Assembly: GCF_000510645.1 (NCBI RefSeq)
Contig: NZ_KI783301.1
Span: 2,084,420-2,148,419, forward strand
Direction: 5' to 3'
Source of the DNA: Thermicanus aegyptius DSM 12793
GTDB taxonomy: Bacteria; Bacillota; Bacilli; Thermicanales; Thermicanaceae
Length of the DNA stretch: 64,000 nt
Shown here in pieces: positions 1-64,000 of the stretch (position 1 is its first letter; each line of letters starts with the position of its first letter). The notes below the pieces were generated by a model. That model had not been told where the DNA came from, did not search any database, and was given only the letters and a program-made list of their open reading frames with translations. The translations under genes were made by a program, and so were the position numbers.

Positions 1-753
1 CTGGGCGATTTTATTCGCCTCAGGCTTGGTGAGGCTGGCTCCGATCGCCACCACTCCAATCGTCGTATTGGTGCCTGGAAAAAAGGAATGATAGTTTTTT
101 CCCAGTACTTCGATGCTATCCAATAGTTTCCCGTTCTCCACATCCCTCACTCCTGCCAGGAGCTCACCGTTTTCGGGATTCCTCACCTCCCCCAACGCGT
201 TGACGGCGACCAACGCTCCTACCACCACCCCATTTTCCATGGCAATGGAGGCAGAACCGAGCCCCCCTTTCATGCAATGGGGAAGTCCTGCGACTTTCCC
301 CACCGTCGCTCCGCATCCTGCTCCCACGTTCCCCTGGGGAAAATCCCCCCTTGTTGCCCTCTTGGCCGCTTCATACCCCATCTCCGCACCGGGGTGGACG
401 TGGGGATTTCCCACGGCGAGATCGAAGAGGACGGCCGCCGGAACGATGGGAACTTTGGCGATGCCCACATCAAGCCCGATGCCCCGTTCTTCCAGATAAC
501 GCATCACCCCGGAAGCGGCGTCGAGCCCAAAGGCGCTCCCCCCCGAGAGGGTGATCGCATGAACCTGCTGCACAAGATGAAGGGGGTTTAGAAGATCGGT
601 CTCCCGGGTTCCGGGGGCTGAACCTCGTACATCCACACCGGCGACGGCACCCTCCTCACAAAGAATCACCGTGCATCCCGTTAATGCTTCATGATCTTCC
701 CAGTTGCCCACTTTAATACCGGGAACATCCGTAATATTCCCATATCTCTCCAT
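1..753 (-). CDS. P1-family (S58, DmpA-like) peptidase, partial
   Basis: The reading frame is open from the ATG at 753 to the left edge, so the C-terminus is missing (251 codons visible). Recognisable family blocks are an N-terminal TDVPGIKVGNWED, then LSGGSAFGLDAA, GAGCGATVGK and, near the edge, GTNTTIGVVA. In the S58/NylC/DmpA group the proenzyme self-cleaves just before a Thr or Ser nucleophile; the Asn-Thr in GTNTT is the likely site here (inference from family). Such enzymes are cytoplasmic N-terminal nucleophile aminopeptidases, amidases or D-esterases. It is the last visible gene of the leftward ECF importer operon, 79 bases after the S component, so it may process an imported amide or peptide conjugate; substrate unknown. 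Confidence 0.85.
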   Translation of the reverse strand, partial: MERYGNITDVPGIKVGNWEDHEALTGCTVILCEEGAVAGVDVRGSAPGTRETDLLNPLHLVQQVHAITLSGGSAFGLDAASGVMRYLEERGIGLDVGIAKVPIVPAAVLFDLAVGNPHVHPGAEMGYEAAKRATRGDFPQGNVGAGCGATVGKVAGLPHCMKGGLGSASIAMENGVVVGALVAVNALGEVRNPENGELLAGVRDVENGKLLDSIEVLGKNYHSFFPGTNTTIGVVAIGASLTKPEANKIAQ

Positions 754-832
754 GATGAATGCTCATCTCCCTATCACGGCTGCCGGACCGCCGACGGCCA
801 TCCACTTTAGGCTTTCCTAGCGACTATAGGCC

Positions 833-1381
833 CTATGAAAGCCGCGATTTTTTCCTCCGGCCCCCCACCCGCATCCAAACCAAGACCACCGCCATGGTGA
901 TGATGACGGCGACGATCGCCTCCGGCAACCCGTTGGCCACCGCAACGGTTAAGGCAACCCCGGGAGCCATATATCCCCTAATGGTCGCCATGCCCAAGAC
1001 GAAGATGGTATTGGTCATGCTCCCCAGAAAGGCGGCTGCCCCTACGGCGAAAGGAATGTTTACCCTGCGGAGAGCCACGAAGACAACCCAAGCCACCACG
1101 CCGATGAAGAGACGGGGAAGAATGGAGACGAGGGGATCCTTAAAGAGGGGAAGCGTGGCGTTTAAGAAAGAAGAAATGCCAAAGATGGCGCCGATAATGG
1201 CCCCTACAACCCATCCTTCCATGATCCCGCCGATGATGACAGGTAGATGCATAATGGTCGCATTTCCGGCGGCAGTAGGGACAGGAATGTACCCCAGGCG
1301 AGTTACTCCGAGCAAGATGGCGATCGCTCCGAGAACCCCGGCGATCACGATGCGGCGAACCGTTAATCCTCTATCCAACAC
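833..1381 (-). CDS. ECF transporter S component (substrate-binding membrane subunit)
   Basis: A hydrophobic protein of about 182 residues with roughly six membrane segments. It has the ECF S-component (PF12822-like) signature GYIPVPTAAGNATIMHLPV followed by the small-residue-rich IIGGIMEGWVVGAIIGAI. It would bind the vitamin-like substrate and hand it to the EcfA-EcfA'-T module encoded just upstream. The sequence does not reveal the substrate; pantothenate, folate or thiamine-related compounds are possible. The GTG at 1381, or the TTG next to it, sits a few bases after GGAGGG, so I prefer it to the upstream TTG at 1393. A very basic C-terminal tail (GGRRKKSR) is cytoplasmic. Confidence 0.82.
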   Translation of the reverse strand: MLDRGLTVRRIVIAGVLGAIAILLGVTRLGYIPVPTAAGNATIMHLPVIIGGIMEGWVVGAIIGAIFGISSFLNATLPLFKDPLVSILPRLFIGVVAWVVFVALRRVNIPFAVGAAAFLGSMTNTIFVLGMATIRGYMAPGVALTVAVANGLPEAIVAVIITMAVVLVWMRVGGRRKKSRLS

Positions 1382-1527
1382 GATACCCTCCAATTCATTT
1401 TAAATCCCATCTTAAAAATCGCAATTCATCGAAAACTTTTTTGGTTTATCTTCCCTCCCCCGATCCCCCATCTTTTTTCACCTTGATCACACCCAGAGAA
1501 AAGAAATTGGATGACTACGGTTACATT

Positions 1528-2370
1528 TTAAAGGATAACTTGAAGAAACACAATGAAAGCTGCGAAAAGAATCGAACAAAGGAGAGCCAAATAATCGGAT
1601 CCCTTGGCCGTATACGCGGTATAGGTCGTTCTCTTGGCTCCCGGCATATACCCCCGGGCTTCCATCGCAGAGATCAGGTCTTCCGCCCGGGATAATGCCG
1701 AATGAAAAAGGGGGATGATGAGGGGGAACATCTCTTTCGTCCGCCTTACGATATTCCACCAAGCCCCTGTGCCAAATTCCGCGCCCCTTGAAGCTTGCGC
1801 CTTCATCAACTTCTCCATCTCCATGGCAAAGGTGGGAACGAAACGAAGGGCGATGGTGAAGATGAGGGAGATTTCATGAGCAGGAAATTTAACGATTTTC
1901 AAAGGACGCAACAGGCGTTCCACGGCATGAGCCAATTGGGTGGTCGAAGTGGTTAAGGTTAACAGGCTGGTCAGGAGTATGATTTCCACAAAACGAAGGG
2001 CGGAAACAATAATGAGCCGAAGGCTGTCGCTCGTCACCAAAATAAATCCATACTGAAAGTAGACCTCTCCTCCCGAAAAAAGGGAGCCCTGAAAGAAGAA
2101 TTGTAATATCGCCAATAGGATCATGAAGGGAATGGCGGGAATCACCCCGGAAAGGCCGTAGCGGATGGGGATCTTCCCCAGCAGGAAGAGGAGGATGGAA
2201 AAAAGCAGGCCGATTCCATTCCCCACATAGGTGGTGTTAAAGGATAGGGCAATAATAACAATCATGAAAGAGAGCAGCTTCATCCGCGGATCGAGGCGGT
2301 GCAACGGAGAAGGAACCGGAAGATATTGTCCGATGGTGATGTGTCGAGAAAGTTCCAAAGGCGCTGCCAT
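1528..2370 (-). CDS. ecfT: ECF transporter transmembrane protein EcfT
   Basis: Integral membrane scaffold (280 aa) that couples the two ATPases to S components. It begins with the EcfT-typical ITIGQYLPVPSPLHRLDPRMKL, has several hydrophobic helices, and carries the ATPase-contacting coupling helices with Ala-Arg-Gly-like motifs (AQASRGAEF and SAMEARGYMPGAKR). The ATG at 2370 is chosen because AGAGGTGAT lies directly before it; an upstream frame-open extension to 2409 has no such site. It lies between the ATPase genes and the S component. The gap of about 195 bases to the upstream ATPase gene shows no promoter or hairpin I would defend. Confidence 0.93.
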   Translation of the reverse strand: MAAPLELSRHITIGQYLPVPSPLHRLDPRMKLLSFMIVIIALSFNTTYVGNGIGLLFSILLFLLGKIPIRYGLSGVIPAIPFMILLAILQFFFQGSLFSGGEVYFQYGFILVTSDSLRLIIVSALRFVEIILLTSLLTLTTSTTQLAHAVERLLRPLKIVKFPAHEISLIFTIALRFVPTFAMEMEKLMKAQASRGAEFGTGAWWNIVRRTKEMFPLIIPLFHSALSRAEDLISAMEARGYMPGAKRTTYTAYTAKGSDYLALLCSILFAAFIVFLQVIL

Positions 2371-2565
2371 CGTATCACCTCTGTAGAAAGAAGTTAAACG
2401 AACATGCAAAGGATATCATCTGTCAGAGGGTGCCCATCCCTTATGAGATCGTGATCGTATTGAAACGGAGTGGTCATTACCCGAAGTAGATTCTCCCTTT
2501 TGGAGTTAGAGGGCGTTCACTCATGTGACAACATCCGCCGAACGTGAACCTTCACCGAAAGAAGC

Positions 2566-3438
2566 TCACCGTCTCGGAGGAACCACCCGGATGATTTCCC
2601 GGGCCGCCTCTTCCACCGTTAAGGCGTCTCTGCGGACGGGAAATCCCCGTTCCGCGAGGCGGTGCATAATCTCCACGGTGGTCGGCATTCCGATCCGGGT
2701 TTTTTCGAGGTCGGCCGGGCGGCTAAAGATTTCCCGAGGCGTCCCTTCCAGCGCCACTCTCCCCTCGGACAGGACGTATACCCGATCAGCCAGAAGGGCC
2801 ACTTCCTCCAGGTTATGGGAGACAAAAAGGAGTGTCATCCCCTCCTCCCGGTTTAAATGGCGAATTCGCTGCAAGATTTCCTTGCGGGATTGGGGATCCA
2901 GGCCCGAGGTGGGCTCGTCCAAAATGAGGATTTTCGGTCGAATGGCCAAAATGCCTGCGAGGGCAACCTTTCTCTTCTGTCCCCCGCTCAGGGCGTAGGT
3001 GGGGCGATCCACCATCTCATCATAGGAGAGGCCCACCATCTCCATCGCCCACCGGGCCCTTTCCCTCACTTCCTCGAGGGGAATCCCCATCTTAAAAGGG
3101 CCGCAGGCAATCTCATCGCCGATGAGGGGTTCAAAGATCTGGTCTTCCGGATTCTGGAAGACCAACCCCACCTTGCGGCGCAAGGCACGGACATCCAACT
3201 TCGGATCGGACAGGTCCTGTCCATCCACGATCACTTTTCCGGATTGGACGGGAAGAAGCGCATTCAGATGCTGGATTAAGGTGGACTTCCCTGAACCGGT
3301 ATGGCCGATGATGGCCACACATTCCCCCTCATCCACCCTCATGGAAACACCCTGTAGCCCCTGATGCTCAAAAGGAGTTCCTTTCATGTAGGTATAGAAC
3401 AGACTTTCAACTTGGATGACGGGGCCTGTTTCCCCCAC
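2566..3438 (-). CDS. ecfA2: ECF transporter ATPase subunit (EcfA2/EcfA')
   Basis: ABC-type ATPase of 290 aa. Walker A is GHTGSGKST, the Q-loop is VFQNPEDQIFE (the NPEDQ form typical of ECF ATPases), the signature is ALSGGQKRK, Walker B is ILILDEPTSGLD and the switch His is in FVSHNLEEV. The C-terminal region is the ECF dimerisation extension. It would pair with the product of the upstream gene to energise S-component uptake. The start appears to be GTG (GVIQVESLFYTY region) with only a weak ribosome binding site. The gap to the upstream ATPase gene is about 60 bases, consistent with one operon. Confidence 0.92.
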   Translation of the reverse strand: MGETGPVIQVESLFYTYMKGTPFEHQGLQGVSMRVDEGECVAIIGHTGSGKSTLIQHLNALLPVQSGKVIVDGQDLSDPKLDVRALRRKVGLVFQNPEDQIFEPLIGDEIACGPFKMGIPLEEVRERARWAMEMVGLSYDEMVDRPTYALSGGQKRKVALAGILAIRPKILILDEPTSGLDPQSRKEILQRIRHLNREEGMTLLFVSHNLEEVALLADRVYVLSEGRVALEGTPREIFSRPADLEKTRIGMPTTVEIMHRLAERGFPVRRDALTVEEAAREIIRVVPPRR

Positions 3439-3501
3439 GGAGATCCACCGGCTTTCTAGTGTGAGATGGTTGTGAAGTGATGGCTTAGGAAGCGATAAAT
3501 G

Positions 3502-4359
3502 CTATTGTGGGATTTTATGGGTGGAGCGAAGCCGCTCTACTTCCGCGATCAACTCGTTTTGGGTGAGCAAATCCGGAGAGAAGTCTTCCCTCTCCCCGTG
3601 AATCCGTTCGGCAAGGCGGAGCACCTCCGGAATATCCACGCCGAGAGGGTAAATTTTCTCCTTTTGGCGAAAAACTTCCCGAGGAGAACCGTCCAAGAGG
3701 ATTTGTCCCTCATGCAAAAGGAGGATCCGATTTGCCTCCGCCGCTTCCTCCATGTGATGGGTGACGGTGAGGATGGTCATTTTTTCACGATGCAGGCGGC
3801 GCATCACCTCCAGCACCTCTTGCTGCCCGATGCGGTCCAGCATGCTGGTCGCCTCATCGAAAATGATACATTCCGGCGCCATCGCCAAAACCCCGGCAAT
3901 GGCCACCCGCTGTTTCTGCCCTCCGGAGAGATGGTGAGGGGGGCGGAAACGATACTCCGTCAAGCCCACCGCTTCCAGCGCCTCATCCACCCGGCGCTTC
4001 ATCTCCTCCCGGGGGACGGACAGATTTTCCAGGCCGAAGGCCACATCCTCCTCCACGATGGTGGCGACGATCTGGTTATCCGGATGTTGAAAAACCATGC
4101 CCACACGCTTCCGGATCTCCTGCAAATGTGTCCGCTCCTTCGTATTGAATCCCTTGATCCATACGTCGCCCGATGTGGGAAGGAGAAGCCCGTTCAAGAG
4201 TTTGGCGAGCGTCGATTTGCCCGAACCGTTCCGGCCGATGATGGCCACATATTCCCCAGGGTAAACGGAGAAGGAAATCCCCTTCAAAACCTCGATCGTT
4301 TGCTTTTGATTTAATGGATAGGAAAAATGAAGATCCTCCACGCGAATCATGGGCTCCAT
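3502..4359 (-). CDS. ecfA1: ECF transporter ATPase subunit (EcfA1/EcfA)
   Basis: ABC ATPase, 285 aa, first gene of the leftward importer operon. Motifs in order: Walker A GRNGSGKST, Q-loop VFQHPDNQIV, signature HLSGGQKQR, Walker B CIIFDEATSMLD and switch His TVTHHMEEA. In characterised ECF transporters (Bacillus CbiO1/CbiO2 type) two non-identical ATPases of this kind form the motor. The start is ATG at 4359, or four codons later at a second ATG. A good promoter lies at 4398-4426, giving a leader of only about 30 bases, so there is no room for a riboswitch. Confidence 0.93.
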   Translation of the reverse strand: MEPMIRVEDLHFSYPLNQKQTIEVLKGISFSVYPGEYVAIIGRNGSGKSTLAKLLNGLLLPTSGDVWIKGFNTKERTHLQEIRKRVGMVFQHPDNQIVATIVEEDVAFGLENLSVPREEMKRRVDEALEAVGLTEYRFRPPHHLSGGQKQRVAIAGVLAMAPECIIFDEATSMLDRIGQQEVLEVMRRLHREKMTILTVTHHMEEAAEANRILLLHEGQILLDGSPREVFRQKEKIYPLGVDIPEVLRLAERIHGEREDFSPDLLTQNELIAEVERLRSTHKIPQ

Positions 4360-4397
4360 CGTTTATCCCCCAGCCAAACCCCTATATGTACGTAGCT

Positions 4398-4426
4398 ATT
4401 CTACCATACCATCCCGTTAGCGACAA
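4398..4426 (-). promoter_or_regulatory. Sigma-A promoter of the ECF/P1 peptidase operon
   Basis: On the minus strand: TTGTCG, 17-base spacer, TAGAAT. It ends about 40 bases before the ecfA1 start codon. Confidence 0.6.
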
Positions 4427-4457
4427 TTCGCCCTGGCCCAAAAACCCCCACCCCCCC

Positions 4458-4640
4458 TTGAATAGGGAACGTATGAATGGTATAATCCATTAAGAAGCAA
4501 AAAGCACTGAATATTTCGAAACGTTGAACCGATATATCATGAATGCTCGCCATGATATCACTTTCATGGAGGTTTATGATATAACGAAAACGATCTCCGC
4601 AGATACGATGAGGAATAGGCGTTGCGAATGAGTCACCATA
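4458..4640 (+). pseudogene. Rpn-type nuclease remnant, promoter plus internal fragment
   Basis: The promoter here (TTGAAT, 17 bases, TATAAT at 4458-4486) and its upstream flank match the promoter of the intact gene at 6641-6669 almost base for base. It is followed after about 25 bases by a stretch (4512-4610) nearly identical to codons about 215-250 of the intact gene, from the EYFETL region to the TKTIS region. The intervening N-terminal nuclease domain is deleted. The reading then runs into unrelated sequence. This is the left half of a gutted copy; the right half resumes at 5273. Confidence 0.8.
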
Positions 4641-4760
4641 TCAAACAATATTTTCACAAGATGGAACGTATATACCGGTTTCTGCTGGAACGGTTCGGCT
4701 TGCGACCCCAAGGATGAATCTCTTTGACAGACTGATTAACTGATTATAGGAGGAGATTCC

Positions 4761-5231
4761 GTGACAAAAAATGTGCCTCCCAAGCTGCCGCTTACGATGG
4801 ATGAACGGAACCGTTTGCGGCGGGAGAAAATGAAGTTGAGCGACATTGCCGACATGGAGCCCGTATTTTTGGCCGGCATTTTGGACACGTCGACCCAAAG
4901 GGCCAGAATTTTGATCGCGCTTGCAACGTTTCAGCGGATTCCCTCCGTTGGACCGCGATTTGCGCAGGATCTGGTGGATCTCGGATATTTTTCGCTTGAC
5001 GAGTTAAAAGAGGCGGACGGGGCCAAGCTGTTCGACGATTTGGAACGGCTGCACGGGAGAGGAATAGATCCCTGTGTGGAGGATCAGTTTCGCTTGGTTG
5101 TCGATTACGCCAACAACCCCGAACGGGGCAAGTTCTGGTGGGACTTTACGGAAGAGAGAAAAGCCTATCGCGCGCAATTCGGGTACCCCAAGTCCCGCAC
5201 AAATGCCGAGAAGGTTCAAGACGGCGAATAA
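4761..5231 (+). CDS. Cdd1-like helix-hairpin-helix protein
   Basis: A 156-aa protein starting with GTG, 6 bases after a clear GGAGGAGA site. The middle (IPSVGPRFAQDLVDLGYFS) is a helix-hairpin-helix motif of the kind found in the pathogenicity locus Cdd1 family. The rest (LHGRGIDPCVEDQFR, then a Trp-rich FWWDFTEERKAYR) also fits that family. HhH motifs normally contact DNA backbone without sequence specificity; no biological role is established for Cdd1 proteins. It lies between two halves of a broken Rpn gene, so it arrived by insertion or recombination. Confidence 0.75.
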   Translation: MTKNVPPKLPLTMDERNRLRREKMKLSDIADMEPVFLAGILDTSTQRARILIALATFQRIPSVGPRFAQDLVDLGYFSLDELKEADGAKLFDDLERLHGRGIDPCVEDQFRLVVDYANNPERGKFWWDFTEERKAYRAQFGYPKSRTNAEKVQDGE

Positions 5232-5272
5232 GCGATACATTCGAACCATTAAAACCCCCCAATTCAAAGGAA

Positions 5273-5462
5273 TGAATGGGTGATGACCATCGCCGAGCAA
5301 CTTTTTAAAGAAGGCATGGAAAAAGGAATTGAACAAGGTATCAAAAAAGGAATTGAAAAAGGAAAATTGGATATAGCTCGAAAAATGCTCTTGAAACATC
5401 CCAATTCTTCAATGGTTTGCTTTCTAAGATTCTCGTCAACCGAAGACCGGGATATATCCTGA
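5273..5462 (+). pseudogene. Rpn-type nuclease remnant, C-terminal fragment
   Basis: The sequence from 5273 matches the 3' part of the intact gene (MTIAEQLFKEGMEKGIEQG at 7459 onward). It contains only about three G-I-E-K-G-like units, whereas the intact copy has seven or eight. After ARKMLLK it diverges and reads HPNSSMV, with no match to the end of the intact protein. It is the right half of the gutted copy begun at 4458 and is probably not translated into a working protein. Confidence 0.75.
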
Positions 5463-5551
5463 ATGTTCAGAATAAAGGAATCATATAATCATATCGTGGT
5501 AAGATCACACTTGACGTAAAGGAAACGATGCTATAAAAGTTTTACTTAGTT

Positions 5552-5563
5552 AGTTAAATAACT
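5552..5563. promoter_or_regulatory. Candidate TetR operator
   Basis: AGTTAAATAACT, a 12-base near-palindrome with one central mismatch, 36 bases upstream of the tetR start. Autoregulation through this site is inference only. Confidence 0.3.
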
Positions 5564-5598
5564 TATATCAGACATCCCACAAAGTTAGGAGAGTTCAT

Positions 5599-6201
5599 AT
5601 GGCAAAACCGAACATCGTTTCAAAACAAGACCTGATCGAATCGGCCAAGAGATGCATCGTGGAGCAGGGGATTCAAAATCTAACCCTCAATTCCGTGGCT
5701 AAGGGCGCCAACGTGACCCAAGGAACGGTATTTTATCACTTTCGTACCAAGGAACAATTGATGTTTGAAGTGGTTAAGGATTTGTGTCGATCTTCCTGGG
5801 AATCTCTCAAGCGGATTCCCGAAACCGGGCATGAAAAAATCAGGTCTGCTTTGGATTCCGCGCGAAGCCGATGCACCCCCGACTCCTTTTATCACCAGTT
5901 GTTTCTATCGCTCGTGATCTCGGGATTTCAAAACGAAAAGATCAAAGAACAGTTGGGAAATCTTCTGGAATACGAAAATCGGTTCCTCACGGAGCAGCTT
6001 GCTACGGTCTGGCCGCAGTCGCCGATTGAGGGGGTCTCATTGAAAACCTGGGGCATTCTTCTAAAGGCGATCATTGACGGTCTCGCGCTTCAAGCCCTTC
6101 TATCGAAGGACTTCCCGGTGGATGAGATTTTTAAGGAACTTGAACTGATGGTTCACCACCTGACGCAGGCTTCCCAAGCAAACTTGAATGAAGAGGAGTG
6201 A
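5599..6201 (+). CDS. TetR-family transcriptional regulator
   Basis: A 200-aa repressor with the N-terminal TetR helix-turn-helix (residues about 12-58: LIESAKRCIVEQG, then LTLNSVAKGANVTQGTVFYHF with the usual YHF end) and a helical ligand-binding C-terminal half. The start has TTAGGAGAG seven bases upstream. It is followed after 5 bases by a small membrane protein gene, almost certainly co-transcribed, so it likely controls that protein in response to a small molecule. The effector is unknown. A near-palindrome at 5552-5563 could be its operator. Confidence 0.9.
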   Translation: MAKPNIVSKQDLIESAKRCIVEQGIQNLTLNSVAKGANVTQGTVFYHFRTKEQLMFEVVKDLCRSSWESLKRIPETGHEKIRSALDSARSRCTPDSFYHQLFLSLVISGFQNEKIKEQLGNLLEYENRFLTEQLATVWPQSPIEGVSLKTWGILLKAIIDGLALQALLSKDFPVDEIFKELELMVHHLTQASQANLNEEE

Positions 6202-6206
6202 AACCT

Positions 6207-6611
6207 ATGTTCTTCCAAAAAATCGGATTAACCCTTTTGTTTGCCCTGTTCGTCTGGGGCTTCGCCACCGCCTTCTTTGTGTTGTTCGGTCCGATCTTTC
6301 TTGTCGATCCGGACCATGAAAGATTTCTCCCTTTGTTTCTACTGCTGGAAATGAGCACCGCTCTTCTTTTGTACCTTGTGATTCTGTGTTACACCCGTAT
6401 CGATCGTACCCCCAACGCCGCTACCAAGTTTGGGGTGTGGGGCGCGGCGGCCGGCCTGTTTTTGGATACTTTTTCCCTTTGGCAGCACACCCTCTTCTTC
6501 CCGACCTTAAGCTCCGGTCAATTGCTTTCGTTTGCCATCTGGATGGTATGCGCCTATGCAATTTATTTGATCCTTCCATTATTTGTCGACCATAAGAAAC
6601 AGACGACATGA
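6207..6611 (+). CDS. DUF5367-like small membrane protein
   Basis: About 134 residues with four predicted membrane helices: ILLF-type helix 1 with FVWGFATAFFVLFGPIFLV, then LLLEMSTALLLYLVILCYT, FGVWGAAAGLFLDTF and LSFAIWMVCAYAIYLILPLFV. The arrangement resembles DUF5367 proteins, which commonly sit beside a TetR regulator. The ATG at 6207 is preferred because AGAGGAG lies nine bases upstream. Function unknown; the neighbouring regulator suggests it responds to a membrane-active or toxic compound. Confidence 0.7.
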   Translation: MFFQKIGLTLLFALFVWGFATAFFVLFGPIFLVDPDHERFLPLFLLLEMSTALLLYLVILCYTRIDRTPNAATKFGVWGAAAGLFLDTFSLWQHTLFFPTLSSGQLLSFAIWMVCAYAIYLILPLFVDHKKQTT

Positions 6612-6640
6612 GAAATTGGGGTAGGTATCCTCAAAACCCC

Positions 6641-6669
6641 TTGAATAGGGAACGTATGAATGGTATAAT
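6641..6669 (+). promoter_or_regulatory. Sigma-A promoter of the Rpn nuclease gene
   Basis: TTGAAT, 17-base spacer, perfect TATAAT. The same promoter with the same flank is repeated at 4458-4486 in front of the gutted copy. Confidence 0.8.
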
Positions 6670-6702
6670 CCATCTCAGAAAATAAGCAAAAGAGAGAAGA
6701 GA

Positions 6703-7704
6703 ATGGATCTCATAAAGAATCCCCATGACCGTTTTTTCAAGGAAACCTTAAGTGATCTGGAGACGGCCAGAGATTTTCTCGTTCATTATCTCCCACAAGA
6801 TCTCCTCAAATATGTGGATCTCGGCAGGATCCACCCGGAAAAGGAAAGTTTCATCGAAAAGGATTTAGAAGAACTTTTTTCCGATCTCCTGGTGAAAACC
6901 AAGATCAACGGCAAGGACGGATATTTCTATTTCCTCTTTGAGCACAAAAGCTATTTTTCCAAAAATATTTCCCTCCAACTGCTGAAGTATATGGTCCGAA
7001 TCTGGGAGCATAAGATAAATAAAGAGAAAATGACCGATTTACCGGTCATCATCCCCCTCGTGGTTTATCATGGGGAGGAGAGTTGGAAGGTCGGATCTAC
7101 ATTGGGGGATCGAATATCGGGTTTTTCGGCCTTTCCTGAAAGCGTGAGAAAGTATATTCCCAATTACCAATATCTCTTGTATGATCTTTCACCTATGGGG
7201 AAGGAAGAAATCAAAGGAACGGTTAAACTGAGGATTTTCTTGGAGATTTTACGAACGATTTTTAGTAAAGATCGAGAAACTTTTTTGCAAACGCTAAGGA
7301 GGTCGCTGATAGCCCTCGAAGAGATCGAAGGACAAACAAAAGGGACAGAGTATTTCGAAACGTTGATCCGATATATCATGAATGCTCGCCATGATATCAC
7401 GTTCACGGAGGTTTATGATATAACGAAAACAATCTCTACGGAAAGGAGTGAATGGGTGATGACCATCGCCGAGCAACTTTTTAAAGAAGGCATGGAAAAA
7501 GGAATTGAACAAGGAATTGAAAAGGGAATTGAAAAAGGGATTGAAAAAGGAATTGAAAAAGGGATTGAAAAGGGAATTGAAAAAGGAAAACTGGAAGTAG
7601 CTCGAAAAATGCTCTTGAACGGGATGAGCATCGATTTGGTGCAACGGGTGACGGATCTCCCCTTGGAGGCGATCCGACGATTGCAGCAGGGGAATGAAAA
7701 CTGA
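6703..7704 (+). CDS. Rpn-family PD-(D/E)XK recombination-promoting nuclease / putative transposase
   Basis: A 333-aa protein of the RpnA/YhgA-like (PDDEXK) family. The start DLIKNPHDRFFKETLSD is the family opening. The nuclease core has an acidic residue in LFSDLLVK and the E-x-K pair in YFLFEHKSYF (residues about 84-90). The E. coli homologues are DNA endonucleases that promote RecA-independent recombination. The C-terminal part has a tetrapeptide G-I-E-K repeated about eight times (residues about 265-300). This is encoded by near-perfect 12-base units, so copy number can change without frameshift. A conserved tail follows (ARKMLLNGMSIDLVQRV). It has its own promoter and a terminator at 7759. 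Confidence 0.88.
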   Translation: MDLIKNPHDRFFKETLSDLETARDFLVHYLPQDLLKYVDLGRIHPEKESFIEKDLEELFSDLLVKTKINGKDGYFYFLFEHKSYFSKNISLQLLKYMVRIWEHKINKEKMTDLPVIIPLVVYHGEESWKVGSTLGDRISGFSAFPESVRKYIPNYQYLLYDLSPMGKEEIKGTVKLRIFLEILRTIFSKDRETFLQTLRRSLIALEEIEGQTKGTEYFETLIRYIMNARHDITFTEVYDITKTISTERSEWVMTIAEQLFKEGMEKGIEQGIEKGIEKGIEKGIEKGIEKGIEKGKLEVARKMLLNGMSIDLVQRVTDLPLEAIRRLQQGNEN

Positions 7705-7758
7705 AACTCTCTCGTCCAAGGGAGGTGTACTCTGAGAGGTAGTTCATAAAGCGTAATA

Positions 7759-7797
7759 AAGGATAGGGAGAAATTCCCTATCCTTTTCCTTTTTTAT
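7759..7797 (+). terminator. Intrinsic terminator after the Rpn gene
   Basis: An 11-bp stem (AAGGATAGGGA with TCCCTATCCTT) with a short loop, then a T-rich run on the plus strand. A-runs on the other side are weaker, but it may also help end the convergent aroA transcript. Confidence 0.8.
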
Positions 7798-7874
7798 GAC
7801 GATTCCCGCACGCCAGAACGTACCAGGTATTGGGCGAATGGAATGATACGATTTTCTCTATGGTCATCCAACCA

Positions 7875-8951
7875 TCAAACCAGTTCTGCGGCCACTTGGC
7901 GCAAACCCTCCAAAAATTCCTTAAACTGAGGGATGTTCATCTGTTGGCTGGCATCGGAGAGAGCCACCGCCGGATCGGGATGCACCTCCACCATGATGCC
8001 GTCTGCGCCGGCGGCGAGGCCTGCCTTGGCTAAAGGCAAGAGGATATCCTTTCTCCCTGCGGCATGGGTTACGTCGACCAGAACGGGGAGATGAGTCTCC
8101 TGCTTCAGGATGGGTACAGCGGAAATATCCAGGGTATTCCGGGTTGCTTTCTCGTAGGTGCGGATCCCCCGTTCGCAAAGAATCACATTCTTATTCCCCC
8201 GGGACAGGATATATTCGGCGGCCAGCTTAAACTCGTCAATGGTGGCCGACATGCCCCGCTTCAGAAAGATGGGGGTGTCCAGGGTGCCCGCTTCCTTCAG
8301 CAGGTCGAAATTCTGCATGTTGCGGGCCCCGATCTGGATAATATCCACATACTCGATCGCCATCTCCAGATCGGAAGGTTTCATGATCTCGCTCACCACT
8401 TTTAGGCCAAGAGTATCCGCCACTTCCCTCAAAATCTTTAACCCTTCCACGCCTAAACCCTGGAAGTCATAGGGAGAGGTGCGGGGCTTAAAAGCACCCC
8501 CACGAAGGAGGGTAAGACCCTGTTCCTTGATCACTTCGGCCACCTTCATGGTCTGATCCCGGGATTCAACCGAACAAGGACCGGAGACGACAACCGGCTT
8601 TCCACCACCGATCTGCACATCCCCTACCTTCACCACCGTATCTTCCGGTTTCCGGGTTCGGCTGACCAGAAGGGCCTGTTCATGTTGTTTCTGCTGCAAT
8701 TGCAAGGAGGCGGAGAAAATCTGCTTAAAGAGATGGCGAATGGTGTTGTCATCAAAGGGACCTTGGTTAATCGAGACCAATTGGTCCAACATGGTCCGTT
8801 CCCGGACCGGATCAAAGCGGTTAATCCCTTGTTTCAGTTTCAGCTTACCAATCTCCTGTACCACTTCCGCCCGTTTGTTTAACCACTTGAGAAGCTCCAG
8901 GTTAATCTCATCTAATTGCCTCCGTAAGCTCTCCAGTTGTTCGTTGCTCAT
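7875..8951 (-). CDS. aroA: Bifunctional chorismate mutase / 3-deoxy-7-phosphoheptulonate (DAHP) synthase
   Basis: First enzyme of the shikimate pathway, Bacillus AroA(G) type, 358 aa. Residues 1-90 are an AroQ-class chorismate mutase domain ([22 protein letters not shown], then [12 protein letters not shown]). In B. subtilis this domain acts as the feedback sensor for chorismate or prephenate. Residues about 105-355 are a type Ib DAHP synthase with [50 protein letters not shown] and VDVTHAAGR. It condenses PEP and erythrose-4-phosphate in the cytosol. The ATG at 8951 is preceded by AAAGGAG; a longer open frame to 9212 has no site and overlaps the promoter at 9007-9035, so it is rejected. Confidence 0.96.
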
Positions 8952-9006
8952 CTCTTTCTCCACTCCTTTAGGGCTTTTAACTGTTAAAGCATGAGGTTTA
9001 TGTGAT

Positions 9007-9035
9007 ATTATACATGAATACGGCGAAGATGTCAC
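9007..9035 (-). promoter_or_regulatory. Sigma-A promoter of aroA
   Basis: On the minus strand: GTGACA, 17-base spacer, TATAAT. It sits about 55 bases before the aroA start. Confidence 0.6.
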
Positions 9036-9204
9036 CCTATTTTTGCCCTTTTTCTCATTCTGCTTTTTACATAAGAAAATCGACGCATTTATGCCCTCCT
9101 TTCGTTTTAAAAACCGGAACATAAAAGCCGGTACTTCCCCAGGCAGGATTTTTGCTTCCTTTGTCGAAATAATTATCGATAGATTAGAACGGAAGGGATT
9201 CCTT

Positions 9205-11421
9205 ATGAACAATAAAACGAACTCTGTACACGATGAAACAAAACATATCTACGCCCTGGACATCGGCACCCGCAGCGTGGTAGGCGTGGTGCTGGAAGTG
9301 ACCCCAACCCCCGACGGGCCCCATTACCGCCTCATCGGGACGGAGATGGAGGAGCATCAGGAACGTTCCATGTTGGATGGACAGATCCATCACGTGGGGG
9401 CGGTGGCCAAGGTGATCGCCAACGTCAAGGAGAAGCTGGAGAAGCGATTCGGCCCCATCAAAGAGGTGGCCGTGGCGGCGGCGGGACGATCCCTAAAGAC
9501 GAAGCGGGTCACCTTCCAACAGGAGATTAAGGAGACGCCCCCCCTAGATGAAGATCGAATCCTCGCCATGGAGCTAAGTGCGGTCCAACAAGCCCAATAC
9601 CTTTTGGCGATGGAGAATAAGGAAACCGAAGGAGAAGGGATTCAGTACTACTGCGTGGGCTACAGCCTTCTTAGTTCCCGCATCGACGGCATGCAGATCG
9701 GCCACCTTCTGGATCAGCGGGGAGAAATGGCCGAGGTGGAGATCCTGGCCACTTTCCTCCCCCGCATCGTCGTCGATAACCTGCTGGCCGCCTTAAACCG
9801 GGCCGGTCTAACCATGTCGGCCCTCACGCTGGAACCCATCGCCGCCATTCATGTCCTCATTCCTCCCTCCATGCGCCGCCTAAATCTGGCCTTGGTCGAT
9901 ATCGGAGCGGGAACCTCAGATATCGCCATCACCGATGAAGGAACCGTAATCGCCTATGGGATGGTACCGGTTGCCGGAGATGAGATTACCGACGGGCTGG
10001 CCCGCCGTTTTCTCCTCGATTTTCCGGAGGCGGAGAGGGTAAAGCGAACCCTCAGAGAACAAGAGGAGGTCGCCTTTACCGATGTATTGGGCGTTTCATA
10101 TCAGATGAAGAGCGCCGACATTCTGAAAGAGCTGGAAGAGGAGAGGGAGCGCCTCATTCAAGCCATCGGTGAAAAAATAATGGAGCTGAATGGAAAACCA
10201 CCCCAGGCGGTGATCCTGATCGGCGGAGGGAGCCTCCTGCCCACCCTCGGCGAACGTTTGGCCCATTTTCTCCGGATTCCCTCCCAGAGGGTGGCCGTCC
10301 GGGGCGCCGATGCGATTCCAAATATCCATCTTCGGAACAGAAAAAAGGCAGGACCGGAAATGGTAACGCCCATCGGCATCGCCGTGGCCGCTTTGGAGCA
10401 TCCGGTCCGCTATTTGAACGTAACCGTAAACGGGGAGAGCCTGCGTCTCTTCGATCTCAGACGCCTCACCGTCGGGGATGCGGCGATGGCAGCCGGCATC
10501 GAACTAAAACGGCTTCACGGAAAACCGGGACTGGCCGTCTCCCTCCTCTTGAATGGCCGTCTCCGTCTCTTCCCGGGAAGCCACGGCAAGCCTCCCTCCA
10601 TCCTTCAAAATGGGGAAAAAGCCGGGTTAAACAGTACGATTAAAGATGGCGACCGAATCGAGATCATCCCCGGAGAGGATGGAACGGTTCCGAAACTCCT
10701 CGTAAAAGATGTGATTCAAGAGATTGCTACCCTTGACCTCACCCTGAATGGAAAGCCCATCTCTTTCCCGCCCGACATCAAGGTGAATGGAAAAGAGGGG
10801 GATCTCCTTAGCCCCCTGAAAGATCGGGATGAGGTAGAGGTGCATCTCCCGACCCATATCGGGGATCTCCTCCCCTTCCTCGTCTCCTCCCGTTATCTAA
10901 CCATGCCCTTATGGAAGGAGATTTCCTATACGGTAAATGGGGAGACAAAGAAAAAGGGGATTAAGAAAACCGCCTGGCGGCTCAATGGAAGTCCGGCCGA
11001 CCTTCAAACCCCCATCCATAGCGGGGCGGTTCTGGAAGTCACCCAAGAAGAGGTAAAATTTACCTTGCAGGATCTTCTCTCCGGCGAAGAGGAGAGGCGC
11101 TTATCCCTCCATGTCCATTTTAACGGCGAGCAGGTAGAAATTCCTCTCGTCCGGAGGGAAATCCGAATCAATGGCATAAAGAGCGAAAATCTTGAGCAGG
11201 AGATCACAGACGGGGATCGCATTACCATTGAGGAAAAACCCCTCCCTGCCCCCCGTTTCCATGATCTCTTCCGTTATGTGGACTATACTCTGCCCTCCTC
11301 CTATTCCCGCCAGCGGGTGGAGTTATTAAAGAATGGGGAGGAAACGACGCTGGATCAGTCCTTGCACGATGGAGACGTCCTCGAGATCCGCTTCACTCCC
11401 GTTGCGGATCGAGCCCACTGA
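9205..11421 (+). CDS. FtsA/PilM-like ATPase with long C-terminal repeat region
   Basis: A 738-aa protein. Residues about 15-385 are an FtsA-type actin-fold ATPase: phosphate-1 loop [14 protein letters not shown], connect motifs, phosphate-2 [14 protein letters not shown] and adenosine motif [17 protein letters not shown]. The remaining 350 residues carry about five repeats with a pattern of N-G, then a Leu, then D-G-D-x-I-x-I (for example [37 protein letters not shown]), like small beta-grasp domains. Long FtsA-like proteins of this kind occur in Bacillales, where their role is unproven; cell division or envelope assembly at the membrane is the usual guess. No membrane segment or obvious amphipathic C-terminal helix of true FtsA is seen. 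ATG 9205 follows GGAAGGGATTCCTT. Confidence 0.85.
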
Positions 11422-11562
11422 TCCTTCTCCCCATTTTCCAATCCCCCTTCTTAGAAACGTTCATGGCCGCAGCTACCCCGGCATGCAGGAACGTTCACCG
11501 TTCACACCTTCCACTCTTTCATCCAGCCTGTTGGATGAATGTTCCTTTGGCCAAAGGATGCG

Positions 11563-11886
11563 TCATAACAAAGGGGAGAGTTTCTCTCTCCTCACCTCAT
11601 AATGGGAAACGTGTGCCACTAACCTTTTCCCATCCAAGAGGATCACTTGGGGAGATTGGTGCATCACCCCGAGTCTCTTCTCGATTTCTTGGGAGATGGG
11701 GCGGGATTCGATCACTTTAACGAGTCCCATAGGAACCTCAGGATGTTCTTCGGAGAGCAGCTCCATCTCCCGGTAGGCCCGGGCACTGATGGGACAACGG
11801 GTGCTGTGTTTAAAGAGGATGCGTTTCCCCATCCCCTGTAGAAATTCCTCCAATTTGGCAAAATCATCAATCTCACTCATGCTCAT
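11563..11886 (-). CDS. brxC: Monothiol bacilliredoxin BrxC/YtxJ
   Basis: A 107-aa thioredoxin-fold protein of the YtxJ (DUF2847) family. It has a single active-site cysteine in KHSTRCPISARAYRE, the conserved cis-Pro region HQSPQVILLDGKRL, and the C-terminal HYEVRREKL. In B. subtilis this family removes bacillithiol from S-bacillithiolated proteins, so the gene implies a bacillithiol-using Firmicute. Upstream AAAGGAGTG serves as ribosome binding site. It is a single-gene unit converging on the FtsA-like gene; the 140 bases between them show no clear terminator. Confidence 0.9.
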   Translation of the reverse strand: MSMSEIDDFAKLEEFLQGMGKRILFKHSTRCPISARAYREMELLSEEHPEVPMGLVKVIESRPISQEIEKRLGVMHQSPQVILLDGKRLVAHVSHYEVRREKLSPLL

Positions 11887-12240
11887 TCGTACCCTTCACT
11901 CCTTTTTTCTATCTTGAATCAAATCCATTGAACATTTTCACCCCCTGGTGGCGCCGCACGAGGGGGCATGGGGGTATCAAGAAGAATTTTAGGAGACCCT
12001 TGCGATCGACCCCCTGGTAGTATACCAAACCGTGGAGAGATTCGTCACGAAGGAAAGTTTCATCTTCCGCTCTTTTTCTCTAAAATCGCTCTTTTTTAAA
12101 CATCTCATACCGGAGAAACATACCCCTCGTGCTTCCAAACGGGGAACCACACTCTTACTTCTCTTTACATTTGTGAAGATGGTGATAGAATATTATTCGA
12201 TATACGAAATAGTTGAAAGATGCACCCCGGGGGTAAGAGA
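11887..12240. other. Intergenic region between brxC and the ABC exporter operon
   Basis: About 350 bases with divergent start signals at both ends. It holds GC-rich CCCCCT/AGGGGG inverted stretches at 11940-11970 that could form a hairpin in the brxC leader. The only promoter I would support is the one at 12164-12191 facing the exporter genes. Confidence 0.4.
12164..12191 (+). promoter_or_regulatory. Promoter of the BmrCD-like exporter genes
   Basis: TTTACA, 16-base spacer, TAGAAT, about 50 bases upstream of the first exporter gene. Confidence 0.5.
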
Positions 12241-13986
12241 ATGAAAGAGTTCAGAACCATCCTCCCCTTCGTATGGAAGAACCGGTGGAAATATGTATGG
12301 GGAATCCTCTGGATTATCCTGGTTGATGCATTGCAGATGGTGATCCCCAAGGTGATGGGAAGATTTATTGACGGACTGAAGGAGGGCACCATGACCAGCA
12401 AGGAGATGCTCCTCTTTTCCCTCGCCATCCTCCTATTGGCAGTGCTCATCTTCATTTTTCGGTATTTATGGCGTATTTTCATCTTCGGTACCGCAAGATC
12501 ATTGGAATATGAACTGAGGAATCAGCTTTTCGCCCATTTTCAGAAGATGTCCACCCATTGGTTCTCCCACCACAAGGTGGGAGACTTAATGGCCCATGCC
12601 ACCAATGATATTGGGGCTGTACGCCTCTCCTTCGGCAGCGGCATCGTTATGTCCTTGGATACCTTGGTGATGACCCTTCTCACCCTCACCATGATGGCTT
12701 CCACCATCAACTGGACCTTAACCCTTATCGCCCTGATCCCCCTTCCGGTTCTGGCCCTCACCACCCAAAGATTTGGAAAGGTGATCCATCGCCGCTTTCG
12801 CCAGGCCCAGGAGGCCTTCTCCCATTTGAGCGAACTGGCTCAGGAGAACTTCGCCGGCGCACGGGTGGTAAAGGCTTTCGTCCAGGAGGAGGCGGAAGTG
12901 GAGCGCTTTACCCAAGCCAACCGCAATTATTTGCAAAAAAACCTGTCCCTTATTCAGATCCAGTCCATCTACCAGCCGCTTCTCACCTTCTTTTCCGGTT
13001 TAAGCCTTTTTATCGTGTTAGGCTTCGGCGGAAAATTGGTGCTTGAAGGTGCCATCTCCCTTGGGGACTTTGTGGCTTTCACCTCGTATCTGGGGCTCCT
13101 TACCGGCCCCATGATGGCCATCGGCTGGGTGGTCAATATCCTGCAGAGGGGAGCCGCTTCCATGGAACGTCTGAACCGAATCTTCCGAACCCCTCCCGAG
13201 ATTACCGACACTCCCGAAAAGGATGATTCGATCCGCGCTTTGCGCGGGGATATCGAGATTCAACGCCTTACCTTTCGCTATCCCGGCACCAAAAAAGAGG
13301 TGCTGAAGGAGATCTCCCTCCATATTCCGGCGGGAACAAGCCTCGCCATCGTCGGCAGGACAGGAAGCGGAAAGAGCACCCTCGTACACCTGTTGGCGCG
13401 CCTTTACGATGTGGAAGAGGGAGAAATACGGATCGACGGCCATCCCCTTCGCACCATCCCCCTGGATGTCCTTCGCCGGGATATTGGATTTGTTCCCCAG
13501 GATCACTTTCTTTTCTCCACCACGATTCGGGATAACATCGCTTTCGGGGTCGACCGGGCCGGGGAGGAAGAAGTGAGGAAAGCGGCGGAGGATGCTCAAA
13601 TTTTGGAGAACATCCTGAACTTTCCCGAAAAGTTTCAGACCATGGTTGGAGAGCGGGGGGTTACATTGTCGGGAGGGCAGAAACAGCGGGTCGCCATCGC
13701 CCGAGCTCTCATCAAGAATCCGAAGATCCTGATTTTAGATGACAGCCTTTCGGCGGTGGATACCCAGACGGAAGAGCGGATTCTGGAACGGCTCAGGGAG
13801 ATCATGAAGGAGAGGACCAGCATCCTCATCTCCCACCGCATCTCTACCGTTAAGGAAGCGGATCAGATCATCGTCCTGGAGGAAGGGAAGATCGTCGAGC
13901 GGGGGGATCATGCCTCCCTTCTCCGCCAAGGAGGAATCTATGCGGAGATGTACCGAAGGCAACTCTTGGAAGAGATGATCGGTTGA
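12241..13986 (+). CDS. Heterodimeric ABC exporter subunit, BmrC/YheI-like
   Basis: A 581-aa half transporter: six-helix membrane domain (residues about 15-310), then a nucleotide-binding domain with Walker A GRTGSGKST, Q-loop FVPQDHFLF, canonical signature VTLSGGQKQR, Walker B ILILDDSLSAVD and switch His ISHRIST. The catalytic glutamate after Walker B is Asp (LDD), as in BmrC of B. subtilis, so the site using this Walker B is degenerate. With the next gene it would form a multidrug exporter in the cytoplasmic membrane. The ATG at 12241 follows GGGGGTAAGAGA; the ORF extension to 12220 is unlikely. Confidence 0.9.
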   Translation: MKEFRTILPFVWKNRWKYVWGILWIILVDALQMVIPKVMGRFIDGLKEGTMTSKEMLLFSLAILLLAVLIFIFRYLWRIFIFGTARSLEYELRNQLFAHFQKMSTHWFSHHKVGDLMAHATNDIGAVRLSFGSGIVMSLDTLVMTLLTLTMMASTINWTLTLIALIPLPVLALTTQRFGKVIHRRFRQAQEAFSHLSELAQENFAGARVVKAFVQEEAEVERFTQANRNYLQKNLSLIQIQSIYQPLLTFFSGLSLFIVLGFGGKLVLEGAISLGDFVAFTSYLGLLTGPMMAIGWVVNILQRGAASMERLNRIFRTPPEITDTPEKDDSIRALRGDIEIQRLTFRYPGTKKEVLKEISLHIPAGTSLAIVGRTGSGKSTLVHLLARLYDVEEGEIRIDGHPLRTIPLDVLRRDIGFVPQDHFLFSTTIRDNIAFGVDRAGEEEVRKAAEDAQILENILNFPEKFQTMVGERGVTLSGGQKQRVAIARALIKNPKILILDDSLSAVDTQTEERILERLREIMKERTSILISHRISTVKEADQIIVLEEGKIVERGDHASLLRQGGIYAEMYRRQLLEEMIG

Positions 13987-14021
13987 CATATCTTTTTACC
14001 CGTTAAAGGAGAGAAATCCTC

Positions 14022-16127
14022 ATGAGTCGTGATTCATTCCATGAAGAGGAAAAGTTGGGAAAGGTGTACGACTCGGCGCTGATGCGACGACTCCTCCGCT
14101 ACGCCATTCCCTATCGGATCGGTATCTTTCTTTCCATCCTTCTCCTTTTTTTTATCACCATCACCGATTTGGCAGGACCCTACCTGATCAAGATCGCCAT
14201 CGATGATCATCTCAATGCCTTAGGAAAACCGATGGCCGTATTTGAATCGGGTACGGAGCCTCGCCCAGGCATCTCTTTTCAAGGAAAAGTATATGTCCGG
14301 GAAAAAGATCCCGGTGAATGGGGCAAAAACAAGGAGATGGCGGAAATCATAAGCACCAAGGAGGGGACCTACCTTCTTTACGGTCTTTTGCCCGACCAAA
14401 ATATGCCATATACCATCGAAAAAGGAGAGGATGGGAACCTCCACGCAAAACTTTCCGATGGGAGATTGATTCCGGCGAAGCCGTTAACCCCTGAAGAACT
14501 CTCCCTTTTCCGGAAAGGGGACCTGATAGCCGTTTATGGGATCGCCCTTCTTTTTCTGGGGATCCTCCTTCTCGGCATTCTCCTAAACTATATGCAAACC
14601 CGTCTTCTCCTCTCCACCGGACAAAAAATCATTTATGACATCCGGCAGGAACTCTTCGCCCATGTAGAGCGCCTCTCTCTCTCCTTCTTCGATAAAAATC
14701 CGGTCGGCCGTTTGGTCACCCGGGTGACAAACGATGTAGAGGCTTTAAACGACATGTTTACCTCGGTTCTCGTAAATCTTTTTAAAGATCTCTTTATCCT
14801 GTTGGGCATCATGGGGATCATGCTAAATCTAAACTGGAAGTTGGCCCTGATCAGTTTTCTCACCCTACCTCTCATCATCGCCGTCTCTTACCTCTATAAG
14901 AAGCTGGCCCGGGAGGTATTCCGCCAGGTGCGGGTGAAGATCGCCCGCATTAACGCCACCTTGGCCGAGAATCTTTCGGGCATGTTGATCGTCCATCTCT
15001 TCAAGAGAGAAAAGGAGCAATATCGCCAGTTTCACGAGATCAGCACGGACCATTTCCGCTCCAGTTGGCGGGAACTGCAAACCAATGCCCTCTTTCGGCC
15101 AATGATGGATCTCATCTATTCCGTCGGACTTGCCCTCCTCATCTGGTTCGGTGGGCAGGATGCCCTGAAAGGGGTGGTCCAGGTGGGGGTTCTCTATGCC
15201 TTTGTGGATTATTTAGGACGTTTTTTCCAACCCATCAATGACCTGACCGAAAAATATACCATCATGCAGTCGGCCATGGCCTCCTCCGAACGCATCTTTC
15301 AGTTGATGGACCAAAAGCCGGAAATCGAAAGTCCCTCCGCCCCTGTCCCCGTGGGACGTTTTAAAGGTGAAGTGAGATTCGACCATGTCTGGTTTCGGTA
15401 CCGCCCTGAGGAATGGATCTTAAAAGATATCACTTTTCACGTAAATCCGGGAGAGGTGGTCGCCATTGTCGGAGCGACCGGCGCCGGCAAAAGTTCCATC
15501 ATCCAGCTTTTAAGCCGCTTCTACGATATCCAAAAGGGTTCCATCACCATCGATGGAATCGATATCCGTTCGATGAAGGTAGAGGATCTCCGACGGAACA
15601 TCGGCGTTGTCCTCCAGGATGTCTTCCTCTTCGCGGGCGATATCCGCTTCAACATCCGCCTTAACAATGAGAAGATTACGGATTCCGACATCGTTACGGC
15701 GGCAAAAATGGTAAATGCCCATTCATTTATCGAAAAACTGCCCAACCGGTATGATGAAGAGGTGCAGGAACGGGGGGTTACCCTCTCCAGCGGAGAACGA
15801 CAGCTTCTCTCCTTTGCCCGTACCCTCGCTTTTCAGCCTTCCATCCTCGTTCTGGATGAGGCCACCTCCCATATCGATACGGAGACGGAACTTCTGATTC
15901 AAGATGCCCTTCAAAAACTTACAAAAGGACGAACCACCATCCTCATCGCCCACCGCCTCTCCACCATCCAGCATGCGGATCGGATTATCGTTCTTCATAA
16001 AGGGGAAATCAAGGAGATGGGAACACACCAGGAGTTGCTGCTGAAAAAAGGGCTCTATTACACCCTCTACCAACTTCAATATAAGGAAGAACTTCTCCCG
16101 AAAAAAAGGCCTGCGGCAGGCACTTGA
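14022..16127 (+). CDS. Heterodimeric ABC exporter subunit, BmrD/YheH-like
   Basis: A 701-aa partner of the preceding gene, 35 bases downstream. The nucleotide-binding domain has Walker A GATGAGKSS, Walker B ILVLDEATSHID with the catalytic Glu, a divergent signature VTLSSGERQL, and switch His IAHRLST. It therefore supplies the good Walker B while the partner supplies the good signature, giving one consensus ATP site and one degenerate site. An insertion of about 120 residues between membrane helices 1 and 2 (after IDDHLNALGK) corresponds to the extracellular domain known from BmrD. The C-terminus ends KKRPAAGT. Confidence 0.92.
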   Translation: MSRDSFHEEEKLGKVYDSALMRRLLRYAIPYRIGIFLSILLLFFITITDLAGPYLIKIAIDDHLNALGKPMAVFESGTEPRPGISFQGKVYVREKDPGEWGKNKEMAEIISTKEGTYLLYGLLPDQNMPYTIEKGEDGNLHAKLSDGRLIPAKPLTPEELSLFRKGDLIAVYGIALLFLGILLLGILLNYMQTRLLLSTGQKIIYDIRQELFAHVERLSLSFFDKNPVGRLVTRVTNDVEALNDMFTSVLVNLFKDLFILLGIMGIMLNLNWKLALISFLTLPLIIAVSYLYKKLAREVFRQVRVKIARINATLAENLSGMLIVHLFKREKEQYRQFHEISTDHFRSSWRELQTNALFRPMMDLIYSVGLALLIWFGGQDALKGVVQVGVLYAFVDYLGRFFQPINDLTEKYTIMQSAMASSERIFQLMDQKPEIESPSAPVPVGRFKGEVRFDHVWFRYRPEEWILKDITFHVNPGEVVAIVGATGAGKSSIIQLLSRFYDIQKGSITIDGIDIRSMKVEDLRRNIGVVLQDVFLFAGDIRFNIRLNNEKITDSDIVTAAKMVNAHSFIEKLPNRYDEEVQERGVTLSSGERQLLSFARTLAFQPSILVLDEATSHIDTETELLIQDALQKLTKGRTTILIAHRLSTIQHADRIIVLHKGEIKEMGTHQELLLKKGLYYTLYQLQYKEELLPKKRPAAGT

Positions 16128-16178
16128 GACACGCCCCTCCGCAGTCCTTCAAAAAATACTTGTTTTAAACGTTTCCTA

Positions 16179-17279
16179 TCACACCTCCTGGATCCATTGA
16201 AGTAGAAAAGCGCGGCCTTTTTCCCATTCCAGGGAATGAACATAACGATTCCTCGACCTCTCCCAGGCCGTAAGACGCCTTTCGTCCTTTAAAAATGCCA
16301 AGATTTGCGGGAGAAACGGCTTGTTCTTCATCAAGGGAATGGCTAGCCCTTTACGTACCAAGATCTGAAAGTTCCTCTCCTCCTGGGCCGGAAGGGACGT
16401 ATGTAGGAAGAGGGGAAGCCCTTTTTGGAGGGCTTCACTCACCGTCGCTCCTCCCGGTTTCGTGATGATTGCGTCCGCCCGGTCATAAAGGGCATTCATC
16501 TCCTCCCGGGAATCGATATACCGATGGGGAATGATTTGCGGATGGCCAAGGCGGGATAATTCTCTCCATACCTGCTCATTCTGTCCGCACAGCACATGAA
16601 TTTCGGCCCCCAGCTCCTCTCCCTTCCCTCCCGGCAATTCATTGATTCCCAACCCCACACTTCCCCCTGCGAGAAGAATAACCGGACATTTCTTCCCTCC
16701 TATTCTCCTCTCAGAGGGGCGCAGGAAGATGGGATCGACAGGAATCCCGGTCACGAACAGTTTTCCCGGATCGATCCCTTCCCGGATCAATTTCTTCCTC
16801 TCTTCTTCCGTTGGAAGAAAATGAAGATCGATCCCCTCCCTCCCCCAAACATGATTGACATAATAATCGGTGTACACGTTAACCGCCGGAACCGATATTC
16901 TTCCGTTTCTTTTCAGGTGGCTCAGGAGCAACGATGGAAAAGCATGGGTGGCGATCACCAGATCCGGCTTTTCTTGAAGAAAGATCTCGTACAATTTCTC
17001 CCGAAAAAGCCGTTCGTAGGGCAAAAAGCTTTTCATCCTTTTAGGGCGCTCCGCCATCCGCCGGTAGAGCCAACCATACGTTTTGGGAGAGAGGGAGATC
17101 CAGCGCAAGTAGGCGGAAGTTACCCATTCTCCGATCTTCGGATGCGTGTGGCTTAACAGTTCAACTTTCTTCCCCTGAACCCCCGGCAGGGCGGCGGTGA
17201 TCCACCGTTCCATTACATCTGCTACCCTCTCATGGCCGGACGGGATGGTGAGTAGAGGGAGATATAAAACCTTCGCCAT
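16179..17279 (-). CDS. Processive diacylglycerol glycosyltransferase-like protein (MGDG synthase / UgtP family)
   Basis: A 366-aa GT28-type glycosyltransferase. The N-terminal half has the MGDG synthase start LTIPSGHERVADVMERWI and the ATHAFPSLLLSHLKR block. The C-terminal half has a nucleotide-sugar fold with VILLAGGSVGLGINELPGG, the HRYIDSREEMNALYDRADAI stretch, and the donor-binding ITKPGGATVSEALQKGLP. Relatives add glucose from UDP-glucose to diacylglycerol at the inner membrane face to make glycolipids or the lipoteichoic acid anchor. ATG 17279 is chosen because GGAGGGGGGTTAGC precedes it. It is monocistronic and divergent from yugN. Confidence 0.85.
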   Translation of the reverse strand: MAKVLYLPLLTIPSGHERVADVMERWITAALPGVQGKKVELLSHTHPKIGEWVTSAYLRWISLSPKTYGWLYRRMAERPKRMKSFLPYERLFREKLYEIFLQEKPDLVIATHAFPSLLLSHLKRNGRISVPAVNVYTDYYVNHVWGREGIDLHFLPTEEERKKLIREGIDPGKLFVTGIPVDPIFLRPSERRIGGKKCPVILLAGGSVGLGINELPGGKGEELGAEIHVLCGQNEQVWRELSRLGHPQIIPHRYIDSREEMNALYDRADAIITKPGGATVSEALQKGLPLFLHTSLPAQEERNFQILVRKGLAIPLMKNKPFLPQILAFLKDERRLTAWERSRNRYVHSLEWEKGRAFLLQWIQEV

Positions 17280-17413
17280 GCTAACCCCCCTCCGTGAAAA
17301 GGATAAACCTGTTTCCAGTTTAGCCAAAGGAAGAAAAAAGTTTTCCCTTTTCACCATCTGAGGTATAATAATTGAGAAAAGAAGAAGAAATTGTGAAGAA
17401 GGAGAGAAATGGA

Positions 17414-17791
17414 ATGATCGAGGTACATAGCCCCCTCATCGGGAAGGTTTTCGACTTTGAATCCTTTCAGGATGCCTTGGAGGAATTGGGTTTCTCTAAA
17501 AACGAAACGTACACCTATACCTATGCCGCCTTTGACCTTCCCCTGTTTAAGAGCAAGATCGAGGAAGATTATTATCTTCGCATCTTCGTCGATGCTGTGG
17601 AAGGGATGATTGAGAAACCGGACTGTAAGGTGCAGGTGAATGAGATACAGATCTTTAAAGCGAAATATCATAGGGGGATCTTCCATGAGGATGAGGTGCC
17701 TAAACCTTATGTGAAGAAAGCGGAAGAGATTCTGCAAAAAGTGCATGAGCGCTTGAATGTCCCGGCTGAGCTGACCATGACTGAAAAATAA
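17414..17791 (+). CDS. yugN: YugN-like family protein
   Basis: A 125-aa cytoplasmic protein of the YugN-like family, recognised from the opening MIEVHSPLIGKVFDFESFQ and the central TYTYAAFDLPLFKSKIEEDYYLRI. Function unknown. The ATG at 17414 follows GGAGAGAAATGGA; an upstream ATG at 17372 would need the gene to start within its own leader. The downstream GC-rich stretch before TTTTTTCG at 17805-17830 may be a weak terminator. Confidence 0.75.
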   Translation: MIEVHSPLIGKVFDFESFQDALEELGFSKNETYTYTYAAFDLPLFKSKIEEDYYLRIFVDAVEGMIEKPDCKVQVNEIQIFKAKYHRGIFHEDEVPKPYVKKAEEILQKVHERLNVPAELTMTEK

Positions 17792-17838
17792 TTCGGACAT
17801 CCACCCCTTCACGGGAGCGGTTTTTTCGTAATTTTTCC

Positions 17839-17867
17839 TTTACGTCCTGCTTAAAATCAAGTAGAAT
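17839..17867 (+). promoter_or_regulatory. Promoter of the IclR-family regulator gene
   Basis: TTTACG, 17-base spacer, TAGAAT, about 53 bases before the start codon. Confidence 0.5.
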
Positions 17868-17920
17868 AATTGAGTGAAACATAATTTCGAAGCATAAAAC
17901 GGGAGATCAGAGGGGTATAT

Positions 17921-18664
17921 ATGGAAGATGAGAAAAACTCCGTCCGCTCCGTGGAGCGAGCCCTAGATATTCTCCTCGGTTTTGCGAACGAACCTGAGAT
18001 GGGGCTTACAGATATTGCGAAAAAGGTAAATCTCCATAAAAGCACGGTGTTTCGACTTTTGGGAACCTTGGAATTGAAAGGCTTCATTATTCGGGATCCC
18101 AAGACAGATAAATATCGGCTTGGGTATCGTATCTTGGAACTCGCTTCTAATCTCCATCGCCCGGACGATCCTTTTGCCATTCTCCTGCCGGAAATGGAGC
18201 AACTCAGGGATACTTTGGGAGAAACGGTTAGTCTATACATTCGGGAGGGCCTGGAGCGTATACGCATCCTGGCTGTGCAAAGCAATCAAACCATCCGCCG
18301 TTATGCCCCGATTGGGCAAAGAATGCCCCTTACGGTTGGGGCGTCCAGCAAAGTGCTGGTTGCCTTCGCCGACCCTTCCCTGTTCCAGATGATGAAGGAC
18401 GAAATGATCTGGCCCAAAAACATCGATCCTGCCAAATATTTGTCCCAAATTGAAGAGATTCGCCGCCTGGGCTATGCCACCAGCATGGAGGAACGCGAAC
18501 CGGGGGTTTCCGCGGTCAGTGCGCCCATCCTGAAACGAAACGGGGAAATCTTCGCCGCCTTAGCCGTATCAGGCCCGGTTCAACGTCTCATGCCTGCCCG
18601 AATGAAGGAGATTGCGCCCATCGTGGTTGAAGCGGCCAACCGCATGAGCAGGATGATTAGCTAA
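17921..18664 (+). CDS. IclR-family transcriptional regulator
   Basis: A 247-aa regulator. The N-terminal winged helix (residues 5-65) reads SVERALDILLGF, then LTDIAKKVNLHKSTVFRLL. The C-terminal IclR effector domain (80-245) includes YAPIGQRMPLTVGASSKVLVA, GYATSMEEREPGVSAVSAPI and ILKRNGEIFAALAVSGP. IclR proteins typically respond to small organic acids or aromatic intermediates and control a neighbouring catabolic or transport gene. Here it converges on the amino acid importer, and no obvious target is next to it, so the regulon is unknown. Confidence 0.92.
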   Translation: MEDEKNSVRSVERALDILLGFANEPEMGLTDIAKKVNLHKSTVFRLLGTLELKGFIIRDPKTDKYRLGYRILELASNLHRPDDPFAILLPEMEQLRDTLGETVSLYIREGLERIRILAVQSNQTIRRYAPIGQRMPLTVGASSKVLVAFADPSLFQMMKDEMIWPKNIDPAKYLSQIEEIRRLGYATSMEEREPGVSAVSAPILKRNGEIFAALAVSGPVQRLMPARMKEIAPIVVEAANRMSRMIS

Positions 18665-18677
18665 AATCTTTCATTTC

Positions 18678-19442
18678 TTAAAGAACTTTGTTTAAGAAGG
18701 CTCTTGTCCTTTCATTCTTGGGAGAACCAAAGATCTCTTCGGGACTCCCTTCCTCTACCAAAGCTCCTTGATCCATAAAAATGACTCGATCCCCAACCTC
18801 CCTGGCGAAACCCATCTCATGGGTAACCACCACCATGGTCATCCCCTCTTTCGCCAGATCCTTCATAACATCCAAAACCTCTTTTACCATCTCCGGATCT
18901 AACGCGGAGGTGGGCTCATCGAAGAGCATGATCTTGGGTTGCATGGCTAACGCCCTGGCGATGGCCACCCTCTGCTGCTGGCCGCCCGAGAGCTCCTCCG
19001 GGAAACTGGCCGCTTTTTCCTCCAACCCTACCTTTTTTAACAGTTGATAGGCTCGCGACTCCGCTTCTTGGCGGGAGATCTTTCTCACCTTCATGGGAGC
19101 TAAGGTGATGTTCTCCAGCACCGTTTTATGAGGGAAAAGGTTAAATTGTTGAAAAACCATCCCCACCTCCCTGCGGATCAGGTTAATATCCGTCTTCTTG
19201 TGATTTAGCCGTACCCCCTCGATATAGATCTCCCCGCTGTTTACGTCCTCCAAGTAGTTAAGGCAGCGCAAGAGCGTACTCTTTCCCGATCCGGAAGGGC
19301 CGATGATGACAACCACCTCCTGGGGATAAATCTCCATGCTTACTTCCTTTAAAACCTGATGATTCCCGAAAAACTTCGAGATCTTTCGGACGGAGATAAT
19401 GGCCTCTCCCTTTTCCTCTCTCTTAAGAAGTGCGTCCTTCAT
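18678..19442 (-). CDS. Polar amino acid ABC transporter ATP-binding protein (GlnQ-like)
   Basis: A 254-aa ABC ATPase of the HisP/GlnQ class: Walker [11 protein letters not shown]-loop [17 protein letters not shown] (class-typical), signature ELSGGQQQR, Walker [13 protein letters not shown] and switch His VVTHEMGFA. It powers uptake with the membrane protein and lipoprotein encoded just upstream. Its start overlaps the permease gene end by 20 bases, with AAAGGAG inside that gene, which indicates translational coupling. Confidence 0.94.
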
Positions 19443-20148
19443 TGGAAAATCTCCTTTCTAATCCATGAACGATGCGGGATAGAATCAGTGTGAGAATCAA
19501 ATAGAGGACGGCAGCAGGAAAATACGCCTCCCAGGGACGCAAGGTGGAGCCTTGAATAATCCGGCTCGCATTGGCCAACTCCGGCGCAGAGATGGCAGCC
19601 AGGAGAGAGGAATCCTTTAGAAGCGCAATAAATTCATTCCCCAAGGGAGGGATCATCCGTTTAAAGGCTTGCGGAAGGATGATATGCGCCATCGCCTGCC
19701 CATGGGTTAAACCTAGAGAGCGCGCTGCCTCCATCTGTCCCTTTCCGATCGATTGAATACCCGCCCGAAAGATCTCTGCGATATAGGCTCCACTGTTCAA
19801 AGAAAGAGCCACCATCCCGGAGAAAACGGGCCCTTTCGATTCACCAAAAATGGAGGGAATCACGGCAAAATGAATTAAAAGGATTTGCACGTATAAAGGA
19901 GTCCCTCGAAAAAAGGTAATATAAAGGATAGAGGGCATGGAAAGCAGCTTGTACTTCGAAATTTTTCCCAACCCAAAGAGGAGTCCCAGGATCAGGCCGA
20001 AGGCTACCCCGACTACCGTAAGTAAAATGGTAAGCCAAATGCCGTTTAAGAATAGGGCCCGGTAAGCCCATACAATATCCCAACGAAAATCAATCAGCGG
20101 AAGTCCCTCCGTCTCTTTTTGTTTATTTTTATCTCTATCATGCGGCAA
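19423..20148 (-). CDS. Polar amino acid ABC transporter permease
   Basis: A hydrophobic His/Glu/Gln/Arg/opine-family permease with four to five membrane helices and the coupling [23 protein letters not shown] motif (shown here in part as [14 protein letters not shown]). The ATG at 20148 has no ribosome binding site. A good GGAGGG lies 35-40 bases inside the frame (near [14 protein letters not shown]), so the real start may be a rarer codon there. Middle gene of the importer operon. Confidence 0.9.
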
Positions 20149-20202
20149 ACTTCATGATAAAGCAAGGAATTTTTCTGCAAGAAAGGAATATTCACAAAGA
20201 AA

Positions 20203-20231
20203 GATCCCCTCATTCGATCGAAAAGGGGATC
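20203..20231 (-). terminator. Hairpin between binding-protein and permease genes
   Basis: GATCCCCT paired with AGGGGATC around a 13-base loop, followed on the minus strand by a broken T-run. It could be a partial terminator or mRNA stabiliser making binding protein in excess of the membrane subunits, a common arrangement in ABC importers (inference). Confidence 0.6.
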
Positions 20232-20322
20232 CCATTTTTCCGACATCTTTTCCTTAAACAACCATCAACGATGAACTTTCACGTGAAAAGAGCATTGTTT
20301 TGACTGAACGGCCATGAACAGA

Positions 20323-21159
20323 TTATTTCAGATCCTGGCCGAAGATCTCCTTCAACCCACCGTTTTCTTTCAATTTCTTTATCGCAGCATTTAACGTGTC
20401 AAGGAGTTCTTGATTCCCCTTCTTTACCAATAATCCATAATACTCCTTTTCAAATGTGGGGTCTTCGATGATCTTCAATTTCTTGTCCGGGTTCTGCTTT
20501 ACGAATTCCATCACGACGGCATTATCGGCCACCACCGCATCGGATCCATTAATCAGCATATCCTGAATCGCCAGGGGCGTGCTTTCAAAAGGTTTAATCT
20601 GTGGGCTGGTGGCTCCCAACAATTTCTTTACCGCCTCATGCCCCGTGGTGCTGTTTTGCACGGCCACCCTCTTTGTCTTTAAGTCTTCAAACTTGGTCAC
20701 GTCGGACCCTTCCGGCACCAAAATGAGCTGATTGGCCACGAAATAAGGATCGGTAAAATCGTACGTTTGTTTCCTCTCATCGGTGATCGTAATGGCGGAG
20801 GCGGCAAAATCTACTTCTCCGTTCTTAACCGCTTCAAAGAGAGGATCCCACGCAATATTCTTCACCTCAACCTCAAAGCCACCCACTTCCGCCAATTTTT
20901 TCACGAAATCAATGTCCAGTCCTACGATCTCCCCATTTGGCGCTACCGACTCAAAAGGAGCGTAAGCGGCATCGCTTCCCACGATATATTTCTTCTTCGC
21001 CGTTCCCTGATCGGAAGTGGTCCCGTTCGCGTCGGTTTGACCGGCAGAGGGAGAGCCGCCTTCGTTTGGCGCAGCTGTCTTAGATCCGCATGCGGAAAGG
21101 ATCAATCCCATTGCTAAAAAGAGAATAAGTAAAGGAAATAATGCTCTCGTTCCTCTCAT
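20323..21159 (-). CDS. Amino acid ABC transporter substrate-binding lipoprotein
   Basis: A 278-aa extracellular binding protein. Signal peptide with lipobox LILSAC (Cys about residue 25), a low-complexity linker rich in Gly, Ser and Thr, then a type II periplasmic-binding fold: YIVGSDAAYAPFESVAPNGEIVGLDIDF (start of domain, in part), DFAASAITITDERKQTYDFTDPYF and an SSP-type hinge. It matches basic or polar amino acid binders (GlnH/ArtP-like); exact ligand not determinable. First gene of the operon, with its own promoter at 21230-21258. Confidence 0.92.
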   Translation of the reverse strand: MRGTRALFPLLILFLAMGLILSACGSKTAAPNEGGSPSAGQTDANGTTSDQGTAKKKYIVGSDAAYAPFESVAPNGEIVGLDIDFVKKLAEVGGFEVEVKNIAWDPLFEAVKNGEVDFAASAITITDERKQTYDFTDPYFVANQLILVPEGSDVTKFEDLKTKRVAVQNSTTGHEAVKKLLGATSPQIKPFESTPLAIQDMLINGSDAVVADNAVVMEFVKQNPDKKLKIIEDPTFEKEYYGLLVKKGNQELLDTLNAAIKKLKENGGLKEIFGQDLK

Positions 21160-21229
21160 GCTAAAATACCCCCGTTTTTTTGTAAGATTGTAAACTAATA
21201 CACTACCTCATTAAAAAAATCATGAATTA

Positions 21230-21258
21230 ATTATACATGTCGTTTCATAATTATTCAA
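21230..21258 (-). promoter_or_regulatory. Promoter of the amino acid importer operon
   Basis: On the minus strand: TTGAAT, 17-base spacer, TATAAT, about 70 bases before the lipoprotein gene. Confidence 0.65.
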
Positions 21259-21341
21259 TGAAATGATTTTCTATAGAAGTAATATTTTTTGCGCTATGTA
21301 TCATCGAATGAAAGAAGTAAAAAAATATACAAAACCTTAAC

Positions 21342-21370
21342 TTGAAATGATAGGAAATGTTAGGTAGACT
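21342..21370 (+). promoter_or_regulatory. Promoter of the glycogen operon
   Basis: TTGAAA, 17-base spacer, TAGACT, about 90 bases before glgB; divergent from the importer promoter. Confidence 0.5.
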
Positions 21371-21460
21371 AAAAATATTAAAATGTTAAAAGACGATCTA
21401 TTCCGACCACTCGATTCTCTCAGGTGATATCCCGATATGAGATCAAGGAGGATGAAACCC

Positions 21461-23416
21461 ATGAAACCGAGTCAAGAGGACATCTATCTTTTTCATGAAG
21501 GCACCCTTTACTTCGCCTATCTAACTTTCGGTTCACATCCCGACAATGAAAACGGGATGGATGGCGTCCGCTTTACCGTATGGGCTCCTCATGCACGTTC
21601 CGTGCGGGTGGTTGGTGATTTTAACCGGTGGTGCGGCGATCATCATGAGATGGAACATCTCGAGTCAGGGATCTGGCACCTCTTTATCCCCTCCCTAAGG
21701 GAAGGAGAGCTCTATAAGTATGAGGTGATCACCGCCCAAGGAGAACGAATTTTTAAGGCGGATCCCTTTGCCTTTTCCTCCGAGTTAAAACCAAAAACAG
21801 CTTCCGTGATCGTCGATTTGCAAAAATTAAGGAAGTACCCATGGGGCGACCAGGCATGGCAGGAATGGAAGCGGGAACATCCTCCCTATGAAAGCCCGAT
21901 GAACATCTATGAAGTACACTTTGGAACGTGGAAAAGGAAAGAAGACGGCACCTCCCTCACCTATCGGGAAATGGCCGATTCCCTTATCGATTACGTCTCC
22001 GAGATGGGATATACTCACATCGAGCTTCTCCCCCTGATGGAACATCCATATGACCGGTCCTGGGGTTACCAAATCACCGGATATTATGCGATAACCAGCC
22101 GCTATGGGTCACCGGAAGACTTTCAATATTTCGTAGATCGTTGCCATCAAAAAGGGATTGGAGTGATCCTCGACTGGGTTCCCAGCCATTTCGTCAAGGA
22201 CGAACATGGGCTTGGCCTTTGGGACGGAACTCCCCTTTATGAATATGCGGAAACTTGGAGAGCCGAAAATGAAGGGTGGGGAACGCTCAATTTCGATTTG
22301 GGCAAGGGAGAAGTACATAGCTTTCTCATCTCGAACGCCATATTCTACCTCGATATTTATCATGTGGACGGGATTCGGGTGGATGCGGTGGCCTCCATGC
22401 TCTACCGGGATTATGGAAAGAAAGAGGGAGATTGGGTTCCCAATCAAAAGGGAGGAAAAGAGAACCTGGAAGGGATTGAATTCCTTCGCAAGCTGAATAA
22501 GGCGGTCTTTCATTATTTCCCCCACACCTTGATGGTGGCCGAAGACTCCACGGCCTGGCCTCTGGTTACCGCTCCCACCTATGCGGGAGGATTAGGATTT
22601 AACTTTAAATGGAACATGGGTTGGATGAATGATATGCTCCGTTATATGGGAATGGATCCCATCTATCGTAAACATCACCATAATCTGGTTACGTTCTCTT
22701 TCTTCTACGCTTTCTCCGAAAATTTCATCCTTCCCATCTCCCACGACGAGGTGGTATACGGCAAGCGCTCCCTTCTCAATAAGATGCCGGGCGATTATTG
22801 GCAAAAATTTGCCTCTTTCCGGGCTTTCTTGGGCTATATGATGACACATCCGGGGAAGAAGCTCTTGATGATGGGAACCGAATTCGCTCAATGGGACGAG
22901 TGGAAAGATGAAAGTTCCCTCGATTGGTTCCTCTTGGATCAATATGAAACCCACCGGAAAGCCCACCGATATATGAAGGAGCTAAATCATTTCTATCTTA
23001 CCCACCCCGCCCTTTGGGAATGGGATCACAAGCAGGAAGGCTTCCAGTGGATTGATGCCAACAATCGGGATCAGAGCATCCTCGTCTTTACCCGCCGGGG
23101 AGTAGAGGAACGTTGTTTCCTTCTTATCGTCGTTAATTTTACGCCTGTGTACTACGAGTCATTTCGTATTGGTGTTCCAATTCCTGGAGAATATAAAGAA
23201 GTGTTTAACAGCGATCGTTCCATATATGGTGGGTCCAAAAAATTGAATTCCGGAAAGCTCCTCTCGGAAGGGACCGCATGGCACGGACAAAAGCACAGTC
23301 TAGAGATAAAGGTTCCTCCTCTTTCCTGCATCATTTTCGAACACATCGAAGAAGTGAAAGATCCATGCAAGAGGAGCATACCCCGTTTTATCCCTACCCG
23401 CCGGCGAAAAAAGTGA
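21461..23416 (+). CDS. glgB: 1,4-alpha-glucan branching enzyme GlgB
   Basis: A 651-aa GH13 branching enzyme that transfers alpha-1,4 chains to 6-OH positions of glycogen. The N-terminal CBM48 has FTVWAPHARSVRVVGDFNRW. The catalytic barrel shows GVILDWVPSHF, nucleophile Asp in HVDGIRVDAVASMLYRDY, acid/base Glu in MVAEDSTAWP, and transition-state Asp in ISHDEVVYGKRSL. ATG 21461 is ten bases after AAGGAGG; two earlier ATGs are too close to it. A basic tail (RFIPTRRRKK) closes the protein. First gene of the glg cluster. Confidence 0.96.
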   Translation: MKPSQEDIYLFHEGTLYFAYLTFGSHPDNENGMDGVRFTVWAPHARSVRVVGDFNRWCGDHHEMEHLESGIWHLFIPSLREGELYKYEVITAQGERIFKADPFAFSSELKPKTASVIVDLQKLRKYPWGDQAWQEWKREHPPYESPMNIYEVHFGTWKRKEDGTSLTYREMADSLIDYVSEMGYTHIELLPLMEHPYDRSWGYQITGYYAITSRYGSPEDFQYFVDRCHQKGIGVILDWVPSHFVKDEHGLGLWDGTPLYEYAETWRAENEGWGTLNFDLGKGEVHSFLISNAIFYLDIYHVDGIRVDAVASMLYRDYGKKEGDWVPNQKGGKENLEGIEFLRKLNKAVFHYFPHTLMVAEDSTAWPLVTAPTYAGGLGFNFKWNMGWMNDMLRYMGMDPIYRKHHHNLVTFSFFYAFSENFILPISHDEVVYGKRSLLNKMPGDYWQKFASFRAFLGYMMTHPGKKLLMMGTEFAQWDEWKDESSLDWFLLDQYETHRKAHRYMKELNHFYLTHPALWEWDHKQEGFQWIDANNRDQSILVFTRRGVEERCFLLIVVNFTPVYYESFRIGVPIPGEYKEVFNSDRSIYGGSKKLNSGKLLSEGTAWHGQKHSLEIKVPPLSCIIFEHIEEVKDPCKRSIPRFIPTRRRKK

Positions 23417-23494
23417 GAAAAGTGAAAAGGGAAGTTTAAGAAAGGATCTCGCATAGATTGGGAAGGGATCATGCAATCCGGAGGGAGGTTAACC

Positions 23495-24943
23495 ATGAAA
23501 GTTCTCTTTGCTGCCGCGGAATGTACGCCATTCGTTAAAACAGGGGGATTGGGAGAGGTCATCGGCTCGCTGCCAAAGGAACTAAAGAAAAATGGTGTGG
23601 ATGCCCGGGTGATTCTCCCCAAATATGGCGCGATCGGGGAAGATTTCCGAAAACAAATGCGCCTCCTGCGGGAGTTTACGGTTCCCCTCAGCTGGCGCCA
23701 GCAATATGGGGGAATCTACGAACTGGTTTGGAACGGCATTCCTTACTATTTCATCGATAACGAATACTATTTCAAGAGGGATGCCATTTACGGCTTCGGT
23801 GGTGCTATGGATGAAGGAGAACGGTTTGCTTACTTCTCCAAAGCGGTGTTGGAATCGATTCTCCACCTGGATTGGACCCCTGACCTTCTTCATCTCCACG
23901 ATTGGCAAACGGCCCTCATTCCCGTCTTTTATCATGCATTTTACCGTTATTCACCCCTCTATGAAGGAATGAAAATGATTCTTACCATTCATAATTTGAA
24001 GTACCAAGGGGTGTTCTCCTCCAACCTCCTGACCGATGTTTTAGGCATAGGATGGGAATATTTTACTCCGGATAGACTGGAATACTATGGGAATCTTAAC
24101 TTCTTGAAGGGTGGAATCGCCTTTGCCGATGCCATCACCACCGTAAGCAAATCTTACGCGGAAGAGATCCAAAATCCTTATTTTGGCGAAGGACTGGATG
24201 GCTTGCTCCGGGCACGCACCTCTCGCCTCTTCGGTATCGTAAACGGCATCGACTACGATTCATACAATCCCGAAAAAGACCTTTCCCTTCCCTACCCTTA
24301 CCGCGACAATCCGGAGGAGAAACAGAAAAATAAAGCGCCTGTACAAGAGAGGTTTCATCTGCCCGTGGGAAAAGAGCACATGATGGTGATCATGGTCACC
24401 CGCCTCGTGGAACAAAAAGGGATCGACTTGATCATGCGGGTTTTGCCGGAAATGATGGAAGAGGATGTACAGCTTATTATCTTCGGTTCCGGAGAAGCAA
24501 GATATGAAGGATTCTTCCGTCATGCGGAGCACTTGTATCCAGACCAGCTCCGCATACATACAAAATATGAGGATGAATTGGCCCGCCAATTATACGGTGC
24601 AGGCGATCTTCTCCTAATGCCCTCCCGCTTTGAACCCTGCGGAATCAGCCAGATGATCGCCATGCGCTACCTCACCGTACCTCTGGTGCGGGAGACGGGA
24701 GGACTAAAAGATACGGTTCAAGCTTATAATCCGGCGACCGGCGAGGGAGATGGATTTACCTTCCACGACTATAATGCCCATGAACTGTTGTACGCTTTCC
24801 GTCGAGCAACGCAATTATACAAAGACCAAGAGGCATGGGGGAAATTGTTGAAAAATCTATTAAAAAAGGATTGCAGCTGGTCTACATCCGCTCGCTCGTA
24901 TAGAGAACTGTATGAGAAAGTTTTACATGGAGGTGGTTCGTAA
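23495..24943 (+). CDS. glgA: Glycogen synthase GlgA
   Basis: A 482-aa GT5 enzyme elongating glycogen from ADP-glucose. It has the N-terminal KTGGLGEVIGSLPKEL (Lys-x-Gly-Gly nucleotide-sugar motif), LHLHDWQTALIP, and a C-terminal acceptor/donor region with PSRFEPCGISQMIAMRYLT. ATG 23495 follows GGAGGGAGGTTAACC. The stop codon overlaps the next start by one base (TAATG), so glgA and glgP are translationally coupled. No glgC or glgD is adjacent, so ADP-glucose must come from elsewhere in the genome. Confidence 0.96.
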   Translation: MKVLFAAAECTPFVKTGGLGEVIGSLPKELKKNGVDARVILPKYGAIGEDFRKQMRLLREFTVPLSWRQQYGGIYELVWNGIPYYFIDNEYYFKRDAIYGFGGAMDEGERFAYFSKAVLESILHLDWTPDLLHLHDWQTALIPVFYHAFYRYSPLYEGMKMILTIHNLKYQGVFSSNLLTDVLGIGWEYFTPDRLEYYGNLNFLKGGIAFADAITTVSKSYAEEIQNPYFGEGLDGLLRARTSRLFGIVNGIDYDSYNPEKDLSLPYPYRDNPEEKQKNKAPVQERFHLPVGKEHMMVIMVTRLVEQKGIDLIMRVLPEMMEEDVQLIIFGSGEARYEGFFRHAEHLYPDQLRIHTKYEDELARQLYGAGDLLLMPSRFEPCGISQMIAMRYLTVPLVRETGGLKDTVQAYNPATGEGDGFTFHDYNAHELLYAFRRATQLYKDQEAWGKLLKNLLKKDCSWSTSARSYRELYEKVLHGGGS

Positions 24944-27405
24944 TGTTCAGAGATAAGGAGAGTTTTAAACAGGCTTTCCAGGAAAGGTTGGAAAGTTTCT
25001 ATGGGAAGAGCCTGACAGAAACCACACAGTTGGAACGCTACTCTACTCTGGCCAATATGGTCAGGGAACATGTGAGCACGGATTGGATCCAAACGAACCG
25101 CCTTTATAAGAAGACAGGGGCAAAAAAGGTTTATTATATTTCCATGGAATTTCTGATGGGACGTTTGCTCCGCTCTTACCTGATCCATTTGGGCATTTAT
25201 GACCTTTGCGCCGAAGGCCTGGAGGATTTGGGGATTTCCCTCAGGGCGTTGGAAGAAGAGGAGCGGGACCCCGGACTTGGAAGCGGTGGTCTAGGAAGAC
25301 TGGCCGCCGATTTCCTTGATTCCATGGCCGCACTCAAACTCCCCGGTCATGCCTATGGGATCCGCTACCGAAACGGCCTTTTTGAACAAAAGATCGTGGA
25401 CGGGTATCAGGTGGAGGTTCCCGACTATTGGCTGCAAGAGGGATATGATTGGGAGGTTCGCCGTTTCGATCGCTCTGTCGAGGTTCATTTCGGCGGAAAG
25501 GTATGGATGGAGAAAGTGAGGGGGCGGCTTTTCTTTCATCACGAAGGATATGAATCGGTTCTCGCCGTCCCGTACTATGTGCCGATCGTCGGATATCGAA
25601 ACAAAATCGTCAATACGCTCCGTCTCTGGAGCGCAGAATCGATCTTCAAAGAGTTTAACATTAATGCGTTAAGCGAGCGGGATTATACCCGAATGATGGA
25701 CTATAAACGGTCTACGGAAGCCATCTCCGGTTTCCTCTATCCTGCGGATTCCACTCTCTCAGGCAAAATTCTTCGGATCAAACAGCAATATTTCCTCGTC
25801 TCCGCCTCCCTTCAGGATTTGATCAAGCGATATAAACGAATGGGGGGGGACCTTCGCCGCCTTCCTGAGAAGATTGCCATTCACATTAATGACACACATC
25901 CCTCCCTGGCGATCCCCGAGATGATGCGCATTCTGATGGATGAAGAAGGTTTTGGCTGGGAGGAAGCCTGGAATCTGACGGTACAAACTTTTTCCTACAC
26001 GAACCACACCATTCTCGCTGAAGCCTTGGAAAAATGGCCCATCGATATGATTCAAAAACTCTTGCCCCGCATCTATATGATTATCCATGAAATTAACGAA
26101 CGCTTCTGCCAAGATTTATGGAAAAAACATCCGGGCGACTGGGATCGGATTCATCAGATGGCCGTGGAGGCGGACGGTCAGGTAAAGATGGCCCATCTAG
26201 CCATCGTAGGCAGTCACAGCGTAAACGGGGTTTCGGAAATTCATACCGATATTTTGAAGGAAAAGGTGATGAACCTCTTCTACCAGGAGACGCCCCAAAA
26301 GTTTAATAATAAGACCAACGGAATCTCCCATCGCCGGTGGCTCCTTACCGCCAATCCCCGATTGAGCCGACTCATCAGCGAGCAAATCGGTGGAGGCTGG
26401 ATTGAGAATCCTCTAGGTTTAAATCGGCTGCTTGATGTCCTAGACAACTGCTCTTTTCTCGATGAACTGCAAAAGGTAAAACGAAAGAATAAGGAAGAAT
26501 TGTCCAGCTATGTTAAGAGGAAATATGGGATCCCAATCGACCCTGCTTCCATCTTCGATGCCCATATTAAACGAATCCACGCCTATAAACGGCAGCTTCT
26601 AAATATCCTGCACGTCTTTTATCTCTATCTCCGCTTAAAAGAGGAACCGAACCGGGAAATGGTTCCCCACACCTTCCTCTTCGCAGGGAAGGCGGCTCCC
26701 AATTATTATTACGCCAAAGCGATCATTAAACTGATCCATAGCGTGGCCGACTTGGTCAATCGGGACCCGACGGTGAAAGACCGCCTGAAAGTGATTTTCC
26801 TAGAGAATTATGGAGTTACCTTGGCAGAGCGGATTATCCCTGCGGCCGATGTGAGCGAGCAAATCTCCACCGCCAGCCAAGAAGCCTCCGGGACAGGAAA
26901 TATGAAGTTCATGATGAATGGAGCCATTACCATCGGCACATTGGACGGGGCCAATGTGGAGATTCTGGAAGCGGTGGGGGAAGAGAATCTCTTCCTCTTC
27001 GGCTTGAAAGCGGAAGAGGTTCTGGAGTATTACGCGAGGGGAGGGTATCAAGCCAGGGAACTTTACCGGAAAGATGACCGGATTCCCATGGTTCTCGAAC
27101 CCCTCGTCAGTGGGTTTTTCCACAGCGGCTATGAGGAATTTCACGCCCTTTACCACTCCCTCATCACCGATAACGATCCCTTCTTCGTCTTAAAGGATTT
27201 TGACTCTTATGTGTCGGCCCATGAACGGCTGGAAAAAGCCTACCTTGACAGAGACCGATGGAACCGAATGAGTCTAATCCAAATCGCCCAATCCGGCAGG
27301 TTCTCAAGCGACGGAACCATCCGGAAATATGCCGATGAGATTTGGGAAATTAGATCCATAGAGGAGAGCGGACAGATTGATCAACCAACACGAAGTGATT
27401 CATGA
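24943..27405 (+). CDS. glgP: Glycogen phosphorylase GlgP
   Basis: An 820-aa GT35 phosphorylase releasing glucose-1-phosphate from glycogen ends. The pyridoxal phosphate site is EASGTGNMKFMMNGAITIGT, with Lys in GNMKF. The active-site region has LGSGGLGRLAADFLDS and the nucleotide-binding-like block NGISHRRWL. Full length for the bacterial form. Its 3' end overlaps the next gene by 29 bases. Confidence 0.96.
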   Translation: MFRDKESFKQAFQERLESFYGKSLTETTQLERYSTLANMVREHVSTDWIQTNRLYKKTGAKKVYYISMEFLMGRLLRSYLIHLGIYDLCAEGLEDLGISLRALEEEERDPGLGSGGLGRLAADFLDSMAALKLPGHAYGIRYRNGLFEQKIVDGYQVEVPDYWLQEGYDWEVRRFDRSVEVHFGGKVWMEKVRGRLFFHHEGYESVLAVPYYVPIVGYRNKIVNTLRLWSAESIFKEFNINALSERDYTRMMDYKRSTEAISGFLYPADSTLSGKILRIKQQYFLVSASLQDLIKRYKRMGGDLRRLPEKIAIHINDTHPSLAIPEMMRILMDEEGFGWEEAWNLTVQTFSYTNHTILAEALEKWPIDMIQKLLPRIYMIIHEINERFCQDLWKKHPGDWDRIHQMAVEADGQVKMAHLAIVGSHSVNGVSEIHTDILKEKVMNLFYQETPQKFNNKTNGISHRRWLLTANPRLSRLISEQIGGGWIENPLGLNRLLDVLDNCSFLDELQKVKRKNKEELSSYVKRKYGIPIDPASIFDAHIKRIHAYKRQLLNILHVFYLYLRLKEEPNREMVPHTFLFAGKAAPNYYYAKAIIKLIHSVADLVNRDPTVKDRLKVIFLENYGVTLAERIIPAADVSEQISTASQEASGTGNMKFMMNGAITIGTLDGANVEILEAVGEENLFLFGLKAEEVLEYYARGGYQARELYRKDDRIPMVLEPLVSGFFHSGYEEFHALYHSLITDNDPFFVLKDFDSYVSAHERLEKAYLDRDRWNRMSLIQIAQSGRFSSDGTIRKYADEIWEIRSIEESGQIDQPTRSDS

Positions 27406-29380
27406 TTCACACGATCCATTATTTCGCCGTCCCTTCGGGGCTCTCCCTACCTGCGGGAAGTTAACCCTATCCATTTGGGTGAGCGTTGCCTTCCCTGCGG
27501 AACAAATACGAGTACGGATTTTTCAGGATGGAGAAAAGGAGGGGGAGGAATATCCCCTCCTTCTTGTTGAAGAAGGACTTCCCCGAGAAACGCTCCGGTG
27601 GGGGAAAAACCCCATTCCAATCGGCCCATTTTTCATCGCTTCCCGGCATGTGGAGGGGGGAAACGAGGGAAACGTTCTCGGCCGCCTTTACCAGACGGAG
27701 ATCCCCCTTCCTTCCGAACCGGGGCTTCTCTGGTATTATTTTCTACTCCAGGATGGGGATCGCTGTTATTATTATGGGAACAACACCCGCGGTCAGGGAG
27801 GCATCGGAGAACTAACCGCCATGGAACCCCTGCCTTATCAGATAACGCTGTATGAGCAAGGATTTAAAACCCCCTCCTGGTTTAAGCAGGGGATTGTTTA
27901 TCAGATTTTCGTCGATCGTTTTTTTAATGGGAACGAGGATGGCAGGATCCTCCATCCCAAGAGGAATGCCCTCCTCCATGCCCATTGGGAGGATGATCCC
28001 CTGTATATCCGGGATGAGCGGGGACATGTGATCCGATGGAATTTTTTCGGAGGGAATCTCCTGGGCGTTTTAAAGAAACTCCCTTACCTTAAGCAATTAG
28101 GAATTACCGCAATATACTTTAATCCCATCTTTGAATCTTCCAGCAATCATAAGTATGATACAGGGGATTATCATAAAATCGATCCCATGTATGGGGATGA
28201 GTCCCTCTTCCAAACGTTATGTCAAGCGGCGGAAAAAGAAGGGATCCGCATCATTCTGGACGGGGTCTTTAACCATACGGGAAGCGATAGCAAATATTTT
28301 AATAAAGAGGGGAATTATCCCACCTTAGGAGCATACCAATCCCCCCGGTCCCCCTACTATTCCTGGTATCGGTTTTCCCAATACCCCGATCATTACGATT
28401 CCTGGTGGGGAATTGAGAACATGCCCAGTGTAAATGAGTTGGAGCCCAGTTACCTTCATTTTATCATTGACGGCGAGGATAGTGTGCTCAGACATTGGAG
28501 CCGCGCCGGGATTAAAGGATGGCGCTTTGATGTGGCCGACGAGCTCCCGGACCTGTTCATCGAACATTTCCGTGAGGTACAAAAAGAGGTGGATCCGGAA
28601 GCCGTCCTGATTGGGGAGGTTTGGGAAGATGCCTCCAACAAAGTGAGTTACGGAAAGAGGAGAAAGTATCTTTCAGGGAGGCAGTTTGATTCCATCATGA
28701 ATTACCCCCTGCGGGAAATCATGATACATTTCATGTTGGGCAAGAAGAGTGGGGAAGATACCCATCGGGCGATCATGAGCCTCTATGAAAATTATCCCCG
28801 GGAGCATTTCTTCTCCCTCCTCAATATGCTAAGTACCCATGACACGCCAAGGATTCTTACGGTGATGAAGGAAGAGATCCCTAGCCAGTATGAGGAGGAC
28901 ATAAGGTATGAGATCGCCTCGAGACGCCTTCGCCTCCTCATTATGTGGCAGATGACCTTTCCGGGTGTTCCTCATATTTTTTACGGGGATGAGGCGGGGC
29001 TTGAAGGAAAGCAGGATCCGGACAACCGGCGCACTTACCCTTGGGGACGGGAGAATCAAGAGATGATGGAATGGTATAAGAAAATGATTCGGTTAAGGCA
29101 AAGTCTTCCCCCTCTTTTTGAAGGAGATTGGCATTCCCTCTCGTTGGGGGAGGATCTCTACGGCTATAACTGGAATTTCAAGGGGTATCCCCAGTCTCTC
29201 CTTGTAGTTCTCAACCGAAGTCTTTCCCAAGAAGAGCAGATTTCTATCCTTCCTTCTCATCCCCGTCCGCTTATGGTCATCAACTTGCTTACGGGAGAGA
29301 GATTTACGTTAGAGGAAGGGGATCTGACCCTCACCCTTTCTCCCTTAGAAGGGAAGCTCCTTTTATTCCAATGGAAATAA
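27377..29380 (+). CDS. GH13 neopullulanase / cyclomaltodextrinase-type alpha-glucan hydrolase
   Basis: A 667-aa alpha-amylase family enzyme. An N-terminal CBM34-like beta domain (residues about 30-160) precedes the barrel, which has YQIFVDRFFNGNEDG, FGGNLLGVLKKLPYLKQLG, Asp nucleophile in GWRFDVADELPD, acid/base Glu in LIGEVWED and Asp in STHDTPRIL. It would debranch or degrade limit dextrins left by GlgP, taking the place usually filled by GlgX or pullulanase. The TTG start at 27377 lies inside glgP with GGAGAG eight bases upstream, which supports it over later codons. It probably acts in the cytosol (no signal peptide). Confidence 0.92.
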   Translation: MINQHEVIHDSHDPLFRRPFGALPTCGKLTLSIWVSVAFPAEQIRVRIFQDGEKEGEEYPLLLVEEGLPRETLRWGKNPIPIGPFFIASRHVEGGNEGNVLGRLYQTEIPLPSEPGLLWYYFLLQDGDRCYYYGNNTRGQGGIGELTAMEPLPYQITLYEQGFKTPSWFKQGIVYQIFVDRFFNGNEDGRILHPKRNALLHAHWEDDPLYIRDERGHVIRWNFFGGNLLGVLKKLPYLKQLGITAIYFNPIFESSSNHKYDTGDYHKIDPMYGDESLFQTLCQAAEKEGIRIILDGVFNHTGSDSKYFNKEGNYPTLGAYQSPRSPYYSWYRFSQYPDHYDSWWGIENMPSVNELEPSYLHFIIDGEDSVLRHWSRAGIKGWRFDVADELPDLFIEHFREVQKEVDPEAVLIGEVWEDASNKVSYGKRRKYLSGRQFDSIMNYPLREIMIHFMLGKKSGEDTHRAIMSLYENYPREHFFSLLNMLSTHDTPRILTVMKEEIPSQYEEDIRYEIASRRLRLLIMWQMTFPGVPHIFYGDEAGLEGKQDPDNRRTYPWGRENQEMMEWYKKMIRLRQSLPPLFEGDWHSLSLGEDLYGYNWNFKGYPQSLLVVLNRSLSQEEQISILPSHPRPLMVINLLTGERFTLEEGDLTLTLSPLEGKLLLFQWK

Positions 29381-29431
29381 TTGAATGTCCACAATCTACC
29401 TTTGGTGAGGAACAATAGCACTTCCGAATGA

Positions 29432-30631
29432 TCAAGATTCGGCATATTTTCTCTTTTCAACAAAGTAGAGATATCCGTTCAAAAGTAAAGCCGAAATTTG
29501 TGCCGCGGATATAAAGAGGATAATTCCCACCCAATGAAATAGGCTGAACAGGATCCCTCCCGTGGAGCCCATCAAACCGGATCCCACATAATAGAAAAGA
29601 AGGTAAAGAGAGGAGGCTTGGGCTTTATCGACGACGGCTATTTTACCCACCCAGCCGCTGGCCACCGCGTGGCCGGCAAAGAATCCAAAGGTAAAGAGGG
29701 CTAACCCGAAGAGAATCACCCAAAGTACCGGCAGGAGGGTAAGCAATGCCCCCACCAACATCAAGAGAAGGCTTAAGGCTAGCGTTATCCCCCTTCCATG
29801 ACGATCGGCCAGCCTTCCCATCCAGACGGCGCTAAATGTACCGACCAAGTAAACGATGAAGATCCATCCCATCGCCGTTTGGCTTAAGTTGTAGGGCGGC
29901 TTCATCAAGAGAAAACCGATATAGTTATACAAGGTGACGAAACTCCCCATGAGAAAAAAGGAAATGATAAACAGGCTGAGCAGGGTTGGAGTGCGCAGAT
30001 GATGAAGGAAAGAAAAACCCATCTGCCGCAAGGACATGGGATGGGGTTTAAAATGAAGCGAATTGGGCAGTCCATAGAGAAAATAGAGACTGCACAAGAT
30101 GCTTATCATGCCTATCGTTACAACCGCTGCTTGCCAGGAAAAATAGTCGGTCACCATCCCCGTAATGATGCGCCCCGACATCCCTCCGATGGAGGTGCCA
30201 CTTACATAAAGACCCATGGCCGCGCCCAAGCTGTAAGGATGGAACTCCTCCCCCACATACGCCATCGCAATGGCGGGAAGGCCTGCCAATACAATCCCTT
30301 GCAACACCCGAAGAACCAAAAGAGAGGTGAAGTTCGGGGTAAAAGCGCTAAGAAGCGCAACCAGTGAGGAGGCGAAGAGGGCAAAGGCCATGACCGGTTT
30401 TCTGCCCACCCGTTCGGAAAGGGGGGCGATCCCTAACATAGCGAAGGCCAAAGCCGTGGTGGAGAGGGATAAACTTAGACTGGCCACCGCCGGTGAAACA
30501 TGAAACCGTTCGGCAAAGACGGGAAGAAGGGGCTGCGTGTAGTACAAGGTGGAGAAGGTGACAAACCCTCCGGCAAAAAGGGCGGTGCTCGCTTTCCAAA
30601 AATCGGGGGTTCCTTTTTCAATATAGGACAT
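29432..30631 (-). CDS. MFS transporter, YnfM-like
   Basis: A 399-aa major facilitator with 12 predicted helices. Motif A appears as PLSERVGRKPVM between helices 2 and 3 and again as GRLADRHGRG between helices 8 and 9. The opening FVTFSTLYYTQPLLPVFAERF is typical of the YnfM/AraJ-like efflux group (drug or metabolite export). It stands alone, transcribed leftward into the end of the glycogen operon; the roughly 50-base gap shows no clear terminator. Substrate unknown. Confidence 0.88.
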   Translation of the reverse strand: MSYIEKGTPDFWKASTALFAGGFVTFSTLYYTQPLLPVFAERFHVSPAVASLSLSLSTTALAFAMLGIAPLSERVGRKPVMAFALFASSLVALLSAFTPNFTSLLVLRVLQGIVLAGLPAIAMAYVGEEFHPYSLGAAMGLYVSGTSIGGMSGRIITGMVTDYFSWQAAVVTIGMISILCSLYFLYGLPNSLHFKPHPMSLRQMGFSFLHHLRTPTLLSLFIISFFLMGSFVTLYNYIGFLLMKPPYNLSQTAMGWIFIVYLVGTFSAVWMGRLADRHGRGITLALSLLLMLVGALLTLLPVLWVILFGLALFTFGFFAGHAVASGWVGKIAVVDKAQASSLYLLFYYVGSGLMGSTGGILFSLFHWVGIILFISAAQISALLLNGYLYFVEKRKYAES

Positions 30632-30868
30632 CGATCTCTCTCCTTAAATACACCTATCTTTTTCTACTTTTTTCTATCATGATACCACTTCTCCCTTGGG
30701 TAAGAAACCTTCTTGCATCAAAAAGAAAGGAAAAAGAGTCCTTTCAAACCGAACCGAAAACTTCATGGTCCATTAAGATAAAACCCGGCATAAAAGGGAG
30801 GTTCAAAAAAATATCCCTTCCTAAGAAATTCCTCCGCATTGCCAAATTCTTATTGTTCTCCGTAAATG

Positions 30869-30882
30869 AGTGAGTACTCACT
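30869..30882. promoter_or_regulatory. TetR operator, upstream copy
   Basis: AGTGAGTACTCACT, a perfect 14-base palindrome overlapping the -35 box of the exporter promoter. The core GAGTACTC recurs at 30928-30935. TGAGTxxACTCA-like operators are common for TetR drug-exporter repressors, and a tetR gene lies in this operon. Confidence 0.75.
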
Positions 30883-30910
30883 TTACTCATTGATTCGATG
30901 AAAGTATAAT
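30882..30910 (+). promoter_or_regulatory. Promoter of the ABC-2 exporter operon
   Basis: TTTACT, 17-base spacer, perfect TATAAT. Operator palindromes flank it on both sides, so repressor would block both polymerase binding and escape. Confidence 0.7.
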
Positions 30911-30927
30911 GGAGTTAAAGAGTGGAA

Positions 30928-30935
30928 GAGTACTC
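30928..30935. promoter_or_regulatory. TetR operator, downstream copy
   Basis: GAGTACTC core with the right arm CAC conserved, just after the expected transcription start of the exporter operon. Confidence 0.6.
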
Positions 30936-30961
30936 ACATGCTGACAAAGGAGGATGGACCG

Positions 30962-31687
30962 ATGAGTGAGGCGGCGATTACCGTGGAAGAGGTGACGCGA
31001 CAGTTCGGAAAGAAGAAGATCCTTCAGGATATTACCCTGTCCGTAAATCATGGGGAAATCTTCGGGTTCTTGGGCCCTTCCGGTGCAGGAAAAACATCCT
31101 TGGTGAAGCTGATTGCCGGGATCGACATCCCTACCCGGGGGGAAGTTCTGGTTTTGGGCAAAAAAATGCCTTCCCTGGAGATGATGAAACGAATCGGGTA
31201 CATGGCCCAGTCCGATGCCCTGTATGGAGAACTAACCGCATTCGAAAACCTTGATTTTTTCGCCTCTCTGTATCGATTAAAGGGGAGCAGAAAGAAAAAG
31301 CGCATTCATGAGGTGATGGAGATCGTAAACTTAGAGGACCATATGAAGAAATTGGTGTCCGCCTACTCCGGCGGAATGAAACGACGCCTCTCCCTGGCCA
31401 TCGCCCTTCTTCACTCTCCGGAGATTTTACTCCTGGATGAACCAACCGTTGGAATCGATCCGATCCTGAGGCAATCGATCTGGGAGGAACTAAAACGGTT
31501 GAGCCAGGAAGGGACCACCATATTCATGACTACCCACGTCATGGATGAAGCGGAGAAATGCACCCGTCTAGGGATGATCCGGGATGGACGCTTGATTGCG
31601 ACCGGTTCGCCCAAAGAACTAAAAGAAGAGACGGAAAGTAAAAGCCTGGAAGAGGCCTTTCTCCAATACGGAGGTGCTCTGAGATGA
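30962..31687 (+). CDS. ABC-2 type exporter ATP-binding protein
   Basis: A 241-aa ATPase of the drug-exporter (DrrA/YfiL-like) class: Walker A GPSGAGKTS, Q-loop MAQSDALYGELTAFENL, signature AYSGGMKRR, Walker B ILLLDEPTVGIDP and switch His MTTHVMDEA. The ATG at 30962 follows AAAGGAGGATGGACCG. It overlaps the permease start by four bases (ATGA), a typical coupled pair. Confidence 0.92.
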   Translation: MSEAAITVEEVTRQFGKKKILQDITLSVNHGEIFGFLGPSGAGKTSLVKLIAGIDIPTRGEVLVLGKKMPSLEMMKRIGYMAQSDALYGELTAFENLDFFASLYRLKGSRKKKRIHEVMEIVNLEDHMKKLVSAYSGGMKRRLSLAIALLHSPEILLLDEPTVGIDPILRQSIWEELKRLSQEGTTIFMTTHVMDEAEKCTRLGMIRDGRLIATGSPKELKEETESKSLEEAFLQYGGALR

Positions 31688-32757
31688 GAATCTACGCCAT
31701 TGTCGTGCGCATACTACGTCAATTTTGGCATGATAAACGTTCCCTCGCCCTGATGTTTCTCGCTCCTATGTTGATCCTATGGATGCTCTATCTCGTCTTT
31801 AATGGAGATACCTATGTCCCTAAAATCGGCGTGGTGGATCTTCCGGATCAAATCTTGGATCCATTCGTAAAAGAAGAAGCCAACATCACCTCATACACCT
31901 TCGATGAAGGAGAAAAAGCCCTTGAGAACCAAAAGATCGATGCCCTCTTTTTCATGGAAGGGAGCACCCTTCATGTAAAATTGGAGGGGAGTAACCCCTC
32001 GAAAAATCAGGCCGTTCTTCTCCTCGTGCAAAAAGGGATGGAGGATCTAAAAACGACACTTGCTGAGAAACTGCCAAAAGGGAACCCGCTATCCTCTCAG
32101 CCGTCTTTAAACTTAACTCCTCCCGTCATCTCCTACCTTTATGGTTCCGAGGACATGAAATCGTTCGATAATTTTGGCCCTGTCCTTCTCGGGTTTTTCT
32201 CTTTCTTCTTCGTCTTCCTGCTTTCCGGTATCGCATTCTTGAAGGAGAGAACCAGCGGAACGTTGGAACGTCTTCTCGCCACCCCCATAAAACGCTGGGA
32301 GATCGTGGTGGGCTACGTGCTTGGGTTCGGGATCTTTACCACCCTGCAGGCAACCTTAATCACCTGGTTTGCGGTGATTGTTTTAAAGATGATGATGGTG
32401 GGCTCTTTCTGGTATCTGCTGTTAACCGTCCTTCTCCTGGCCATGACCGCCCTCACGCTGGGGACCTTTCTTTCCGCTTTCGCCAATACGGAGTTTCAAA
32501 TGATTCAGTTTATCCCCCTTGTCATCGTGCCGCAGGTCTTCTTTTCCGGTTTATTTGATCTGGATAATATGGTGGAATGGATGCGGAAATTAAGTGTGGT
32601 CATGCCTCTCACCTATGGAGCGGATGCTCTCCGGGACGTGATGATCCGGGGAAAGGGTTGGGAGGCCATCTCCGTCGATCTCCTGATCCTCTTTACCCTT
32701 TCCCTCTTCTTCATCCTGGCCAACATCTTCGCATTGAGAAAACACAGAAAGATTTAG
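31684..32757 (+). CDS. ABC-2 type exporter permease
   Basis: A 357-aa membrane protein. One N-terminal helix (LALMFLAPMLILWMLYLVF), an extracellular loop of about 125 residues, then five C-terminal helices including LLGFFSFFFVFLLSGIAF with the ABC-2 motif KERTSGTLERLLATPIKRWE. This is the layout of the YhgE/YfiM/DrrB-like group. With the ATPase it would export a hydrophobic toxic compound; the TetR regulator and operators support that use. Confidence 0.9.
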   Translation: MRIYAIVVRILRQFWHDKRSLALMFLAPMLILWMLYLVFNGDTYVPKIGVVDLPDQILDPFVKEEANITSYTFDEGEKALENQKIDALFFMEGSTLHVKLEGSNPSKNQAVLLLVQKGMEDLKTTLAEKLPKGNPLSSQPSLNLTPPVISYLYGSEDMKSFDNFGPVLLGFFSFFFVFLLSGIAFLKERTSGTLERLLATPIKRWEIVVGYVLGFGIFTTLQATLITWFAVIVLKMMMVGSFWYLLLTVLLLAMTALTLGTFLSAFANTEFQMIQFIPLVIVPQVFFSGLFDLDNMVEWMRKLSVVMPLTYGADALRDVMIRGKGWEAISVDLLILFTLSLFFILANIFALRKHRKI

Positions 32758-32906
32758 GGTTATGCGCATGAATAAAAAAAGGAAAGGAGAGAAGGGCGTT
32801 TTTCTCCTCCCATCCGAACACCTCCTATGACCGTAAGCCGTTCAGGAGCAAATGAACGAGATTCCGGAACCGAACCGGATGGGAGGGAGATTCACGCCTG
32901 CCTGGG

Positions 32907-33575
32907 ATGAAAGAGGAAATTGCTGATTGGCTAAACATGATGGATCAAGAATACCAAAAAGAAGAGAAGATGACGGAAAAACAGCTCAAAATTCTCCATG
33001 CGGCGATCGAGATCTTCTCGGAGAAAGGGTACGCCTCTACCTCTACCAGCGAAATTGCAAAGAAAGCCGGTGTGGCGGAGGGTACGATCTTTCGGCATTA
33101 TAAGACGAAGGCGGATCTACTCAATGCGATCGTTATTCCTACATTGGTGAAATTGTTGACTCCGTTTGTTTTGCTTGGAGTAAGGAAGATCTTCCAGGAT
33201 CCCTACGAACGTTTCGAGGATTTTATCAAGGCTTTTATTACCGACCGTATAAAGTTTGCCAAAAAAAATGAAAAACTCCTCCGCATTTTAATTCAAGAGC
33301 TTCCTTTTCAATCGGAATTAAAAAAAGCGATCAAAGAGAATGTCGGAAAAGAAGTGATCAATTTGTTGGGAAAAATGATCGATCATTTTAAAAAAGAAGG
33401 CCAGATTCGCGATCTTCCTACTTATGCCATCATCCGCCACAATGCTTCGGTGGGCATCGGATATATACTTACGCATCTCTATATTATTCCAGAAAACGAG
33501 TGGGATGAGGAGAAGGAAACGGAAATCGTCATCGATCTCCTCATGCACGGATTGGCACCCAGGAAGGAAGAATAG
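32907..33575 (+). CDS. TetR-family repressor of the ABC-2 exporter
   Basis: Regulator of up to 222 aa with the TetR DNA-binding domain LKILHAAIEIFSEKGYASTS, then EIAKKAGVAEGTIFRHYKTK, and a helical effector-binding half. It is the third gene after the exporter pair and probably binds the GTGAGTACTCAC palindromes at 30869 and 30928, repressing the whole operon including itself (inference). The start is uncertain: ATG at 32907 and 32937 have no good ribosome site, and ATG at 32970 follows AAGAAGAGAAG. Confidence 0.9.
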   Translation: MKEEIADWLNMMDQEYQKEEKMTEKQLKILHAAIEIFSEKGYASTSTSEIAKKAGVAEGTIFRHYKTKADLLNAIVIPTLVKLLTPFVLLGVRKIFQDPYERFEDFIKAFITDRIKFAKKNEKLLRILIQELPFQSELKKAIKENVGKEVINLLGKMIDHFKKEGQIRDLPTYAIIRHNASVGIGYILTHLYIIPENEWDEEKETEIVIDLLMHGLAPRKEE

Positions 33576-33764
33576 CTTATCGCCCATCATCTCTTTGACC
33601 GGGACGCCCATTCCTCTACGATCTGCCTATGATTTGCCGCATCGGGGAGGGGACACCCCCCTCCTTCACCAAAAATGTGAAGATACCCTCTTAGGAATGA
33701 ACCCCGACCACCTTTTCTTTTCTCTAAGATAGGCTGGAATTTTGGCCCTCCGGAAATGGAAAAA

Positions 33765-35507
33765 TCACTCGATCCACAATCTGCGGAAATCCACCAACCC
33801 GAAAGACTCAAAACAGATATCCTGGAACAGGGGATGGAAAGTCCAGCTTTTCATGGGATGGTGCAGGAACAGGATGAGGTGATTCTCCCGCATATAATTT
33901 TCCACCTTGTCCATCCATAATTCCCGCCTCTTGCGGTCGGTTTCCCGCTTCATTTCCTCCAGCCATTCCCCAATGCGGGCCAAATGCTCCGGAGCCAGAA
34001 ATCTACGAAATAATAAGGCATTATTATAAAACGCGGTCAAGAAAGAGAGATGGAGATCGGTGGAAGCTACTTCTCCCAACGTGGCCAGATCGGCTTCCCG
34101 GTCCAGATCCGACGCGTAGAGTTGATCCATCGTAAAAGGGATGAGCCGCATATGAATCCCTTCCGACTTCGCTTCGGACCGGATCCACTCCGCTTCTTCC
34201 TTCGCATTGGGGTGATTTAAGAAGTACAGGGTGAGGGTTTCCCCTTGATAGCCGGAGGCCGAAAGCAAAGGTTTTACATACTTCCGGTCTTTGACCGGCG
34301 GTTTCGATTTCCAGGGAAAGAAGCTTGAGGCCTCCACCAGATCCTTTCTCCCCAGATCCTTCCACATCTTCTTCATATCGATGAGATGAAAGAGCGCCTC
34401 GCGGAACAGCCGGTTTCGGACAATGGTGGGCCTGTTAAAGTTAAAGGCAAGAAAGCGGAATCCGTTTTCCACATGTTTTTTTTGTATCGGTTCGCTCTCT
34501 GCCGGAGACAGGTTCCGTTTTTTCCCCTCTGCCTGATACGTAACCCCCCTGACGGTTTCTTCCGGGACACGCCAGATTTCGATTTCATCCAGATAAGGCC
34601 TCCCCAAAAAATAATAATCAAAGGCCTCCAGAACCAGTTTCTGATCATCCCATTCCTTTAACTTGTATGGCCCCGTGCCGATCCAATGATGCGGGTCAAA
34701 AGGAGAATCTGCAGGCAAGATGGCGAGGTTGATCGAGCTTACGACGCGAAGAAAGAAAGGATTCGGCTCACGAAGATGAAAGCGGACGATAAACGGTGAA
34801 GGGCATTCGATATGGGAGAGATCCTGGACGAACCAATGGTACGGGGAAAAAGCGGTCTTAAACCTCTCAAACGTAAATTTCACATCTTCGCTCGTCAAGG
34901 TGCGGTGATGATGGAATAAAACCCCCTTTCTCAGATAAAAGGTCCAGACCCTGTACGTATCATCCGCTTTCCAGTGGTGGGCGATATGTGGAACAACGGC
35001 ATCTTCCTCCGGTTTGTACATCACCAGAGAATCGCCCAACTGGTGAATGATATGGCTCTCAAAAGTGACGGAGCAGTACAGCGGGTCAAGGGTGGTAATC
35101 TCCCTCGAAATCATGGTCCTCAAGACATCCTTTGTTTCACTGGGGGAATGGAACCCAAAGAGTAATTGGAGATCTTTCGAAGCCTTGGCCACCCACAATT
35201 TAGGAATCGGAAGTTGCAACAAATGCATAATATTTTCCAATTGATCGTCCTGAATAGATCGATGAACCTCCCGTTCCACTTCCTGTTGAAAAGAATTTTT
35301 GAATATCGCCACCGACGGGTTTCCCCTGCCTGATCCGGGCCGGTAGATCAACTGTCCTTCCTCTTCAAATTTTTTGAGCTTTCTCTTCACGTTTTTTGCC
35401 GTACAATGCCATACATTTTCAAGCTCACTTATTTTAAATGTGGCGGTTAGGCGCCGTTCTCTCGGATAGAGAAAAGCTCGCAGTTGAAAATAAGAGAGGT
35501 CTTTCAT
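33765..35507 (-). CDS. SgrR-family transcriptional regulator
   Basis: A 580-aa protein with an N-terminal SgrR winged-helix domain (residues about 1-110: FKISELENVWHCTAKNVKRKL) fused to an extracytoplasmic-type family 5 solute-binding domain (about 150-560: SREITTLDPLY, then VWTFYLRKGVLFHHHRTLTSEDVKFTFERF). There is no signal peptide, so it senses a solute inside the cell. In E. coli SgrR controls the sugar-phosphate stress response and sits beside the efflux gene setA. Here it is divergent from an MFS gene. ATG 35507 follows TAGGAGGGATTCC. Confidence 0.9.
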   Translation of the reverse strand: MKDLSYFQLRAFLYPRERRLTATFKISELENVWHCTAKNVKRKLKKFEEEGQLIYRPGSGRGNPSVAIFKNSFQQEVEREVHRSIQDDQLENIMHLLQLPIPKLWVAKASKDLQLLFGFHSPSETKDVLRTMISREITTLDPLYCSVTFESHIIHQLGDSLVMYKPEEDAVVPHIAHHWKADDTYRVWTFYLRKGVLFHHHRTLTSEDVKFTFERFKTAFSPYHWFVQDLSHIECPSPFIVRFHLREPNPFFLRVVSSINLAILPADSPFDPHHWIGTGPYKLKEWDDQKLVLEAFDYYFLGRPYLDEIEIWRVPEETVRGVTYQAEGKKRNLSPAESEPIQKKHVENGFRFLAFNFNRPTIVRNRLFREALFHLIDMKKMWKDLGRKDLVEASSFFPWKSKPPVKDRKYVKPLLSASGYQGETLTLYFLNHPNAKEEAEWIRSEAKSEGIHMRLIPFTMDQLYASDLDREADLATLGEVASTDLHLSFLTAFYNNALLFRRFLAPEHLARIGEWLEEMKRETDRKRRELWMDKVENYMRENHLILFLHHPMKSWTFHPLFQDICFESFGLVDFRRLWIE

Positions 35508-35602
35508 GGAATCCCTCCTAAAAGGGGACATGATTCTTTTCATTATACCCTTTTTATCCCCTTTTTTCTATTGTAAAAATAGATGGAGGAGGAATTCACC
35601 CC

Positions 35603-36874
35603 ATGTTTAGAGAACTGCACCCCAATATTCGCATTCGTATCATCATTTCGTTTTTAAGCCGCGTGGTGGGCTCCATGATCTTCCCTTTTATGGCCATCTA
35701 TTTTACCCGGGAGATGAACGCCGGTCTTGCGGGAATATTACTGATGGCGAACGTCTTAATTCAATTTGCGGCCAGTTTGTATGGGGGGTATCTGGCCGAT
35801 ACCCTGGGGCGGAAACGCATGATGGTGCTGGGGGAATGGATGAAAATTTTCGGCTTTTTAGGAATGGTCGCAGCCAACTCTCCGTGGTGGATATCCCCTT
35901 GGACCACCTTCTTCATGTTGGCGATCGTCGGAGTCTCCTCCGGTTTGGAGAACCCGGCCGCCGAAGCGATGCTGATTGATGTCAGCACGAAAGAGACGCG
36001 GGCTTTCATGTATTCGATCAACTATTGGGCGGTCAACTTATCCATCATGCTCGGATTAATGATCGGCGGATGGTTGTTTAAAAGCCATTTCTTTGAATTG
36101 CTTCTGGCTTTGTTCCTCATCTCCCTGATCACCTTGTGGATGACGATCGCCCTGATTCAGGAAACCTATACCCCCGATCCCGCCGCTTCCCGTTCAAAAC
36201 CGTTGGGCGTGATACCGCTCCTCCAAAGTTATAAAACGGTGATCGGTGATTTGCCTTTTGTCTGGTTTACGTTGGGAGGCATCGCCGTATTGTCGATTGA
36301 GTTCCAACGAAACAATTTTATTTCGGTAAGGCTTGCCCAGGAATTTATCCCCAGGACCATTGGCTTATGGGGCAATCTTCAATTTGAGGTGGACGGGGTT
36401 AAGCTATTAAGCCTGTTAACCGTGGAAAACACGATCATGATCGTTCTGTTCACCGCCGTAGTGGCCAAATGGATCCGCAACAAAAAGGAGCAGCCGATCA
36501 TGTATCTTGGCTATTTGTTATTTGGAGCGGGGTATGCCTTTTTGGCCTTTTCCAATCATGTGCTCGGCTTGTTTATTGCCGTATTCGTCTTATCTGTGGG
36601 AGAACTCCTTTATGTGCCGACCCGGCAGTCCATCCTGGCGGAGATTGTGGACGATTCCCGCCGTGGAGCCTATATGGCCTTTAACGGTTTTGTCTACCAA
36701 ATCGGCAAGATCATAGGAGCCCTGGGGATTATTCTCGGTGAGGCGATCGGTGGATATGGGATGGGCTTGCTCTATCTCTGTTTCGCCATCTTAGGGATCC
36801 TCTTTTCCCGATGGGGGATCCGGCAGCGGGTAAAAAAGGAAGCGATCAATGCACCGGCAAAATCTGAAATATAA
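35603..36874 (+). CDS. MFS efflux transporter adjacent to SgrR
   Basis: A 423-aa, 12-helix major facilitator. Motif A is GGYLADTLGRKRMMVLGEW. The helix 4-5 loop has SSGLENPAAEAMLIDVSTKETRAFMYS in part (N-P-A-A-E-A), as in the YqjV/MdtH-like group. Divergent pairing with an SgrR-type sensor suggests that SgrR controls it and that it exports a sugar-like or peptide-like compound; this is inference from gene order. The leader begins with GGAGGAGG before the ATG. Confidence 0.88.
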   Translation: MFRELHPNIRIRIIISFLSRVVGSMIFPFMAIYFTREMNAGLAGILLMANVLIQFAASLYGGYLADTLGRKRMMVLGEWMKIFGFLGMVAANSPWWISPWTTFFMLAIVGVSSGLENPAAEAMLIDVSTKETRAFMYSINYWAVNLSIMLGLMIGGWLFKSHFFELLLALFLISLITLWMTIALIQETYTPDPAASRSKPLGVIPLLQSYKTVIGDLPFVWFTLGGIAVLSIEFQRNNFISVRLAQEFIPRTIGLWGNLQFEVDGVKLLSLLTVENTIMIVLFTAVVAKWIRNKKEQPIMYLGYLLFGAGYAFLAFSNHVLGLFIAVFVLSVGELLYVPTRQSILAEIVDDSRRGAYMAFNGFVYQIGKIIGALGIILGEAIGGYGMGLLYLCFAILGILFSRWGIRQRVKKEAINAPAKSEI

Positions 36875-37082
36875 AATCTTTTGTCACCCGCCTCTTACTG
36901 AAAGAAAAAACCCTCGTTAATTCCAGGAAATCCTGGGAATCATCAATTAGGTTCTGGGACGCCGGCTTTTAAGGGGAGCATTCGTTATTGGTGATATGGT
37001 TGAGATAAATACCCAAATGGTTAACGTTAAAGCCAAGTGCTCATCTCGTAAATATGGAAATCAAAATTTGCGCAAATTATAT

Positions 37083-37110
37083 TGACAATTTCATTTCATG
37101 CAAATATTAT
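37083..37110 (+). promoter_or_regulatory. Promoter of the M28 peptidase gene
   Basis: Consensus TTGACA, 16-base spacer, TATTAT. The start site would fall near 37117, about ten bases before a hairpin. Confidence 0.6.
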
Positions 37111-37127
37111 TATCTTTGAACTAAATT

Positions 37128-37165
37128 GGGGCTCACAATCACCTACATGTTGAGCCCCCCTTTAT
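37128..37165 (+). terminator. Leader hairpin before the M28 peptidase gene
   Basis: GGGGCTCA pairs with TGAGCCCC around a 15-base loop, followed by CCTTTATTT. Placed between the promoter and the ribosome binding site, it could attenuate transcription or protect the 5' end. Confidence 0.55.
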
Positions 37166-37187
37166 TTGAAACTGAGGAGTGAAATGA

Positions 37188-38990
37188 ATGACATTCCGGT
37201 TTCTTAATCCCAAAGGAAAAAGAAAACGGTTTTATCTGCTGGTCGTTGGATTTTTTTTACTTTCTTCGTTCATTTCCTCCTGTGATTTTGGTCAAACAGA
37301 GACGATCAAACGGGTGGTTGATGAACTTTCATCGGATACATACCAGGGAAGGCTGGTGGGGACACCGGGAAATGAAAAAGCCCAAGAATGGATCATCTCC
37401 CGGATGAAAACTACCCAATTCCTTCCTCTGAACGGAAACTATCTCCACGAATATACGCAATTTGTCCCTAATCTAAATGCCAAACCGGAGTTATGGTTTT
37501 CAGGAATCAAATCGGAGATTTCCCTTCAGCCCCTCTATTTCACCAATCAAGAAGAATTTACCGGTACGCTCTCCTCGGAGATTCAACATCCCTCTTCGCC
37601 AATTATTCTTCTTGCTGAGAATCCCCTTTCCATTGACTGGTCGAATGACCGCATCATCGCGGTGATCGAAAAATCGAATCTCTCTCGTCGGGAAGCATTT
37701 GACGTCTCTATTCATGAAAAGCCCAGGTTTCAGGTGAGCGAAGAAGATTATCAAAGTCTTCTTTCCCATCAGGGTTCAGAAGTTCAGATTCAGTGGAATC
37801 ATTCCGTACGGCAAGAGCGTACCGCAAATCTGGTCATGCATAATCCCTTCGACGGGAAAAAGATAAAACGGATTTTTGTTCTGGGCGCCCACTTTGATCA
37901 TATTGGGAAAAGGGGGAATCTGACTTATCCGGGAGCCGTCGATAACGCATCCGGGATCGCCGCTTTGCTGGATGTGAGCCAAAAAATCGATCCGGCGAAG
38001 ATCCCGGATGATGCGGCGCTCTTTATCGTAGGATTTAACGGGGAGGAGACAGGCCTAGACGGCTCGCGTGCCTTTGCAGCATGGCTAAAGGAGAAATATC
38101 ATCTGCCGGTCTTTGCGATCGTCTTTGATATCCTTGGCATAAAAGGCGAGAGCAAATTAAGCCTTACGGGGAGCGAGTCGTTCAAATCGATCATTTCTAA
38201 CTCTTTGGAGAAGAAGGGGTTTAAGATCAATCAAGAATTGGATGTATCGAGCGATCATGACTCATTTATCCAATTGGGGGAAGAGGGCGTGTTACTGACG
38301 GACTGGAATGAGGAATATATGAATCAATATTATCAGACGCCGTCGGATCGACCCGACCTCATCGATTCGACGCGTTTGCAATCGATTTCTACGGCAATGG
38401 CAGCAACTCTGGAAGAATTATTTCAGCAGGATCACATCGCTTCCCCACAAATGGTAAAACCTTCCCAAGCATCGGAACCCGGCTTGCCGGAAGAGGACGT
38501 AGTGAAAACCGCAATTGATCTCCTAAAGGAAAAAGATCGCTGGAAATATCCTCTCATTTCCCATCCGGAATATAAAGTAAAAGATATTCGAGGCTATACG
38601 GATGAGAAAGGGGAACTGAACAGGATTGAATACAGCTTTCTCCTTGCCGCGCTTCAAAAGAAAGATGCGGATTCGTCTTTAGCGAAAGAGATTTCCGTCA
38701 CCGTCTTTCCTGTGCCTGAAGAGATAGAACCGGAGCAATTTCTCCAAATGGTAAAGGGGGAAAATTTGAAAGAGAAAGGAGCTGTCGAGCTGTTTAAAAA
38801 GAAAACTCCCTATTATACCTTGGAAGCGGAGGGATATACTTTCTATCGAATTTACGCATTGATCCATTTTGACGGAAAAAACGATCTATGCGAAATCGAT
38901 ACCCCATTAACGAAGGTGGGTGACCAGGTGACGGTCGTAGGAGAGGAAGATTTCTTAAAATTTGTTGCAGGGCTAGATATGACCGAATGA
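37188..38990 (+). CDS. M28-family zinc metallopeptidase lipoprotein
   Basis: A 600-aa secreted lipoprotein: basic start, hydrophobic FYLLVVGFFLLSSF, lipobox FISSC (Cys about 32). The M28 domain (residues about 45-420) has the zinc ligands and catalytic acids in order: GAHFDHIG, GAVDNASGIAA, FNGEETGLDGSRAF (catalytic Glu plus zinc Glu), VFDILG and DVSSDHDSF (His). About 180 further residues form an extra C-terminal region of unknown function. It would be an outer-surface aminopeptidase. Start supported by GAGGAGTGAA just upstream. Confidence 0.9.
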   Translation: MTFRFLNPKGKRKRFYLLVVGFFLLSSFISSCDFGQTETIKRVVDELSSDTYQGRLVGTPGNEKAQEWIISRMKTTQFLPLNGNYLHEYTQFVPNLNAKPELWFSGIKSEISLQPLYFTNQEEFTGTLSSEIQHPSSPIILLAENPLSIDWSNDRIIAVIEKSNLSRREAFDVSIHEKPRFQVSEEDYQSLLSHQGSEVQIQWNHSVRQERTANLVMHNPFDGKKIKRIFVLGAHFDHIGKRGNLTYPGAVDNASGIAALLDVSQKIDPAKIPDDAALFIVGFNGEETGLDGSRAFAAWLKEKYHLPVFAIVFDILGIKGESKLSLTGSESFKSIISNSLEKKGFKINQELDVSSDHDSFIQLGEEGVLLTDWNEEYMNQYYQTPSDRPDLIDSTRLQSISTAMAATLEELFQQDHIASPQMVKPSQASEPGLPEEDVVKTAIDLLKEKDRWKYPLISHPEYKVKDIRGYTDEKGELNRIEYSFLLAALQKKDADSSLAKEISVTVFPVPEEIEPEQFLQMVKGENLKEKGAVELFKKKTPYYTLEAEGYTFYRIYALIHFDGKNDLCEIDTPLTKVGDQVTVVGEEDFLKFVAGLDMTE

Positions 38991-39714
38991 ATTGTAATAG
39001 CATTTCCACATAAACCGTATAAATCACAATAACAAATAGGATAGCGGCTAGGATAGCGGCGAAAAAAGCGAAGAAATCCAAAGATCAACCCGATTCATGA
39101 TAATATAGTAAAGAAATGGTGCCAAACACGGTCATGGTACGAAACACAACTGAATGCTTTTGCTTTATTCATATTCAATTAATTAACGAGGTGATTTCTT
39201 ACTATTACCTTTATCGTTCCGCAGCACAAAATCCGCAGCATGTGCCGAACAGGGGCGGCCATGCTTGCCGGAACGAAAGCCGTGTAAGACCTTTTTCGTT
39301 CAATGACAAAGTAAACCATACCAAAACAGAGACGGATTAAATGTATAAATGTTCCAACAAGGGCATATATTATACTCGTACCCGGAAAATGAAACTTTAT
39401 TGCCGCTTGTGGGAACCTGCACATCCTCTGGGAATGCTGCTCTTCATCCATGCTGCAGGGGAACATTCAGGAAAATATTTTCATATAGGGATGGAAAGTT
39501 GACATCGGAATATTGCGTTCATTTAGTCAATTCCGATGTGATCGAGCAATTTACCGGAAGCATTATCTCTGCAGATAAAGAACGCTCCGTATTTCCCAAA
39601 GGAAAACATCAGCTTCTGCATGAAAGCGAAGTGCTCCGGCATATTTTTCATTGGTTAGATGCCCGCTGATGAGGACAAGATGCACAATCGTCAAACCTTA
39701 CAACTTTTTCAAGG
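38991..39714. other. Gene-poor region upstream of the alcohol dehydrogenase
   Basis: Over 700 bases with only short, unsupported frames (the best, 39349-39669 plus strand, 106 codons, has no ribosome site and no family I know). There is a tandem 11-base repeat AGGATAGCGGC at about 39039-39062. It looks like decayed coding sequence; the true 5' end of the dehydrogenase gene may lie here in a damaged frame. Confidence 0.5.
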
Positions 39715-40953
39715 GTGGTTCCGTTGCATTCCTTGCGGTTTCATTTTACCATTCCCCGGTATATATTTGGCAAGACGATGGGCAGGTTATTTCCCTCGCT
39801 CCTTTGGAATTCCGGTTTATCCTGTTTAAAGTATCAGCAAATGCCTGATCCTGTGCTTCCAAATGACCATTGGGTTAAGATTAAAGTGACCTACGGCGGC
39901 ATTTGCGGCAGTGATTTGCATCTAATTCATTTGCATGACAGCCCGTCCACCTCTCCCTTCGCTTCCTTTCCGTTTACCATCGGGCACGAAACTGTTGGGA
40001 GGATCAGTGAGGTCGGACTGGCTGTAAAGAATCTTCAAGTGGGCGACCGCGTGACGGTTGATCCGGTTTTGTCCTGCATGGTTAGAGGACTTCCCAATCC
40101 ATGCGAAGCATGTCGGCGCGGTGATTACAGTCTTTGCAGCCACATGACTGACGGTGATATCGCACCAGGTCTAATGATCGGCGCCTGTCGGGATACGGGA
40201 GGAAGCTGGAGCACTTATCTTGTTGCACACCAAAGCCAAGTCTTAAAGTTGCCTGATGAGATCAACGATTTGAACGGCGTCTTGATCGAACCCTTTAGTT
40301 GTGCGCTACATGGTGTCATGCGCAACCCGCCAAGAGATGACGATACCGTTCTTGTTGTAGGCGCCGGAACGATTGGCATCTGTGTAGTAGCCGCCCTTCG
40401 TGCACTGGATATTGCATGTAAAATCGTTGTTGTATCCAAATACGATGTTCAGACGAAATTAGCCCTTCACTATGGCGCTGATGAAGTCATTGGTTTGAAG
40501 GGAAAAGATTACAAAAGTATTTATGAAATTGCCGAAGCTCTAAAGGCAAGGGTGTTAAAACCGGTCATCGGACCCCCCGTCATTCAGGGAGGAGCTCATA
40601 TCGTTTATGAATGCGTAGGAAACAGCCGAAGCGTCCATGATGCGCTGCGCTTTGCCCAAAGCGGAGGCAAGGTGGTTCTTCTAGGCTTGGCCGGAATTCT
40701 GGACCACATCGACTGGACAACGGTTTGGCTGAATGAATTGGATGTCAGGGGAAGTTTTGCATATAGTACGGAGGAGTTCAACGGAAAACGGATGAGAACC
40801 ATGCAGATTGCCATAGAGTTAATGAAGTTGGGAAAGGTGGACTTGTCCCCTTTGATCACTCATCGGTTTCCCCTTGAAAAATATAAAGACGCTTTGTCCA
40901 CAGTTGTAAACAAAGGCAAAGAAGCTTGTTTGAAGGCGGTGTTCGAACCTTAG
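39715..40953 (+). CDS. Zinc-dependent alcohol dehydrogenase (MDR family)
   Basis: Up to 412 aa. Catalytic zinc site: Cys in GGICGSDLHL and His-Glu in FTIGHETVG. The structural zinc lobe is present but spaced unusually (CMVRGLPNPCEACRRGDYSLC). Rossmann motif VLVVGAGTIGICVVAAL and later GGKVVLLGLAG. It would oxidise an alcohol or reduce an aldehyde with NAD(P). Family N-termini read roughly SIPRYLxxRALG, matching TIPRYIFGKTMG near codon 13, so the start at GTG 39715 is close but not certain. It is followed by a class II aldolase-like gene after 38 bases, suggesting a carbohydrate or aldehyde pathway. Confidence 0.85.
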   Translation: MVPLHSLRFHFTIPRYIFGKTMGRLFPSLLWNSGLSCLKYQQMPDPVLPNDHWVKIKVTYGGICGSDLHLIHLHDSPSTSPFASFPFTIGHETVGRISEVGLAVKNLQVGDRVTVDPVLSCMVRGLPNPCEACRRGDYSLCSHMTDGDIAPGLMIGACRDTGGSWSTYLVAHQSQVLKLPDEINDLNGVLIEPFSCALHGVMRNPPRDDDTVLVVGAGTIGICVVAALRALDIACKIVVVSKYDVQTKLALHYGADEVIGLKGKDYKSIYEIAEALKARVLKPVIGPPVIQGGAHIVYECVGNSRSVHDALRFAQSGGKVVLLGLAGILDHIDWTTVWLNELDVRGSFAYSTEEFNGKRMRTMQIAIELMKLGKVDLSPLITHRFPLEKYKDALSTVVNKGKEACLKAVFEP

Positions 40954-40991
40954 AACAGATGCAGGTATGGGATGTCAGGAGGGAATATGAA

Positions 40992-42080
40992 ATGGAGAGT
41001 TTTACTATTTATGGAAGTTACAACAGTTCCTTTCTTGAGCGGTTGGCGCAGGGGATAAAAAACAAGTTTCAATCGGAAGGGTATCGGTATTACTCCGAAC
41101 CGATTGATCACATCCGGTTGGTATTCAACTTCATTGACCCCGACCATCCCCGGCCCTTTCGCAGGAAAGCACAAGCTACTTTTGTCGTTTCCATTATGGA
41201 AGGTCATAAAACAGAGGAACCGGTATTAAAATCCGCTTATCCTTATCTGGTCCGTTCGCTGTCCAACCATCTGGTCTACATATGTCACGATCATGAAAAT
41301 ACCGATGTCTATTTTATTACCCCTGAGCAGGGATGCTACAAAATTAAATATCATCCGGGCGAAGAAGATTCCTTTTACCGTAAGTTCTATGAAAGGCTTG
41401 ATCCGCTCGCATCTTCGCAGCTTGTGATCAATAATCAGTTTTACGATGATTTGCCTGAACAACTGTGGAAGGGGGACGAGAACACAGAAAAACTGAGCAA
41501 GGCCGGAAAACGGTTGGATCAAATGAATTTACTTCCGGCTCCCTTTCCCATTCAAGAATATTTATCTTCCCGCGATCTCAAGCATTTAAAAAGGCTTTAC
41601 GGCATCGGAGGTTTAAGCTATGGAAATCTGAGCAGCCGGAAAGATAACCGCAGCTTTTGGATGAGTGCCGCGGGGTGCAATAAGGCGAATTTGAAAAAAA
41701 TCGGTCAAGATATTCTGCTGGTAAAGGGGTATGATTCCGATTCAAAAGCGATGCAAATCAGTGTTCCTTCAAATCTTACTCCCAATCGGGTATCCGTCGA
41801 TGCGATTGAACATTGGATGATTTATTCCGAGCATCCGGACGTCGGCGCCATAATTCATATCCACGCATGGATCGATGGGGTCAAGGCAACGGAAATCAAT
41901 TATCCCTGCGGTACCATTCAACTCGCTCAGACCGTGGCAGAATTGATTAAACAAGAACCTGAACCTGCCAGAGCGATCATCGGTTTGAAGAATCACGGCC
42001 TCACCATCACAGGCCCTGATTTGGACGATATTTTCGAACGGATTGAAGGCCGGGTTATGCCTCAGGTTCCGATGGTTTAA
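40992..42080 (+). CDS. Class II aldolase/adducin-domain protein
   Basis: A 362-aa protein. The N-terminal 190 residues resemble no family I recognise. The C-terminal half (about 200-355) is a class II aldolase/adducin domain: GGLSYGNLSSRKD, MSAAGCNKANLKKIG, and the zinc-type His pair in GAIIHIHAWIDGVK with a later KNHGLTITGPDLDDIFERIEG. Such domains cleave sugar phosphates or act as epimerases. ATG 40992 follows AGGAGGGAATATGA. Co-transcribed with the upstream alcohol dehydrogenase; together they may act on an aldehyde released by aldol cleavage (inference). Confidence 0.82.
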   Translation: MESFTIYGSYNSSFLERLAQGIKNKFQSEGYRYYSEPIDHIRLVFNFIDPDHPRPFRRKAQATFVVSIMEGHKTEEPVLKSAYPYLVRSLSNHLVYICHDHENTDVYFITPEQGCYKIKYHPGEEDSFYRKFYERLDPLASSQLVINNQFYDDLPEQLWKGDENTEKLSKAGKRLDQMNLLPAPFPIQEYLSSRDLKHLKRLYGIGGLSYGNLSSRKDNRSFWMSAAGCNKANLKKIGQDILLVKGYDSDSKAMQISVPSNLTPNRVSVDAIEHWMIYSEHPDVGAIIHIHAWIDGVKATEINYPCGTIQLAQTVAELIKQEPEPARAIIGLKNHGLTITGPDLDDIFERIEGRVMPQVPMV

Positions 42081-42098
42081 ACAGAGTACGGAGATGCT

Positions 42099-42117
42099 GG
42101 TTCGATAGAACCTTTTT
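42099..42117 (+). terminator. Terminator after the aldolase-like gene
   Basis: GGTTC-GATA-GAACC stem followed by TTTTT. Confidence 0.7.
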
Positions 42118-42183
42118 CATAATTCCATCGGATCGATTCGATATCAGATAAAATCATCCAACATCACTTTCCTTTTTTTGCGA

Positions 42184-42369
42184 TCATGGTTTCTGCTCAT
42201 TGACCATTTTTTTTGCTAGCTCTCTTGCGAGTCGGATAAATTCGTCATGAGTGATCTCGCCATCGAAGCTCTTTGAAACGATTTCTTCTTCCTCTTTTGT
42301 GAGGTATAACCCCTCCATCGCCAGACTCGCTTTCGCATTTTCCATCGCCTTCTTGAGATCAAATTTCAT
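42184..42369 (-). CDS. VbhA-like small antitoxin, orphan
   Basis: A 61-aa acidic/helical protein (MEGLYLTKEEEEIVSKSFDG, then EITHDEFIRLARELAKK) resembling the VbhA antitoxin family that blocks Fic toxins. AAGGAGTGAAACGGG precedes the ATG. It lies 27 bases downstream of the truncated comM in the same direction. No Fic-domain gene is present in the window, so it is either an orphan or a regulator of a distant partner. Confidence 0.6.
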   Translation of the reverse strand: MKFDLKKAMENAKASLAMEGLYLTKEEEEIVSKSFDGEITHDEFIRLARELAKKMVNEQKP

Positions 42370-42396
42370 CCCGTTTCACTCCTTGCCGAAGTCTCT

Positions 42397-42876
42397 CTAC
42401 TCCCGATCCAGCGCCCGGTATTGGATCGCTTCCGCCACATGGTGGGGATGGATCATGTCGCTCTCCTCCAGGTCGGCGATGGTGCGCGCCACCTTCAGGA
42501 TGCGGGCATGGGCCCGGGCGGATAAGCCCATCTCCTCAAAGGCGTTCCGGAGGAGTCGCTCCCCTTCCCGATCCAGGCGAGCATATCGTTCGATCTCCCT
42601 TGCCCCCATCTGTGCGTTAAAAAGAATCTTCATCCCCCGATACCGTTCCCGTTGTATCTCTAAGGCCCTCATCACCCGTGCCCGTATCTCCCGGGAAGAT
42701 TCCCCTTCCTCCTTCTTCTCAAAGACTTCATAATGCACCCGTGGAACCTCCAAATGAATATCGATCCGATCCATGAGCGGTCCGGAGAGCCGCCCCCGAT
42801 AACGATGCACCTGGGTGGAACTGCAGGTACAGCTTCTTTCCCCATCCTCGAATCCGTAGAAACCGCACGGACAACC
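42397..42876 (-). pseudogene. comM: ComM/YifB (Mg-chelatase-like AAA+) C-terminal fragment
   Basis: The C-terminal third of ComM: CPCGFYGFEDGERSCTCSS, QVHRYRGRLSGPLMDRIDIH, and the C-terminal Mg-chelatase subdomain GLSARAHARILKVARTIADL. The N-terminal Lon-like domain and Walker motifs are missing. Family members read M-N-P-C-P-C-G at this point; here the frame leaves homology exactly at the first Cys and enters unrelated sequence shared with the mobile element. ComM is a helicase that promotes branch migration during natural transformation, so the insertion would impair transformation. Confidence 0.88.
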
Positions 42877-42880
42877 GTGC
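42865..42880. other. Element/comM junction with 6-base inverted repeat
   Basis: GCACGG-ACAA-CCGTGC lies exactly where comM homology ends and mobile DNA begins. Half of it belongs to the native comM sequence. It may be the crossover site of the tyrosine recombinase encoded 1.2 kb away, or chance. Confidence 0.45.
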
Positions 42881-42920
42881 ATGGAATAACTCAGATATTT
42901 TTGTAACCCGTGAGACAAGT

Positions 42921-43346
42921 TTGACTACAACGAAATGCGTTTTAAATGCCGATACACCCGGAAAAAGATTGCGAAAGGCAAGGCTTGAAAAGAACATGAC
43001 GCACCGCGAACTGTCTGATGCTACCGGATTGTCCGTCACAGCTATTAGTAATCTCGAAAGGGATAGATTTAAACCCACCATGCCGAATCTCCGTAAGCTA
43101 TCCACTGTATTAGGCGTGCCGATTTCCTATCTTGGGTGCTTTGAAACCCTGCCTGAAAATACGCTTGGTGAGCGGATCAGGAAAGCACGGTTGTATCACG
43201 GGTATTCCAAGAAAGAGTTTGCAGAGATCATAGGGGTGGATGTTAAGTCTATTCAATCTTGGGAAAAGGATTTGCGCATACCGATAGATGAGTATCTATC
43301 CAAAATCAGAGAATATTTTGTGATATTGGATCGGCCATTTCAATAG
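42921..43346 (+). CDS. XRE-family regulator with two HTH domains
   Basis: A 141-aa protein with two Cro/C1-type helix-turn-helix domains in tandem: LRKARLEKNMTHRELSDATG with TAISNLERDRFKPT, and IRKARLYHGYSKKEFAEIIG with KSIQSWEKDLRIP. It is the first gene inside the element next to the comM junction, a usual position for the control gene of an integrated element. TTG at 42921 is the apparent start, with no strong ribosome site. It converges with and overlaps the next gene by about 40 bases. Confidence 0.8.
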   Translation: MTTTKCVLNADTPGKRLRKARLEKNMTHRELSDATGLSVTAISNLERDRFKPTMPNLRKLSTVLGVPISYLGCFETLPENTLGERIRKARLYHGYSKKEFAEIIGVDVKSIQSWEKDLRIPIDEYLSKIREYFVILDRPFQ

Positions 43347-43527
43347 ATTTTTTATCCGCATCCCATCGAATATATCCTTTTTGTTGCAGGCTTTCCAACG
43401 CATTCAAAATTTTTTCCATACTTCTCCCTGTACGGTACTGTAGTTCTATAGCGGAGGGAAAACGGCCTTTAATCCGAAAGATATTTCGGATGACGATGAG
43501 TATCTTTCTTTCTGTATCGGTTAACAT
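43306..43527 (-). CDS. LexA-like winged-helix small protein
   Basis: A 73-aa protein made almost only of a winged-helix domain resembling the LexA DNA-binding domain (LTDTERKILIVIRNIFRIKG, then FPSAIELQYRTGRSMEKILNAL). Third gene of a leftward trio with spacings of 3 and about 33 bases; all are small and the other DNA-binding member is LexA-like too. Likely a regulator within the element; targets unknown. Confidence 0.6.
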   Translation of the reverse strand: MLTDTERKILIVIRNIFRIKGRFPSAIELQYRTGRSMEKILNALESLQQKGYIRWDADKKSIEMADPISQNIL

Positions 43528-43530
43528 TAT

Positions 43531-43767
43531 TTATTCCTCTTTCACAATGGAAATGATCCGATCCTGAAACAAAATCTGGGCAGAATATCCTTCCGTGGTG
43601 CTCACCTTCACAACATCCCCTACAAACAAAATTTGGGCGGCAACTTTCATCCCGACGAGCACGATTACTCGTCCCATTCCTTCTCCTTCAAACACCAGTA
43701 TTTCTCCGTTAATTTTGGTGCCGATCTTCCAGTTAAATGCTTTGGTTTCTCTTTCGTTTCCATACAT
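43531..43767 (-). CDS. Hypothetical small beta-rich protein
   Basis: A 78-aa protein that I do not recognise. The sequence alternates hydrophobic and polar residues (KINGEILVFEGEGMGRVIVL, then VGDVVKVSTTEGYSAQIL) as in a small beta barrel. ATG 43767 has GGAGGGGATTGTT before it. It sits between two LexA-like DNA-binding genes in one operon. Confidence 0.5.
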   Translation of the reverse strand: MYGNERETKAFNWKIGTKINGEILVFEGEGMGRVIVLVGMKVAAQILFVGDVVKVSTTEGYSAQILFQDRIISIVKEE

Positions 43768-43800
43768 AACAATCCCCTCCACTTCAGTATTCGTTAGATA

Positions 43801-44055
43801 CTATCCAATATCCTGCTTTATTTGGGACGGGGGTTTAATTATCGTAATTGTCCTCGGAAGAGAGGGTTCATATGTGATTATCCCCTTTTTCTTAAGCCTT
43901 TCTAGGTGCCCATGTACAGTGCTGGACGAACTCAACCCCACCATCTCCCCGATTTCCCGTACTGTTGGCGGGTAGTTATGTTTTTCGATGTACGTTTGGA
44001 TAGCTAGCAAGACTTCCTGCTGCTTAGCGGTTAAATTCTGTTTTGTTGTGCGCAT
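43801..44055 (-). CDS. LexA-type DNA-binding domain protein without protease domain
   Basis: An 84-aa protein matching only the N-terminal winged helix of LexA: LTAKQQEVLLAIQTYIEKHN, PPTVREIGEMVGLSSSSTVH and GHLERLKKKGIITY. Full LexA is about 200 aa with a self-cleaving Ser/Lys domain, absent here, so this repressor could not be inactivated by RecA. ATG 44055 follows AGGAGGGTTACC. Adjacent to the recombinase gene, it may hold the element silent. Confidence 0.78.
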   Translation of the reverse strand: MRTTKQNLTAKQQEVLLAIQTYIEKHNYPPTVREIGEMVGLSSSSTVHGHLERLKKKGIITYEPSLPRTITIIKPPSQIKQDIG

Positions 44056-44116
44056 GGTAACCCTCCTATGCAGAACGTTTGTTTTCATTATAGATTATTT
44101 TTTCACAAATTGCAAT

Positions 44117-45025
44117 CTACATCTTCTCCAACGCCCTCATCTGTTCTTCGTGTGAAGGATCGATGTAGATCGCCGTTGTCTGGATGTTCTCATGTCGTGC
44201 CAAACGCCGTATTGTCTCTATGTTCACACCTGCATTCGCCAGGTTCTTGCAAAAAGAGTGGCGGAAACGGTGTGGTGTGATCTTCTCCATGCCAGCGAGT
44301 CCGGCGTATTTGTTGAGCATAACCTGAATTCCCCTTGCCGTGAATTTCCCGGAGCGTTCCGATACAAAAAGATATGGAGAAGATCCCTTTGGATGAGTGG
44401 AACGGATTTTGAGCCACTTCTTCAAGTTTCTGCTGTATTTTTTAATCAGTACAACCGTCGCATACTGTCCTCCTTTTCCTTCCCGGATGGTAACAATAAT
44501 GTCTCCATCTATTTTCACATCCTCGACCTTCAAATCCACCACTTCGGATACCCGAAGGCCTGCATATAGCATGAGATCAATAATGGCTAGATTCCTAATC
44601 CTCTTCCATTCGTTCTTCTCTAATTCCACGTAACTGATGTAACGTTCTTGCTCCTCTTTTGTAAGCCATTTGGGCACCCCCTTCTCTCCCATCTGGTCCG
44701 CTAATCGTACCTTTTGAATCTTGATTCTTACCATGGGATTATCTTCAACAACTCCCGTTTCCACCAGATATGCAAAAAAGGTTTTCAGTGACGCTATGGC
44801 TTTATTAACCGTCGCTTTCTTTCGATTTAAGGTATGAGTTAAGTATGATAAATACTCTTTAACCGTGATCGGCTTGATCGAATCAATAGTTACCTCTCCC
44901 TCGGTATCCTTAATCCATACCATAAACTGTGTGAGAACCGTCTTGTATGCGGCAATGGTTTTTACGTCCTTTCCTTCGTTATGAGACCACTCAAGGAATT
45001 CTTTTACAATCGAATGGGTTTCCAT
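44117..45025 (-). CDS. Tyrosine recombinase / integrase
   Basis: A 302-aa XerC/D-like recombinase. The N-terminal SAM-like core-binding domain (residues 1-95) is followed by the catalytic domain with Arg in YAGLRVSEVVDLKVEDV, Lys in the REGKGGQYATV hairpin, His-x-x-Arg in TPHRFRHSFCKNLANAG, His in RLARHENIQTTAIYI and the nucleophile Tyr in that same segment. It lies 1.2 kb from the comM junction and is the probable integrase of the element. GGGAGGGATAGT precedes the ATG. Confidence 0.93.
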   Translation of the reverse strand: METHSIVKEFLEWSHNEGKDVKTIAAYKTVLTQFMVWIKDTEGEVTIDSIKPITVKEYLSYLTHTLNRKKATVNKAIASLKTFFAYLVETGVVEDNPMVRIKIQKVRLADQMGEKGVPKWLTKEEQERYISYVELEKNEWKRIRNLAIIDLMLYAGLRVSEVVDLKVEDVKIDGDIIVTIREGKGGQYATVVLIKKYSRNLKKWLKIRSTHPKGSSPYLFVSERSGKFTARGIQVMLNKYAGLAGMEKITPHRFRHSFCKNLANAGVNIETIRRLARHENIQTTAIYIDPSHEEQMRALEKM

Positions 45026-45050
45026 ACTATCCCTCCCGAATATTAAGGGT

Positions 45051-45147
45051 ATTCTACGAAGTGTAAAACACAGAGGTAAAAATGGATTCTACGAATAATT
45101 AAAAGGTGATTTGTTAGGATTGTTCTAAGACGGTATGTTCTGCGAAC
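45051..45147. repeat. Repeated TTCTACGAA sites upstream of the integrase
   Basis: ATTCTACGAA at 45051-45060 and 45086-45095, and a relative GTTCTGCGAAC at 45137-45147, which is itself a near-palindrome (TGTTC-TGC-GAACA). They may be operator sites for the LexA-like protein or arm sites for the recombinase. Confidence 0.45.
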
Positions 45148-45180
45148 AAAAAAATACCCCTCACTTTTTTAGGCGAGGGG
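45147..45180 (-). terminator. Terminator at the end of the paralog array
   Basis: CCCCTC paired with GAGGGG around a loop containing six T, followed on the minus strand by TATTTTTTT. It ends the leftmost transcription unit of the array. Confidence 0.85.
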
Positions 45181-45187
45181 GGTCTCA

Positions 45188-45598
45188 TCAAATCGCATCA
45201 AGAATAATCTTTGATTCGATCTCCTTGGCGAGCTCGTCTGCTGCTCCGAAATCTTCTTTTTCGATTAAAGCAATCATCCTTACGGCTTCTTCCTGGAAAC
45301 CTTTTTTCGCGGAAATTGCCACCATCCTAATATATTTCAGGTCCGGAGCGTTTTTGGGACGGAGATAGTATATGAGATTATGGTTTCCCAAGCTATCTGT
45401 AAATACATATACGGGTTGGTATACCATTCCTTCTTTTATTGCCCGTTTGATCATGTTGTTTAATGACTGCATCACTTTTCTTTCATAATCCAATCTTACA
45501 CACACTTCTTTTATGATTTCATAACTGTACAAACCTCTGGGACTAGACATCTTTTCGAACATTTTCTTCTGCCATGATCCGCGAGCTATTTTCCCCAT
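45188..45598 (-). CDS. Family 1 array protein, copy A (unrecognised)
   Basis: A 136-aa protein that I do not recognise. The order of blocks is MGKIARGSWQKKMFEKMSSP, GLYSYEIIKE, NNMIKRAIKEGMVYQPVY, YYLRPKNAPDLKYIRMVAIS, then a helical end EEAVRMIALIEKEDFGAADE with tail KEIESKIILDAI. It is a close tandem duplicate of the gene at 45614-46054, with the same ribosome site GGAGGGGATGAT and nearly the same first 25 codons. The end resembles a short helical-repeat segment; no catalytic motif is visible. Last gene of its transcription unit. Confidence 0.75.
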   Translation of the reverse strand: MGKIARGSWQKKMFEKMSSPRGLYSYEIIKEVCVRLDYERKVMQSLNNMIKRAIKEGMVYQPVYVFTDSLGNHNLIYYLRPKNAPDLKYIRMVAISAKKGFQEEAVRMIALIEKEDFGAADELAKEIESKIILDAI

Positions 45599-45613
45599 AT
45601 CATCCCCTCCGAA

Positions 45614-46054
45614 TCAAATCGCATCAAGAATCATCTTAGACTCAATCTTCTTCGCAAGTTCATCCGCGCCTTCCAAGTCTTCTTTTTCGATTAAAGCGAT
45701 CATCTTAAAGGCTTCCTCCCACAAACTTTTTTTCACGTAAATTGAAACCATCCTAATATACGGAATATCTTTAGCATTTTGAGGACGGATATAGTGAAGA
45801 AGCTCATAGTTTTTCATATCATCTTTAATTAAATATACTGGATATACTGGGTTGTATACCCATCCTTCTTTTATTGCCCGTATGATCATATTGCTTAGTG
45901 AATGTATTTTTTTTTCGTAGACCCGCATCGGGATTACTTTGCCAGATTTTGTTGTAGACAGTTCTTTTAAGATTTCTGAACTGTACAAACCTCTAGGACT
46001 AGACATCTTTTCGAACATTTTCCTCTGCCATGATCCGCGAGCTATTTTTCCCAT
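45614..46054 (-). CDS. Family 1 array protein, copy B (unrecognised)
   Basis: A 146-aa paralog of the 45188-45598 protein. The first 25 residues differ at one position (Q-R-K for Q-K-K), and the end ADELAKKIESKMILDAI is almost identical, while the middle has diverged and gained about ten residues. Separated by 15 bases from its neighbour. Recent tandem duplication with divergence in the middle; function unknown. Confidence 0.75.
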   Translation of the reverse strand: MGKIARGSWQRKMFEKMSSPRGLYSSEILKELSTTKSGKVIPMRVYEKKIHSLSNMIIRAIKEGWVYNPVYPVYLIKDDMKNYELLHYIRPQNAKDIPYIRMVSIYVKKSLWEEAFKMIALIEKEDLEGADELAKKIESKMILDAI

Positions 46055-46069
46055 ATCATCCCCTCCAAA

Positions 46070-46534
46070 TCAAATCACTTCAAGGATCATTTCAGCTTCA
46101 ATATCTTCTAACAGTTGTTCCGCCGATGCCAATTCACCTTTGGCTATTAAAACCAATACATTCTCGCTTTTCCTCAGATATTTTTCGTCCTGGTGTCGAA
46201 GTTTCCACCTAATAGATTTTATAAAAACTGGGGTAGCTTTGTTAAGAATTGGAATATCAGGAGAATCCGGACGCCTTAAATAGTGAACGGAATACTCCAC
46301 TATTTTTTGTTGCCTAGGATATATGTGAACTTGTGGATAGGGGATTCTTAGATATATCCATCCCCTTTTTTGAGCACGCTCGATTAGTTTCTTGAACTTT
46401 CGAGAATTAGAAAAGAAAGTTTCACCCCAATATGGTTCATCCCAATCAAATTCCGCCAAGCCATAAGGACTTGTTAATTTTTTGAACACTTTCTTCTGCC
46501 AAGGTTGCCAAAGCAGCCACAAATTAATCCTCAT
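46070..46534 (-). CDS. Family 1 array protein, copy C (unrecognised, divergent)
   Basis: A 154-aa more distant paralog: WQKKVFKKLTSPYGL matches the family start, KLIERAQKRGWIYLRIPYP the centre, YSVHYLRRPDSPDIPILNKA the next block, and LLEDIEAEMILEVI the tail. GGAGGTAAAACA precedes the ATG. It forms one operon with copies A and B and the family 2 gene upstream. Confidence 0.72.
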   Translation of the reverse strand: MRINLWLLWQPWQKKVFKKLTSPYGLAEFDWDEPYWGETFFSNSRKFKKLIERAQKRGWIYLRIPYPQVHIYPRQQKIVEYSVHYLRRPDSPDIPILNKATPVFIKSIRWKLRHQDEKYLRKSENVLVLIAKGELASAEQLLEDIEAEMILEVI

Positions 46535-46560
46535 TGTTTTACCTCCTATTTCTTATTTTC

Positions 46561-47313
46561 TTATATCGAAGCCTGGATCAGCAGAGCTTCGATCTTTTTC
46601 ATGGCGTCTTTTCCGTATGGTACGCGCTTGACTTTTACAAACTCCCTAAATGCCCGGCGGGCATAAAAAGTGTCCATACCGACTTCATATTTTCCGTATG
46701 GTGTATAAAGAATGTGCTTTTCAGTTGTGCCAACCAGAAGAAACGGTTCATCAAAGTCGATGAACTCGATATGGACATATCGATGATAATAGTCAGACTT
46801 CAAAATCTCCTTCAATTCATCGACATCAATCCCGCATTTTGCAGCTTTAAGAAGTTTTTGCCTCTTTTCTCTGTATTCAAGATAATTTTTTAACCGAAGA
46901 ACACGTTCTGGACCAATCATTAAGATCAGAACATCTTTTAGCCTCCATAAAAGATCAAGATCGATCGTTTTTCCCTTTATTTTTTTTCTTGTATTGGATC
47001 TTACCTGTGAACCTTTACTCCACCCGGCACTAGTGTACACAAGAACTTTCATGGCAACCACTTCTTTTCTGTGGATGAAGGAAATCTGTACGAATAATCC
47101 ATCTTTTTGATTACTATCGCATTTTCCATGGATCGACACGCGACCGTATGCTTTTTTTTTAATAATTTTTATCGCTTTCTGAACATGGACTAGTAGGTTT
47201 GGGCAAAGGTTTGTATTTCTCTGGTAGTTTGCTAAATTCTTTAATAGTTTTTCACCAAAATCTTCAAGTTGTGTCGTTTCCACAACGTGGTCTGTTGCTC
47301 TCAAAAGGCTCAT
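46561..47313 (-). CDS. Family 2 array protein, copy D (unrecognised)
   Basis: A 250-aa protein of the main paralogous family; I know no homologue. An N-terminal domain (residues about 15-100) runs LEDFGEKLLKNLANYQRNT, KAIKIIKKKAYGRVSIHGKC, VQISFIHRKEVVAMKV. Then a basic middle domain has LLWRLKDVLILMIGPERVLR, LEYREKRQKLLKAAKCGIDV. The C-terminal domain has EFIDFDEPFLLVG, LYTPYGKYE and the end RVPYGKDAMKKIEALLIQAS-I. The ATG at 47313 follows AAGGAGGATTTGGTA. First surviving gene of its transcription unit, behind a transposon-disrupted family 3 gene. Most similar to the copy at 51045-51830. Confidence 0.75.
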   Translation of the reverse strand: MSLLRATDHVVETTQLEDFGEKLLKNLANYQRNTNLCPNLLVHVQKAIKIIKKKAYGRVSIHGKCDSNQKDGLFVQISFIHRKEVVAMKVLVYTSAGWSKGSQVRSNTRKKIKGKTIDLDLLWRLKDVLILMIGPERVLRLKNYLEYREKRQKLLKAAKCGIDVDELKEILKSDYYHRYVHIEFIDFDEPFLLVGTTEKHILYTPYGKYEVGMDTFYARRAFREFVKVKRVPYGKDAMKKIEALLIQASI

Positions 47314-47331
47314 TACCAAATCCTCCTTTTT

Positions 47332-47381
47332 TTAAAGTTTTTCTAACATTTTTTTACTTCAATCTCCGCCTTTAAGTCCAT
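47332..47381 (-). pseudogene. Family 3 gene remnant (last 16 codons)
   Basis: Translation of the minus strand gives MDLKAEIEVKKMLEKL and stop, nearly identical to the end of the protein encoded at 51850-52473 (LIDLKAEIEAKKILEKL). The rest of the gene is replaced by the TnpB-type element next to it. The spacing to the following family 2 start is the same as in the intact unit. Confidence 0.8.
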
Positions 47382-47394
47382 CATGAATACTCCC

Positions 47395-47692
47395 GCCACT
47401 TATAGAAGTGGGGGTTTCAGGTGTGTCGAACGGGATTACCGAACGATTAACACCTGTGGAGTTGACACGTTGACGGACTGGTTACCGTCTAACCCCTCTA
47501 TCCCATTCGCGAAGGCATTTGGGACTACTTTTCGCATGATATTCGCCGAGCCATTCACATCTGCATTGATGATGATGTTTTGTGCGGAACGATACAGTCC
47601 TCGGCTGATCCGCCCCTTTTATGTTTTTAGAAAATGCGATTCATCCCCTTCTTATAGAGGAAGGGGTCTTCTCGCTAGAGATGATAAAAACC
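47395..47692 (-). mobile_element. Gutted IS200/IS605-type (TnpB) element
   Basis: On the minus strand the left part has a hairpin CCCCTTCCTCTATAAGAAGGGG. The right part encodes the last ~55 residues of a TnpB (GLYRSAQNIIINADVNGSAN, then FANGIEG) and ends with the hairpin CCCACTTCTATAAGTGGCGGG, as expected for a right end and its guide RNA scaffold. The catalytic body is deleted, leaving both ends plus a C-terminal tag, so it could only move in trans. It has replaced most of a family 3 gene. Confidence 0.72.
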
Positions 47693-47716
47693 CTTAAAAT
47701 GTGTTTTAAAAAAAAA

Positions 47717-47911
47717 CCACTTCTCTTAAAACAAAATTCGTTTTAAAAGAAATGGCTCTTATTTTTGAATTACTAATTCCTTTTGTTTTTCTTCTCCCTG
47801 TGTTAGGAGAAAAAAATAAAGAGAATTAACGTTCCTCTCCCCGGTGTGGGAAAAGAAATAAAAGAATAAATTATATATACTAATTCTACCTCATCTAATA
47901 TCTGTTTTCAA
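47717..47911 (-). promoter_or_regulatory. Array leader RNA element, copy a
   Basis: Minus strand order: promoter TTGAAA-N17-TAGAAT (47883-47911), stem-loop 1 (47832-47858, an 11-bp stem with TTTTCCC/GGGGAGAGG), stem-loop 2 (47786-47816, TTTCTCC/GGAGAAG), then a 16-bp intrinsic terminator (47717-47755: CCATTTCTTTTAAAAC with GTTTTAAGAGAAGTGG, then a T-run). The same layout recurs at 52616, 59232 and 62004. The genes behind it are D, C, B and A. Confidence 0.85.
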
Positions 47912-47938
47912 GCGAAATGTTTTTTTGAACGCTTCTTT

Positions 47939-48376
47939 TTATTTCCTCGTATTCCACTCAGTTAGGTTTGATTTATTCTTTTCTAAAATCCTGAGCATAT
48001 TGAACGGCTCTTTCAACAATGCCATCTCGCTGTTATGATTTATACTCTGCAAAACCCCGTTTTCATACCTTGAAAGGGTAGCATGACTCCATCCCAATGC
48101 TTTTGATAACTGTCGTTGGCTTAACCCGTACATTTCCCTAATCTGTTTTATTTCATCGGGAGTTAATAAATTCTTTCTCCTCCTATATTCGGAATACAAT
48201 CTGTCATAATTCCGTTCCTGCATTTTTCTGTCCGGAATGATTTTCTCACAGAGGTTGCACTTAAGATACTCAGCTTGAATAGTTATTTTCTCACCTCTTA
48301 CGTCATATGTTTTTTCTTTCAAAACTGGAACACATTCAGTGAAATTAAGACATTCCGGGCAAAATTTTTCTACCAT
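47939..48376 (-). CDS. MqsA-like zinc-finger / HTH protein
   Basis: A 145-aa protein: an N-terminal four-Cys zinc site (FCPECLNFTEC, then YLKCNLCEKIIP) as in MqsA/YgiT antitoxins, followed by a Cro/C1-type HTH (LTPDEIKQIREMYGLSQRQL, then GWSHATLSRYENG). MqsA-type proteins bind DNA and usually an adjacent toxin; no toxin gene is adjacent. It is the last gene of the transcription unit starting at 52790, so it may regulate the array itself. Weak ribosome binding site. Confidence 0.75.
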   Translation of the reverse strand: MVEKFCPECLNFTECVPVLKEKTYDVRGEKITIQAEYLKCNLCEKIIPDRKMQERNYDRLYSEYRRRKNLLTPDEIKQIREMYGLSQRQLSKALGWSHATLSRYENGVLQSINHNSEMALLKEPFNMLRILEKNKSNLTEWNTRK

Positions 48377-48394
48377 TTCGATCGCTCACATCTT

Positions 48395-49207
48395 TTAAAT
48401 CAAAGTCTGGATCATCAAAGCTTCGATCCTTTCCATTGCATCTTTTCCAGTAGGAACATGCCGTGCTCCGGTAAGATCCTTAAAAGCACCACCAGCACTA
48501 AAAGCATTTCCCTTATATTCTAATTTCCCAAATGGTGTATAAAGTAATTTTTTCCTTTTTTTCTTGGCAATCATCTCTTTGTCAATAATTTCTACTAAAA
48601 GCAAACAGGGGCTTTTAAAGTCTGAGGATTTTACGCCATCTTCTCTGAGGTCGCTTACATCAATGCCGCATTTTTTAGCTTTCCGCAAACTTTCCCTTAT
48701 CCGGCGGTGCAAAATATAATCCTTGATCTTTCGAAACCGCCTTTCTCCGTATATTCGTGACATATGATCGTTCCAAGGAAAAGTATTATCAATGTCCTTG
48801 GGTTGATAATCAAAAGGGAAAAAATTAAAGCCCCAAGGAAAATAATTAAATAAGAATTTTATATAATTTATTTCTTTAACAGAAATATTTTTACCTTCTC
48901 GAACCTTTTCTACAGGTTCTACAGTCAATAAAACATTCATAGATATTATATCTTTTCGGTGGATGAAATCAAATTCAGCGCACGTTCTTCGCTTTGCCCT
49001 TGCTGAATTACCATGTGCGCCTCTAACTCTCACTTTACGCGCACCTTCCTTTTGGATGATTTTCATGACTTCATCTACGTCATCAGTCGTAATTTCTAAT
49101 ATTTGTCGTTTTCGTTGTTCGCACTGAAATGCTTCCAGTTCATCAATTATTGCTTTCCGCACATCTTCAAGTTGAAAGCTCTTTGCCATGAAATCTTTCC
49201 ATGCCAT
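48395..49207 (-). CDS. Family 2 array protein, copy E (unrecognised)
   Basis: A 270-aa family member, one of the more divergent. N-terminal domain with MKIIQKEGARKVRVRGAHGN and AEFDFIHRKDIISMNVLL, middle with YILHRRIRESLRKAKKCGID, C-terminus with SPCLLLVEIIDKEMI, LLYTPFGKLEYKG, GARHVPTGKDAMERIEALMI and final QTLI (where others have QASI). ATG 49207 follows GGGGGAGATAAAG. Lies between the MqsA-like gene and copy F, all in one unit. Confidence 0.75.
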   Translation of the reverse strand: MAWKDFMAKSFQLEDVRKAIIDELEAFQCEQRKRQILEITTDDVDEVMKIIQKEGARKVRVRGAHGNSARAKRRTCAEFDFIHRKDIISMNVLLTVEPVEKVREGKNISVKEINYIKFLFNYFPWGFNFFPFDYQPKDIDNTFPWNDHMSRIYGERRFRKIKDYILHRRIRESLRKAKKCGIDVSDLREDGVKSSDFKSPCLLLVEIIDKEMIAKKKRKKLLYTPFGKLEYKGNAFSAGGAFKDLTGARHVPTGKDAMERIEALMIQTLI

Positions 49208-49255
49208 CTTTATCTCCCCCATTTTTTTAGTTTTTAGATTTTTAGTTTTTAGATT

Positions 49256-50068
49256 TTAAATCGAAGCTTGAATAAGCAGAGCTTCGATCTTTTTCATAGC
49301 ATCTTTTCCATAAGGAACTCGCCGCGCACCGGTGAGATCCCTAAATGCCGCACGCGCATCATAGATGCGGTTTTTACTCTCGAAATTTCCGAATGGTGTA
49401 TAAAGAATCAACCTTTCGGGAGGTCCATTGAAACCAATCAAAAGAAGACATGGTTCCTTAAAGTCTACAAACTTGATCCCGTCTAACAAGGGAATACCTT
49501 TAATTCTCCTTTTGATCTTTAAGGATTTTTTTAGTTCGCTTATGTCAATACCGGATTTTGCGGCTTTAAACAGCGTCTCTCTCTTCCATCTGAATATCAG
49601 ATAATCTCTTATTTTATTGGCGCGATTTGCACCCAACATATCCATCATCACGTCCCAGAAGTTCGAATCCCAGAAGTTCGAATTTTCGACAGTGAAGATA
49701 ATTTTTCTATTTAAATGGTATTGATTTCTGGAGACTCTTGTGGGCCATCCACCTTTGGAATTCAGAAATGCTTTAACTGCAAATCTTTCTTTTCGGCGAA
49801 CGAACCAGATATCAGCCCTCATCTTAATAAGATTTTGTCCGTTATCACATTTTCCGTAAATTGTTAAATGTCCGTTCTGGTTCTCTCGTATAATTTTAAT
49901 GATTTTGTTTATATCTTTATCCGTTATCGGGCAAACATTAAGTCCATCTTGATAAACGTTTAACTCTCGAATCAGTTTATCCCAGAATTCATTTAGTTGG
50001 GTGATTTTCCCTACGTACTTTATCTCCTCCGTTGTTTTGTTGGGGAATGGTACAGATTTAATAATCAT
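49256..50068 (-). CDS. Family 2 array protein, copy F (unrecognised)
   Basis: A 270-aa family member very similar to copy G: ITQLNEFWDKLIRELNVYQD, KIIKIIRENQNGHLTIYGKC, FVRRKERFAVKAFLNS, the two-residue signature ILYTPFGNFESKNRIYDARA, and the end GARRVPYGKDAMKKIEALLI. It shows a short internal duplication FWDSNFWD in the middle. AAAGGAGTTGAAAAG precedes the ATG. No catalytic motif recognised. Confidence 0.75.
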   Translation of the reverse strand: MIIKSVPFPNKTTEEIKYVGKITQLNEFWDKLIRELNVYQDGLNVCPITDKDINKIIKIIRENQNGHLTIYGKCDNGQNLIKMRADIWFVRRKERFAVKAFLNSKGGWPTRVSRNQYHLNRKIIFTVENSNFWDSNFWDVMMDMLGANRANKIRDYLIFRWKRETLFKAAKSGIDISELKKSLKIKRRIKGIPLLDGIKFVDFKEPCLLLIGFNGPPERLILYTPFGNFESKNRIYDARAAFRDLTGARRVPYGKDAMKKIEALLIQASI

Positions 50069-50149
50069 CTTTTCAACTCCTTTAAGATTCCACTAGGAGC
50101 TTTCGTAGATATTGATAAGCTCCTAGTTTCGTTTTTTTTATTTAATTTT

Positions 50150-50971
50150 TTAAATCGAAGCCTGGATCAGCAAAGCTTCGATCTTTTTTGTGGCATCTTT
50201 TCCACGCGGCACGCAACGGGCGCCTGTGATATGCCTAAATGCCACACGCGCATCATAGATGTGCTTTTTACTCTCGTAATTCCCAAATGGTGTATAGAGA
50301 ATCCATTTTTCGGTAGGCAGTTCAAAACCGATAAGAAGAAGACATGGTTCCTTGAAGTCGATAAACTTTATTACGTCTGATATGCGAACGTTGTCTTTAA
50401 TTCTCCTTTGGATCTTTAAGATTTTTTTTAATTCGCTTATGTCAATACCGGCTTTGGCTGCTTTAAAGAGCATCTCTCTTTTCTGCCTGAATAAAAGATA
50501 ATCGCTTATTTTGTTTATGCGTTTTACACCAAAGATTTTTTTCATCAAATATAAAAAGTCTTCATCATCTATGCTCCTAAATACATTGGATGTCAATAAA
50601 AGAGACAAATCAAAATGTTTATTTAAATATTTTTGACTTTGGGCAAATATTTCCGGCGATTTTATTTGGATAAATACTCGAACCGCAAATCTTTTTTTTC
50701 GGCGAATAAACCAGACTCCAACCCTAATCTTCCTAAGTTTTTCACAACCATTACTTTCACCATAAATAATTAAATGCCCATTCTGATTTTCCCGGATTAT
50801 TTCTATAATTTCTTTAACCTCTTTTTCCGTTATCCTGCAAACATCAGGTTTGTCTTGAAAAACGTTTATCTTTTGTATCAGCTCATCTCCGAACTCGTTG
50901 AGTTGAGATTCTTTTCCTACATATTCTATTTTCTCCCATGTTTTGTTAACAAATGCCTCTGATTTATTCAT
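50150..50971 (-). CDS. Family 2 array protein, copy G (unrecognised)
   Basis: A 273-aa family member, closest to copy F: KESQLNEFGDELIQKINVFQ, EIIRENQNGHLIIYGESNGC, WFIRRKKRFAVRVFI, YLLFRQKREMLFKAAKAGID, IKFIDFKEPCLLLIGFELP, GARCVPRGKDATKKIEALLI. The ATG at 50971 is supported by AAAGGAGTGAAAAA; the open frame to 51076 runs back into the end of the upstream gene and has no ribosome site. Confidence 0.75.
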   Translation of the reverse strand: MNKSEAFVNKTWEKIEYVGKESQLNEFGDELIQKINVFQDKPDVCRITEKEVKEIIEIIRENQNGHLIIYGESNGCEKLRKIRVGVWFIRRKKRFAVRVFIQIKSPEIFAQSQKYLNKHFDLSLLLTSNVFRSIDDEDFLYLMKKIFGVKRINKISDYLLFRQKREMLFKAAKAGIDISELKKILKIQRRIKDNVRISDVIKFIDFKEPCLLLIGFELPTEKWILYTPFGNYESKKHIYDARVAFRHITGARCVPRGKDATKKIEALLIQASI

Positions 50972-51044
50972 TTTTTCACTCCTTTTTTTTAAAAAAAATT
51001 CTATCAGGAGCTCCTGGAGATATCCAAGAGCCCTTACTTTTAAT

Positions 51045-51830
51045 TTAAATCGAAGCCTGAAGTAACAGGGCTTCAATTTTCTTCATGGCATCTTTTCCAT
51101 AAGGCACACGTTTGACATTGACTAACTCCCTAAACGCCTCTCGTGCATAGTGAATCTCCATACTGGCTTCGTATTTCCCGAAAGGAGTAAGAAGAATGTG
51201 CTTTTCGGGTGTGCCAACTAAAAGAAACGGTTCTTCAAAGTCGATAAATTCAATTCCAGATCTAATTTCGTCGTTAGATTCAATCTCAGGATGACACTTA
51301 TAAAAATAATCGGACTTCAAAACTTCTTTAAATTCGCCTACATCAATCCCACACTTAGATGCTTTAGTCAGTTTTTCTCTTTTTCTCCTGTATTCTAGAT
51401 AATTTTTTAATCTAACGAAACGTTCAGAATCAATCATCAAAATCAAAACATCTCTCAATTTCCAAATAAGATCCGGATCGATCGTTTTGGCCATTATTTT
51501 CTTTCTGGTACGCGATCTTACCAATGAACCTTCACTCCAACCGACTTCATTGTACCCGGAAACTTTTACAGCAACAATTCCTTTTCGGTGGATAAATCTA
51601 ATCTGAATAAATAGTTTGTCTTTTTGGTAATCTTTGCATTTACCAGTGATTGATATACGACCATACGATCTGTTTCGGATGATTTTAATTGCTTTTCGCA
51701 TATCAATTGACTGTATTTGGCATTGATATGTGTTTTTATAGTAAACTGCTAAATCTTTTAATATTTTTTCGCCTAAATCTTCTAACTCCGTTACTTTCAC
51801 AACGTGGTCTGTTTCTCTCAAACGGATCAT
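51045..51830 (-). CDS. Family 2 array protein, copy H (unrecognised)
   Basis: A 261-aa family member, closest to copy D: TELEDLGEKILKDLAVYYKN, KAIKIIRNRSYGRISITGKC, IQIRFIHRKGIVAVKVSGYN, LIWKLRDVLILMIDSERFVR, KASKCGIDVGEFKEVLKSDY, FIDFEEPFLLVGTPEKHILL and VPYGKDAMKKIEALLLQASI. GGAGGATTTGATA precedes the ATG at 51830. It follows a family 3 gene after 19 bases, exactly the order (family 3 then family 2) seen in the disrupted unit at 47.3 kb. Confidence 0.75.
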   Translation of the reverse strand: MIRLRETDHVVKVTELEDLGEKILKDLAVYYKNTYQCQIQSIDMRKAIKIIRNRSYGRISITGKCKDYQKDKLFIQIRFIHRKGIVAVKVSGYNEVGWSEGSLVRSRTRKKIMAKTIDPDLIWKLRDVLILMIDSERFVRLKNYLEYRRKREKLTKASKCGIDVGEFKEVLKSDYFYKCHPEIESNDEIRSGIEFIDFEEPFLLVGTPEKHILLTPFGKYEASMEIHYAREAFRELVNVKRVPYGKDAMKKIEALLLQASI

Positions 51831-51849
51831 TATCAAATCCTCCTTTTTT

Positions 51850-52473
51850 TTAAAGTTTTTCTAAAATTTTTTTCGCTTCAATTTCAGCTTTTAAGTCTAT
51901 CAAAAAAGAAATGATTCGGCGGAGCGTTTCATTTTTTTCTTCCGAATCTGCGAAATCATAAGAGTGGATATTATCACACAAGCGTTTCGCATGGAAGTAC
52001 ATATCCAAAGGGATGGGATCGGGGTATTCAGGCGTTTCGACTGTTCCTCCTTTATATCCATCGACCATTCCTTTGATGTGTCCGTCATTAACTATCCATT
52101 CCCCGAATACGGTTACCCCATATTCGAGTTGTGCAAGATTTCCTTCCCAAGAAACATCTTCTATCCGCATGAATATTTCGCCTTCTGTCGCAAAAGGTAT
52201 ATCTTTATATAGATTTGTTCTGAAAATTTGATATACCTTTCCTGTCCAACTACCGGTAAGAAGTTGCATTGATATTACATCTGCTGTTTTTATGGCTATT
52301 TTGCCCTGCCTGATCCACTCGCCATTATTTATACTGATGGCGATGTTTTTATGCTGAGGTCTCCATCCAGCTACAAATTCCCCATTTTGAAAACCTTCTA
52401 CTATCTTTTTGATCTTAAAATTTCTTTTGGGAAGATGAAGAATTAGTTCCAGGTTAGCTGCTTTGCCTCTCAT
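51850..52473 (-). CDS. Family 3 array protein, copy I (unrecognised)
   Basis: A 207-aa protein of a second unrecognised type; its paralogs are at 62302-62922 and the remnant at 47332. Blocks shared by the two full copies: an opening beta-rich segment ending KKIVEGFQNGEFVAGW, a IAISINNGEWIRQGKIAIKT / VISMQLLTGSWTGKV region, VSWEGNLAQLEYGVTVFGEW, then a helical end EETLRRII-type with AEAKKILEKL. Beta-rich front plus helical tail; no catalytic motif. First gene behind leader copy b, with AAGGAGGAATAAACA at its start. Confidence 0.72.
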   Translation of the reverse strand: MRGKAANLELILHLPKRNFKIKKIVEGFQNGEFVAGWRPQHKNIAISINNGEWIRQGKIAIKTADVISMQLLTGSWTGKVYQIFRTNLYKDIPFATEGEIFMRIEDVSWEGNLAQLEYGVTVFGEWIVNDGHIKGMVDGYKGGTVETPEYPDPIPLDMYFHAKRLCDNIHSYDFADSEEKNETLRRIISFLIDLKAEIEAKKILEKL

Positions 52474-52504
52474 TGTTTATTCCTCCTTTTTTTTTAAAAA
52501 AAAA

Positions 52505-52580
52505 TAAAATATTAAAGTTTAGGGCTGGGGAAGATGGCCAGCATCAGTTAGCGCGTATGATATTTTGGTATGCGCATACC
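52505..52580. repeat. Solo transposon-end-like sequence and GGTATGCGCATACC palindrome
   Basis: Plus strand TTTAGGGCTGGGGAAGATGG near 52515-52535 matches the right-end hairpin 3' half of the intact TnpB element (at 60410-60430). Next to it is GGTATGCGCATACC (52567-52580), a perfect 14-base palindrome whose 12-base core recurs at 62085-62096 in leader d. Confidence 0.5.
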
Positions 52581-52615
52581 ATCATCCTTAAAATATATTT
52601 TAAAAAATAAAAAAA

Positions 52616-52790
52616 CCACTCCTTTTAAAATAGAAACGTTTTAAAAGAAATGGCTTTTGTTTTTTCTTCTCCTTGTGTTAGGGGAAGAAAAGTGGGATTT
52701 AGCGATCTTCTCCCGGTTATAGGAGATGATTATTAGAAGAATTAAATAAACCGTTATTATTAATATACTTTACCGGACTTTTACCGTCAA
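52616..52790 (-). promoter_or_regulatory. Array leader RNA element, copy b
   Basis: Promoter TTGACG-N17-TATATT (52762-52790), stem-loop 1 (52706-52728, TCTCC/GGAGA), stem-loop 2 (52665-52689, TTCTTC/GAAGAA with inner CC/GG), then the terminator (52616-52653: CCATTTCTTTTAAAA with TTTTAAAAGGAGTGG, T-run). It drives family 3 copy I, family 2 copies H, G, F, E and the MqsA-like gene. Confidence 0.85.
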
Positions 52791-52813
52791 GTTTTTTTTT
52801 TAAGAAAACCTCT

Positions 52814-52875
52814 TGAGAAAAAAGAAATGCGACATTCCTCCCCAGCCTACTAAGACTAGAGATTTCTGCCGCATT
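52814..52875 (-). terminator. Terminator after copy J
   Basis: AATGCGGCA pairs with TGTCGCATT (one mismatch) around a long loop, followed on the minus strand by TTCTTTTTTCTC. It separates the copy J unit from leader b. Confidence 0.7.
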
Positions 52876-52898
52876 AAGATGATTATTAATTATATTAA

Positions 52899-53684
52899 TT
52901 ATAACGAAGCCTGAAGCAACAAGGCTTCAATTTTCTTTAGTGCATTTTTACCCGATGGCATACGGTTGATATTAACAAATTTTTTAAATGCCTCCCGAGC
53001 ACTGGTAGTATTACGGTTAACGTTATGCTTCCCGAAAGGGGTGTAAAGGATGTTATTTCTATAACCTCCCACCAAAAGAAACGGCTCTTCGAAGTTTATA
53101 AAAGTAATTTCTTTTTCTTCGGGAAAATAACCATCAAGAAAATATTTCTTTAGATTCTCTTTTAGATTCTCTTTTATTTCGCTAACATCAATTCCCCATT
53201 TGGCCGCTTTAAACAATTCCTCCCTCATTATACGATATGCAAGATATATTCTAAGCCTATGGAAGCGATCATAACCAAGCATCAATTCCACAACGTCTTT
53301 TAATTTGTAATTATAAAATAGATCCGTGTATATTTTATTTCCTATAATTTTCTTTCTTACAAAGAAAGTTTTTCGCGTGAGTATACTTCGCACGTAATCA
53401 ACATCTATGCGCACTTTCAATGCAACTTTCCCCTTCCTGTTGATAAAGTCGATCTTCATAAACAGAGTCTTTTTTTGATTAACATCACATTTGGGTTGGA
53501 CTGAAAAACGCCCGTATGCATTTCTACTGATGATTTCTATAGCTTTCTGTATATCCTCAGATGTGAATTTACAAATATCGGCATTTCTCTCGTGGTTTGA
53601 TAAATCTTTTAACATTTTTTTACCAAAATTATCTAGTTCGTTGACCGGAATAACTTTTTTGATTTTATTTACAAAACGAATCAT
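52899..53684 (-). CDS. Family 2 array protein, copy J (unrecognised)
   Basis: A 261-aa family member: VNELDNFGKKMLKDLSNHER, KAIEIISRNAYGRFSVQPKC, MKIDFINRKGKVALKVRIDV, LKDVVELMLGYDRFHRLRIY, ELFKAAKWGIDVSEIKENLK (a 12-base tandem duplication gives ENLKENLKK), FINFEEPFLLVGGYRNNILY and MPSGKNALKKIEALLLQASL. GAAAGGAGTATATTCT precedes the ATG. Last gene of the unit containing K, L and M. Confidence 0.75.
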   Translation of the reverse strand: MIRFVNKIKKVIPVNELDNFGKKMLKDLSNHERNADICKFTSEDIQKAIEIISRNAYGRFSVQPKCDVNQKKTLFMKIDFINRKGKVALKVRIDVDYVRSILTRKTFFVRKKIIGNKIYTDLFYNYKLKDVVELMLGYDRFHRLRIYLAYRIMREELFKAAKWGIDVSEIKENLKENLKKYFLDGYFPEEKEITFINFEEPFLLVGGYRNNILYTPFGKHNVNRNTTSAREAFKKFVNINRMPSGKNALKKIEALLLQASL

Positions 53685-53718
53685 AGAATATACTCCTTTC
53701 TTTTTTTATTTAAGTATA

Positions 53719-53766
53719 GGCACGTTCCGTCTGATACATCTTAAGATGTATAGAATGGAACGTGCC
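53719..53766. repeat. Two-part hairpin with 18-base palindrome
   Basis: GGCACGTTCC/GGAACGTGCC arms enclose the perfect palindrome ATACATCTTAAGATGTAT (53734-53751). It lies between copies K and J. On the minus strand no T-run follows, so an RNA processing or stability element, or a DNA cruciform, is more likely than a leftward terminator. Confidence 0.7.
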
Positions 53767-53791
53767 CATTTCATTTTTTTAGATCTTTTTT

Positions 53792-54532
53792 TTAGATCTT
53801 TGTCATCGTTAATATCGCGGCGATTTCTTCCGGTGTTTCAGGTATTTTTTCCCCGGTTGCATTCTTAAATATTTCTTCTATTTTTCTCTCCGCAGGAAAA
53901 ATCCATCCTTCAAACCGGAACGAACCATACGGCTTTGGGAGAATAAAATACATGACATATTTTCCGTTATTTATTTCTGATCCCCTTATTACCACTAGCG
54001 GACAGCCGCGACGGCATATGGCGGTTTCAATCAGGAAATCGTTACGATGGAACGGAAGAACGAATTCCCATTGTTTTAAAACATTGCGGATCTTTTCCCT
54101 AACTTTACGGAAAAAGATATATCGAATGACCCTTATTTGCCTTTTGAGCCCCACGAAGCACTCGTATAACGACATGATGTCGCAGTCATTATAGGAGATC
54201 AAAGGGAGTTCCTTGAATCTCCGGCGAGTGATCACGCCATGCGAACACACATTTTTTCGCGTTACTTTGACGCACACTGCCGTTTTCTCTTTCCGACGAA
54301 GGAAGGCGAACTGAACGAACGTTGAAACTGCACGGTATTTGTATGCGGTAGAAACCGCCCCGCCGATAAGTTCAATTTTTCCGCTTTGATGTTTTTTCAT
54401 TTTTTCGATGGCCCATTCGACATCTGCTTCGTCCAAAAGACGCACTCGGGCGCGCTTTTGGACTTGGTTTATGGAATCCATCAGGTCTGTTTTAATTTGG
54501 CTTAGATTATCGTATATGCTTTTATATTCCAT
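53792..54532 (-). CDS. Divergent family 2 relative, copy K (unrecognised)
   Basis: A 246-aa protein with the family 2 N-terminal pattern (DEADVEWAIEKMKKHQSGKI, then VQFAFLRRKEKTAVCVKVTR) and a middle RYIFFRKVREKIRNVLKQWE. The C-terminal half is replaced by a different one: LVVIRGSEINNGKYVMYFIL, PKPYGSFRFEGWIFPAERKI, EEIFKNATGEKIPETPEEIA and end ILTMTKI. It shares the layout (ATP-less, basic, cytoplasmic) but not the GKDAMKKIEALL tail. Confidence 0.65.
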   Translation of the reverse strand: MEYKSIYDNLSQIKTDLMDSINQVQKRARVRLLDEADVEWAIEKMKKHQSGKIELIGGAVSTAYKYRAVSTFVQFAFLRRKEKTAVCVKVTRKNVCSHGVITRRRFKELPLISYNDCDIMSLYECFVGLKRQIRVIRYIFFRKVREKIRNVLKQWEFVLPFHRNDFLIETAICRRGCPLVVIRGSEINNGKYVMYFILPKPYGSFRFEGWIFPAERKIEEIFKNATGEKIPETPEEIAAILTMTKI

Positions 54533-54556
54533 TTTTTTCTAATCCCCTTTCTTTTT

Positions 54557-55234
54557 TCACGACATCAAAGCCATGACCAAAGCCGCTTCGACAGCTTCTT
54601 CGTCATCAGAAAGATCCATGCCGGTTAAACTCAGGAAAAGTTTTTTTGGATCATCAACAAGCATCGACATTCCTATTTCTCCGCGTTTCGGAAGTTCATA
54701 AACTTTTCCCGAACGCAATACAACAATCGGTCGCAAATCATGCCATATTTCTTCGCTTTCTTTGTTGACTTTTTTTAAAATGATCGCGCACGCTTCAGAT
54801 ATCGAAATCTGGTCTCTCCGAAATTTCAACATTCCTTCGTATCCCATTTTTCGCACGTAATCTCTGTATTCTCTAAACTGAATATACAAATAAATTTTAA
54901 ACTCTCGTTCGTCATCGGTTACCAGCTTGTGATGTGACGTTTGTTTCATCACTATCGTTTTATATTTCTGGGGAACTGTTTTCGAAAAGATAGAGCAAAC
55001 ATATGAACCCCAACGCTTACGGTATTCAACTTTGATTTCGTTTTGATCAAGCGGTAAATATACACGCGCCGAATCATGGCGAAACAACCAACGAAGGCGC
55101 AAACGAAGACCTAAAGCCCGCAAAGAGTACGGCTTGGCATAGCCAATATTATAGGCCATCCTCATAATAGATTCGTTAATTTCCTTCTTACTCTGCATGT
55201 TTCGTAGATATGAACCATGACAATCTTTCGTCAT
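54557..55234 (-). CDS. Array-associated protein L (unrecognised)
   Basis: A 225-aa basic protein. No family recognised. Visible segments: ALGLRLRLRWLFRHDSARVY, YKTIVMKQTSHHKLVTDDER, YRDYVRKMGYEGMLKFRRDQ, and a C-terminal KKLFLSLTGMDLSDDEEAVE with end AALVMALMS that echoes the family 2 end (TG, then an acidic helix, then a short hydrophobic tail). ATG 55234 follows AAAAAGGAGGTAAAAAA. Confidence 0.65.
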   Translation of the reverse strand: MTKDCHGSYLRNMQSKKEINESIMRMAYNIGYAKPYSLRALGLRLRLRWLFRHDSARVYLPLDQNEIKVEYRKRWGSYVCSIFSKTVPQKYKTIVMKQTSHHKLVTDDEREFKIYLYIQFREYRDYVRKMGYEGMLKFRRDQISISEACAIILKKVNKESEEIWHDLRPIVVLRSGKVYELPKRGEIGMSMLVDDPKKLFLSLTGMDLSDDEEAVEAALVMALMS

Positions 55235-55271
55235 TTTTTTTACCTCCTTTTTCTTCTTTTTAAACAAGGTT

Positions 55272-55619
55272 CTAAATCGAGGCCTGAAGCAATAAGGCTT
55301 CGATTTTCTTCATTGCGTCTTTTCCACGAGGAATTCTCTTGGCCCCGGTGATTTCTTTAAAAATGCGTCTAGGGCTACAATCCAACTTATTTTTAAGTTC
55401 AAATACCGCAAATGGCGTATAAAAAAGACACTTATTCTGATATCTCATCCAATTGAATTGCAGTAAAAGAAAGCAGGGTTCTTCAAAAACTATATAATCT
55501 ATTTCATGGTATTTTTTTTCAAGACTGCTCACTTCGATCCCATGTTTGCGAGCCTTGTCTAACGTGTTTAAAACAAAAGAGTGTAGATAGAGAGTGTCAT
55601 CGCGATAGAAAAATTCCAC
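55272..55619 (-). CDS. Family 2 half-gene, copy M (C-terminal domain only)
   Basis: A 115-aa protein equal to the last third of family 2: LNTLDKARKHGIEVSSLEKK, YIVFEEPCFLLLQFNWMRYQ, LFYTPFAVFELKNKL, GAKRIPRGKDAMKKIEALLL and final QASI. The N-terminal and middle domains are absent, and the gene begins with a GTG after GGAGAAAGAA. Either a deletion product or evidence that the C-terminal domain folds and works alone. Confidence 0.65.
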   Translation of the reverse strand: MEFFYRDDTLYLHSFVLNTLDKARKHGIEVSSLEKKYHEIDYIVFEEPCFLLLQFNWMRYQNKCLFYTPFAVFELKNKLDCSPRRIFKEITGAKRIPRGKDAMKKIEALLLQASI

Positions 55620-55654
55620 TTCTTTCTCCGCCTTCCTCTCTTTAAGAAGAATAA

Positions 55655-55682
55655 AAGGACAGACCGAGGCCCGTCCTTTTTA
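55655..55682 (-). terminator. Terminator after the VWA gene
   Basis: AAAAGGAC pairs with GTCCTTTT, followed on the minus strand by TTATTCTTC. It overlaps the end of the VWA-protein coding sequence. Confidence 0.75.
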
Positions 55683-57008
55683 TTCAATCTTCACTTTTTT
55701 CGCCCATGCCGGTACATTCGCCCACACATCTTTATTAGGACGAATAATACCTACCACCATTGGGACGGGAAGGGGTTGATCCGGCCAAGGAGTTAAACCG
55801 TCGGTCAAGACAACAATTACGTCCGGTCTGGGCCGAAGCTTAGCCGCCGCTTTGGCCGATTCCCCCATGTCCGTTCCTCCTCCACCGCGGGCATCTTTCA
55901 ACGCGCGACGGAAAGCTGATTTACTGCTGTCCGTAATCTTATGCGCACCGTATGCCGCCGCGTCAGCATATACCAATGATAAATCCGCAAACTTAAGAAG
56001 CCCCTGGACTTCACTCAAAAGCTCCTCGAGCTCTCTGTCGGATACGCTACCGCTGGTATCTACTACAACCGCAACATTTGGACGGCGCCGGATCATCCCG
56101 GGAAGCAGGTATTCTGTCGTCCGGATTCGGCGGTTCGGTCGCTGTAAGGAATAATCCTCCGCACCGCTTTTCGTCGCACCCGAACGAATGAGATTTCGCA
56201 GCATGAGCCTCCAATCCACTTTCGGAGGCTCAAGGACAGTTTCTACCCACCGGATCAACCCGCCGGGCACGTCTCCACGCCCCTTTGCCGCTTCTGCAAT
56301 TGCGTGGGCAACCTCCCTTCGGATCACCTCAAGCCGTCCGGGGGTAAGTTTCCCTTCCGATTCGGCATTCTCCCAAGGGGCAGTGCGACCGGTTGCGGCG
56401 GAACCGCTCACCCCAGCCCCTGGTTTCGCCCCTCCAGTGCTGGCTGGGCTGGAAGATTGGTCTCCTTGGTCTACCGACTGACCTCCACCTTGCTGACTTC
56501 CACCTTGCCCCGAGGTGCCGCCAGATTGATTTCCGGATTGACCCCCCTCTTGTCCAGAGGTGCCGTTGGATTGATTTCCGCCATTACGCAAAATGGCGTT
56601 TTTCATAATCCATTCGGCGTACTCCTCTGCCAAGAGATTCTTCGGGAATCCGAAGGGCTCAGGAAAGAGGGCTTCCTTTCCGTCGATCTCAGGGAGTTGA
56701 AAACCATCTTCTCTGAGAATCTGGTTGATTTCCAGATCCCCCGCAATATTTGCCACTTCATGCGGGTATTCTTTGAGCCGTACGAAGTGGACCTGCAAAA
56801 GATGAAGGATTTCGTGGTAAAGTACCGCCGAAATCTCTTCTGTTGTCCATTTTTCGACGTTCTTAGAGTAATAAAGAACACCCGTTTCCGATACCGCCAT
56901 CGTTTCTACGGTTTCACTCTCTATAGGGAGGAGAGAGTATACTGCCGAAGCAAAGTACGGACGTTTTTTTAGCAGTCTAAAAATGGCTGCGTCTAATTTT
57001 AAATTCAT
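55680..57008 (-). CDS. Metallopeptidase-like / VWA-domain protein (DUF2201 type)
   Basis: A 442-aa protein. The N-terminal domain (residues about 1-150) has a HExxH zinc motif in YHEILHLLQVHFVR. A disordered linker (about 155-215) is rich in Gly, Gln and Ser. The C-terminal von Willebrand A domain (about 300-440) has the MIDAS loop VVVDTSGSVSDRELEELL, GGGGTDMGESAKAA and VVLTDGLTPWP. Such proteins commonly accompany a MoxR ATPase, as here three genes away, and the pair is proposed to remodel a protein or insert a metal. Its DNA is visibly richer in G+C than the family 2 genes beside it. Confidence 0.85.
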   Translation of the reverse strand: MNLKLDAAIFRLLKKRPYFASAVYSLLPIESETVETMAVSETGVLYYSKNVEKWTTEEISAVLYHEILHLLQVHFVRLKEYPHEVANIAGDLEINQILREDGFQLPEIDGKEALFPEPFGFPKNLLAEEYAEWIMKNAILRNGGNQSNGTSGQEGGQSGNQSGGTSGQGGSQQGGGQSVDQGDQSSSPASTGGAKPGAGVSGSAATGRTAPWENAESEGKLTPGRLEVIRREVAHAIAEAAKGRGDVPGGLIRWVETVLEPPKVDWRLMLRNLIRSGATKSGAEDYSLQRPNRRIRTTEYLLPGMIRRRPNVAVVVDTSGSVSDRELEELLSEVQGLLKFADLSLVYADAAAYGAHKITDSSKSAFRRALKDARGGGGTDMGESAKAAAKLRPRPDVIVVLTDGLTPWPDQPLPVPMVVGIIRPNKDVWANVPAWAKKVKIE

Positions 57009-57090
57009 TCTTATCCTCCTTTTTTGTGTATTCGGGTTTTATGATTGAAATAGACGAATCATTTTCCAGTTAAAATTCATAAATTTAATT

Positions 57091-57384
57091 TCACAAGTCG
57101 CCAGTTTCAATAAATACGTTCAATGCATTGACCAATTCCTTCGCTTGTTTTCTTGTCAAATGCATCCTTGTATAAAGCATTACATCGTCGGGGATGTCGT
57201 ATCGCACCCAACCAGTTCCACCTTGAGGTGTCTTGCTTGCCATAATCTTCGGGTCTGCATCATCGACACCTAACCAAATAGCATCTTCAGTCGCCAATGA
57301 TGATTTTTGCAAGGAGCATTTTACCCCGTACAAATCAGTAAAACTAATGATTGTGAATCCTCTGTTCGTTACGCTTTTTTCCAT
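57091..57384 (-). CDS. Conserved hypothetical protein of phage/plasmid type
   Basis: A 97-aa protein with the recurring phrase FTDLYGVKCSLQKSSLATED, IWLGVDDADPKIMA and RMHLTRKQAKELVNAL, ending FIETGDL. I recall this pattern from many phage and mobile-element genomes, where it has no assigned function; it is a recognition from memory, not a search. GGGAGATGTTTGTA precedes the ATG at 57384. Confidence 0.6.
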   Translation of the reverse strand: MEKSVTNRGFTIISFTDLYGVKCSLQKSSLATEDAIWLGVDDADPKIMASKTPQGGTGWVRYDIPDDVMLYTRMHLTRKQAKELVNALNVFIETGDL

Positions 57385-57490
57385 TACAAACATCTCCCTG
57401 CCACGTTTTATTAGATACCATATTCTGGTTATTATGGATGCTCGAATTTTCATTCCGACTCAATAATCGAAATAGCATATTTTTAAAATC

Positions 57491-57520
57491 AAAAGCCCCC
57501 GTTTTCGAGGGCTTTTTTTG
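57491..57520 (-). terminator. Terminator after the MoxR gene
   Basis: AAAAGCCCTCG pairs with CGGGGGCTTTT around a short A-rich loop; flanked by T/A runs in both directions. Confidence 0.8.
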
Positions 57521-58633
57521 TTAATTCATCATCCCGGCTTCTTTTAGAAGGGGGACGAATTTTTGGAGGTGCGGAAGGATGTCTTTGAGATGTTTGTTCA
57601 TTTCAGACTTTAGATTCCCTTCCGCCTTTGACTGCCAGGCTTTCAAAGCCTGTGCACCTGAAGCCCCGATAGCAGGGCTTCCTTGCTCAGCGGTTCTCCC
57701 TAAAACCTCCCATGCGGCCATCCAGGACTTAATATTGTTATGCCGGATTGCCGCAGCGACAACCGAGTTTACGATCGCATAATCCCGATCGCCTCGCCCG
57801 GTAAGATGGAATGTCTTCGGATCGCGGAGAAACTGATCGGGATCGGGGAGATCCACCTCCCTTACGAAAGTGAAAAATTCCAGCGCAGTTCCGCGCCCAA
57901 CGGCGCCGGATGCCGCGACAAGCATTTCGTCTTCACCCATCTCGGCGGCTTCCAATGCCGCTAAGGCAGGCACTAGAAGCGACGCCCAAGATCGCGGCGT
58001 AGGAAACGAAGGAAACGCCGGATTTTCAATTTTTGTTTTTGAAAGGAGGTCGGGACGGCGTTTGATAAAAGCGGACACAAGGGCGTTGTACTTTCCTTTG
58101 CCTGCTTCCCATCCTTCCGGCAACACGGGCGGACGATAAAAAAATCCGCTCATGATTCCGTCGGCAAACTCGCTTGCGTCCATGTTCCACTCGACATGAA
58201 CAAAGCGGTTCGCCATAGGTGGGTCGAGCTCGTAACCGCCAACAGCTTGATCCGGGGGGTTTGCTGCCGCCACGACACGAACGTCGGTGGGAAGCTGCAT
58301 GTCTCCCAGCCTCTTATTCAGCACCAATTGTAGGAGTGGCGCCTGTACGGCTGGAGGGACGGTTGTAAGCTCGTCCACGAAGACAATTCCCTTCCCCTTT
58401 TCAATGAATTCTTTCGCCCACGCCAACGGGGCGTGGCGGGTGAATTCCCCTTCGAGCCGTGGAAGACCCATTACATCTGTCGGGTCCATAGAGGACCCAA
58501 TGAGGGTCTTTACGGGGATTCCAAATTCCTCCCCGAGACTTTCCACGAAACTAGATTTTCCGACGCCCGGTTCTCCCCACAGGAGAACCGGGATGTTGGC
58601 CTGCAAAAGAATAGAAACAAGATTCTTTTTCAT
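57521..58633 (-). CDS. MoxR-type AAA+ ATPase
   Basis: A 370-aa ATPase of the MoxR/AAA_5 class: Walker A LLWGEPGVGKSSFVE, Walker B GIVFVDELTTVP, sensor-1 VRVVAAANPPDQAVGGYELD, arginine finger region NRFVHVEWN, then a helical lid. MoxR ATPases act as chaperones that assemble or metallate protein complexes with a VWA partner; the partner candidate is the gene at 55680. AAAAAAAGGAGGATTTAA precedes the ATG, the same start signal as the rest of the array. Confidence 0.9.
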   Translation of the reverse strand: MKKNLVSILLQANIPVLLWGEPGVGKSSFVESLGEEFGIPVKTLIGSSMDPTDVMGLPRLEGEFTRHAPLAWAKEFIEKGKGIVFVDELTTVPPAVQAPLLQLVLNKRLGDMQLPTDVRVVAAANPPDQAVGGYELDPPMANRFVHVEWNMDASEFADGIMSGFFYRPPVLPEGWEAGKGKYNALVSAFIKRRPDLLSKTKIENPAFPSFPTPRSWASLLVPALAALEAAEMGEDEMLVAASGAVGRGTALEFFTFVREVDLPDPDQFLRDPKTFHLTGRGDRDYAIVNSVVAAAIRHNNIKSWMAAWEVLGRTAEQGSPAIGASGAQALKAWQSKAEGNLKSEMNKHLKDILPHLQKFVPLLKEAGMMN

Positions 58634-58653
58634 TTAAATCCTCCTTTTTTTAT

Positions 58654-59175
58654 TTAAATTTTCATCATAATCTCCCTGGCTCGGGAGATTTTTTCAATAT
58701 TTTCTTTTAACCCGGACGTTACTCCGGGCTGTTTCCAATCCTCAAAATCACCATCCGAGACGGCTAAACGAATTCCCTCTTGCACCATCGCGGGGTATTC
58801 GTTTACCATCTCAGCAACAATCGGGACGAAATCCCCTAGCCAACCGGTGAAAATGATGTCCCAATTTAGCCTCTCATACATCGAGACGTGAATCACGCCT
58901 CCTGTACGAAAATAGCCGAAGTTTTCATCCTCCAAGTAACGGAGCCTGAAATCTTTGGCTCCGCTTAACCCTCTATGGACGGTGATTTTCCAGGGATTAA
59001 TCCTTCCCCGGTGAAGCTTTTCCCCTTCTTTTTTCCAATCCGGATAAGCCGCATCCATGATTGGAAATAGAAGAGTTACATCGGGGGATTTTCCCCCGAG
59101 CTTTTTGATAAGGAGTCTATCATTGTCAATAGAGACTCCAACAGACCCCTCTCCATAAAAAACTATTTTTTTCAT
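58654..59175 (-). CDS. Leader-c first gene, unrecognised protein Q
   Basis: About 173 aa, no family recognised: YGEGSVGVSIDNDRLLIKKL, TLLFPIMDAAYPDWKKEG, LSGAKDFRLRYLEDENFGYF, DIIFTGWLGDFVPIVAEMVN and a helical end SRAREIMMKI. The ATG at 59175 is not directly behind a ribosome site: AAGGAGG lies about 30 bases upstream with a small hairpin (GGCGC-TTCAA-GCGTCC) between, so the start could be upstream (the frame is open to 59238). It is directly behind leader c and in front of the MoxR gene. Confidence 0.55.
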   Translation of the reverse strand: MKKIVFYGEGSVGVSIDNDRLLIKKLGGKSPDVTLLFPIMDAAYPDWKKEGEKLHRGRINPWKITVHRGLSGAKDFRLRYLEDENFGYFRTGGVIHVSMYERLNWDIIFTGWLGDFVPIVAEMVNEYPAMVQEGIRLAVSDGDFEDWKQPGVTSGLKENIEKISRAREIMMKI

Positions 59176-59231
59176 TTTTTTGGGACGCTTGAAGCGCCAC
59201 TTCACCTCCTTTTTTTTTAAAAAAATAAAAA

Positions 59232-59428
59232 AAGCCACTCCTCTTAAAACAAAATGCGTTTTAAAAGAAATGGCTTTTGTTTTTTTACACTAAAATGAAC
59301 TTTGTTTTTCCTCTCTCTGTAATGAGAGAAGAAAAGAAATGAATGACTATCCTCTCCTCGAATGGGAGAAGAAAAAAATGGTCTAAATCCTATACTTTAA
59401 TTTTATTATATTAGTTAGCTGTTGTCAA
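59232..59428 (-). promoter_or_regulatory. Array leader RNA element, copy c
   Basis: Promoter TTGACA-N17-TAAAAT (59400-59428), stem-loop 1 (59350-59372, TCTTCTCC/GGAGAGGA), stem-loop 2 (59308-59333, TTCTTCTCTC/GAGAGAGGAA), terminator (59232-59276: AAGCCATTTCTTTTAAAAC with GTTTTAAGAGGAGTGGCTT, T-run). It drives gene Q and the MoxR gene. Confidence 0.87.
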
Positions 59429-59449
59429 ACAAAAAAGAGCAAATAGCTC
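59429..59449 (-). terminator. Terminator after copy R
   Basis: GGGAGC-TATTT-GCTC on the minus strand followed by TTTTTTG; it sits directly upstream of leader c. Confidence 0.75.
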
Positions 59450-59490
59450 CCGGAAAGTTATGGTTATTTATTTTTTTTAAACAACTTTTT

Positions 59491-60237
59491 CTATAACGAA
59501 GCTTGGAGCAACAGAGCTTCGATTTTTTTCATAGCATTTTTGCCGTATGGTACACGACGGGCTCCTGTTACTATTAAGAAAGCATTTCTTGCGTCTTTTG
59601 TGAATCTTTTTATTTCAAATTTTCCATACGGTGTATGAAGAATCCGCTTTGTGATTGTACTAACTAAAAGGAAACACGGTTCTTTAAAATCAACTAAGTG
59701 CTTTTCTCTAATGTTTGCTCTCAATTCGTCTACTTCAATACCGCATTTTGCGGCTTTTAACAACATTTCCCTTCTCTTTCTGTACGATAGATAATTTCTG
59801 ATTTCTTCTGAGCGTCGTAATCCCATTACATCTCCTATAACTTCCCACATATCTTCAAAGGATTTTCTATTTGTAAAGAAAACGGTTCGATTTACGCACA
59901 ATCCTTCAAAGATGTAAAAGTACGCTCTTACCCCAATTTTCCTCTTCCGTCGAAAAAACTTAAAATCTACGTTTACCATTTTGATAATCTTTCCTTTATC
60001 TTCCTTACCACATTTTCCTAATATTTTTACATATCCGTGAGTATTTTCCCGAAAGATGTTCATTACTTTGTCTACATCTTTTGGCATAATACGACGAACA
60101 TCGGTTTCAGTCTGGTAAGCGTTTAATTCTCTAAAAGTTACAGTCTGGTAGGCATTTAATTCTCTGAGCAAGTCTTCACGAAATTCATTAAGCTGTGAAA
60201 TATCACCGACAAATTTCAGTATCCTCCATGTTCCCAT
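59491..60237 (-). CDS. Family 2 array protein, copy R (unrecognised)
   Basis: A 248-aa family member: GDISQLNEFREDLLRELNAY, VNVDFKFFRRKRKIGVRAYF, YLSYRKRREMLLKAAKCGIE, HLVDFKEPCFLLVSTITKRI, LHTPYGKFEIKRFTKDARNA, GARRVPYGKNAMKKIEALLL, QASL. A perfect 33-base tandem duplication repeats ELNAYQT near residue 25. ATG 60237 follows GGAGGGATTAAAA. It is the only full family 2 copy right of leader c, separated from gene T by an inserted TnpB element. Confidence 0.75.
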   Translation of the reverse strand: MGTWRILKFVGDISQLNEFREDLLRELNAYQTVTFRELNAYQTETDVRRIMPKDVDKVMNIFRENTHGYVKILGKCGKEDKGKIIKMVNVDFKFFRRKRKIGVRAYFYIFEGLCVNRTVFFTNRKSFEDMWEVIGDVMGLRRSEEIRNYLSYRKRREMLLKAAKCGIEVDELRANIREKHLVDFKEPCFLLVSTITKRILHTPYGKFEIKRFTKDARNAFLIVTGARRVPYGKNAMKKIEALLLQASL

Positions 60238-60265
60238 TTTTAATCCCTCCATTTTTTTAAAGAAA

Positions 60266-60285
60266 ACAGGGACTTTCGCCCCTGT
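60266..60285 (-). terminator. Hairpin upstream of copy R
   Basis: ACAGGGGC-GAAA-GTCCCTGT (one G-T pair) with a GAAA tetraloop, followed on the minus strand by TTTTCTTT. Probably a terminator for transcription arriving from the TnpB element. Confidence 0.7.
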
Positions 60286-60409
60286 ACTGTTGTAATAAAA
60301 TAATCAGGGTGGTTTCTGATTGTTCCTTCGAATAATCTTGTGAATTGCATGATGCTATCCCTGAACATTTTACTCTAACCCGTGTTATACTTTAAGTGGT
60401 TGACGTTCT

Positions 60410-61654
60410 CCCCAGCCCTAAAGGGCGGGGATTCTTTCTCGCTTATCACGAGCTACACCACATATGCGGCTGATACCGCACACCGATGGGGGACGCCATT
60501 ACCCCAACTACTGGGCCTAAGCCCAGATACTTGCGCCGGATATTGATTGCACCAACGCCATCCCGATGGTAGGAAAAACCGCATGTGCACTTGAACTCCC
60601 TGCCTTTCGGTTTGTGTCTAACCCCACATACCGGACATTCCTGTGAAGTGTAGGATTCATCCTGCAATACGGTTTTTAACCCTAACCTTTCGGCTTTGTA
60701 TTGGATGAAGTATCTTGTCTTCCCAAAAGCCCATTGGTGCAGTTTCTGGTTTGCGACCGACCCATAATCAATATCCTTCCGAATATCCCGCACATCTCCG
60801 ATCACTACCGTCTGAATCCCTTCTCGATACAGGATTGAGACAAGTTTGGTAGTCTCTTTGTGCAGAATATCATGGATTTGGTTTCTTATCTTTGCAAGCT
60901 GTTTCGCCTTCGAGCGAATCAATCTCCTCCAGCGACGAGAACCTTTCTTTTTCTTGTCGATTTTGCTTTGCAAAAAAGCTTTTAACTTGTTTTGGTATCT
61001 TCGTTTCGATCTAAGAAGCCTGCCGTTAAAGATATAGCTTTGCTCCCCATTATAAACAGCTGCGATATGAATTTCGCCCAAATCAATTCCTGCCGTTTTA
61101 TCGCCTTGAGTCTGTTTTAGATTTGGCTCATTCAGATATGTCGCTCTTAATTCGTATTGTTTTCCATCCCAACCGATTTCGACAAGTTTCGGCTTTTCGA
61201 ATTGCCACGGCAAAACAAGCGGGTTATTTCCTTTTCCGTTGGAAAGATAAAGAAGTCCATCTTTGATCCGGATGGCATCTTCTTTCCATTGGATTCGAAA
61301 ATATCGTCTACGTCGTTTTGGTGGCTTTGCTTTTAAATCCGTTTTTCTTCGTTCTCTCCATGATTTCAGCGAAGCAAAGAAAGTTTGAACGATGGCTTGC
61401 GTCGATTGAGAGTGTAGATTCCGATTCTTAACCATTTTCATCATCGCATTCGGACTCAGCCATATTCCTTTTTTCCGAACAACACGCCAGAATCCTACCA
61501 ATACTTTCGTGTAGGTTTCTCCGGCGTTCCTAGCAAGATTATCTAACTCTTTGGTTTTCCCTATTTTTAACTTCCTAACAATATACATTTTTACACCTCC
61601 TTTCGTGGCAGGCGCCTTATATCCCCAGCCCTAAAGGGCGGGGCTTTACGGCGC
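60410..61654 (-). mobile_element. Intact IS200/IS605-type TnpB element
   Basis: It is delimited by matching GC-rich hairpins: left CCCCGCCCTTTAGGGCTGGGG (61623-61643) enclosed by outer arms GCGCC/GGCGC (61611-61654), and right the same 21-base hairpin at 60410-60430. No tnpA lies in it. The right hairpin marks the end of the guide (omega) RNA scaffold; the guide would be the flank just below 60410. It is inserted in the 3' end of gene T. Confidence 0.8.
60446..61588 (-). CDS. tnpB: TnpB RNA-guided nuclease with atypical RuvC-II
   Basis: A 380-aa TnpB. RuvC-I Asp is in DKTAGIDLGEIHIAAV. At the usual RuvC-II Glu position it reads VVIGDVRDIRKDIDYGS (Gly-Asp instead of Glu-Asp). RuvC-III Asp is in YHRDGVGAINI. 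The zinc ribbon has ECPVCGVRHKPKGREFKCTC. A possible alternative catalytic Glu is in LQDESYTSQECPVC, as reported for the TnpB clade that gave rise to Fanzors (recalled). It would make guided DNA cuts that favour retention of the element. GAAAGGAGGTGTAAAA precedes the ATG. Confidence 0.92.
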   Translation of the reverse strand: MYIVRKLKIGKTKELDNLARNAGETYTKVLVGFWRVVRKKGIWLSPNAMMKMVKNRNLHSQSTQAIVQTFFASLKSWRERRKTDLKAKPPKRRRRYFRIQWKEDAIRIKDGLLYLSNGKGNNPLVLPWQFEKPKLVEIGWDGKQYELRATYLNEPNLKQTQGDKTAGIDLGEIHIAAVYNGEQSYIFNGRLLRSKRRYQNKLKAFLQSKIDKKKKGSRRWRRLIRSKAKQLAKIRNQIHDILHKETTKLVSILYREGIQTVVIGDVRDIRKDIDYGSVANQKLHQWAFGKTRYFIQYKAERLGLKTVLQDESYTSQECPVCGVRHKPKGREFKCTCGFSYHRDGVGAINIRRKYLGLGPVVGVMASPIGVRYQPHMWCSS

Positions 61655-61965
61655 ATTTGGTAAAGGTGAGAAAGTTTAACCTCAACATTCTCGTATCCAT
61701 CCGGCAACATATGGGTATCTTTTCCGTAGCCAAATGTTCCCGGTACCCTTAGCTCTTCGTCCCGCGGTGAAATCAAATGCCCGTCGGGTGTTTTTACCAT
61801 GGTAGCTGTTTCGTTTTGATACTTTTCCAGATACTCTCCTTCAACTTCAAAGAATTCCAGGAATTCCCTTGGGCAATCCTCCCCGTTGTTTTCCTGATAG
61901 GGGGCAAGTAGAGTTTTTACCTGATCCGGAGACTTAGAGATAACCGCAACCTTAAAATGACTCAT
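61591..61965 (-). CDS. Phage-type small protein T, 3' end replaced by transposon
   Basis: A 124-aa protein opening MSHFKVAVISKSPDQVKTLL and continuing APYQENNGEDCPREFLEFFE, a pattern I recall from many phage genomes (no known function). The last ~20 codons (RRKAPPFRAGDIRRLPRKEV) are read from the left end of the inserted TnpB element, so the native C-terminus has been lost. AAAAAAAGGAGAGATGTTAG precedes the ATG. First gene behind leader d. Confidence 0.65.
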   Translation of the reverse strand: MSHFKVAVISKSPDQVKTLLAPYQENNGEDCPREFLEFFEVEGEYLEKYQNETATMVKTPDGHLISPRDEELRVPGTFGYGKDTHMLPDGYENVEVKLSHLYQMRRKAPPFRAGDIRRLPRKEV

Positions 61966-62003
61966 CTAACATCTCTCCTTTTTTTGAATTTTAAATATAA
62001 AAA

Positions 62004-62245
62004 GGCGATTCCCGCCTTTAGCAGAAATCGCCATTTTCAACACAATAAGGGTCTAAACTATCAGACCCGTTTTTACAAAAAAAAGTATGCGCATACCACC
62101 GTGTTTGTGGTATTTCTATAATTCCTTCTCCCGGTGGTGGAAGAAGGAAAGGTTACACTATTATCCTCTCCCTGTGATGGGAGAAGAAGAATTAGAGCTC
62201 AAACTACTGTAGTATTATTATAATCTTTCTCAACTTATATTGCAA
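62004..62245 (-). promoter_or_regulatory. Array leader RNA element, copy d
   Basis: Promoter TTGCAA-N17-TATAAT (62217-62245), stem-loop 1 (62163-62188, TTCTTCTCCC/GGGAGAGGA), stem-loop 2 (62121-62148, CCTTCTTCC/GGGAGAAGG), palindrome GTATGCGCATAC (62085-62096), a hairpin GGGTCT/AGACCC (62048-62069) and a final terminator GGCGATT/AATCGCC with TTTTTATATTT (62004-62032). Same layout as copies a-c with a different terminator stem. Confidence 0.82.
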
Positions 62246-62264
62246 GCTTTGTTATACAAACCAA

Positions 62265-62292
62265 AAGCCTCCGCCGATACTGGCGAAGGCTT
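62265..62292 (-). terminator. Terminator after copy U
   Basis: AAGCCTTCGCC-AGTATC-GGCGGAGGCTT, T-rich after the stem, directly upstream of the leader d promoter. Confidence 0.8.
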
Positions 62293-62301
62293 AGCATATC
62301 G

Positions 62302-62922
62302 TTATATATTATCCAAAATTTGCTTAGCTTGATACAGGTCTTCTCTTTCTTTATTTATTTTCATTAACACTTCGAGGATGCGGCGAAGCGCTTCTTCTCG
62401 CTCTTCGGGATGTTGGTAGAATGGGTTTTTGTGAAAATCTACAATCTCCACGGCACGATCAGCAATTTCGTAGATTTTCCACGGTATCGGCTTATGATAC
62501 AGATTTGTTTCGACGATCCCTGAAGAACCGTCTACTTCCCAAATGCCAAGACCGGACACTCCTGTTACCAATGTATTGTATGCTCCTTCCCAGGTTGCAT
62601 TTACGATGTGGATGTGAATGTCCTCTTCAATGCCTATATTGCCGATATATTGTACTTTTCCAACCCAATTTCCTGTTGGGGTGTAATGCGCTAAAATATC
62701 TCCTGTTTTTATGGAAATTTCTCCTCTATACTTTAACAAATCTATTCTTTCTCCTTGATTAACCGAGATACTCGTTATAAATCTTGTGCTGAAAGGGAAC
62801 CAATCGATAATTAATTCCCCTGTGTTCCCGAAATCAGCGAAGCCTTCCTGAATTTTTCTTATCGTTAGGATGTGTTTTTTAGGGGTAAAAAGGTTTAGGT
62901 TTAAATTATAGCCCTTTATCAT
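62302..62922 (-). CDS. Family 3 array protein, copy U (unrecognised)
   Basis: A 206-aa paralog of the protein at 51850-52473: KKHILTIRKIQEGFADFGNT, SVNQGERIDLLKYRGEISIK, DILAHYTPTGNWVGKVQYIG, VNATWEGAYNTLVTGVSGLG, and helical end EREEALRRILEVLMKINKER with QAKQILDNI. The strongest ribosome site (GAAAGGAGG at about 62975) is 50 bases away from the ATG at 62922, separated by a transposon-end hairpin, so translation may be weakened or start elsewhere. Confidence 0.7.
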   Translation of the reverse strand: MIKGYNLNLNLFTPKKHILTIRKIQEGFADFGNTGELIIDWFPFSTRFITSISVNQGERIDLLKYRGEISIKTGDILAHYTPTGNWVGKVQYIGNIGIEEDIHIHIVNATWEGAYNTLVTGVSGLGIWEVDGSSGIVETNLYHKPIPWKIYEIADRAVEIVDFHKNPFYQHPEEREEALRRILEVLMKINKEREDLYQAKQILDNI

Positions 62923-62933
62923 CAATATTGTGC

Positions 62934-62970
62934 GGCGCGGTGACCCCAACCTCTTAGGGCTGGAGGCGCC
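62934..62970. repeat. Solo transposon-end-like double hairpin
   Basis: GGCGC ... GCGCC arms enclose CCCCAACCTCTTAGGGCTGG, resembling the double hairpin of the TnpB left end at 61611-61654. It lies between the ribosome site and the start of gene U. Confidence 0.55.
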
Positions 62971-63006
62971 TTTCCTCCTTTCTTTTTTTTTGGTAGATAT
63001 ACTGTT

Positions 63007-63050
63007 CCAAGAGCCTCTACTTTAACTAGTGAGGCTCTTGGGATTTTTTT
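63007..63050 (+). terminator. Strong hairpin with T-run between V and U
   Basis: CCAAGAGCCTC/GAGGCTCTTGG, 11 bp, with a T-run (63044-63050) only on the plus strand. No rightward gene is present here, so its use as a terminator is uncertain; on the minus strand it is a plain hairpin between genes V and U. Confidence 0.6.
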
Positions 63051-63115
63051 GACCTCTAACACCTTTTTGATTGTTATAAGGCCTTTTATCCAGAAGATTT
63101 TTCACTGAATTGACC

Positions 63116-63418
63116 TTACCTGTTAATCTTTTTCTCGGCGGCTTCCAGCGCCTTTCTGTACCTGTTAACTTTGGAGCGAAAATAGCGTCTAACTTCGCCA
63201 AACGGTATCCATATTCCACGCTCCTCTATTTGCGCGTAGACCCTATTTAAAACGATTTCATATTTATCCTTCTGAGGAGGGTGCCCCAATTTTTGACCAA
63301 GACGTATATACTCGCTTCTTAAAAGTTCAGCAATCCAAACTTTCTGCCGTTCCTTCAGATGCGACCAGGTTTTGTTTGTTTGAAGCAGCCGTCCGTTAAC
63401 CCAAACGTGATTTTTCAT
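63116..63418 (-). CDS. Small basic hypothetical protein V
   Basis: A 100-aa basic protein, no family recognised: MKNHVWVNGRLLQTNKTWSH, KERQKVWIAELLRSEYIRLG, VYAQIEERGIWIPFGEVRRY and KVNRYRKALEAAEKKINR. TTGGAGGTAGATT precedes the ATG. The basic, helical nature would suit nucleic acid binding (inference). Lies between RtcB and gene U. Confidence 0.6.
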   Translation of the reverse strand: MKNHVWVNGRLLQTNKTWSHLKERQKVWIAELLRSEYIRLGQKLGHPPQKDKYEIVLNRVYAQIEERGIWIPFGEVRRYFRSKVNRYRKALEAAEKKINR

Positions 63419-63442
63419 AATCTACCTCCAATAACTGTTAAA

Positions 63443-64000
63443 TTAATGCGCTTTAAAGTTATACAACGGTCGAATTACATCCACAATATCCAAAGTATCT
63501 TTCGTGTTGGCGATAATCTCCTCCATCGGCTTATAGGCAAATGGGGATTCATCAATCGTTGTCTCGCATACGGATGTGGAATAGATCCCCTTCATCGCCT
63601 CTTGGAATTCTTGCAATGAAATTTTCTCCCTGCTGGCGGAACGGCTAAATAGCCGTCCTGCTCCGTGTGGGGCGGAATAATTCCAGTCCGGATTCCCTTT
63701 TCCGATGGCGATAAGGCTTCCGTCACGCATGTTCATCGGGATAATCACTTTTTCCCCTTTTCTTGCGGAAATGGCTCCCTTGCGAAGAATCATGTTTACT
63801 GTGTCAATATAGTTGTGGATGGTAGTGAATTCTTCAACAAGCGTTAATCCCATTGCTTTAATAATTTCATCCGCCATCGCTTTCCGGTTAATCTCCGCAT
63901 ACATCTGGGTAATTCTCATGTCGTGAATATAGTCCCGAAAGGATTCCCCCTCCAAATAGGCAAGCTCTTTATTGACTTTTGCAGGTTGCAATTTCTTAAG
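63443..64000 (-). CDS. rtcB: RtcB-type RNA ligase, partial (5' end beyond the window)
   Basis: The frame stays open to the right edge; 185 codons of the C-terminal part are visible, of a family usually near 400-480 aa. Matching blocks are KELAYLEGESFRDYIHDM, TTIHNYIDTV (His), ILRKGAISARKGEKVIIPMN, NWNYSAPHGAGRLFSRS (guanylylated His region HGAGR) and ESPFAYKPMEEI (in family V-x-P-x-x-N). RtcB joins 2',3'-cyclic phosphate or 3'-phosphate RNA ends to 5'-OH ends with GTP and Mn. In bacteria it repairs RNA cut by toxins or nucleases, a sensible cargo for a mobile element. Confidence 0.93.
   Translation of the reverse strand, partial: LKKLQPAKVNKELAYLEGESFRDYIHDMRITQMYAEINRKAMADEIIKAMGLTLVEEFTTIHNYIDTVNMILRKGAISARKGEKVIIPMNMRDGSLIAIGKGNPDWNYSAPHGAGRLFSRSASREKISLQEFQEAMKGIYSTSVCETTIDESPFAYKPMEEIIANTKDTLDIVDVIRPLYNFKAH

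Follow-up and report, generated by a model that had tools for sequence, protein, structure and literature searches.

An ICE-like element in comM of Thermicanus aegyptius carries its attachment site inside the reading frame of its large serine recombinase

The window analyzed here, a stretch of 64,000 nucleotides, corresponds to C1:2084420-2148419 of the complete 3,657,623-bp genome of Thermicanus aegyptius DSM 12793 (C1, contig NZ_KI783301.1). Its features, and those at the far end of the inserted element, are collected in Table 1. On the minus strand, homology to comM ended at window position 42873, in the first Cys codon of the Cys-Pro-Cys-Gly (CPCG) motif, and this 3′ part gave the genome's single PF13335 match. 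The two comM halves were separated by an insert of 130,056 bp. Joining the comM flanks at the core present at both junctions (5′ part from C1:2257347-2258401) yielded a 509-aa ComM with MNPCPCGFYG intact. Uninterrupted ComM gave one match in each of the five other genomes of the same order (genome sets: family, n = 1; order, n = 6). The GC content was 0.430 in the element, as compared to 0.490 in window positions 1-42873. A 130-kb mobile element is thus seen to be integrated in comM.

Table 1. Features at the left junction (window positions) and at the right end of the element (C1 coordinates)
Feature	Position	Strand	Evidence or remark
comM 3′ part (first Cys of CPCG to ComM end)	42397..42873	-	PF13335, E 5.4e-34
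Left attachment site	42840..42905	.	core CGCACGGACA at 42864-42873, second copy only at C1:2257339-2257348
Element portion in window	42874..64000	.	continues rightward to C1:2257346, 130 kb from the left junction
Severed LSR 3′ end, two Cro/CI-type HTH domains	42874..43346	+	HTH_3, two stretches
Small LexA-type DNA-binding domain protein, left end	43306..43527	-	LexA_DNA_bind, E 1e-6
LexA-type DNA-binding domain protein, left end	43801..44088	-	LexA_DNA_bind, E 1.9e-23
Tyrosine recombinase carried in the element	44117..45025	-	Phage_integrase, E 1.3e-34
Array of eight paralogous genes, element cargo	46561..60252	-	common C-terminal GKDAMKKIEALL-type motif
Large serine recombinase (LSR), 538 aa	C1:2255758-2257374		directly inside the right element end; Resolvase, Recombinase and zinc-ribbon domains in order
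comM 5′ part	C1:2257334-2258401	same as 3′ part	PF13541 and PF01078

The preliminary description of the window had placed the break at the CPCG motif, predicted the missing comM half and a repeat of the junction sequence right of the window, and suggested a comparison with relatives in which comM is intact. The break was located at the first Cys codon, and both predictions held: the 5′ half and a second core were found at the far junction. The relatives have the gene uninterrupted. The description had also assigned the gene array, which occupies more than 21 kb of the window, to the integrated element; this held because the 5′ comM half and the repeated core were found beyond the right edge. 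The LexA-like genes and the tyrosine recombinase that it named at the left end were upheld by domain matches. The junction sequence it quoted is present (GCACGGACAACCGTGC at window 42865), with only the inner half of the palindrome being element DNA.

To describe the cargo, we considered 147 element ORFs of at least 60 aa, 43 of which were scanned with Pfam. Conjugation-type ATPases of VirB4-like and TraG/VirD4-like kind were detected (P-loop_TraG/DUF87, TraG-D_C). The NCBIfam VirB4-like CD1110 model matched with E 2.7e-42, under its curated cut-off, and the VirB4/TraG-type proteins had plasmid homologues at 24-33% identity. Both type IV secretion genes expected of an ICE, VirB4 and VirD4/TraG, are therefore represented in the element. 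A classical relaxase was not found among the 43 Pfam-scanned ORFs of the 147; the only such match was Replic_Relax (PF13814). The scanned ORFs further included an actin-like ParM, Tad-type pilus genes (T2SSE, two T2SSF, RcpC), two DnaG-type primases, SSB, RecT, RecD2, a ClpX-like protein, and RtcB. Restriction genes were represented by a type ISP restriction enzyme and by a second methyltransferase with a specificity subunit. An XRE pair and an M78 peptidase lie ~4-5 kb before the LSR; we take these to resemble the ImmR/ImmA control of ICEBs1. Among nine element proteins searched against PHROGs, no phage head or tail families were found, apart from a weak terminase-like match (E 9e-6). The array member at 49256-50068 had no NCBIfam, PHROG, or plasmid match (Pfam was not among these scans), no homologues of the array were found in plasmids, and Rfam and tRNA scans of the window gave no matches. 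From its gene content we call the element ICE-like; there are no experimental data on excision or transfer.

The LSR gene sits at the right end. Its protein matched PF00239 (E 1.2e-34), PF07508 (E 5.7e-17), and PF13408 (E 6e-11), as well as the PHROGs integrase family phrog_95 (E 4.3e-118), and showed sequence matches to the TP901-1 integrase and to YokA of SPbeta. LSR matches at E <=1e-80 were obtained in 18 of 398 genomes of the class, including its own, and comM was present in 223 of the 398. A comM half, broken near residue 352-361, adjoins 17 of the 18 other LSR loci of the class. The element's enzyme belongs to this comM-targeting LSR clade, as it adjoins a comM half broken at CPCG. We conclude that the LSR, at the right end of the element, is the integrating enzyme and that the left-end tyrosine recombinase is not. 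The latter was rejected as integrase because the LSR adjoins comM here and in relatives; the tyrosine recombinase is not at this insertion's attachment site. Insertion of LSRs in Mg-chelatase genes is already known with respect to both target and enzyme. In the survey of Durrant et al. (2022, PMC10083194), Mg chelatase/ATP-dependent protease was the target of 12.4% of predicted site-specific integrases; those LSRs share the target gene family and the enzyme class with the present one. The relevant sections of the main text of that paper do not mention an attP inside the LSR gene or an HTH tail.

We analyzed two sets of elements by joining their ends. The first set came from the class genomes and our own. 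There were 17 LSR genomes besides our own, five of which were not joined (G032, G079, G249, G328, G346). For the second set, 36 genomes were searched for comM. Two of these (G402, G405) were already in the first set, and 26 were tried, of which 24 were joined; G404 had no site by pattern, and G421 had a broken LSR. Both ends were not resolved in the remaining eight.

The 10-mer CGCACGGACA occurs in exactly two copies within a 140-kb region, at C1:2127283 and C1:2257339, which are both junctions. At the left site, comM-derived DNA extends leftward and the element arm rightward, and the junction palindrome forms the centre of the site. The crossover dinucleotide is TG (minus strand) at window 42872-42873. 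Alignments placed the exchange point at the TG of the first CPCG Cys codon in all 13 first-set elements. The second-set sites and the final first-set join were located by patterns requiring TG. Since those patterns presuppose the dinucleotide, the evidence for TG exchange rests on the first-set alignments only.

An alternative origin of the insertion would be a Tn7-like transposon (AbaR/Tn6022), a Tsy-type element, or the tyrosine recombinase at 44117-45025. In its favor, Tn6022 and Tsy insert in comM, through other machinery (PMC10293859), and the tyrosine recombinase is close to the left end. Against it, the comM-specific LSR adjoins comM in 17 of 18 class loci and in 42 of 97 further members, the TG exchange point in CPCG is identical in the 13 first-set elements, and the element ends carry the LSR and its HTH part instead of Tn7-like genes. 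We regard this alternative as all but excluded, with the reservation that Tns/Tni genes were not searched by name. The parallel with AbaR islands drawn in the preliminary description held for the target gene and failed for the mechanism, this being an LSR element and not a Tn7-like transposon.

When the element ends were joined at the core, the LSR frame ran on into 42874-43346, resulting in a 684-aa ORF. The free form of the element is therefore inferred, from sequence alone, to encode an LSR of ~690 aa with two C-terminal HTH domains, and integration would separate the HTH part. The join was in frame in 33 of the 37 elements with both ends resolved. In the first set, 12 of 13 were in frame and continued 268-484 nt past the crossover; in the exception (G141) the frame stopped 14 nt before the crossover. 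In the second set, the frame was kept in 21 of 24, where the HTH module was recognized at E 8e-10 to 6.5e-60; the three exceptions lack an in-frame HTH (G416, G424, G432). The 33 elements are not independent, because relatives share ancestry. The four elements without an in-frame HTH indicate that this module is not needed for integration in comM. At the level of sequence, the attachment site lies inside the LSR reading frame, which is the mark of a self-splitting integrase. The LSR keeps its whole catalytic body, and the HTH part alone is cut off.

Uncut copies of the joined gene were found in phages. Paenibacillus phage Harrison has a single annotated 695-aa serine recombinase CDS ending in the HTH pair, and phage Paisley matches over the same LSR-HTH span; their LSR is 57% identical to that of the element. 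These are 44-kb tailed phages, whereas the comM element is 130 kb long and ICE-like. Two IMG/VR prophages (L176 and L177), placed in Paenibacillus larvae because they are nearly identical to Harrison, were 99.9% identical to this phage over 5591 bp and diverged from it at the crossover. Past this point Harrison continues into the HTH, whereas the prophages continue into the CPCG codons of comM and reach a stop ~19 residues later. Contiguous LSR-HTH fusions were also present in six viral contigs (HTH E 5e-45 to 7e-57), of which L155-L157 look like near copies of one another. With Harrison and Paisley, this makes eight records with one contiguous ORF. Six more viral records (G438, G440, G444, G463, G467, G471) had the HTH and the LSR at opposite record ends. 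Any HTH match was obtained in 16 of 50 viral records, many records being cut at the prophage edge; this second HTH search covered 50 of 55.

We then surveyed 97 relatives from two collections, excluding members of <38% identity or <300 aa. The 42 that adjoin comM included none fused to an HTH, and the 10 fused ones included none adjoining comM. A further 26 records end within 150 bp of the LSR, and 19 loci adjoin neither comM nor an HTH. Among the 10 fused members, four are found on MAG contigs from bacteria of Acidobacteria type, and their HTH matches are weak (E 1e-8 to 5e-5).

To assess whether the severed part could be expressed in the integrated state, we inspected its start signals. In our element, the sole in-frame start before the HTH is a TTG at 42921, without a Shine-Dalgarno match. 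Across the 33 fused elements, a Shine-Dalgarno match of >=5 accompanied an in-frame start once, and one of >=4 twice; four elements had no start codon ahead of the HTH at all. The same criterion was fulfilled by 11 of 17 testable LSR starts and by 23 of 740 random windows inside LSRs. These start signals, in the absence of expression data, lead us to infer a mostly silent HTH part in the integrated state. At the other end, the integrated LSR gains a comM-encoded tail of 2 to 94 residues (37 elements).

It could be argued that the LSR and an XRE regulator are two ordinary genes which adjoin at attP by chance, so that the joined frame is meaningless. XRE regulators are often found beside integrases, and four elements lack the in-frame module. 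Against this stand the 33 in-frame joins of 37, where about one third would be expected by chance, the eight contiguous-ORF records, and the HTH part mostly lacking its own start signal. The Harrison ORF and its prophage pair largely refute this explanation, which we consider very unlikely. An independent XRE gene was rejected on the start signals and the contiguous fusions. In this respect the preliminary description, which had read an XRE gene in its own right at the junction, failed: the sequence is the 3′ end that was cut off from the recombinase gene, which lies 130 kb away at the other element end.

The HTH part is conserved as a protein, less strictly than the LSR. In eight pairs, the pN/pS values were 0.20-0.48 for the HTH part vs 0.07-0.28 for the LSR. 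If the HTH is hardly translated when integrated, selection should act in the free state. The HTH pair showed sequence matches to SinR, P22 C2, and 434 repressor chains. An AlphaFold2 model of the L155 fusion (28 alignment rows, mean pLDDT 75.9, pTM 0.36) predicted the LSR body up to residue 542, an unstructured stretch at 545-578, and two HTH domains at 582-705. Residue ~551, where the crossover falls, lies in this predicted unstructured linker, with pLDDT <50.

The attP arms are near-perfect inverted repeats adjoining the HTH codons. The LSR adjoins the comM 3′ half, i.e., the reverse orientation, in 4 of 13 first-set and 7 of 24 second-set elements. A tree of 38 LSRs (Harrison included) required seven orientation changes, at least four of them forced by starred branches. 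In both orientations the arms are near inverted repeats and the LSR-HTH frame is kept. Read in the LSR sense, most members of one orientation group have ACA(A) at the centre, and those of the other have (T)TGT or a similar sequence. The difference between the orientations thus lies in the reading of the site centre relative to the LSR. The palindromic core as the determinant of orientation was rejected, the dinucleotide being TG in 13 of 13 first-set elements.

With the above results in hand, integration of the ICE-like element by a comM-specific LSR with attP in its own frame is the likely explanation. The sequence data show the insertion and its core, an in-frame join in 33 of the 37 elements, the contiguous fusions, and the before/after pair of one phage. 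In the proposed mechanism, the LSR would exchange strands at the TG of the first CPCG Cys codon. In the free circle, attP would fall within the codons of a disordered linker that joins the recombinase body to the two Cro/CI-type HTH domains. Integration would split the gene: the LSR, now with a short comM-encoded tail, would stay at one end, and the HTH part would be left at the opposite end almost without a translation start. In the free element, the HTH pair may tether the LSR to operators and regulate the recombinase or a repressor region. Integration would end this HTH-based regulation, and the bare LSR would remain. If so, one gene would make two proteins, one before and one after integration. 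The operator binding by the tethered HTH and the resulting integration-dependent switch remain tentative, and we lean slightly against them in the absence of excision, expression, and binding data. Harrison has one XRE gene whose end lies immediately ahead of the LSR start, and a second, divergent one. Such a neighborhood is not general, because a same-strand XRE gene ending <700 bp upstream of the LSR match was found at only 7 of 52 loci.

Two other roles for the HTH part were considered. It may be a directionality latch: the full LSR-HTH would perform attP x attB recombination, and the HTH-less LSR would need a partner for the reverse reaction. Engineered integrase-RDF fusions do alter the direction of recombination (PMC5737554), and the cut coincides exactly with integration. 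However, HTH-less members integrate in comM too, and serine integrases are one-way without any HTH. This explanation is possible. Alternatively, the HTH might be a mere tether that raises the occupancy of attP or a nearby site and aids synapsis, without regulation. The near-perfect inverted-repeat arms beside the HTH codons support this view. The existence of HTH-less members speaks against it, and LSRs bind attP with their own domains; we consider it unlikely.

Returning to the possible switch encoded in the integrase gene, related arrangements are known. Self-splitting integrases have been described among the tyrosine enzymes of archaea, and a 2021 review (PMC8371274) considers them confined to that domain. 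The SSV-type enzymes likewise have the attachment site in the integrase gene, which is split by integration and whole when free. There, the catalytic part of a tyrosine enzyme is split off and inactivated, whereas here the enzyme is a serine recombinase and its catalytic body stays whole. The element is accordingly not of the SSV type: its integrase is no tyrosine recombinase, and the catalytic domain is not separated. In mycobacteriophages, attP lies inside the repressor gene (PMC4557955, PMC9262239, PMC8092301, PMC9934374). In the immunity systems of the BPs type, integration likewise changes the C-terminus of a regulator whose gene contains attP. The gene in question there encodes a repressor distinct from the integrase, integration is by a tyrosine enzyme, and what the regulator loses is a degradation tag; the present system differs in that attP sits in the serine integrase gene itself. 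The Wolbachia sr1WO phages, which use the Mg-chelatase gene as attachment gene (PMC9203015), resemble our element in the serine recombinase, the Mg-chelatase target, and the HTH_XRE genes at the other prophage end. The open-access literature searched contained no description of a serine integrase gene with attP inside it; supplements and closed papers were outside the scope.

These sequences contradict the archaea-only claim (PMC8371274) for bacteria and for serine recombinases. For annotation, the consequence is that an XRE gene called at the far end of such an element is only a fragment of a gene. LSRs serve as genome-engineering tools, and enzymes recovered from integrated copies would lack their natural C-terminal part. 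How a serine integrase distinguishes the not-yet-integrated from the integrated state is an open question; here the DNA writes the state into the protein. A bolder reading, which we marginally favor, is that a widespread bacterial clade of serine integrases uses integration as a protein-domain switch. If true, the free element would make an integrase-HTH regulator and the integrated one a bare integrase, and self-splitting integrases would for the first time extend beyond archaea and beyond the tyrosine class. The switch would then be common to phages and a conjugative-type element, and its two forms would differ in regulation or in the direction of recombination.

In genome G310, the two halves of comM were located at C1:1469437 and 3196742, 1.7 Mb apart and on opposite strands. 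Despite this separation, the in-frame join of the element ends was preserved. This arrangement suggests that a large part of the chromosome was inverted, with the inversion passing through the element.

The cargo of the element was also inspected. A GKDAMKKIEALL-type motif at the C-terminus is common to a set of eight paralogous genes, and the only member examined had no NCBIfam, PHROG or plasmid match. A DUF2201 metallopeptidase/VWA protein is encoded beside a MoxR-like AAA ATPase. The element also carries two TnpB-type proteins (OrfB_IS605, Cas12f1-like TNB) and one RRXRR-domain protein, which we take to be IscB-type. Two proteins encoded close to the large serine recombinase (LSR), one GMT-wHTH and the other DUF5131, matched the PADLOC candidates PDC-M30A/B.

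Locations of cargo features (L018 and L020 label other sequence stretches with parts of the element)
Feature	Window	L020	L018
Paralogous array	46561-60252		
Array member examined	49256-50068		
DUF2201/VWA and MoxR-like pair	55680-58633		
TnpB-type pair and RRXRR-domain protein, jointly	60446-61588	9702-11174	3416-4516
GMT-wHTH and DUF5131 proteins		7808-9772	

A comM-type LSR was present in a 2.63-Mb Acetoanaerobium noterae record (L074, NZ_CP154629.1). This record was deposited under a plasmid label and resembles a chromosome. In a deposited Acetoanaerobium phage genome (L073, PP197248.1), the sequence downstream of the integrase appears to continue into host comM, as judged by reading it by eye. 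LSR-HTH fusions with ~43% identity were found on four Acidobacteria-type MAG contigs (L103, L104, L110, and L117). No comM adjoined the LSR on any of them, and these recombinases may have a different target.

Follow-up and report, generated by a model that had tools for sequence, protein, structure and literature searches.

Within a 64-kb stretch of the Thermicanus aegyptius DSM 12793 genome (the window, i.e., the whole stretch of DNA analysed), four promoters are each followed by two stem-loops and an intrinsic terminator before the first gene. This raises the question of how transcription gets past these terminators and of what part the stem-loops may have in it.

Architecture and covariation of the leaders

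The same plan was found at all four sites on the minus strand: a sigma-A promoter, two tandem hairpins that form the 5' end of the leader transcript, an intrinsic terminator, and then the gene (Table 1). These four leaders had been described in a sequence-only reading of the window, and all of them were located where it had placed them, with the 17-base promoter spacers that it had reported and 10–11 matches to the 12 consensus positions. A stem of 20 bp (16 bp in that reading) is common to three of the terminators, those at 47.7, 52.6, and 59.2 kb (class I), the fourth being of another type (class II); copies within class I are near-identical, as are those within class II. Upstream of the class II terminator of leader 4 there are hairpins with TATGCGCATA and GGGTCTGA..TTAGACCC. 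Regarding the genes, the true start of the first one behind leader 3 lies probably further in than the GTG listed, and it is followed by MoxR-like and VWA/DUF2201 genes. No relatives of the seven-copy protein family to which the first gene behind leader 1 belongs were found among phages, plasmids, and viral or genome contigs.

Table 1. Positions in the window of the leader components, the first genes behind them, and the left boundary of the element.
Feature	Position	Strand	Basis or remark
Left att core TGTCCGTGCG (minus strand), 10-bp repeat	42864..42873	.	twin at genome 2257339, outside window
3' part of interrupted comM (Mg_chelatase_C)	42397..42863	-	
Leader 1 promoter, TTGAAA-17-TAGAAT	47883..47911	-	promoter consensus scoring
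Leader 1 hairpin 1, loop ACACCG	47832..47857	-	folding
Leader 1 hairpin 2, hexaloop AACACA	47787..47816	-	folding
Leader 1 intrinsic terminator, class I	47708..47759	-	
First gene behind leader 1, 252 aa	46561..47319	-	one of seven-copy paralog array
Leader 2 promoter, TTGACG-17-TATATT	52762..52790	-	
Leader 2 hairpin 1, loop AUAACC	52705..52730	-	
Leader 2 hairpin 2, hexaloop AACACA	52662..52691	-	
Leader 2 terminator, class I	52603..52658	-	
First gene behind leader 2, 207 aa	51850..52473	-	no assigned function
Leader 3 promoter, TTGACA-17-TAAAAT	59400..59428	-	
Leader 3 hairpin 1	59350..59373	-	
Leader 3 hairpin 2, hexaloop AUUACA	59306..59335	-	
Leader 3 terminator, class I	59219..59277	-	
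First gene behind leader 3, 194-aa ORF	58654..59238	-	GTG start overlapping terminator
Leader 4 promoter, TTGCAA-17-TATAAT	62217..62245	-	
Leader 4 hairpin 1, loop AUCACA	62164..62188	-	
Leader 4 hairpin 2, hexaloop ACCACC	62122..62150	-	
Leader 4 terminator, class II	61999..62032	-	
First gene behind leader 4, 124 aa	61591..61965	-	

A covariance model search of the 3.66-Mb genome revealed nine copies, all of them on the minus strand and within a single 130-kb element, two of which were recovered despite being absent from the training set of the model; the next-best genome match scored 22 bits. The number of four given before holds for the window, and five more copies lie outside it. A search of this kind had been proposed as the test of conservation beyond the window: it did extend the family, but only within the same mobile element, and covariance and pattern searches found the tandem-hairpin leader in none of the other genomes searched. 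Matches in other genomes at 28–34 bits (R1) were rejected as single hairpins or other stems, and the lone genome-wide pattern match, in Chloroflexi, as a GC-rich palindromic repeat. No Rfam family matched the window at the gathering score, nor was any credible match seen at permissive thresholds; the two-hairpin RNA is new and lies outside the Rfam families.

Each of the tandem blocks folds 3.6–5.6 sd below its shuffles. In the nine-copy alignment, 96% of the cells pair, a value that falls to 65–74% when the partner is slid by 1–3 columns as a control, and compensatory double changes were detected in 10 out of 20 pairs versus 2.9 expected in shuffles (0 of 500 shuffles), in agreement with the earlier claim that the stems covary as those of a functional RNA. 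The geometry is uniform too, with the tandem block beginning at about +4 to +18, both hairpins within the first ~100 nt of the transcript, and the end of the terminator at +145–162 or +196–208. The two stems are simple, nearly bulge-free, and separated by ~20 nt; the loop of hairpin 2 is a hexaloop A-N-Y-A-C-N in all nine copies, and the loops of hairpin 1 are penta- and hexaloops, a few of them reading AUUCG. As a separate observation, the hairpin arms are rich in GAG and GGA, and we considered that a TRAP- or CsrA-like protein may bind them.

The mobile element, its terminators, and its NusG paralog

The gene content of the 130-kb element points to a putative integrative conjugative element, apparently inserted in comM. 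A serine recombinase adjoins the split comM with its 10-bp att repeat, TraG/VirD4-like coupling proteins and a TraG P-loop ATPase score above their cut-offs, and a relaxase candidate (Replic_Relax) reaches 23.2 bits, slightly under its cut-off of 25.3. The main operon of the element adjoins ImmR/ImmA-like genes and contains, next to the gene for a RecD-like helicase, that of a NusG paralog (231 aa, genome 2248019-2248714, minus strand); there are terminators inside this operon, whose promoter is not followed by a tandem-hairpin leader. The paralog carries a NusG-type N-terminal domain (PF02357, 30–31 bits versus a cut-off of 22.2), its family profile matches solved NusG structures (E 1e-7), no KOW domain appeared among its Pfam hits, and a conserved LLHxANT..KAF.R.K region makes up its C-terminal half. 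A single-sequence structure prediction (pLDDT 53) was too poor for use.

The coding strand of the element shows many strong terminators between co-directed genes, and the opposite strand few; between 44 and 64 kb, 42 terminator-like sites were counted versus 18 +/- 4.6 in shuffles. In the folding analysis of all nine leaders, hairpins and terminator are each predicted to form with nearly full probability, and withholding the 3' arm of the terminator brings out no alternative antiterminator. A mutually exclusive terminator/antiterminator attenuator was discarded, because the hairpins and terminators fold independently and both are formed together; attenuation by a leader peptide was also discarded, as there is no conserved ORF in the leaders.

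Proposed processive antitermination and its alternatives

We consider that processive antitermination at the leaders of the element, in which the hairpins would recruit the NusG paralog, is the best explanation, with a probability of around one half. The leaders have the general form of this kind of system, namely an RNA element near the promoter and upstream of terminators that need to be bypassed. In the uninduced state, the nine promoters would start transcripts that the strong intrinsic terminator, at about +145 to +208, would stop, keeping the gene group behind it silent. Upon induction of the element, the main operon beside the ImmR/ImmA-like genes would produce the paralog, which may recognise the tandem hairpins as they emerge from the RNA polymerase, most likely through the hexaloop of hairpin 2, and would replace or add to the host NusG. 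The polymerase modified in this way would then ignore the leader terminator and further ones inside the operon. RfaH is recruited by DNA, in contrast to the recruitment by RNA proposed here. To our knowledge, Gram-positive bacteria have few known antitermination systems, among them LoaP, EAR, conAn, and canT. If true, our proposal would place beside them a multi-site system for which the small RNA target is defined, a protein is a candidate, and the gene neighbourhood is conserved. It would also account for how conjugative elements of very large size silence their cargo and transfer genes when integrated, and how one factor switches on many gene groups of the element.

In Gram-positive bacteria, the NusG paralog LoaP acts via an intrinsic terminator and a hairpin in the leader. 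Its system with the dfn/mln leader hairpin in Bacillus velezensis is alike in combining a NusG-domain protein with a small leader hairpin, an intrinsic terminator ahead of the first gene, and more terminators within the operon (PMC12691694). However, that system has a single hairpin with a UNCG loop, a defining feature that was not found in the nine leaders, with their two hairpins and the A-N-Y-A-C-N loop in the second; furthermore, the paralog described here is KOW-less, scores below the cut-off of the LoaP family model (NF033641, 26.2 bits versus 125), and is carried by a putative conjugative element. The terminator-laden conjugation operon of pLS20, from Bacilli, has an element-encoded bipartite (protein and RNA) antitermination system, conAn, and the strong terminators between co-directed genes found here resemble it (PMC8955417). 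In contrast to the nine tandem-hairpin leaders, conAn stands once, at the start of the operon, and no NusG homolog over the cut-off was found in pLS20. The tandem-hairpin system would be a new variant of processive antitermination, sharing only in part the defining features of LoaP, conAn, ANTAR, and put.

Control by a protein could also be non-processive, with an RNA-binding protein of the element or the host binding the hairpins and modulating just the leader terminator or the stability of the RNA, which we regard as unlikely. The ANTAR target RNAs (eut, nas) are similar in having two tandem hairpins with A-first hexaloops before terminators, several per regulon (PMC3369931). However, their loops have G at position 4, whereas hairpin 2 of our leaders has A at positions 1 and 4 in 9/9 copies, and their second hairpin excludes the terminator, while here it does not overlap with it and both form. 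In addition, the ANTAR domain (PF03861) had no match in the genome, although the control genomes of this search gave none either.

In RNA-only processive antitermination, of the type of HK022 put, EAR, and canT of Tn916, the hairpins would bind the polymerase in cis, and the NusG paralog would have another role. The leaders have two tandem stem-loops right behind the promoter, as does putL (~70 nt), put RNAs suppress terminators in cis (PMC9378689), and here every controlled operon has the hairpins in cis; in addition, canT, from an integrative conjugative element with terminators insulating its genes, indicates that Gram-positive elements can use RNA-only antiterminators (PMC11658703). Put RNA contacts the beta' zinc-binding domain, acts with no trans factor, and occurs in two copies (putL and putR) in an E. 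coli phage (PMC9378689), and canT is a single RNA region of ~450 nt with no protein factor known (PMC11658703). However, the ~70-nt fold of put is compact, its two stems being bulged and stacked, unlike those of the leaders. Without a trans factor, moreover, bypass would be constitutive, and there would be no point in having a terminator close to each of nine promoters other than to stop transcription arriving from upstream. Since the stems are simple and spaced, the hexaloop of the second is conserved, and the element encodes a NusG paralog, a protein-assisted scheme (LoaP- or N-like) appears to fit better than the RNA-only one, which we hold improbable. The antitermination reading proposed from the sequence survives as a covarying RNA before terminators that processive antitermination would best explain, but put is not the analogy that fits it best.

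We give little credit to insulation combined with RNA processing, where the hairpins would be stability or processing elements, the terminators would block upstream transcription, and only initiation would be regulated. The promoters are indeed good sigma-A sites, and Tn916 has insulator terminators (PMC11658703), but a transcript from any of these promoters would run into the terminator downstream of it and be blocked there, and no second promoter was noticed after the terminators in an unsystematic look. Finally, a functionless mobile repeat spread by recombination, which the near-identity of the terminator copies could suggest, is hardly credible given that promoter, hairpins, terminator, and gene keep identical order and strand in 9/9 copies and that the stems covary while their sequence drifts.

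Related elements

The adjacency of the nusG paralog and recD-like genes is kept in 10/10 related elements. In two of them, a different leader RNA, of ~200 nt and multi-stem, occurs with a terminator in three copies per element, and two out of the three copies precede orthologs of genes that stand behind tandem-hairpin leaders in T. aegyptius. As searches detected no tandem hairpin in the relatives with the NusG paralog, the pairing of protein and RNA is drawn from one element. We tentatively propose, as a possibility short of an even chance, that the family of KOW-less NusG paralogs of large conjugative elements of Bacilli runs element-wide processive antitermination with fast-evolving, element-specific leader RNAs, where each protein would coevolve with its RNA as an exclusive pair, keeping the gene expression of the element insulated from the host and its competitors. 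Nine natural variants of the RNA and at least 10 of the protein would be available for studying how RNA recruits a NusG paralog. In addition, and without being linked to the tandem-hairpin system, three copies of a promoter-proximal motif, TTGACAAT..TGGNARAAG, were observed in a B. marinus plasmid.

Tandem-hairpin leaders and the element that carries them

All four tandem-hairpin leaders that the sequence-only reading had placed in the window were present at the positions claimed, on the minus strand, the same strand as the genes behind them, and in each the predicted transcript starts with two hairpins, followed by the terminator and the gene, as proposed. The sigma-A-type promoter with its 17-base spacer was likewise found in all four; these promoters rank among the best matches of a 20-kb stretch, with 11 of 12 consensus matches at 59428-59400 and 10 of 12 in the other three.

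The end of the window falls within a 130-kb insertion that splits comM, whose N-terminal part lies 130 kb away from the C-terminal one and adjoins a serine recombinase; both junctions (2127283 and 2257339) carry a copy of the 10-bp repeat TGTCCGTGCG. The element has genes for conjugation coupling proteins, a VirB4-like ATPase, RecT, primases, restriction systems, an ImmR/ImmA-like pair and a weak relaxase candidate (23.2 bits versus a cut-off of 25.3). Of its 141 genes in a simple ORF call, 123 are on the minus strand, where strong terminators between co-directed genes are far commoner. No relative of its seven-paralog array was found among phages, plasmids, viral contigs and genomes.

The first leader alignment contained seven copies from the start, three of them outside the window, and the covariance model built from it detected nine in the whole genome, which all lie on the minus strand within 2132195-2233307. 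The two copies absent from training scored 81 bits (E 2e-16) and 51 bits (E 1e-8), and the top match outside the element, 22 bits. The same nine were recovered when repeated intergenic sequence was sought without a model. The covariance search suggested as a check did find copies beyond the window, all within the element. The genomes screened with the model numbered a few hundred within the class, some 400 in the larger sample; about 85,000 genomes plus viral contigs were scanned by exact pattern, which does not reach diverged copies. No tandem hairpin turned up in relatives that have the NusG paralog.

The claimed covariation was borne out, with compensatory changes on both sides in 10 of 20 pairs versus 2.9 in shuffles (0 of 500 as high). 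Paired cells reached 96% in the nine-sequence alignment, which was fitted to the model's structure and thereby somewhat favours pairing, and only 65-74% when the partner was slid by one to three columns. Folded separately, each copy was 3.6-5.6 sd better than shuffles. The hairpin 2 loop is A-N-Y-A-C-N in all nine copies, and hairpin 1 loops have five or six bases.

Coordinates of features of the element and its relatives (genome, contig positions; L-numbers, sequence handles)
Feature	Location	Strand	Remarks
comM, C-terminal part	window 42397-42863
Seven-paralog array, ~250-310 aa	window 46561-47319, 48395-53684, 59491-60252	-	conserved C-terminus PYGKDAMKKIEALLIQAS
IS605-type TnpB genes (two)	window 60446-61588; L019:10121-11593	-; +	in element
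RtcB RNA ligase	window 63443-63991		in element
tRNA-Glu, tRNA-Ile(TAT), tRNA-Trp in row	L019:5289-5534	-	in element, just upstream of NusG paralog
NusG paralog, 231 aa	genome 2248019-2248714		inside element; Pfam NusG match
~200-nt leader copies	L084:2997-3196, L082:5551-5742, L083:18436-18635, L077:13834-14035, L080:18681-18879, L080:11287-11489	-	in relatives
Palindrome TATGCGCATA	genome 2136988, 2146505, 2154085, 2167442, 2173874, 2210709, 2214610, 2233197, 2241888		in element
Near-identical hairpins, CGCTTTG-TCC-AAAA-GA--A-AG-G type	genome 2244229, 2243888, 2236072, 2222904, 2210847		main operon, intergenic
TTGACAAT..TGGNARAAG	L063:21193-21219, 30193-30219, 38825-38851	-	Brevibacillus marinus plasmid, promoter-proximal

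Terminators and a different leader RNA in relatives

The leader terminators are of two kinds, class I, with an AT-rich 20-bp stem (four leaders), and class II, with a GGCGATTTCTGC stem preceded by two extra hairpins (five leaders). In folding predictions the hairpins and the terminator form together, and withholding the terminator 3' arm freed no alternative pairing of hairpin 2, which argues against classical attenuation, as does the lack of a leader peptide conserved among the leaders.

Two relatives (G268 and G286) each carry three copies of an unrelated structured leader of ~200 nt ending in an intrinsic terminator, with compensatory changes in 12 of 41 predicted pairs; partial copies were present in a third genome. 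Neither this leader nor the tandem-hairpin one is in Rfam. In both relatives, one copy precedes a recT ortholog and another an ortholog of the 294-aa DUF6744 gene, both of which have tandem-hairpin leaders upstream in the T. aegyptius element. The third precedes an 82-aa gene, near an ortholog of the 180-aa gene that lies behind another tandem-hairpin leader. Leader position and architecture are kept across elements while the RNA differs, which supports a function of the leaders in the element's own expression programme.

The palindrome TATGCGCATA occurs nine times in the element, with five copies inside class II leaders; the host DNA on either side, 69 kb of it, has none. The main operon also contains five near-identical hairpins, four of them followed by a T-run.

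The NusG paralog and proposed terminator read-through

A Pfam NusG search of the genome gave two matches, the host gene and the element's paralog. Sampling 399 genomes of the class turned up homologs in ten, among them the genome whose Brevibacillus marinus plasmid carries one. The family shares the NusG N-terminal domain, an LLHxANT motif and a KAF.R.K region, with no KOW domain, and a search with the family profile hits solved structures of NusG (E 1e-7). The same RecD-like helicase gene follows the paralog in all ten relatives, and the conjugation backbone is largely common to them where flanking DNA sufficed. Membership in LoaP failed on score, and a single-sequence AlphaFold model was too poor for use.

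Beside the observed promoters, covarying RNA and terminators, the leaders' confinement to the element, and a NusG-domain protein in a conserved neighbourhood, we infer read-through, processivity and the pairing of the paralog with the hairpins. Most likely, the leaders would hold nine gene groups off by default; upon induction, the paralog would be made, load on the polymerase at the tandem hairpins and take it past the leader terminator and then past terminators beyond. Less likely alternatives are antitermination by the RNA alone, following the put/canT scheme, and a non-processive RNA-binding regulator; no ANTAR domain was matched in the genome, in a search run without a positive control. 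The systems compared were LoaP (PMC12691694), pLS20 conAn (PMC8955417), Tn916 canT (PMC11658703), put (PMC9378689) and ANTAR (PMC3369931).

Finally, on the Brevibacillus marinus plasmid the sequence TTGACAAT..TGGNARAAG stands in three promoter-proximal positions and may be the signal by which that plasmid's NusG paralog is recruited.
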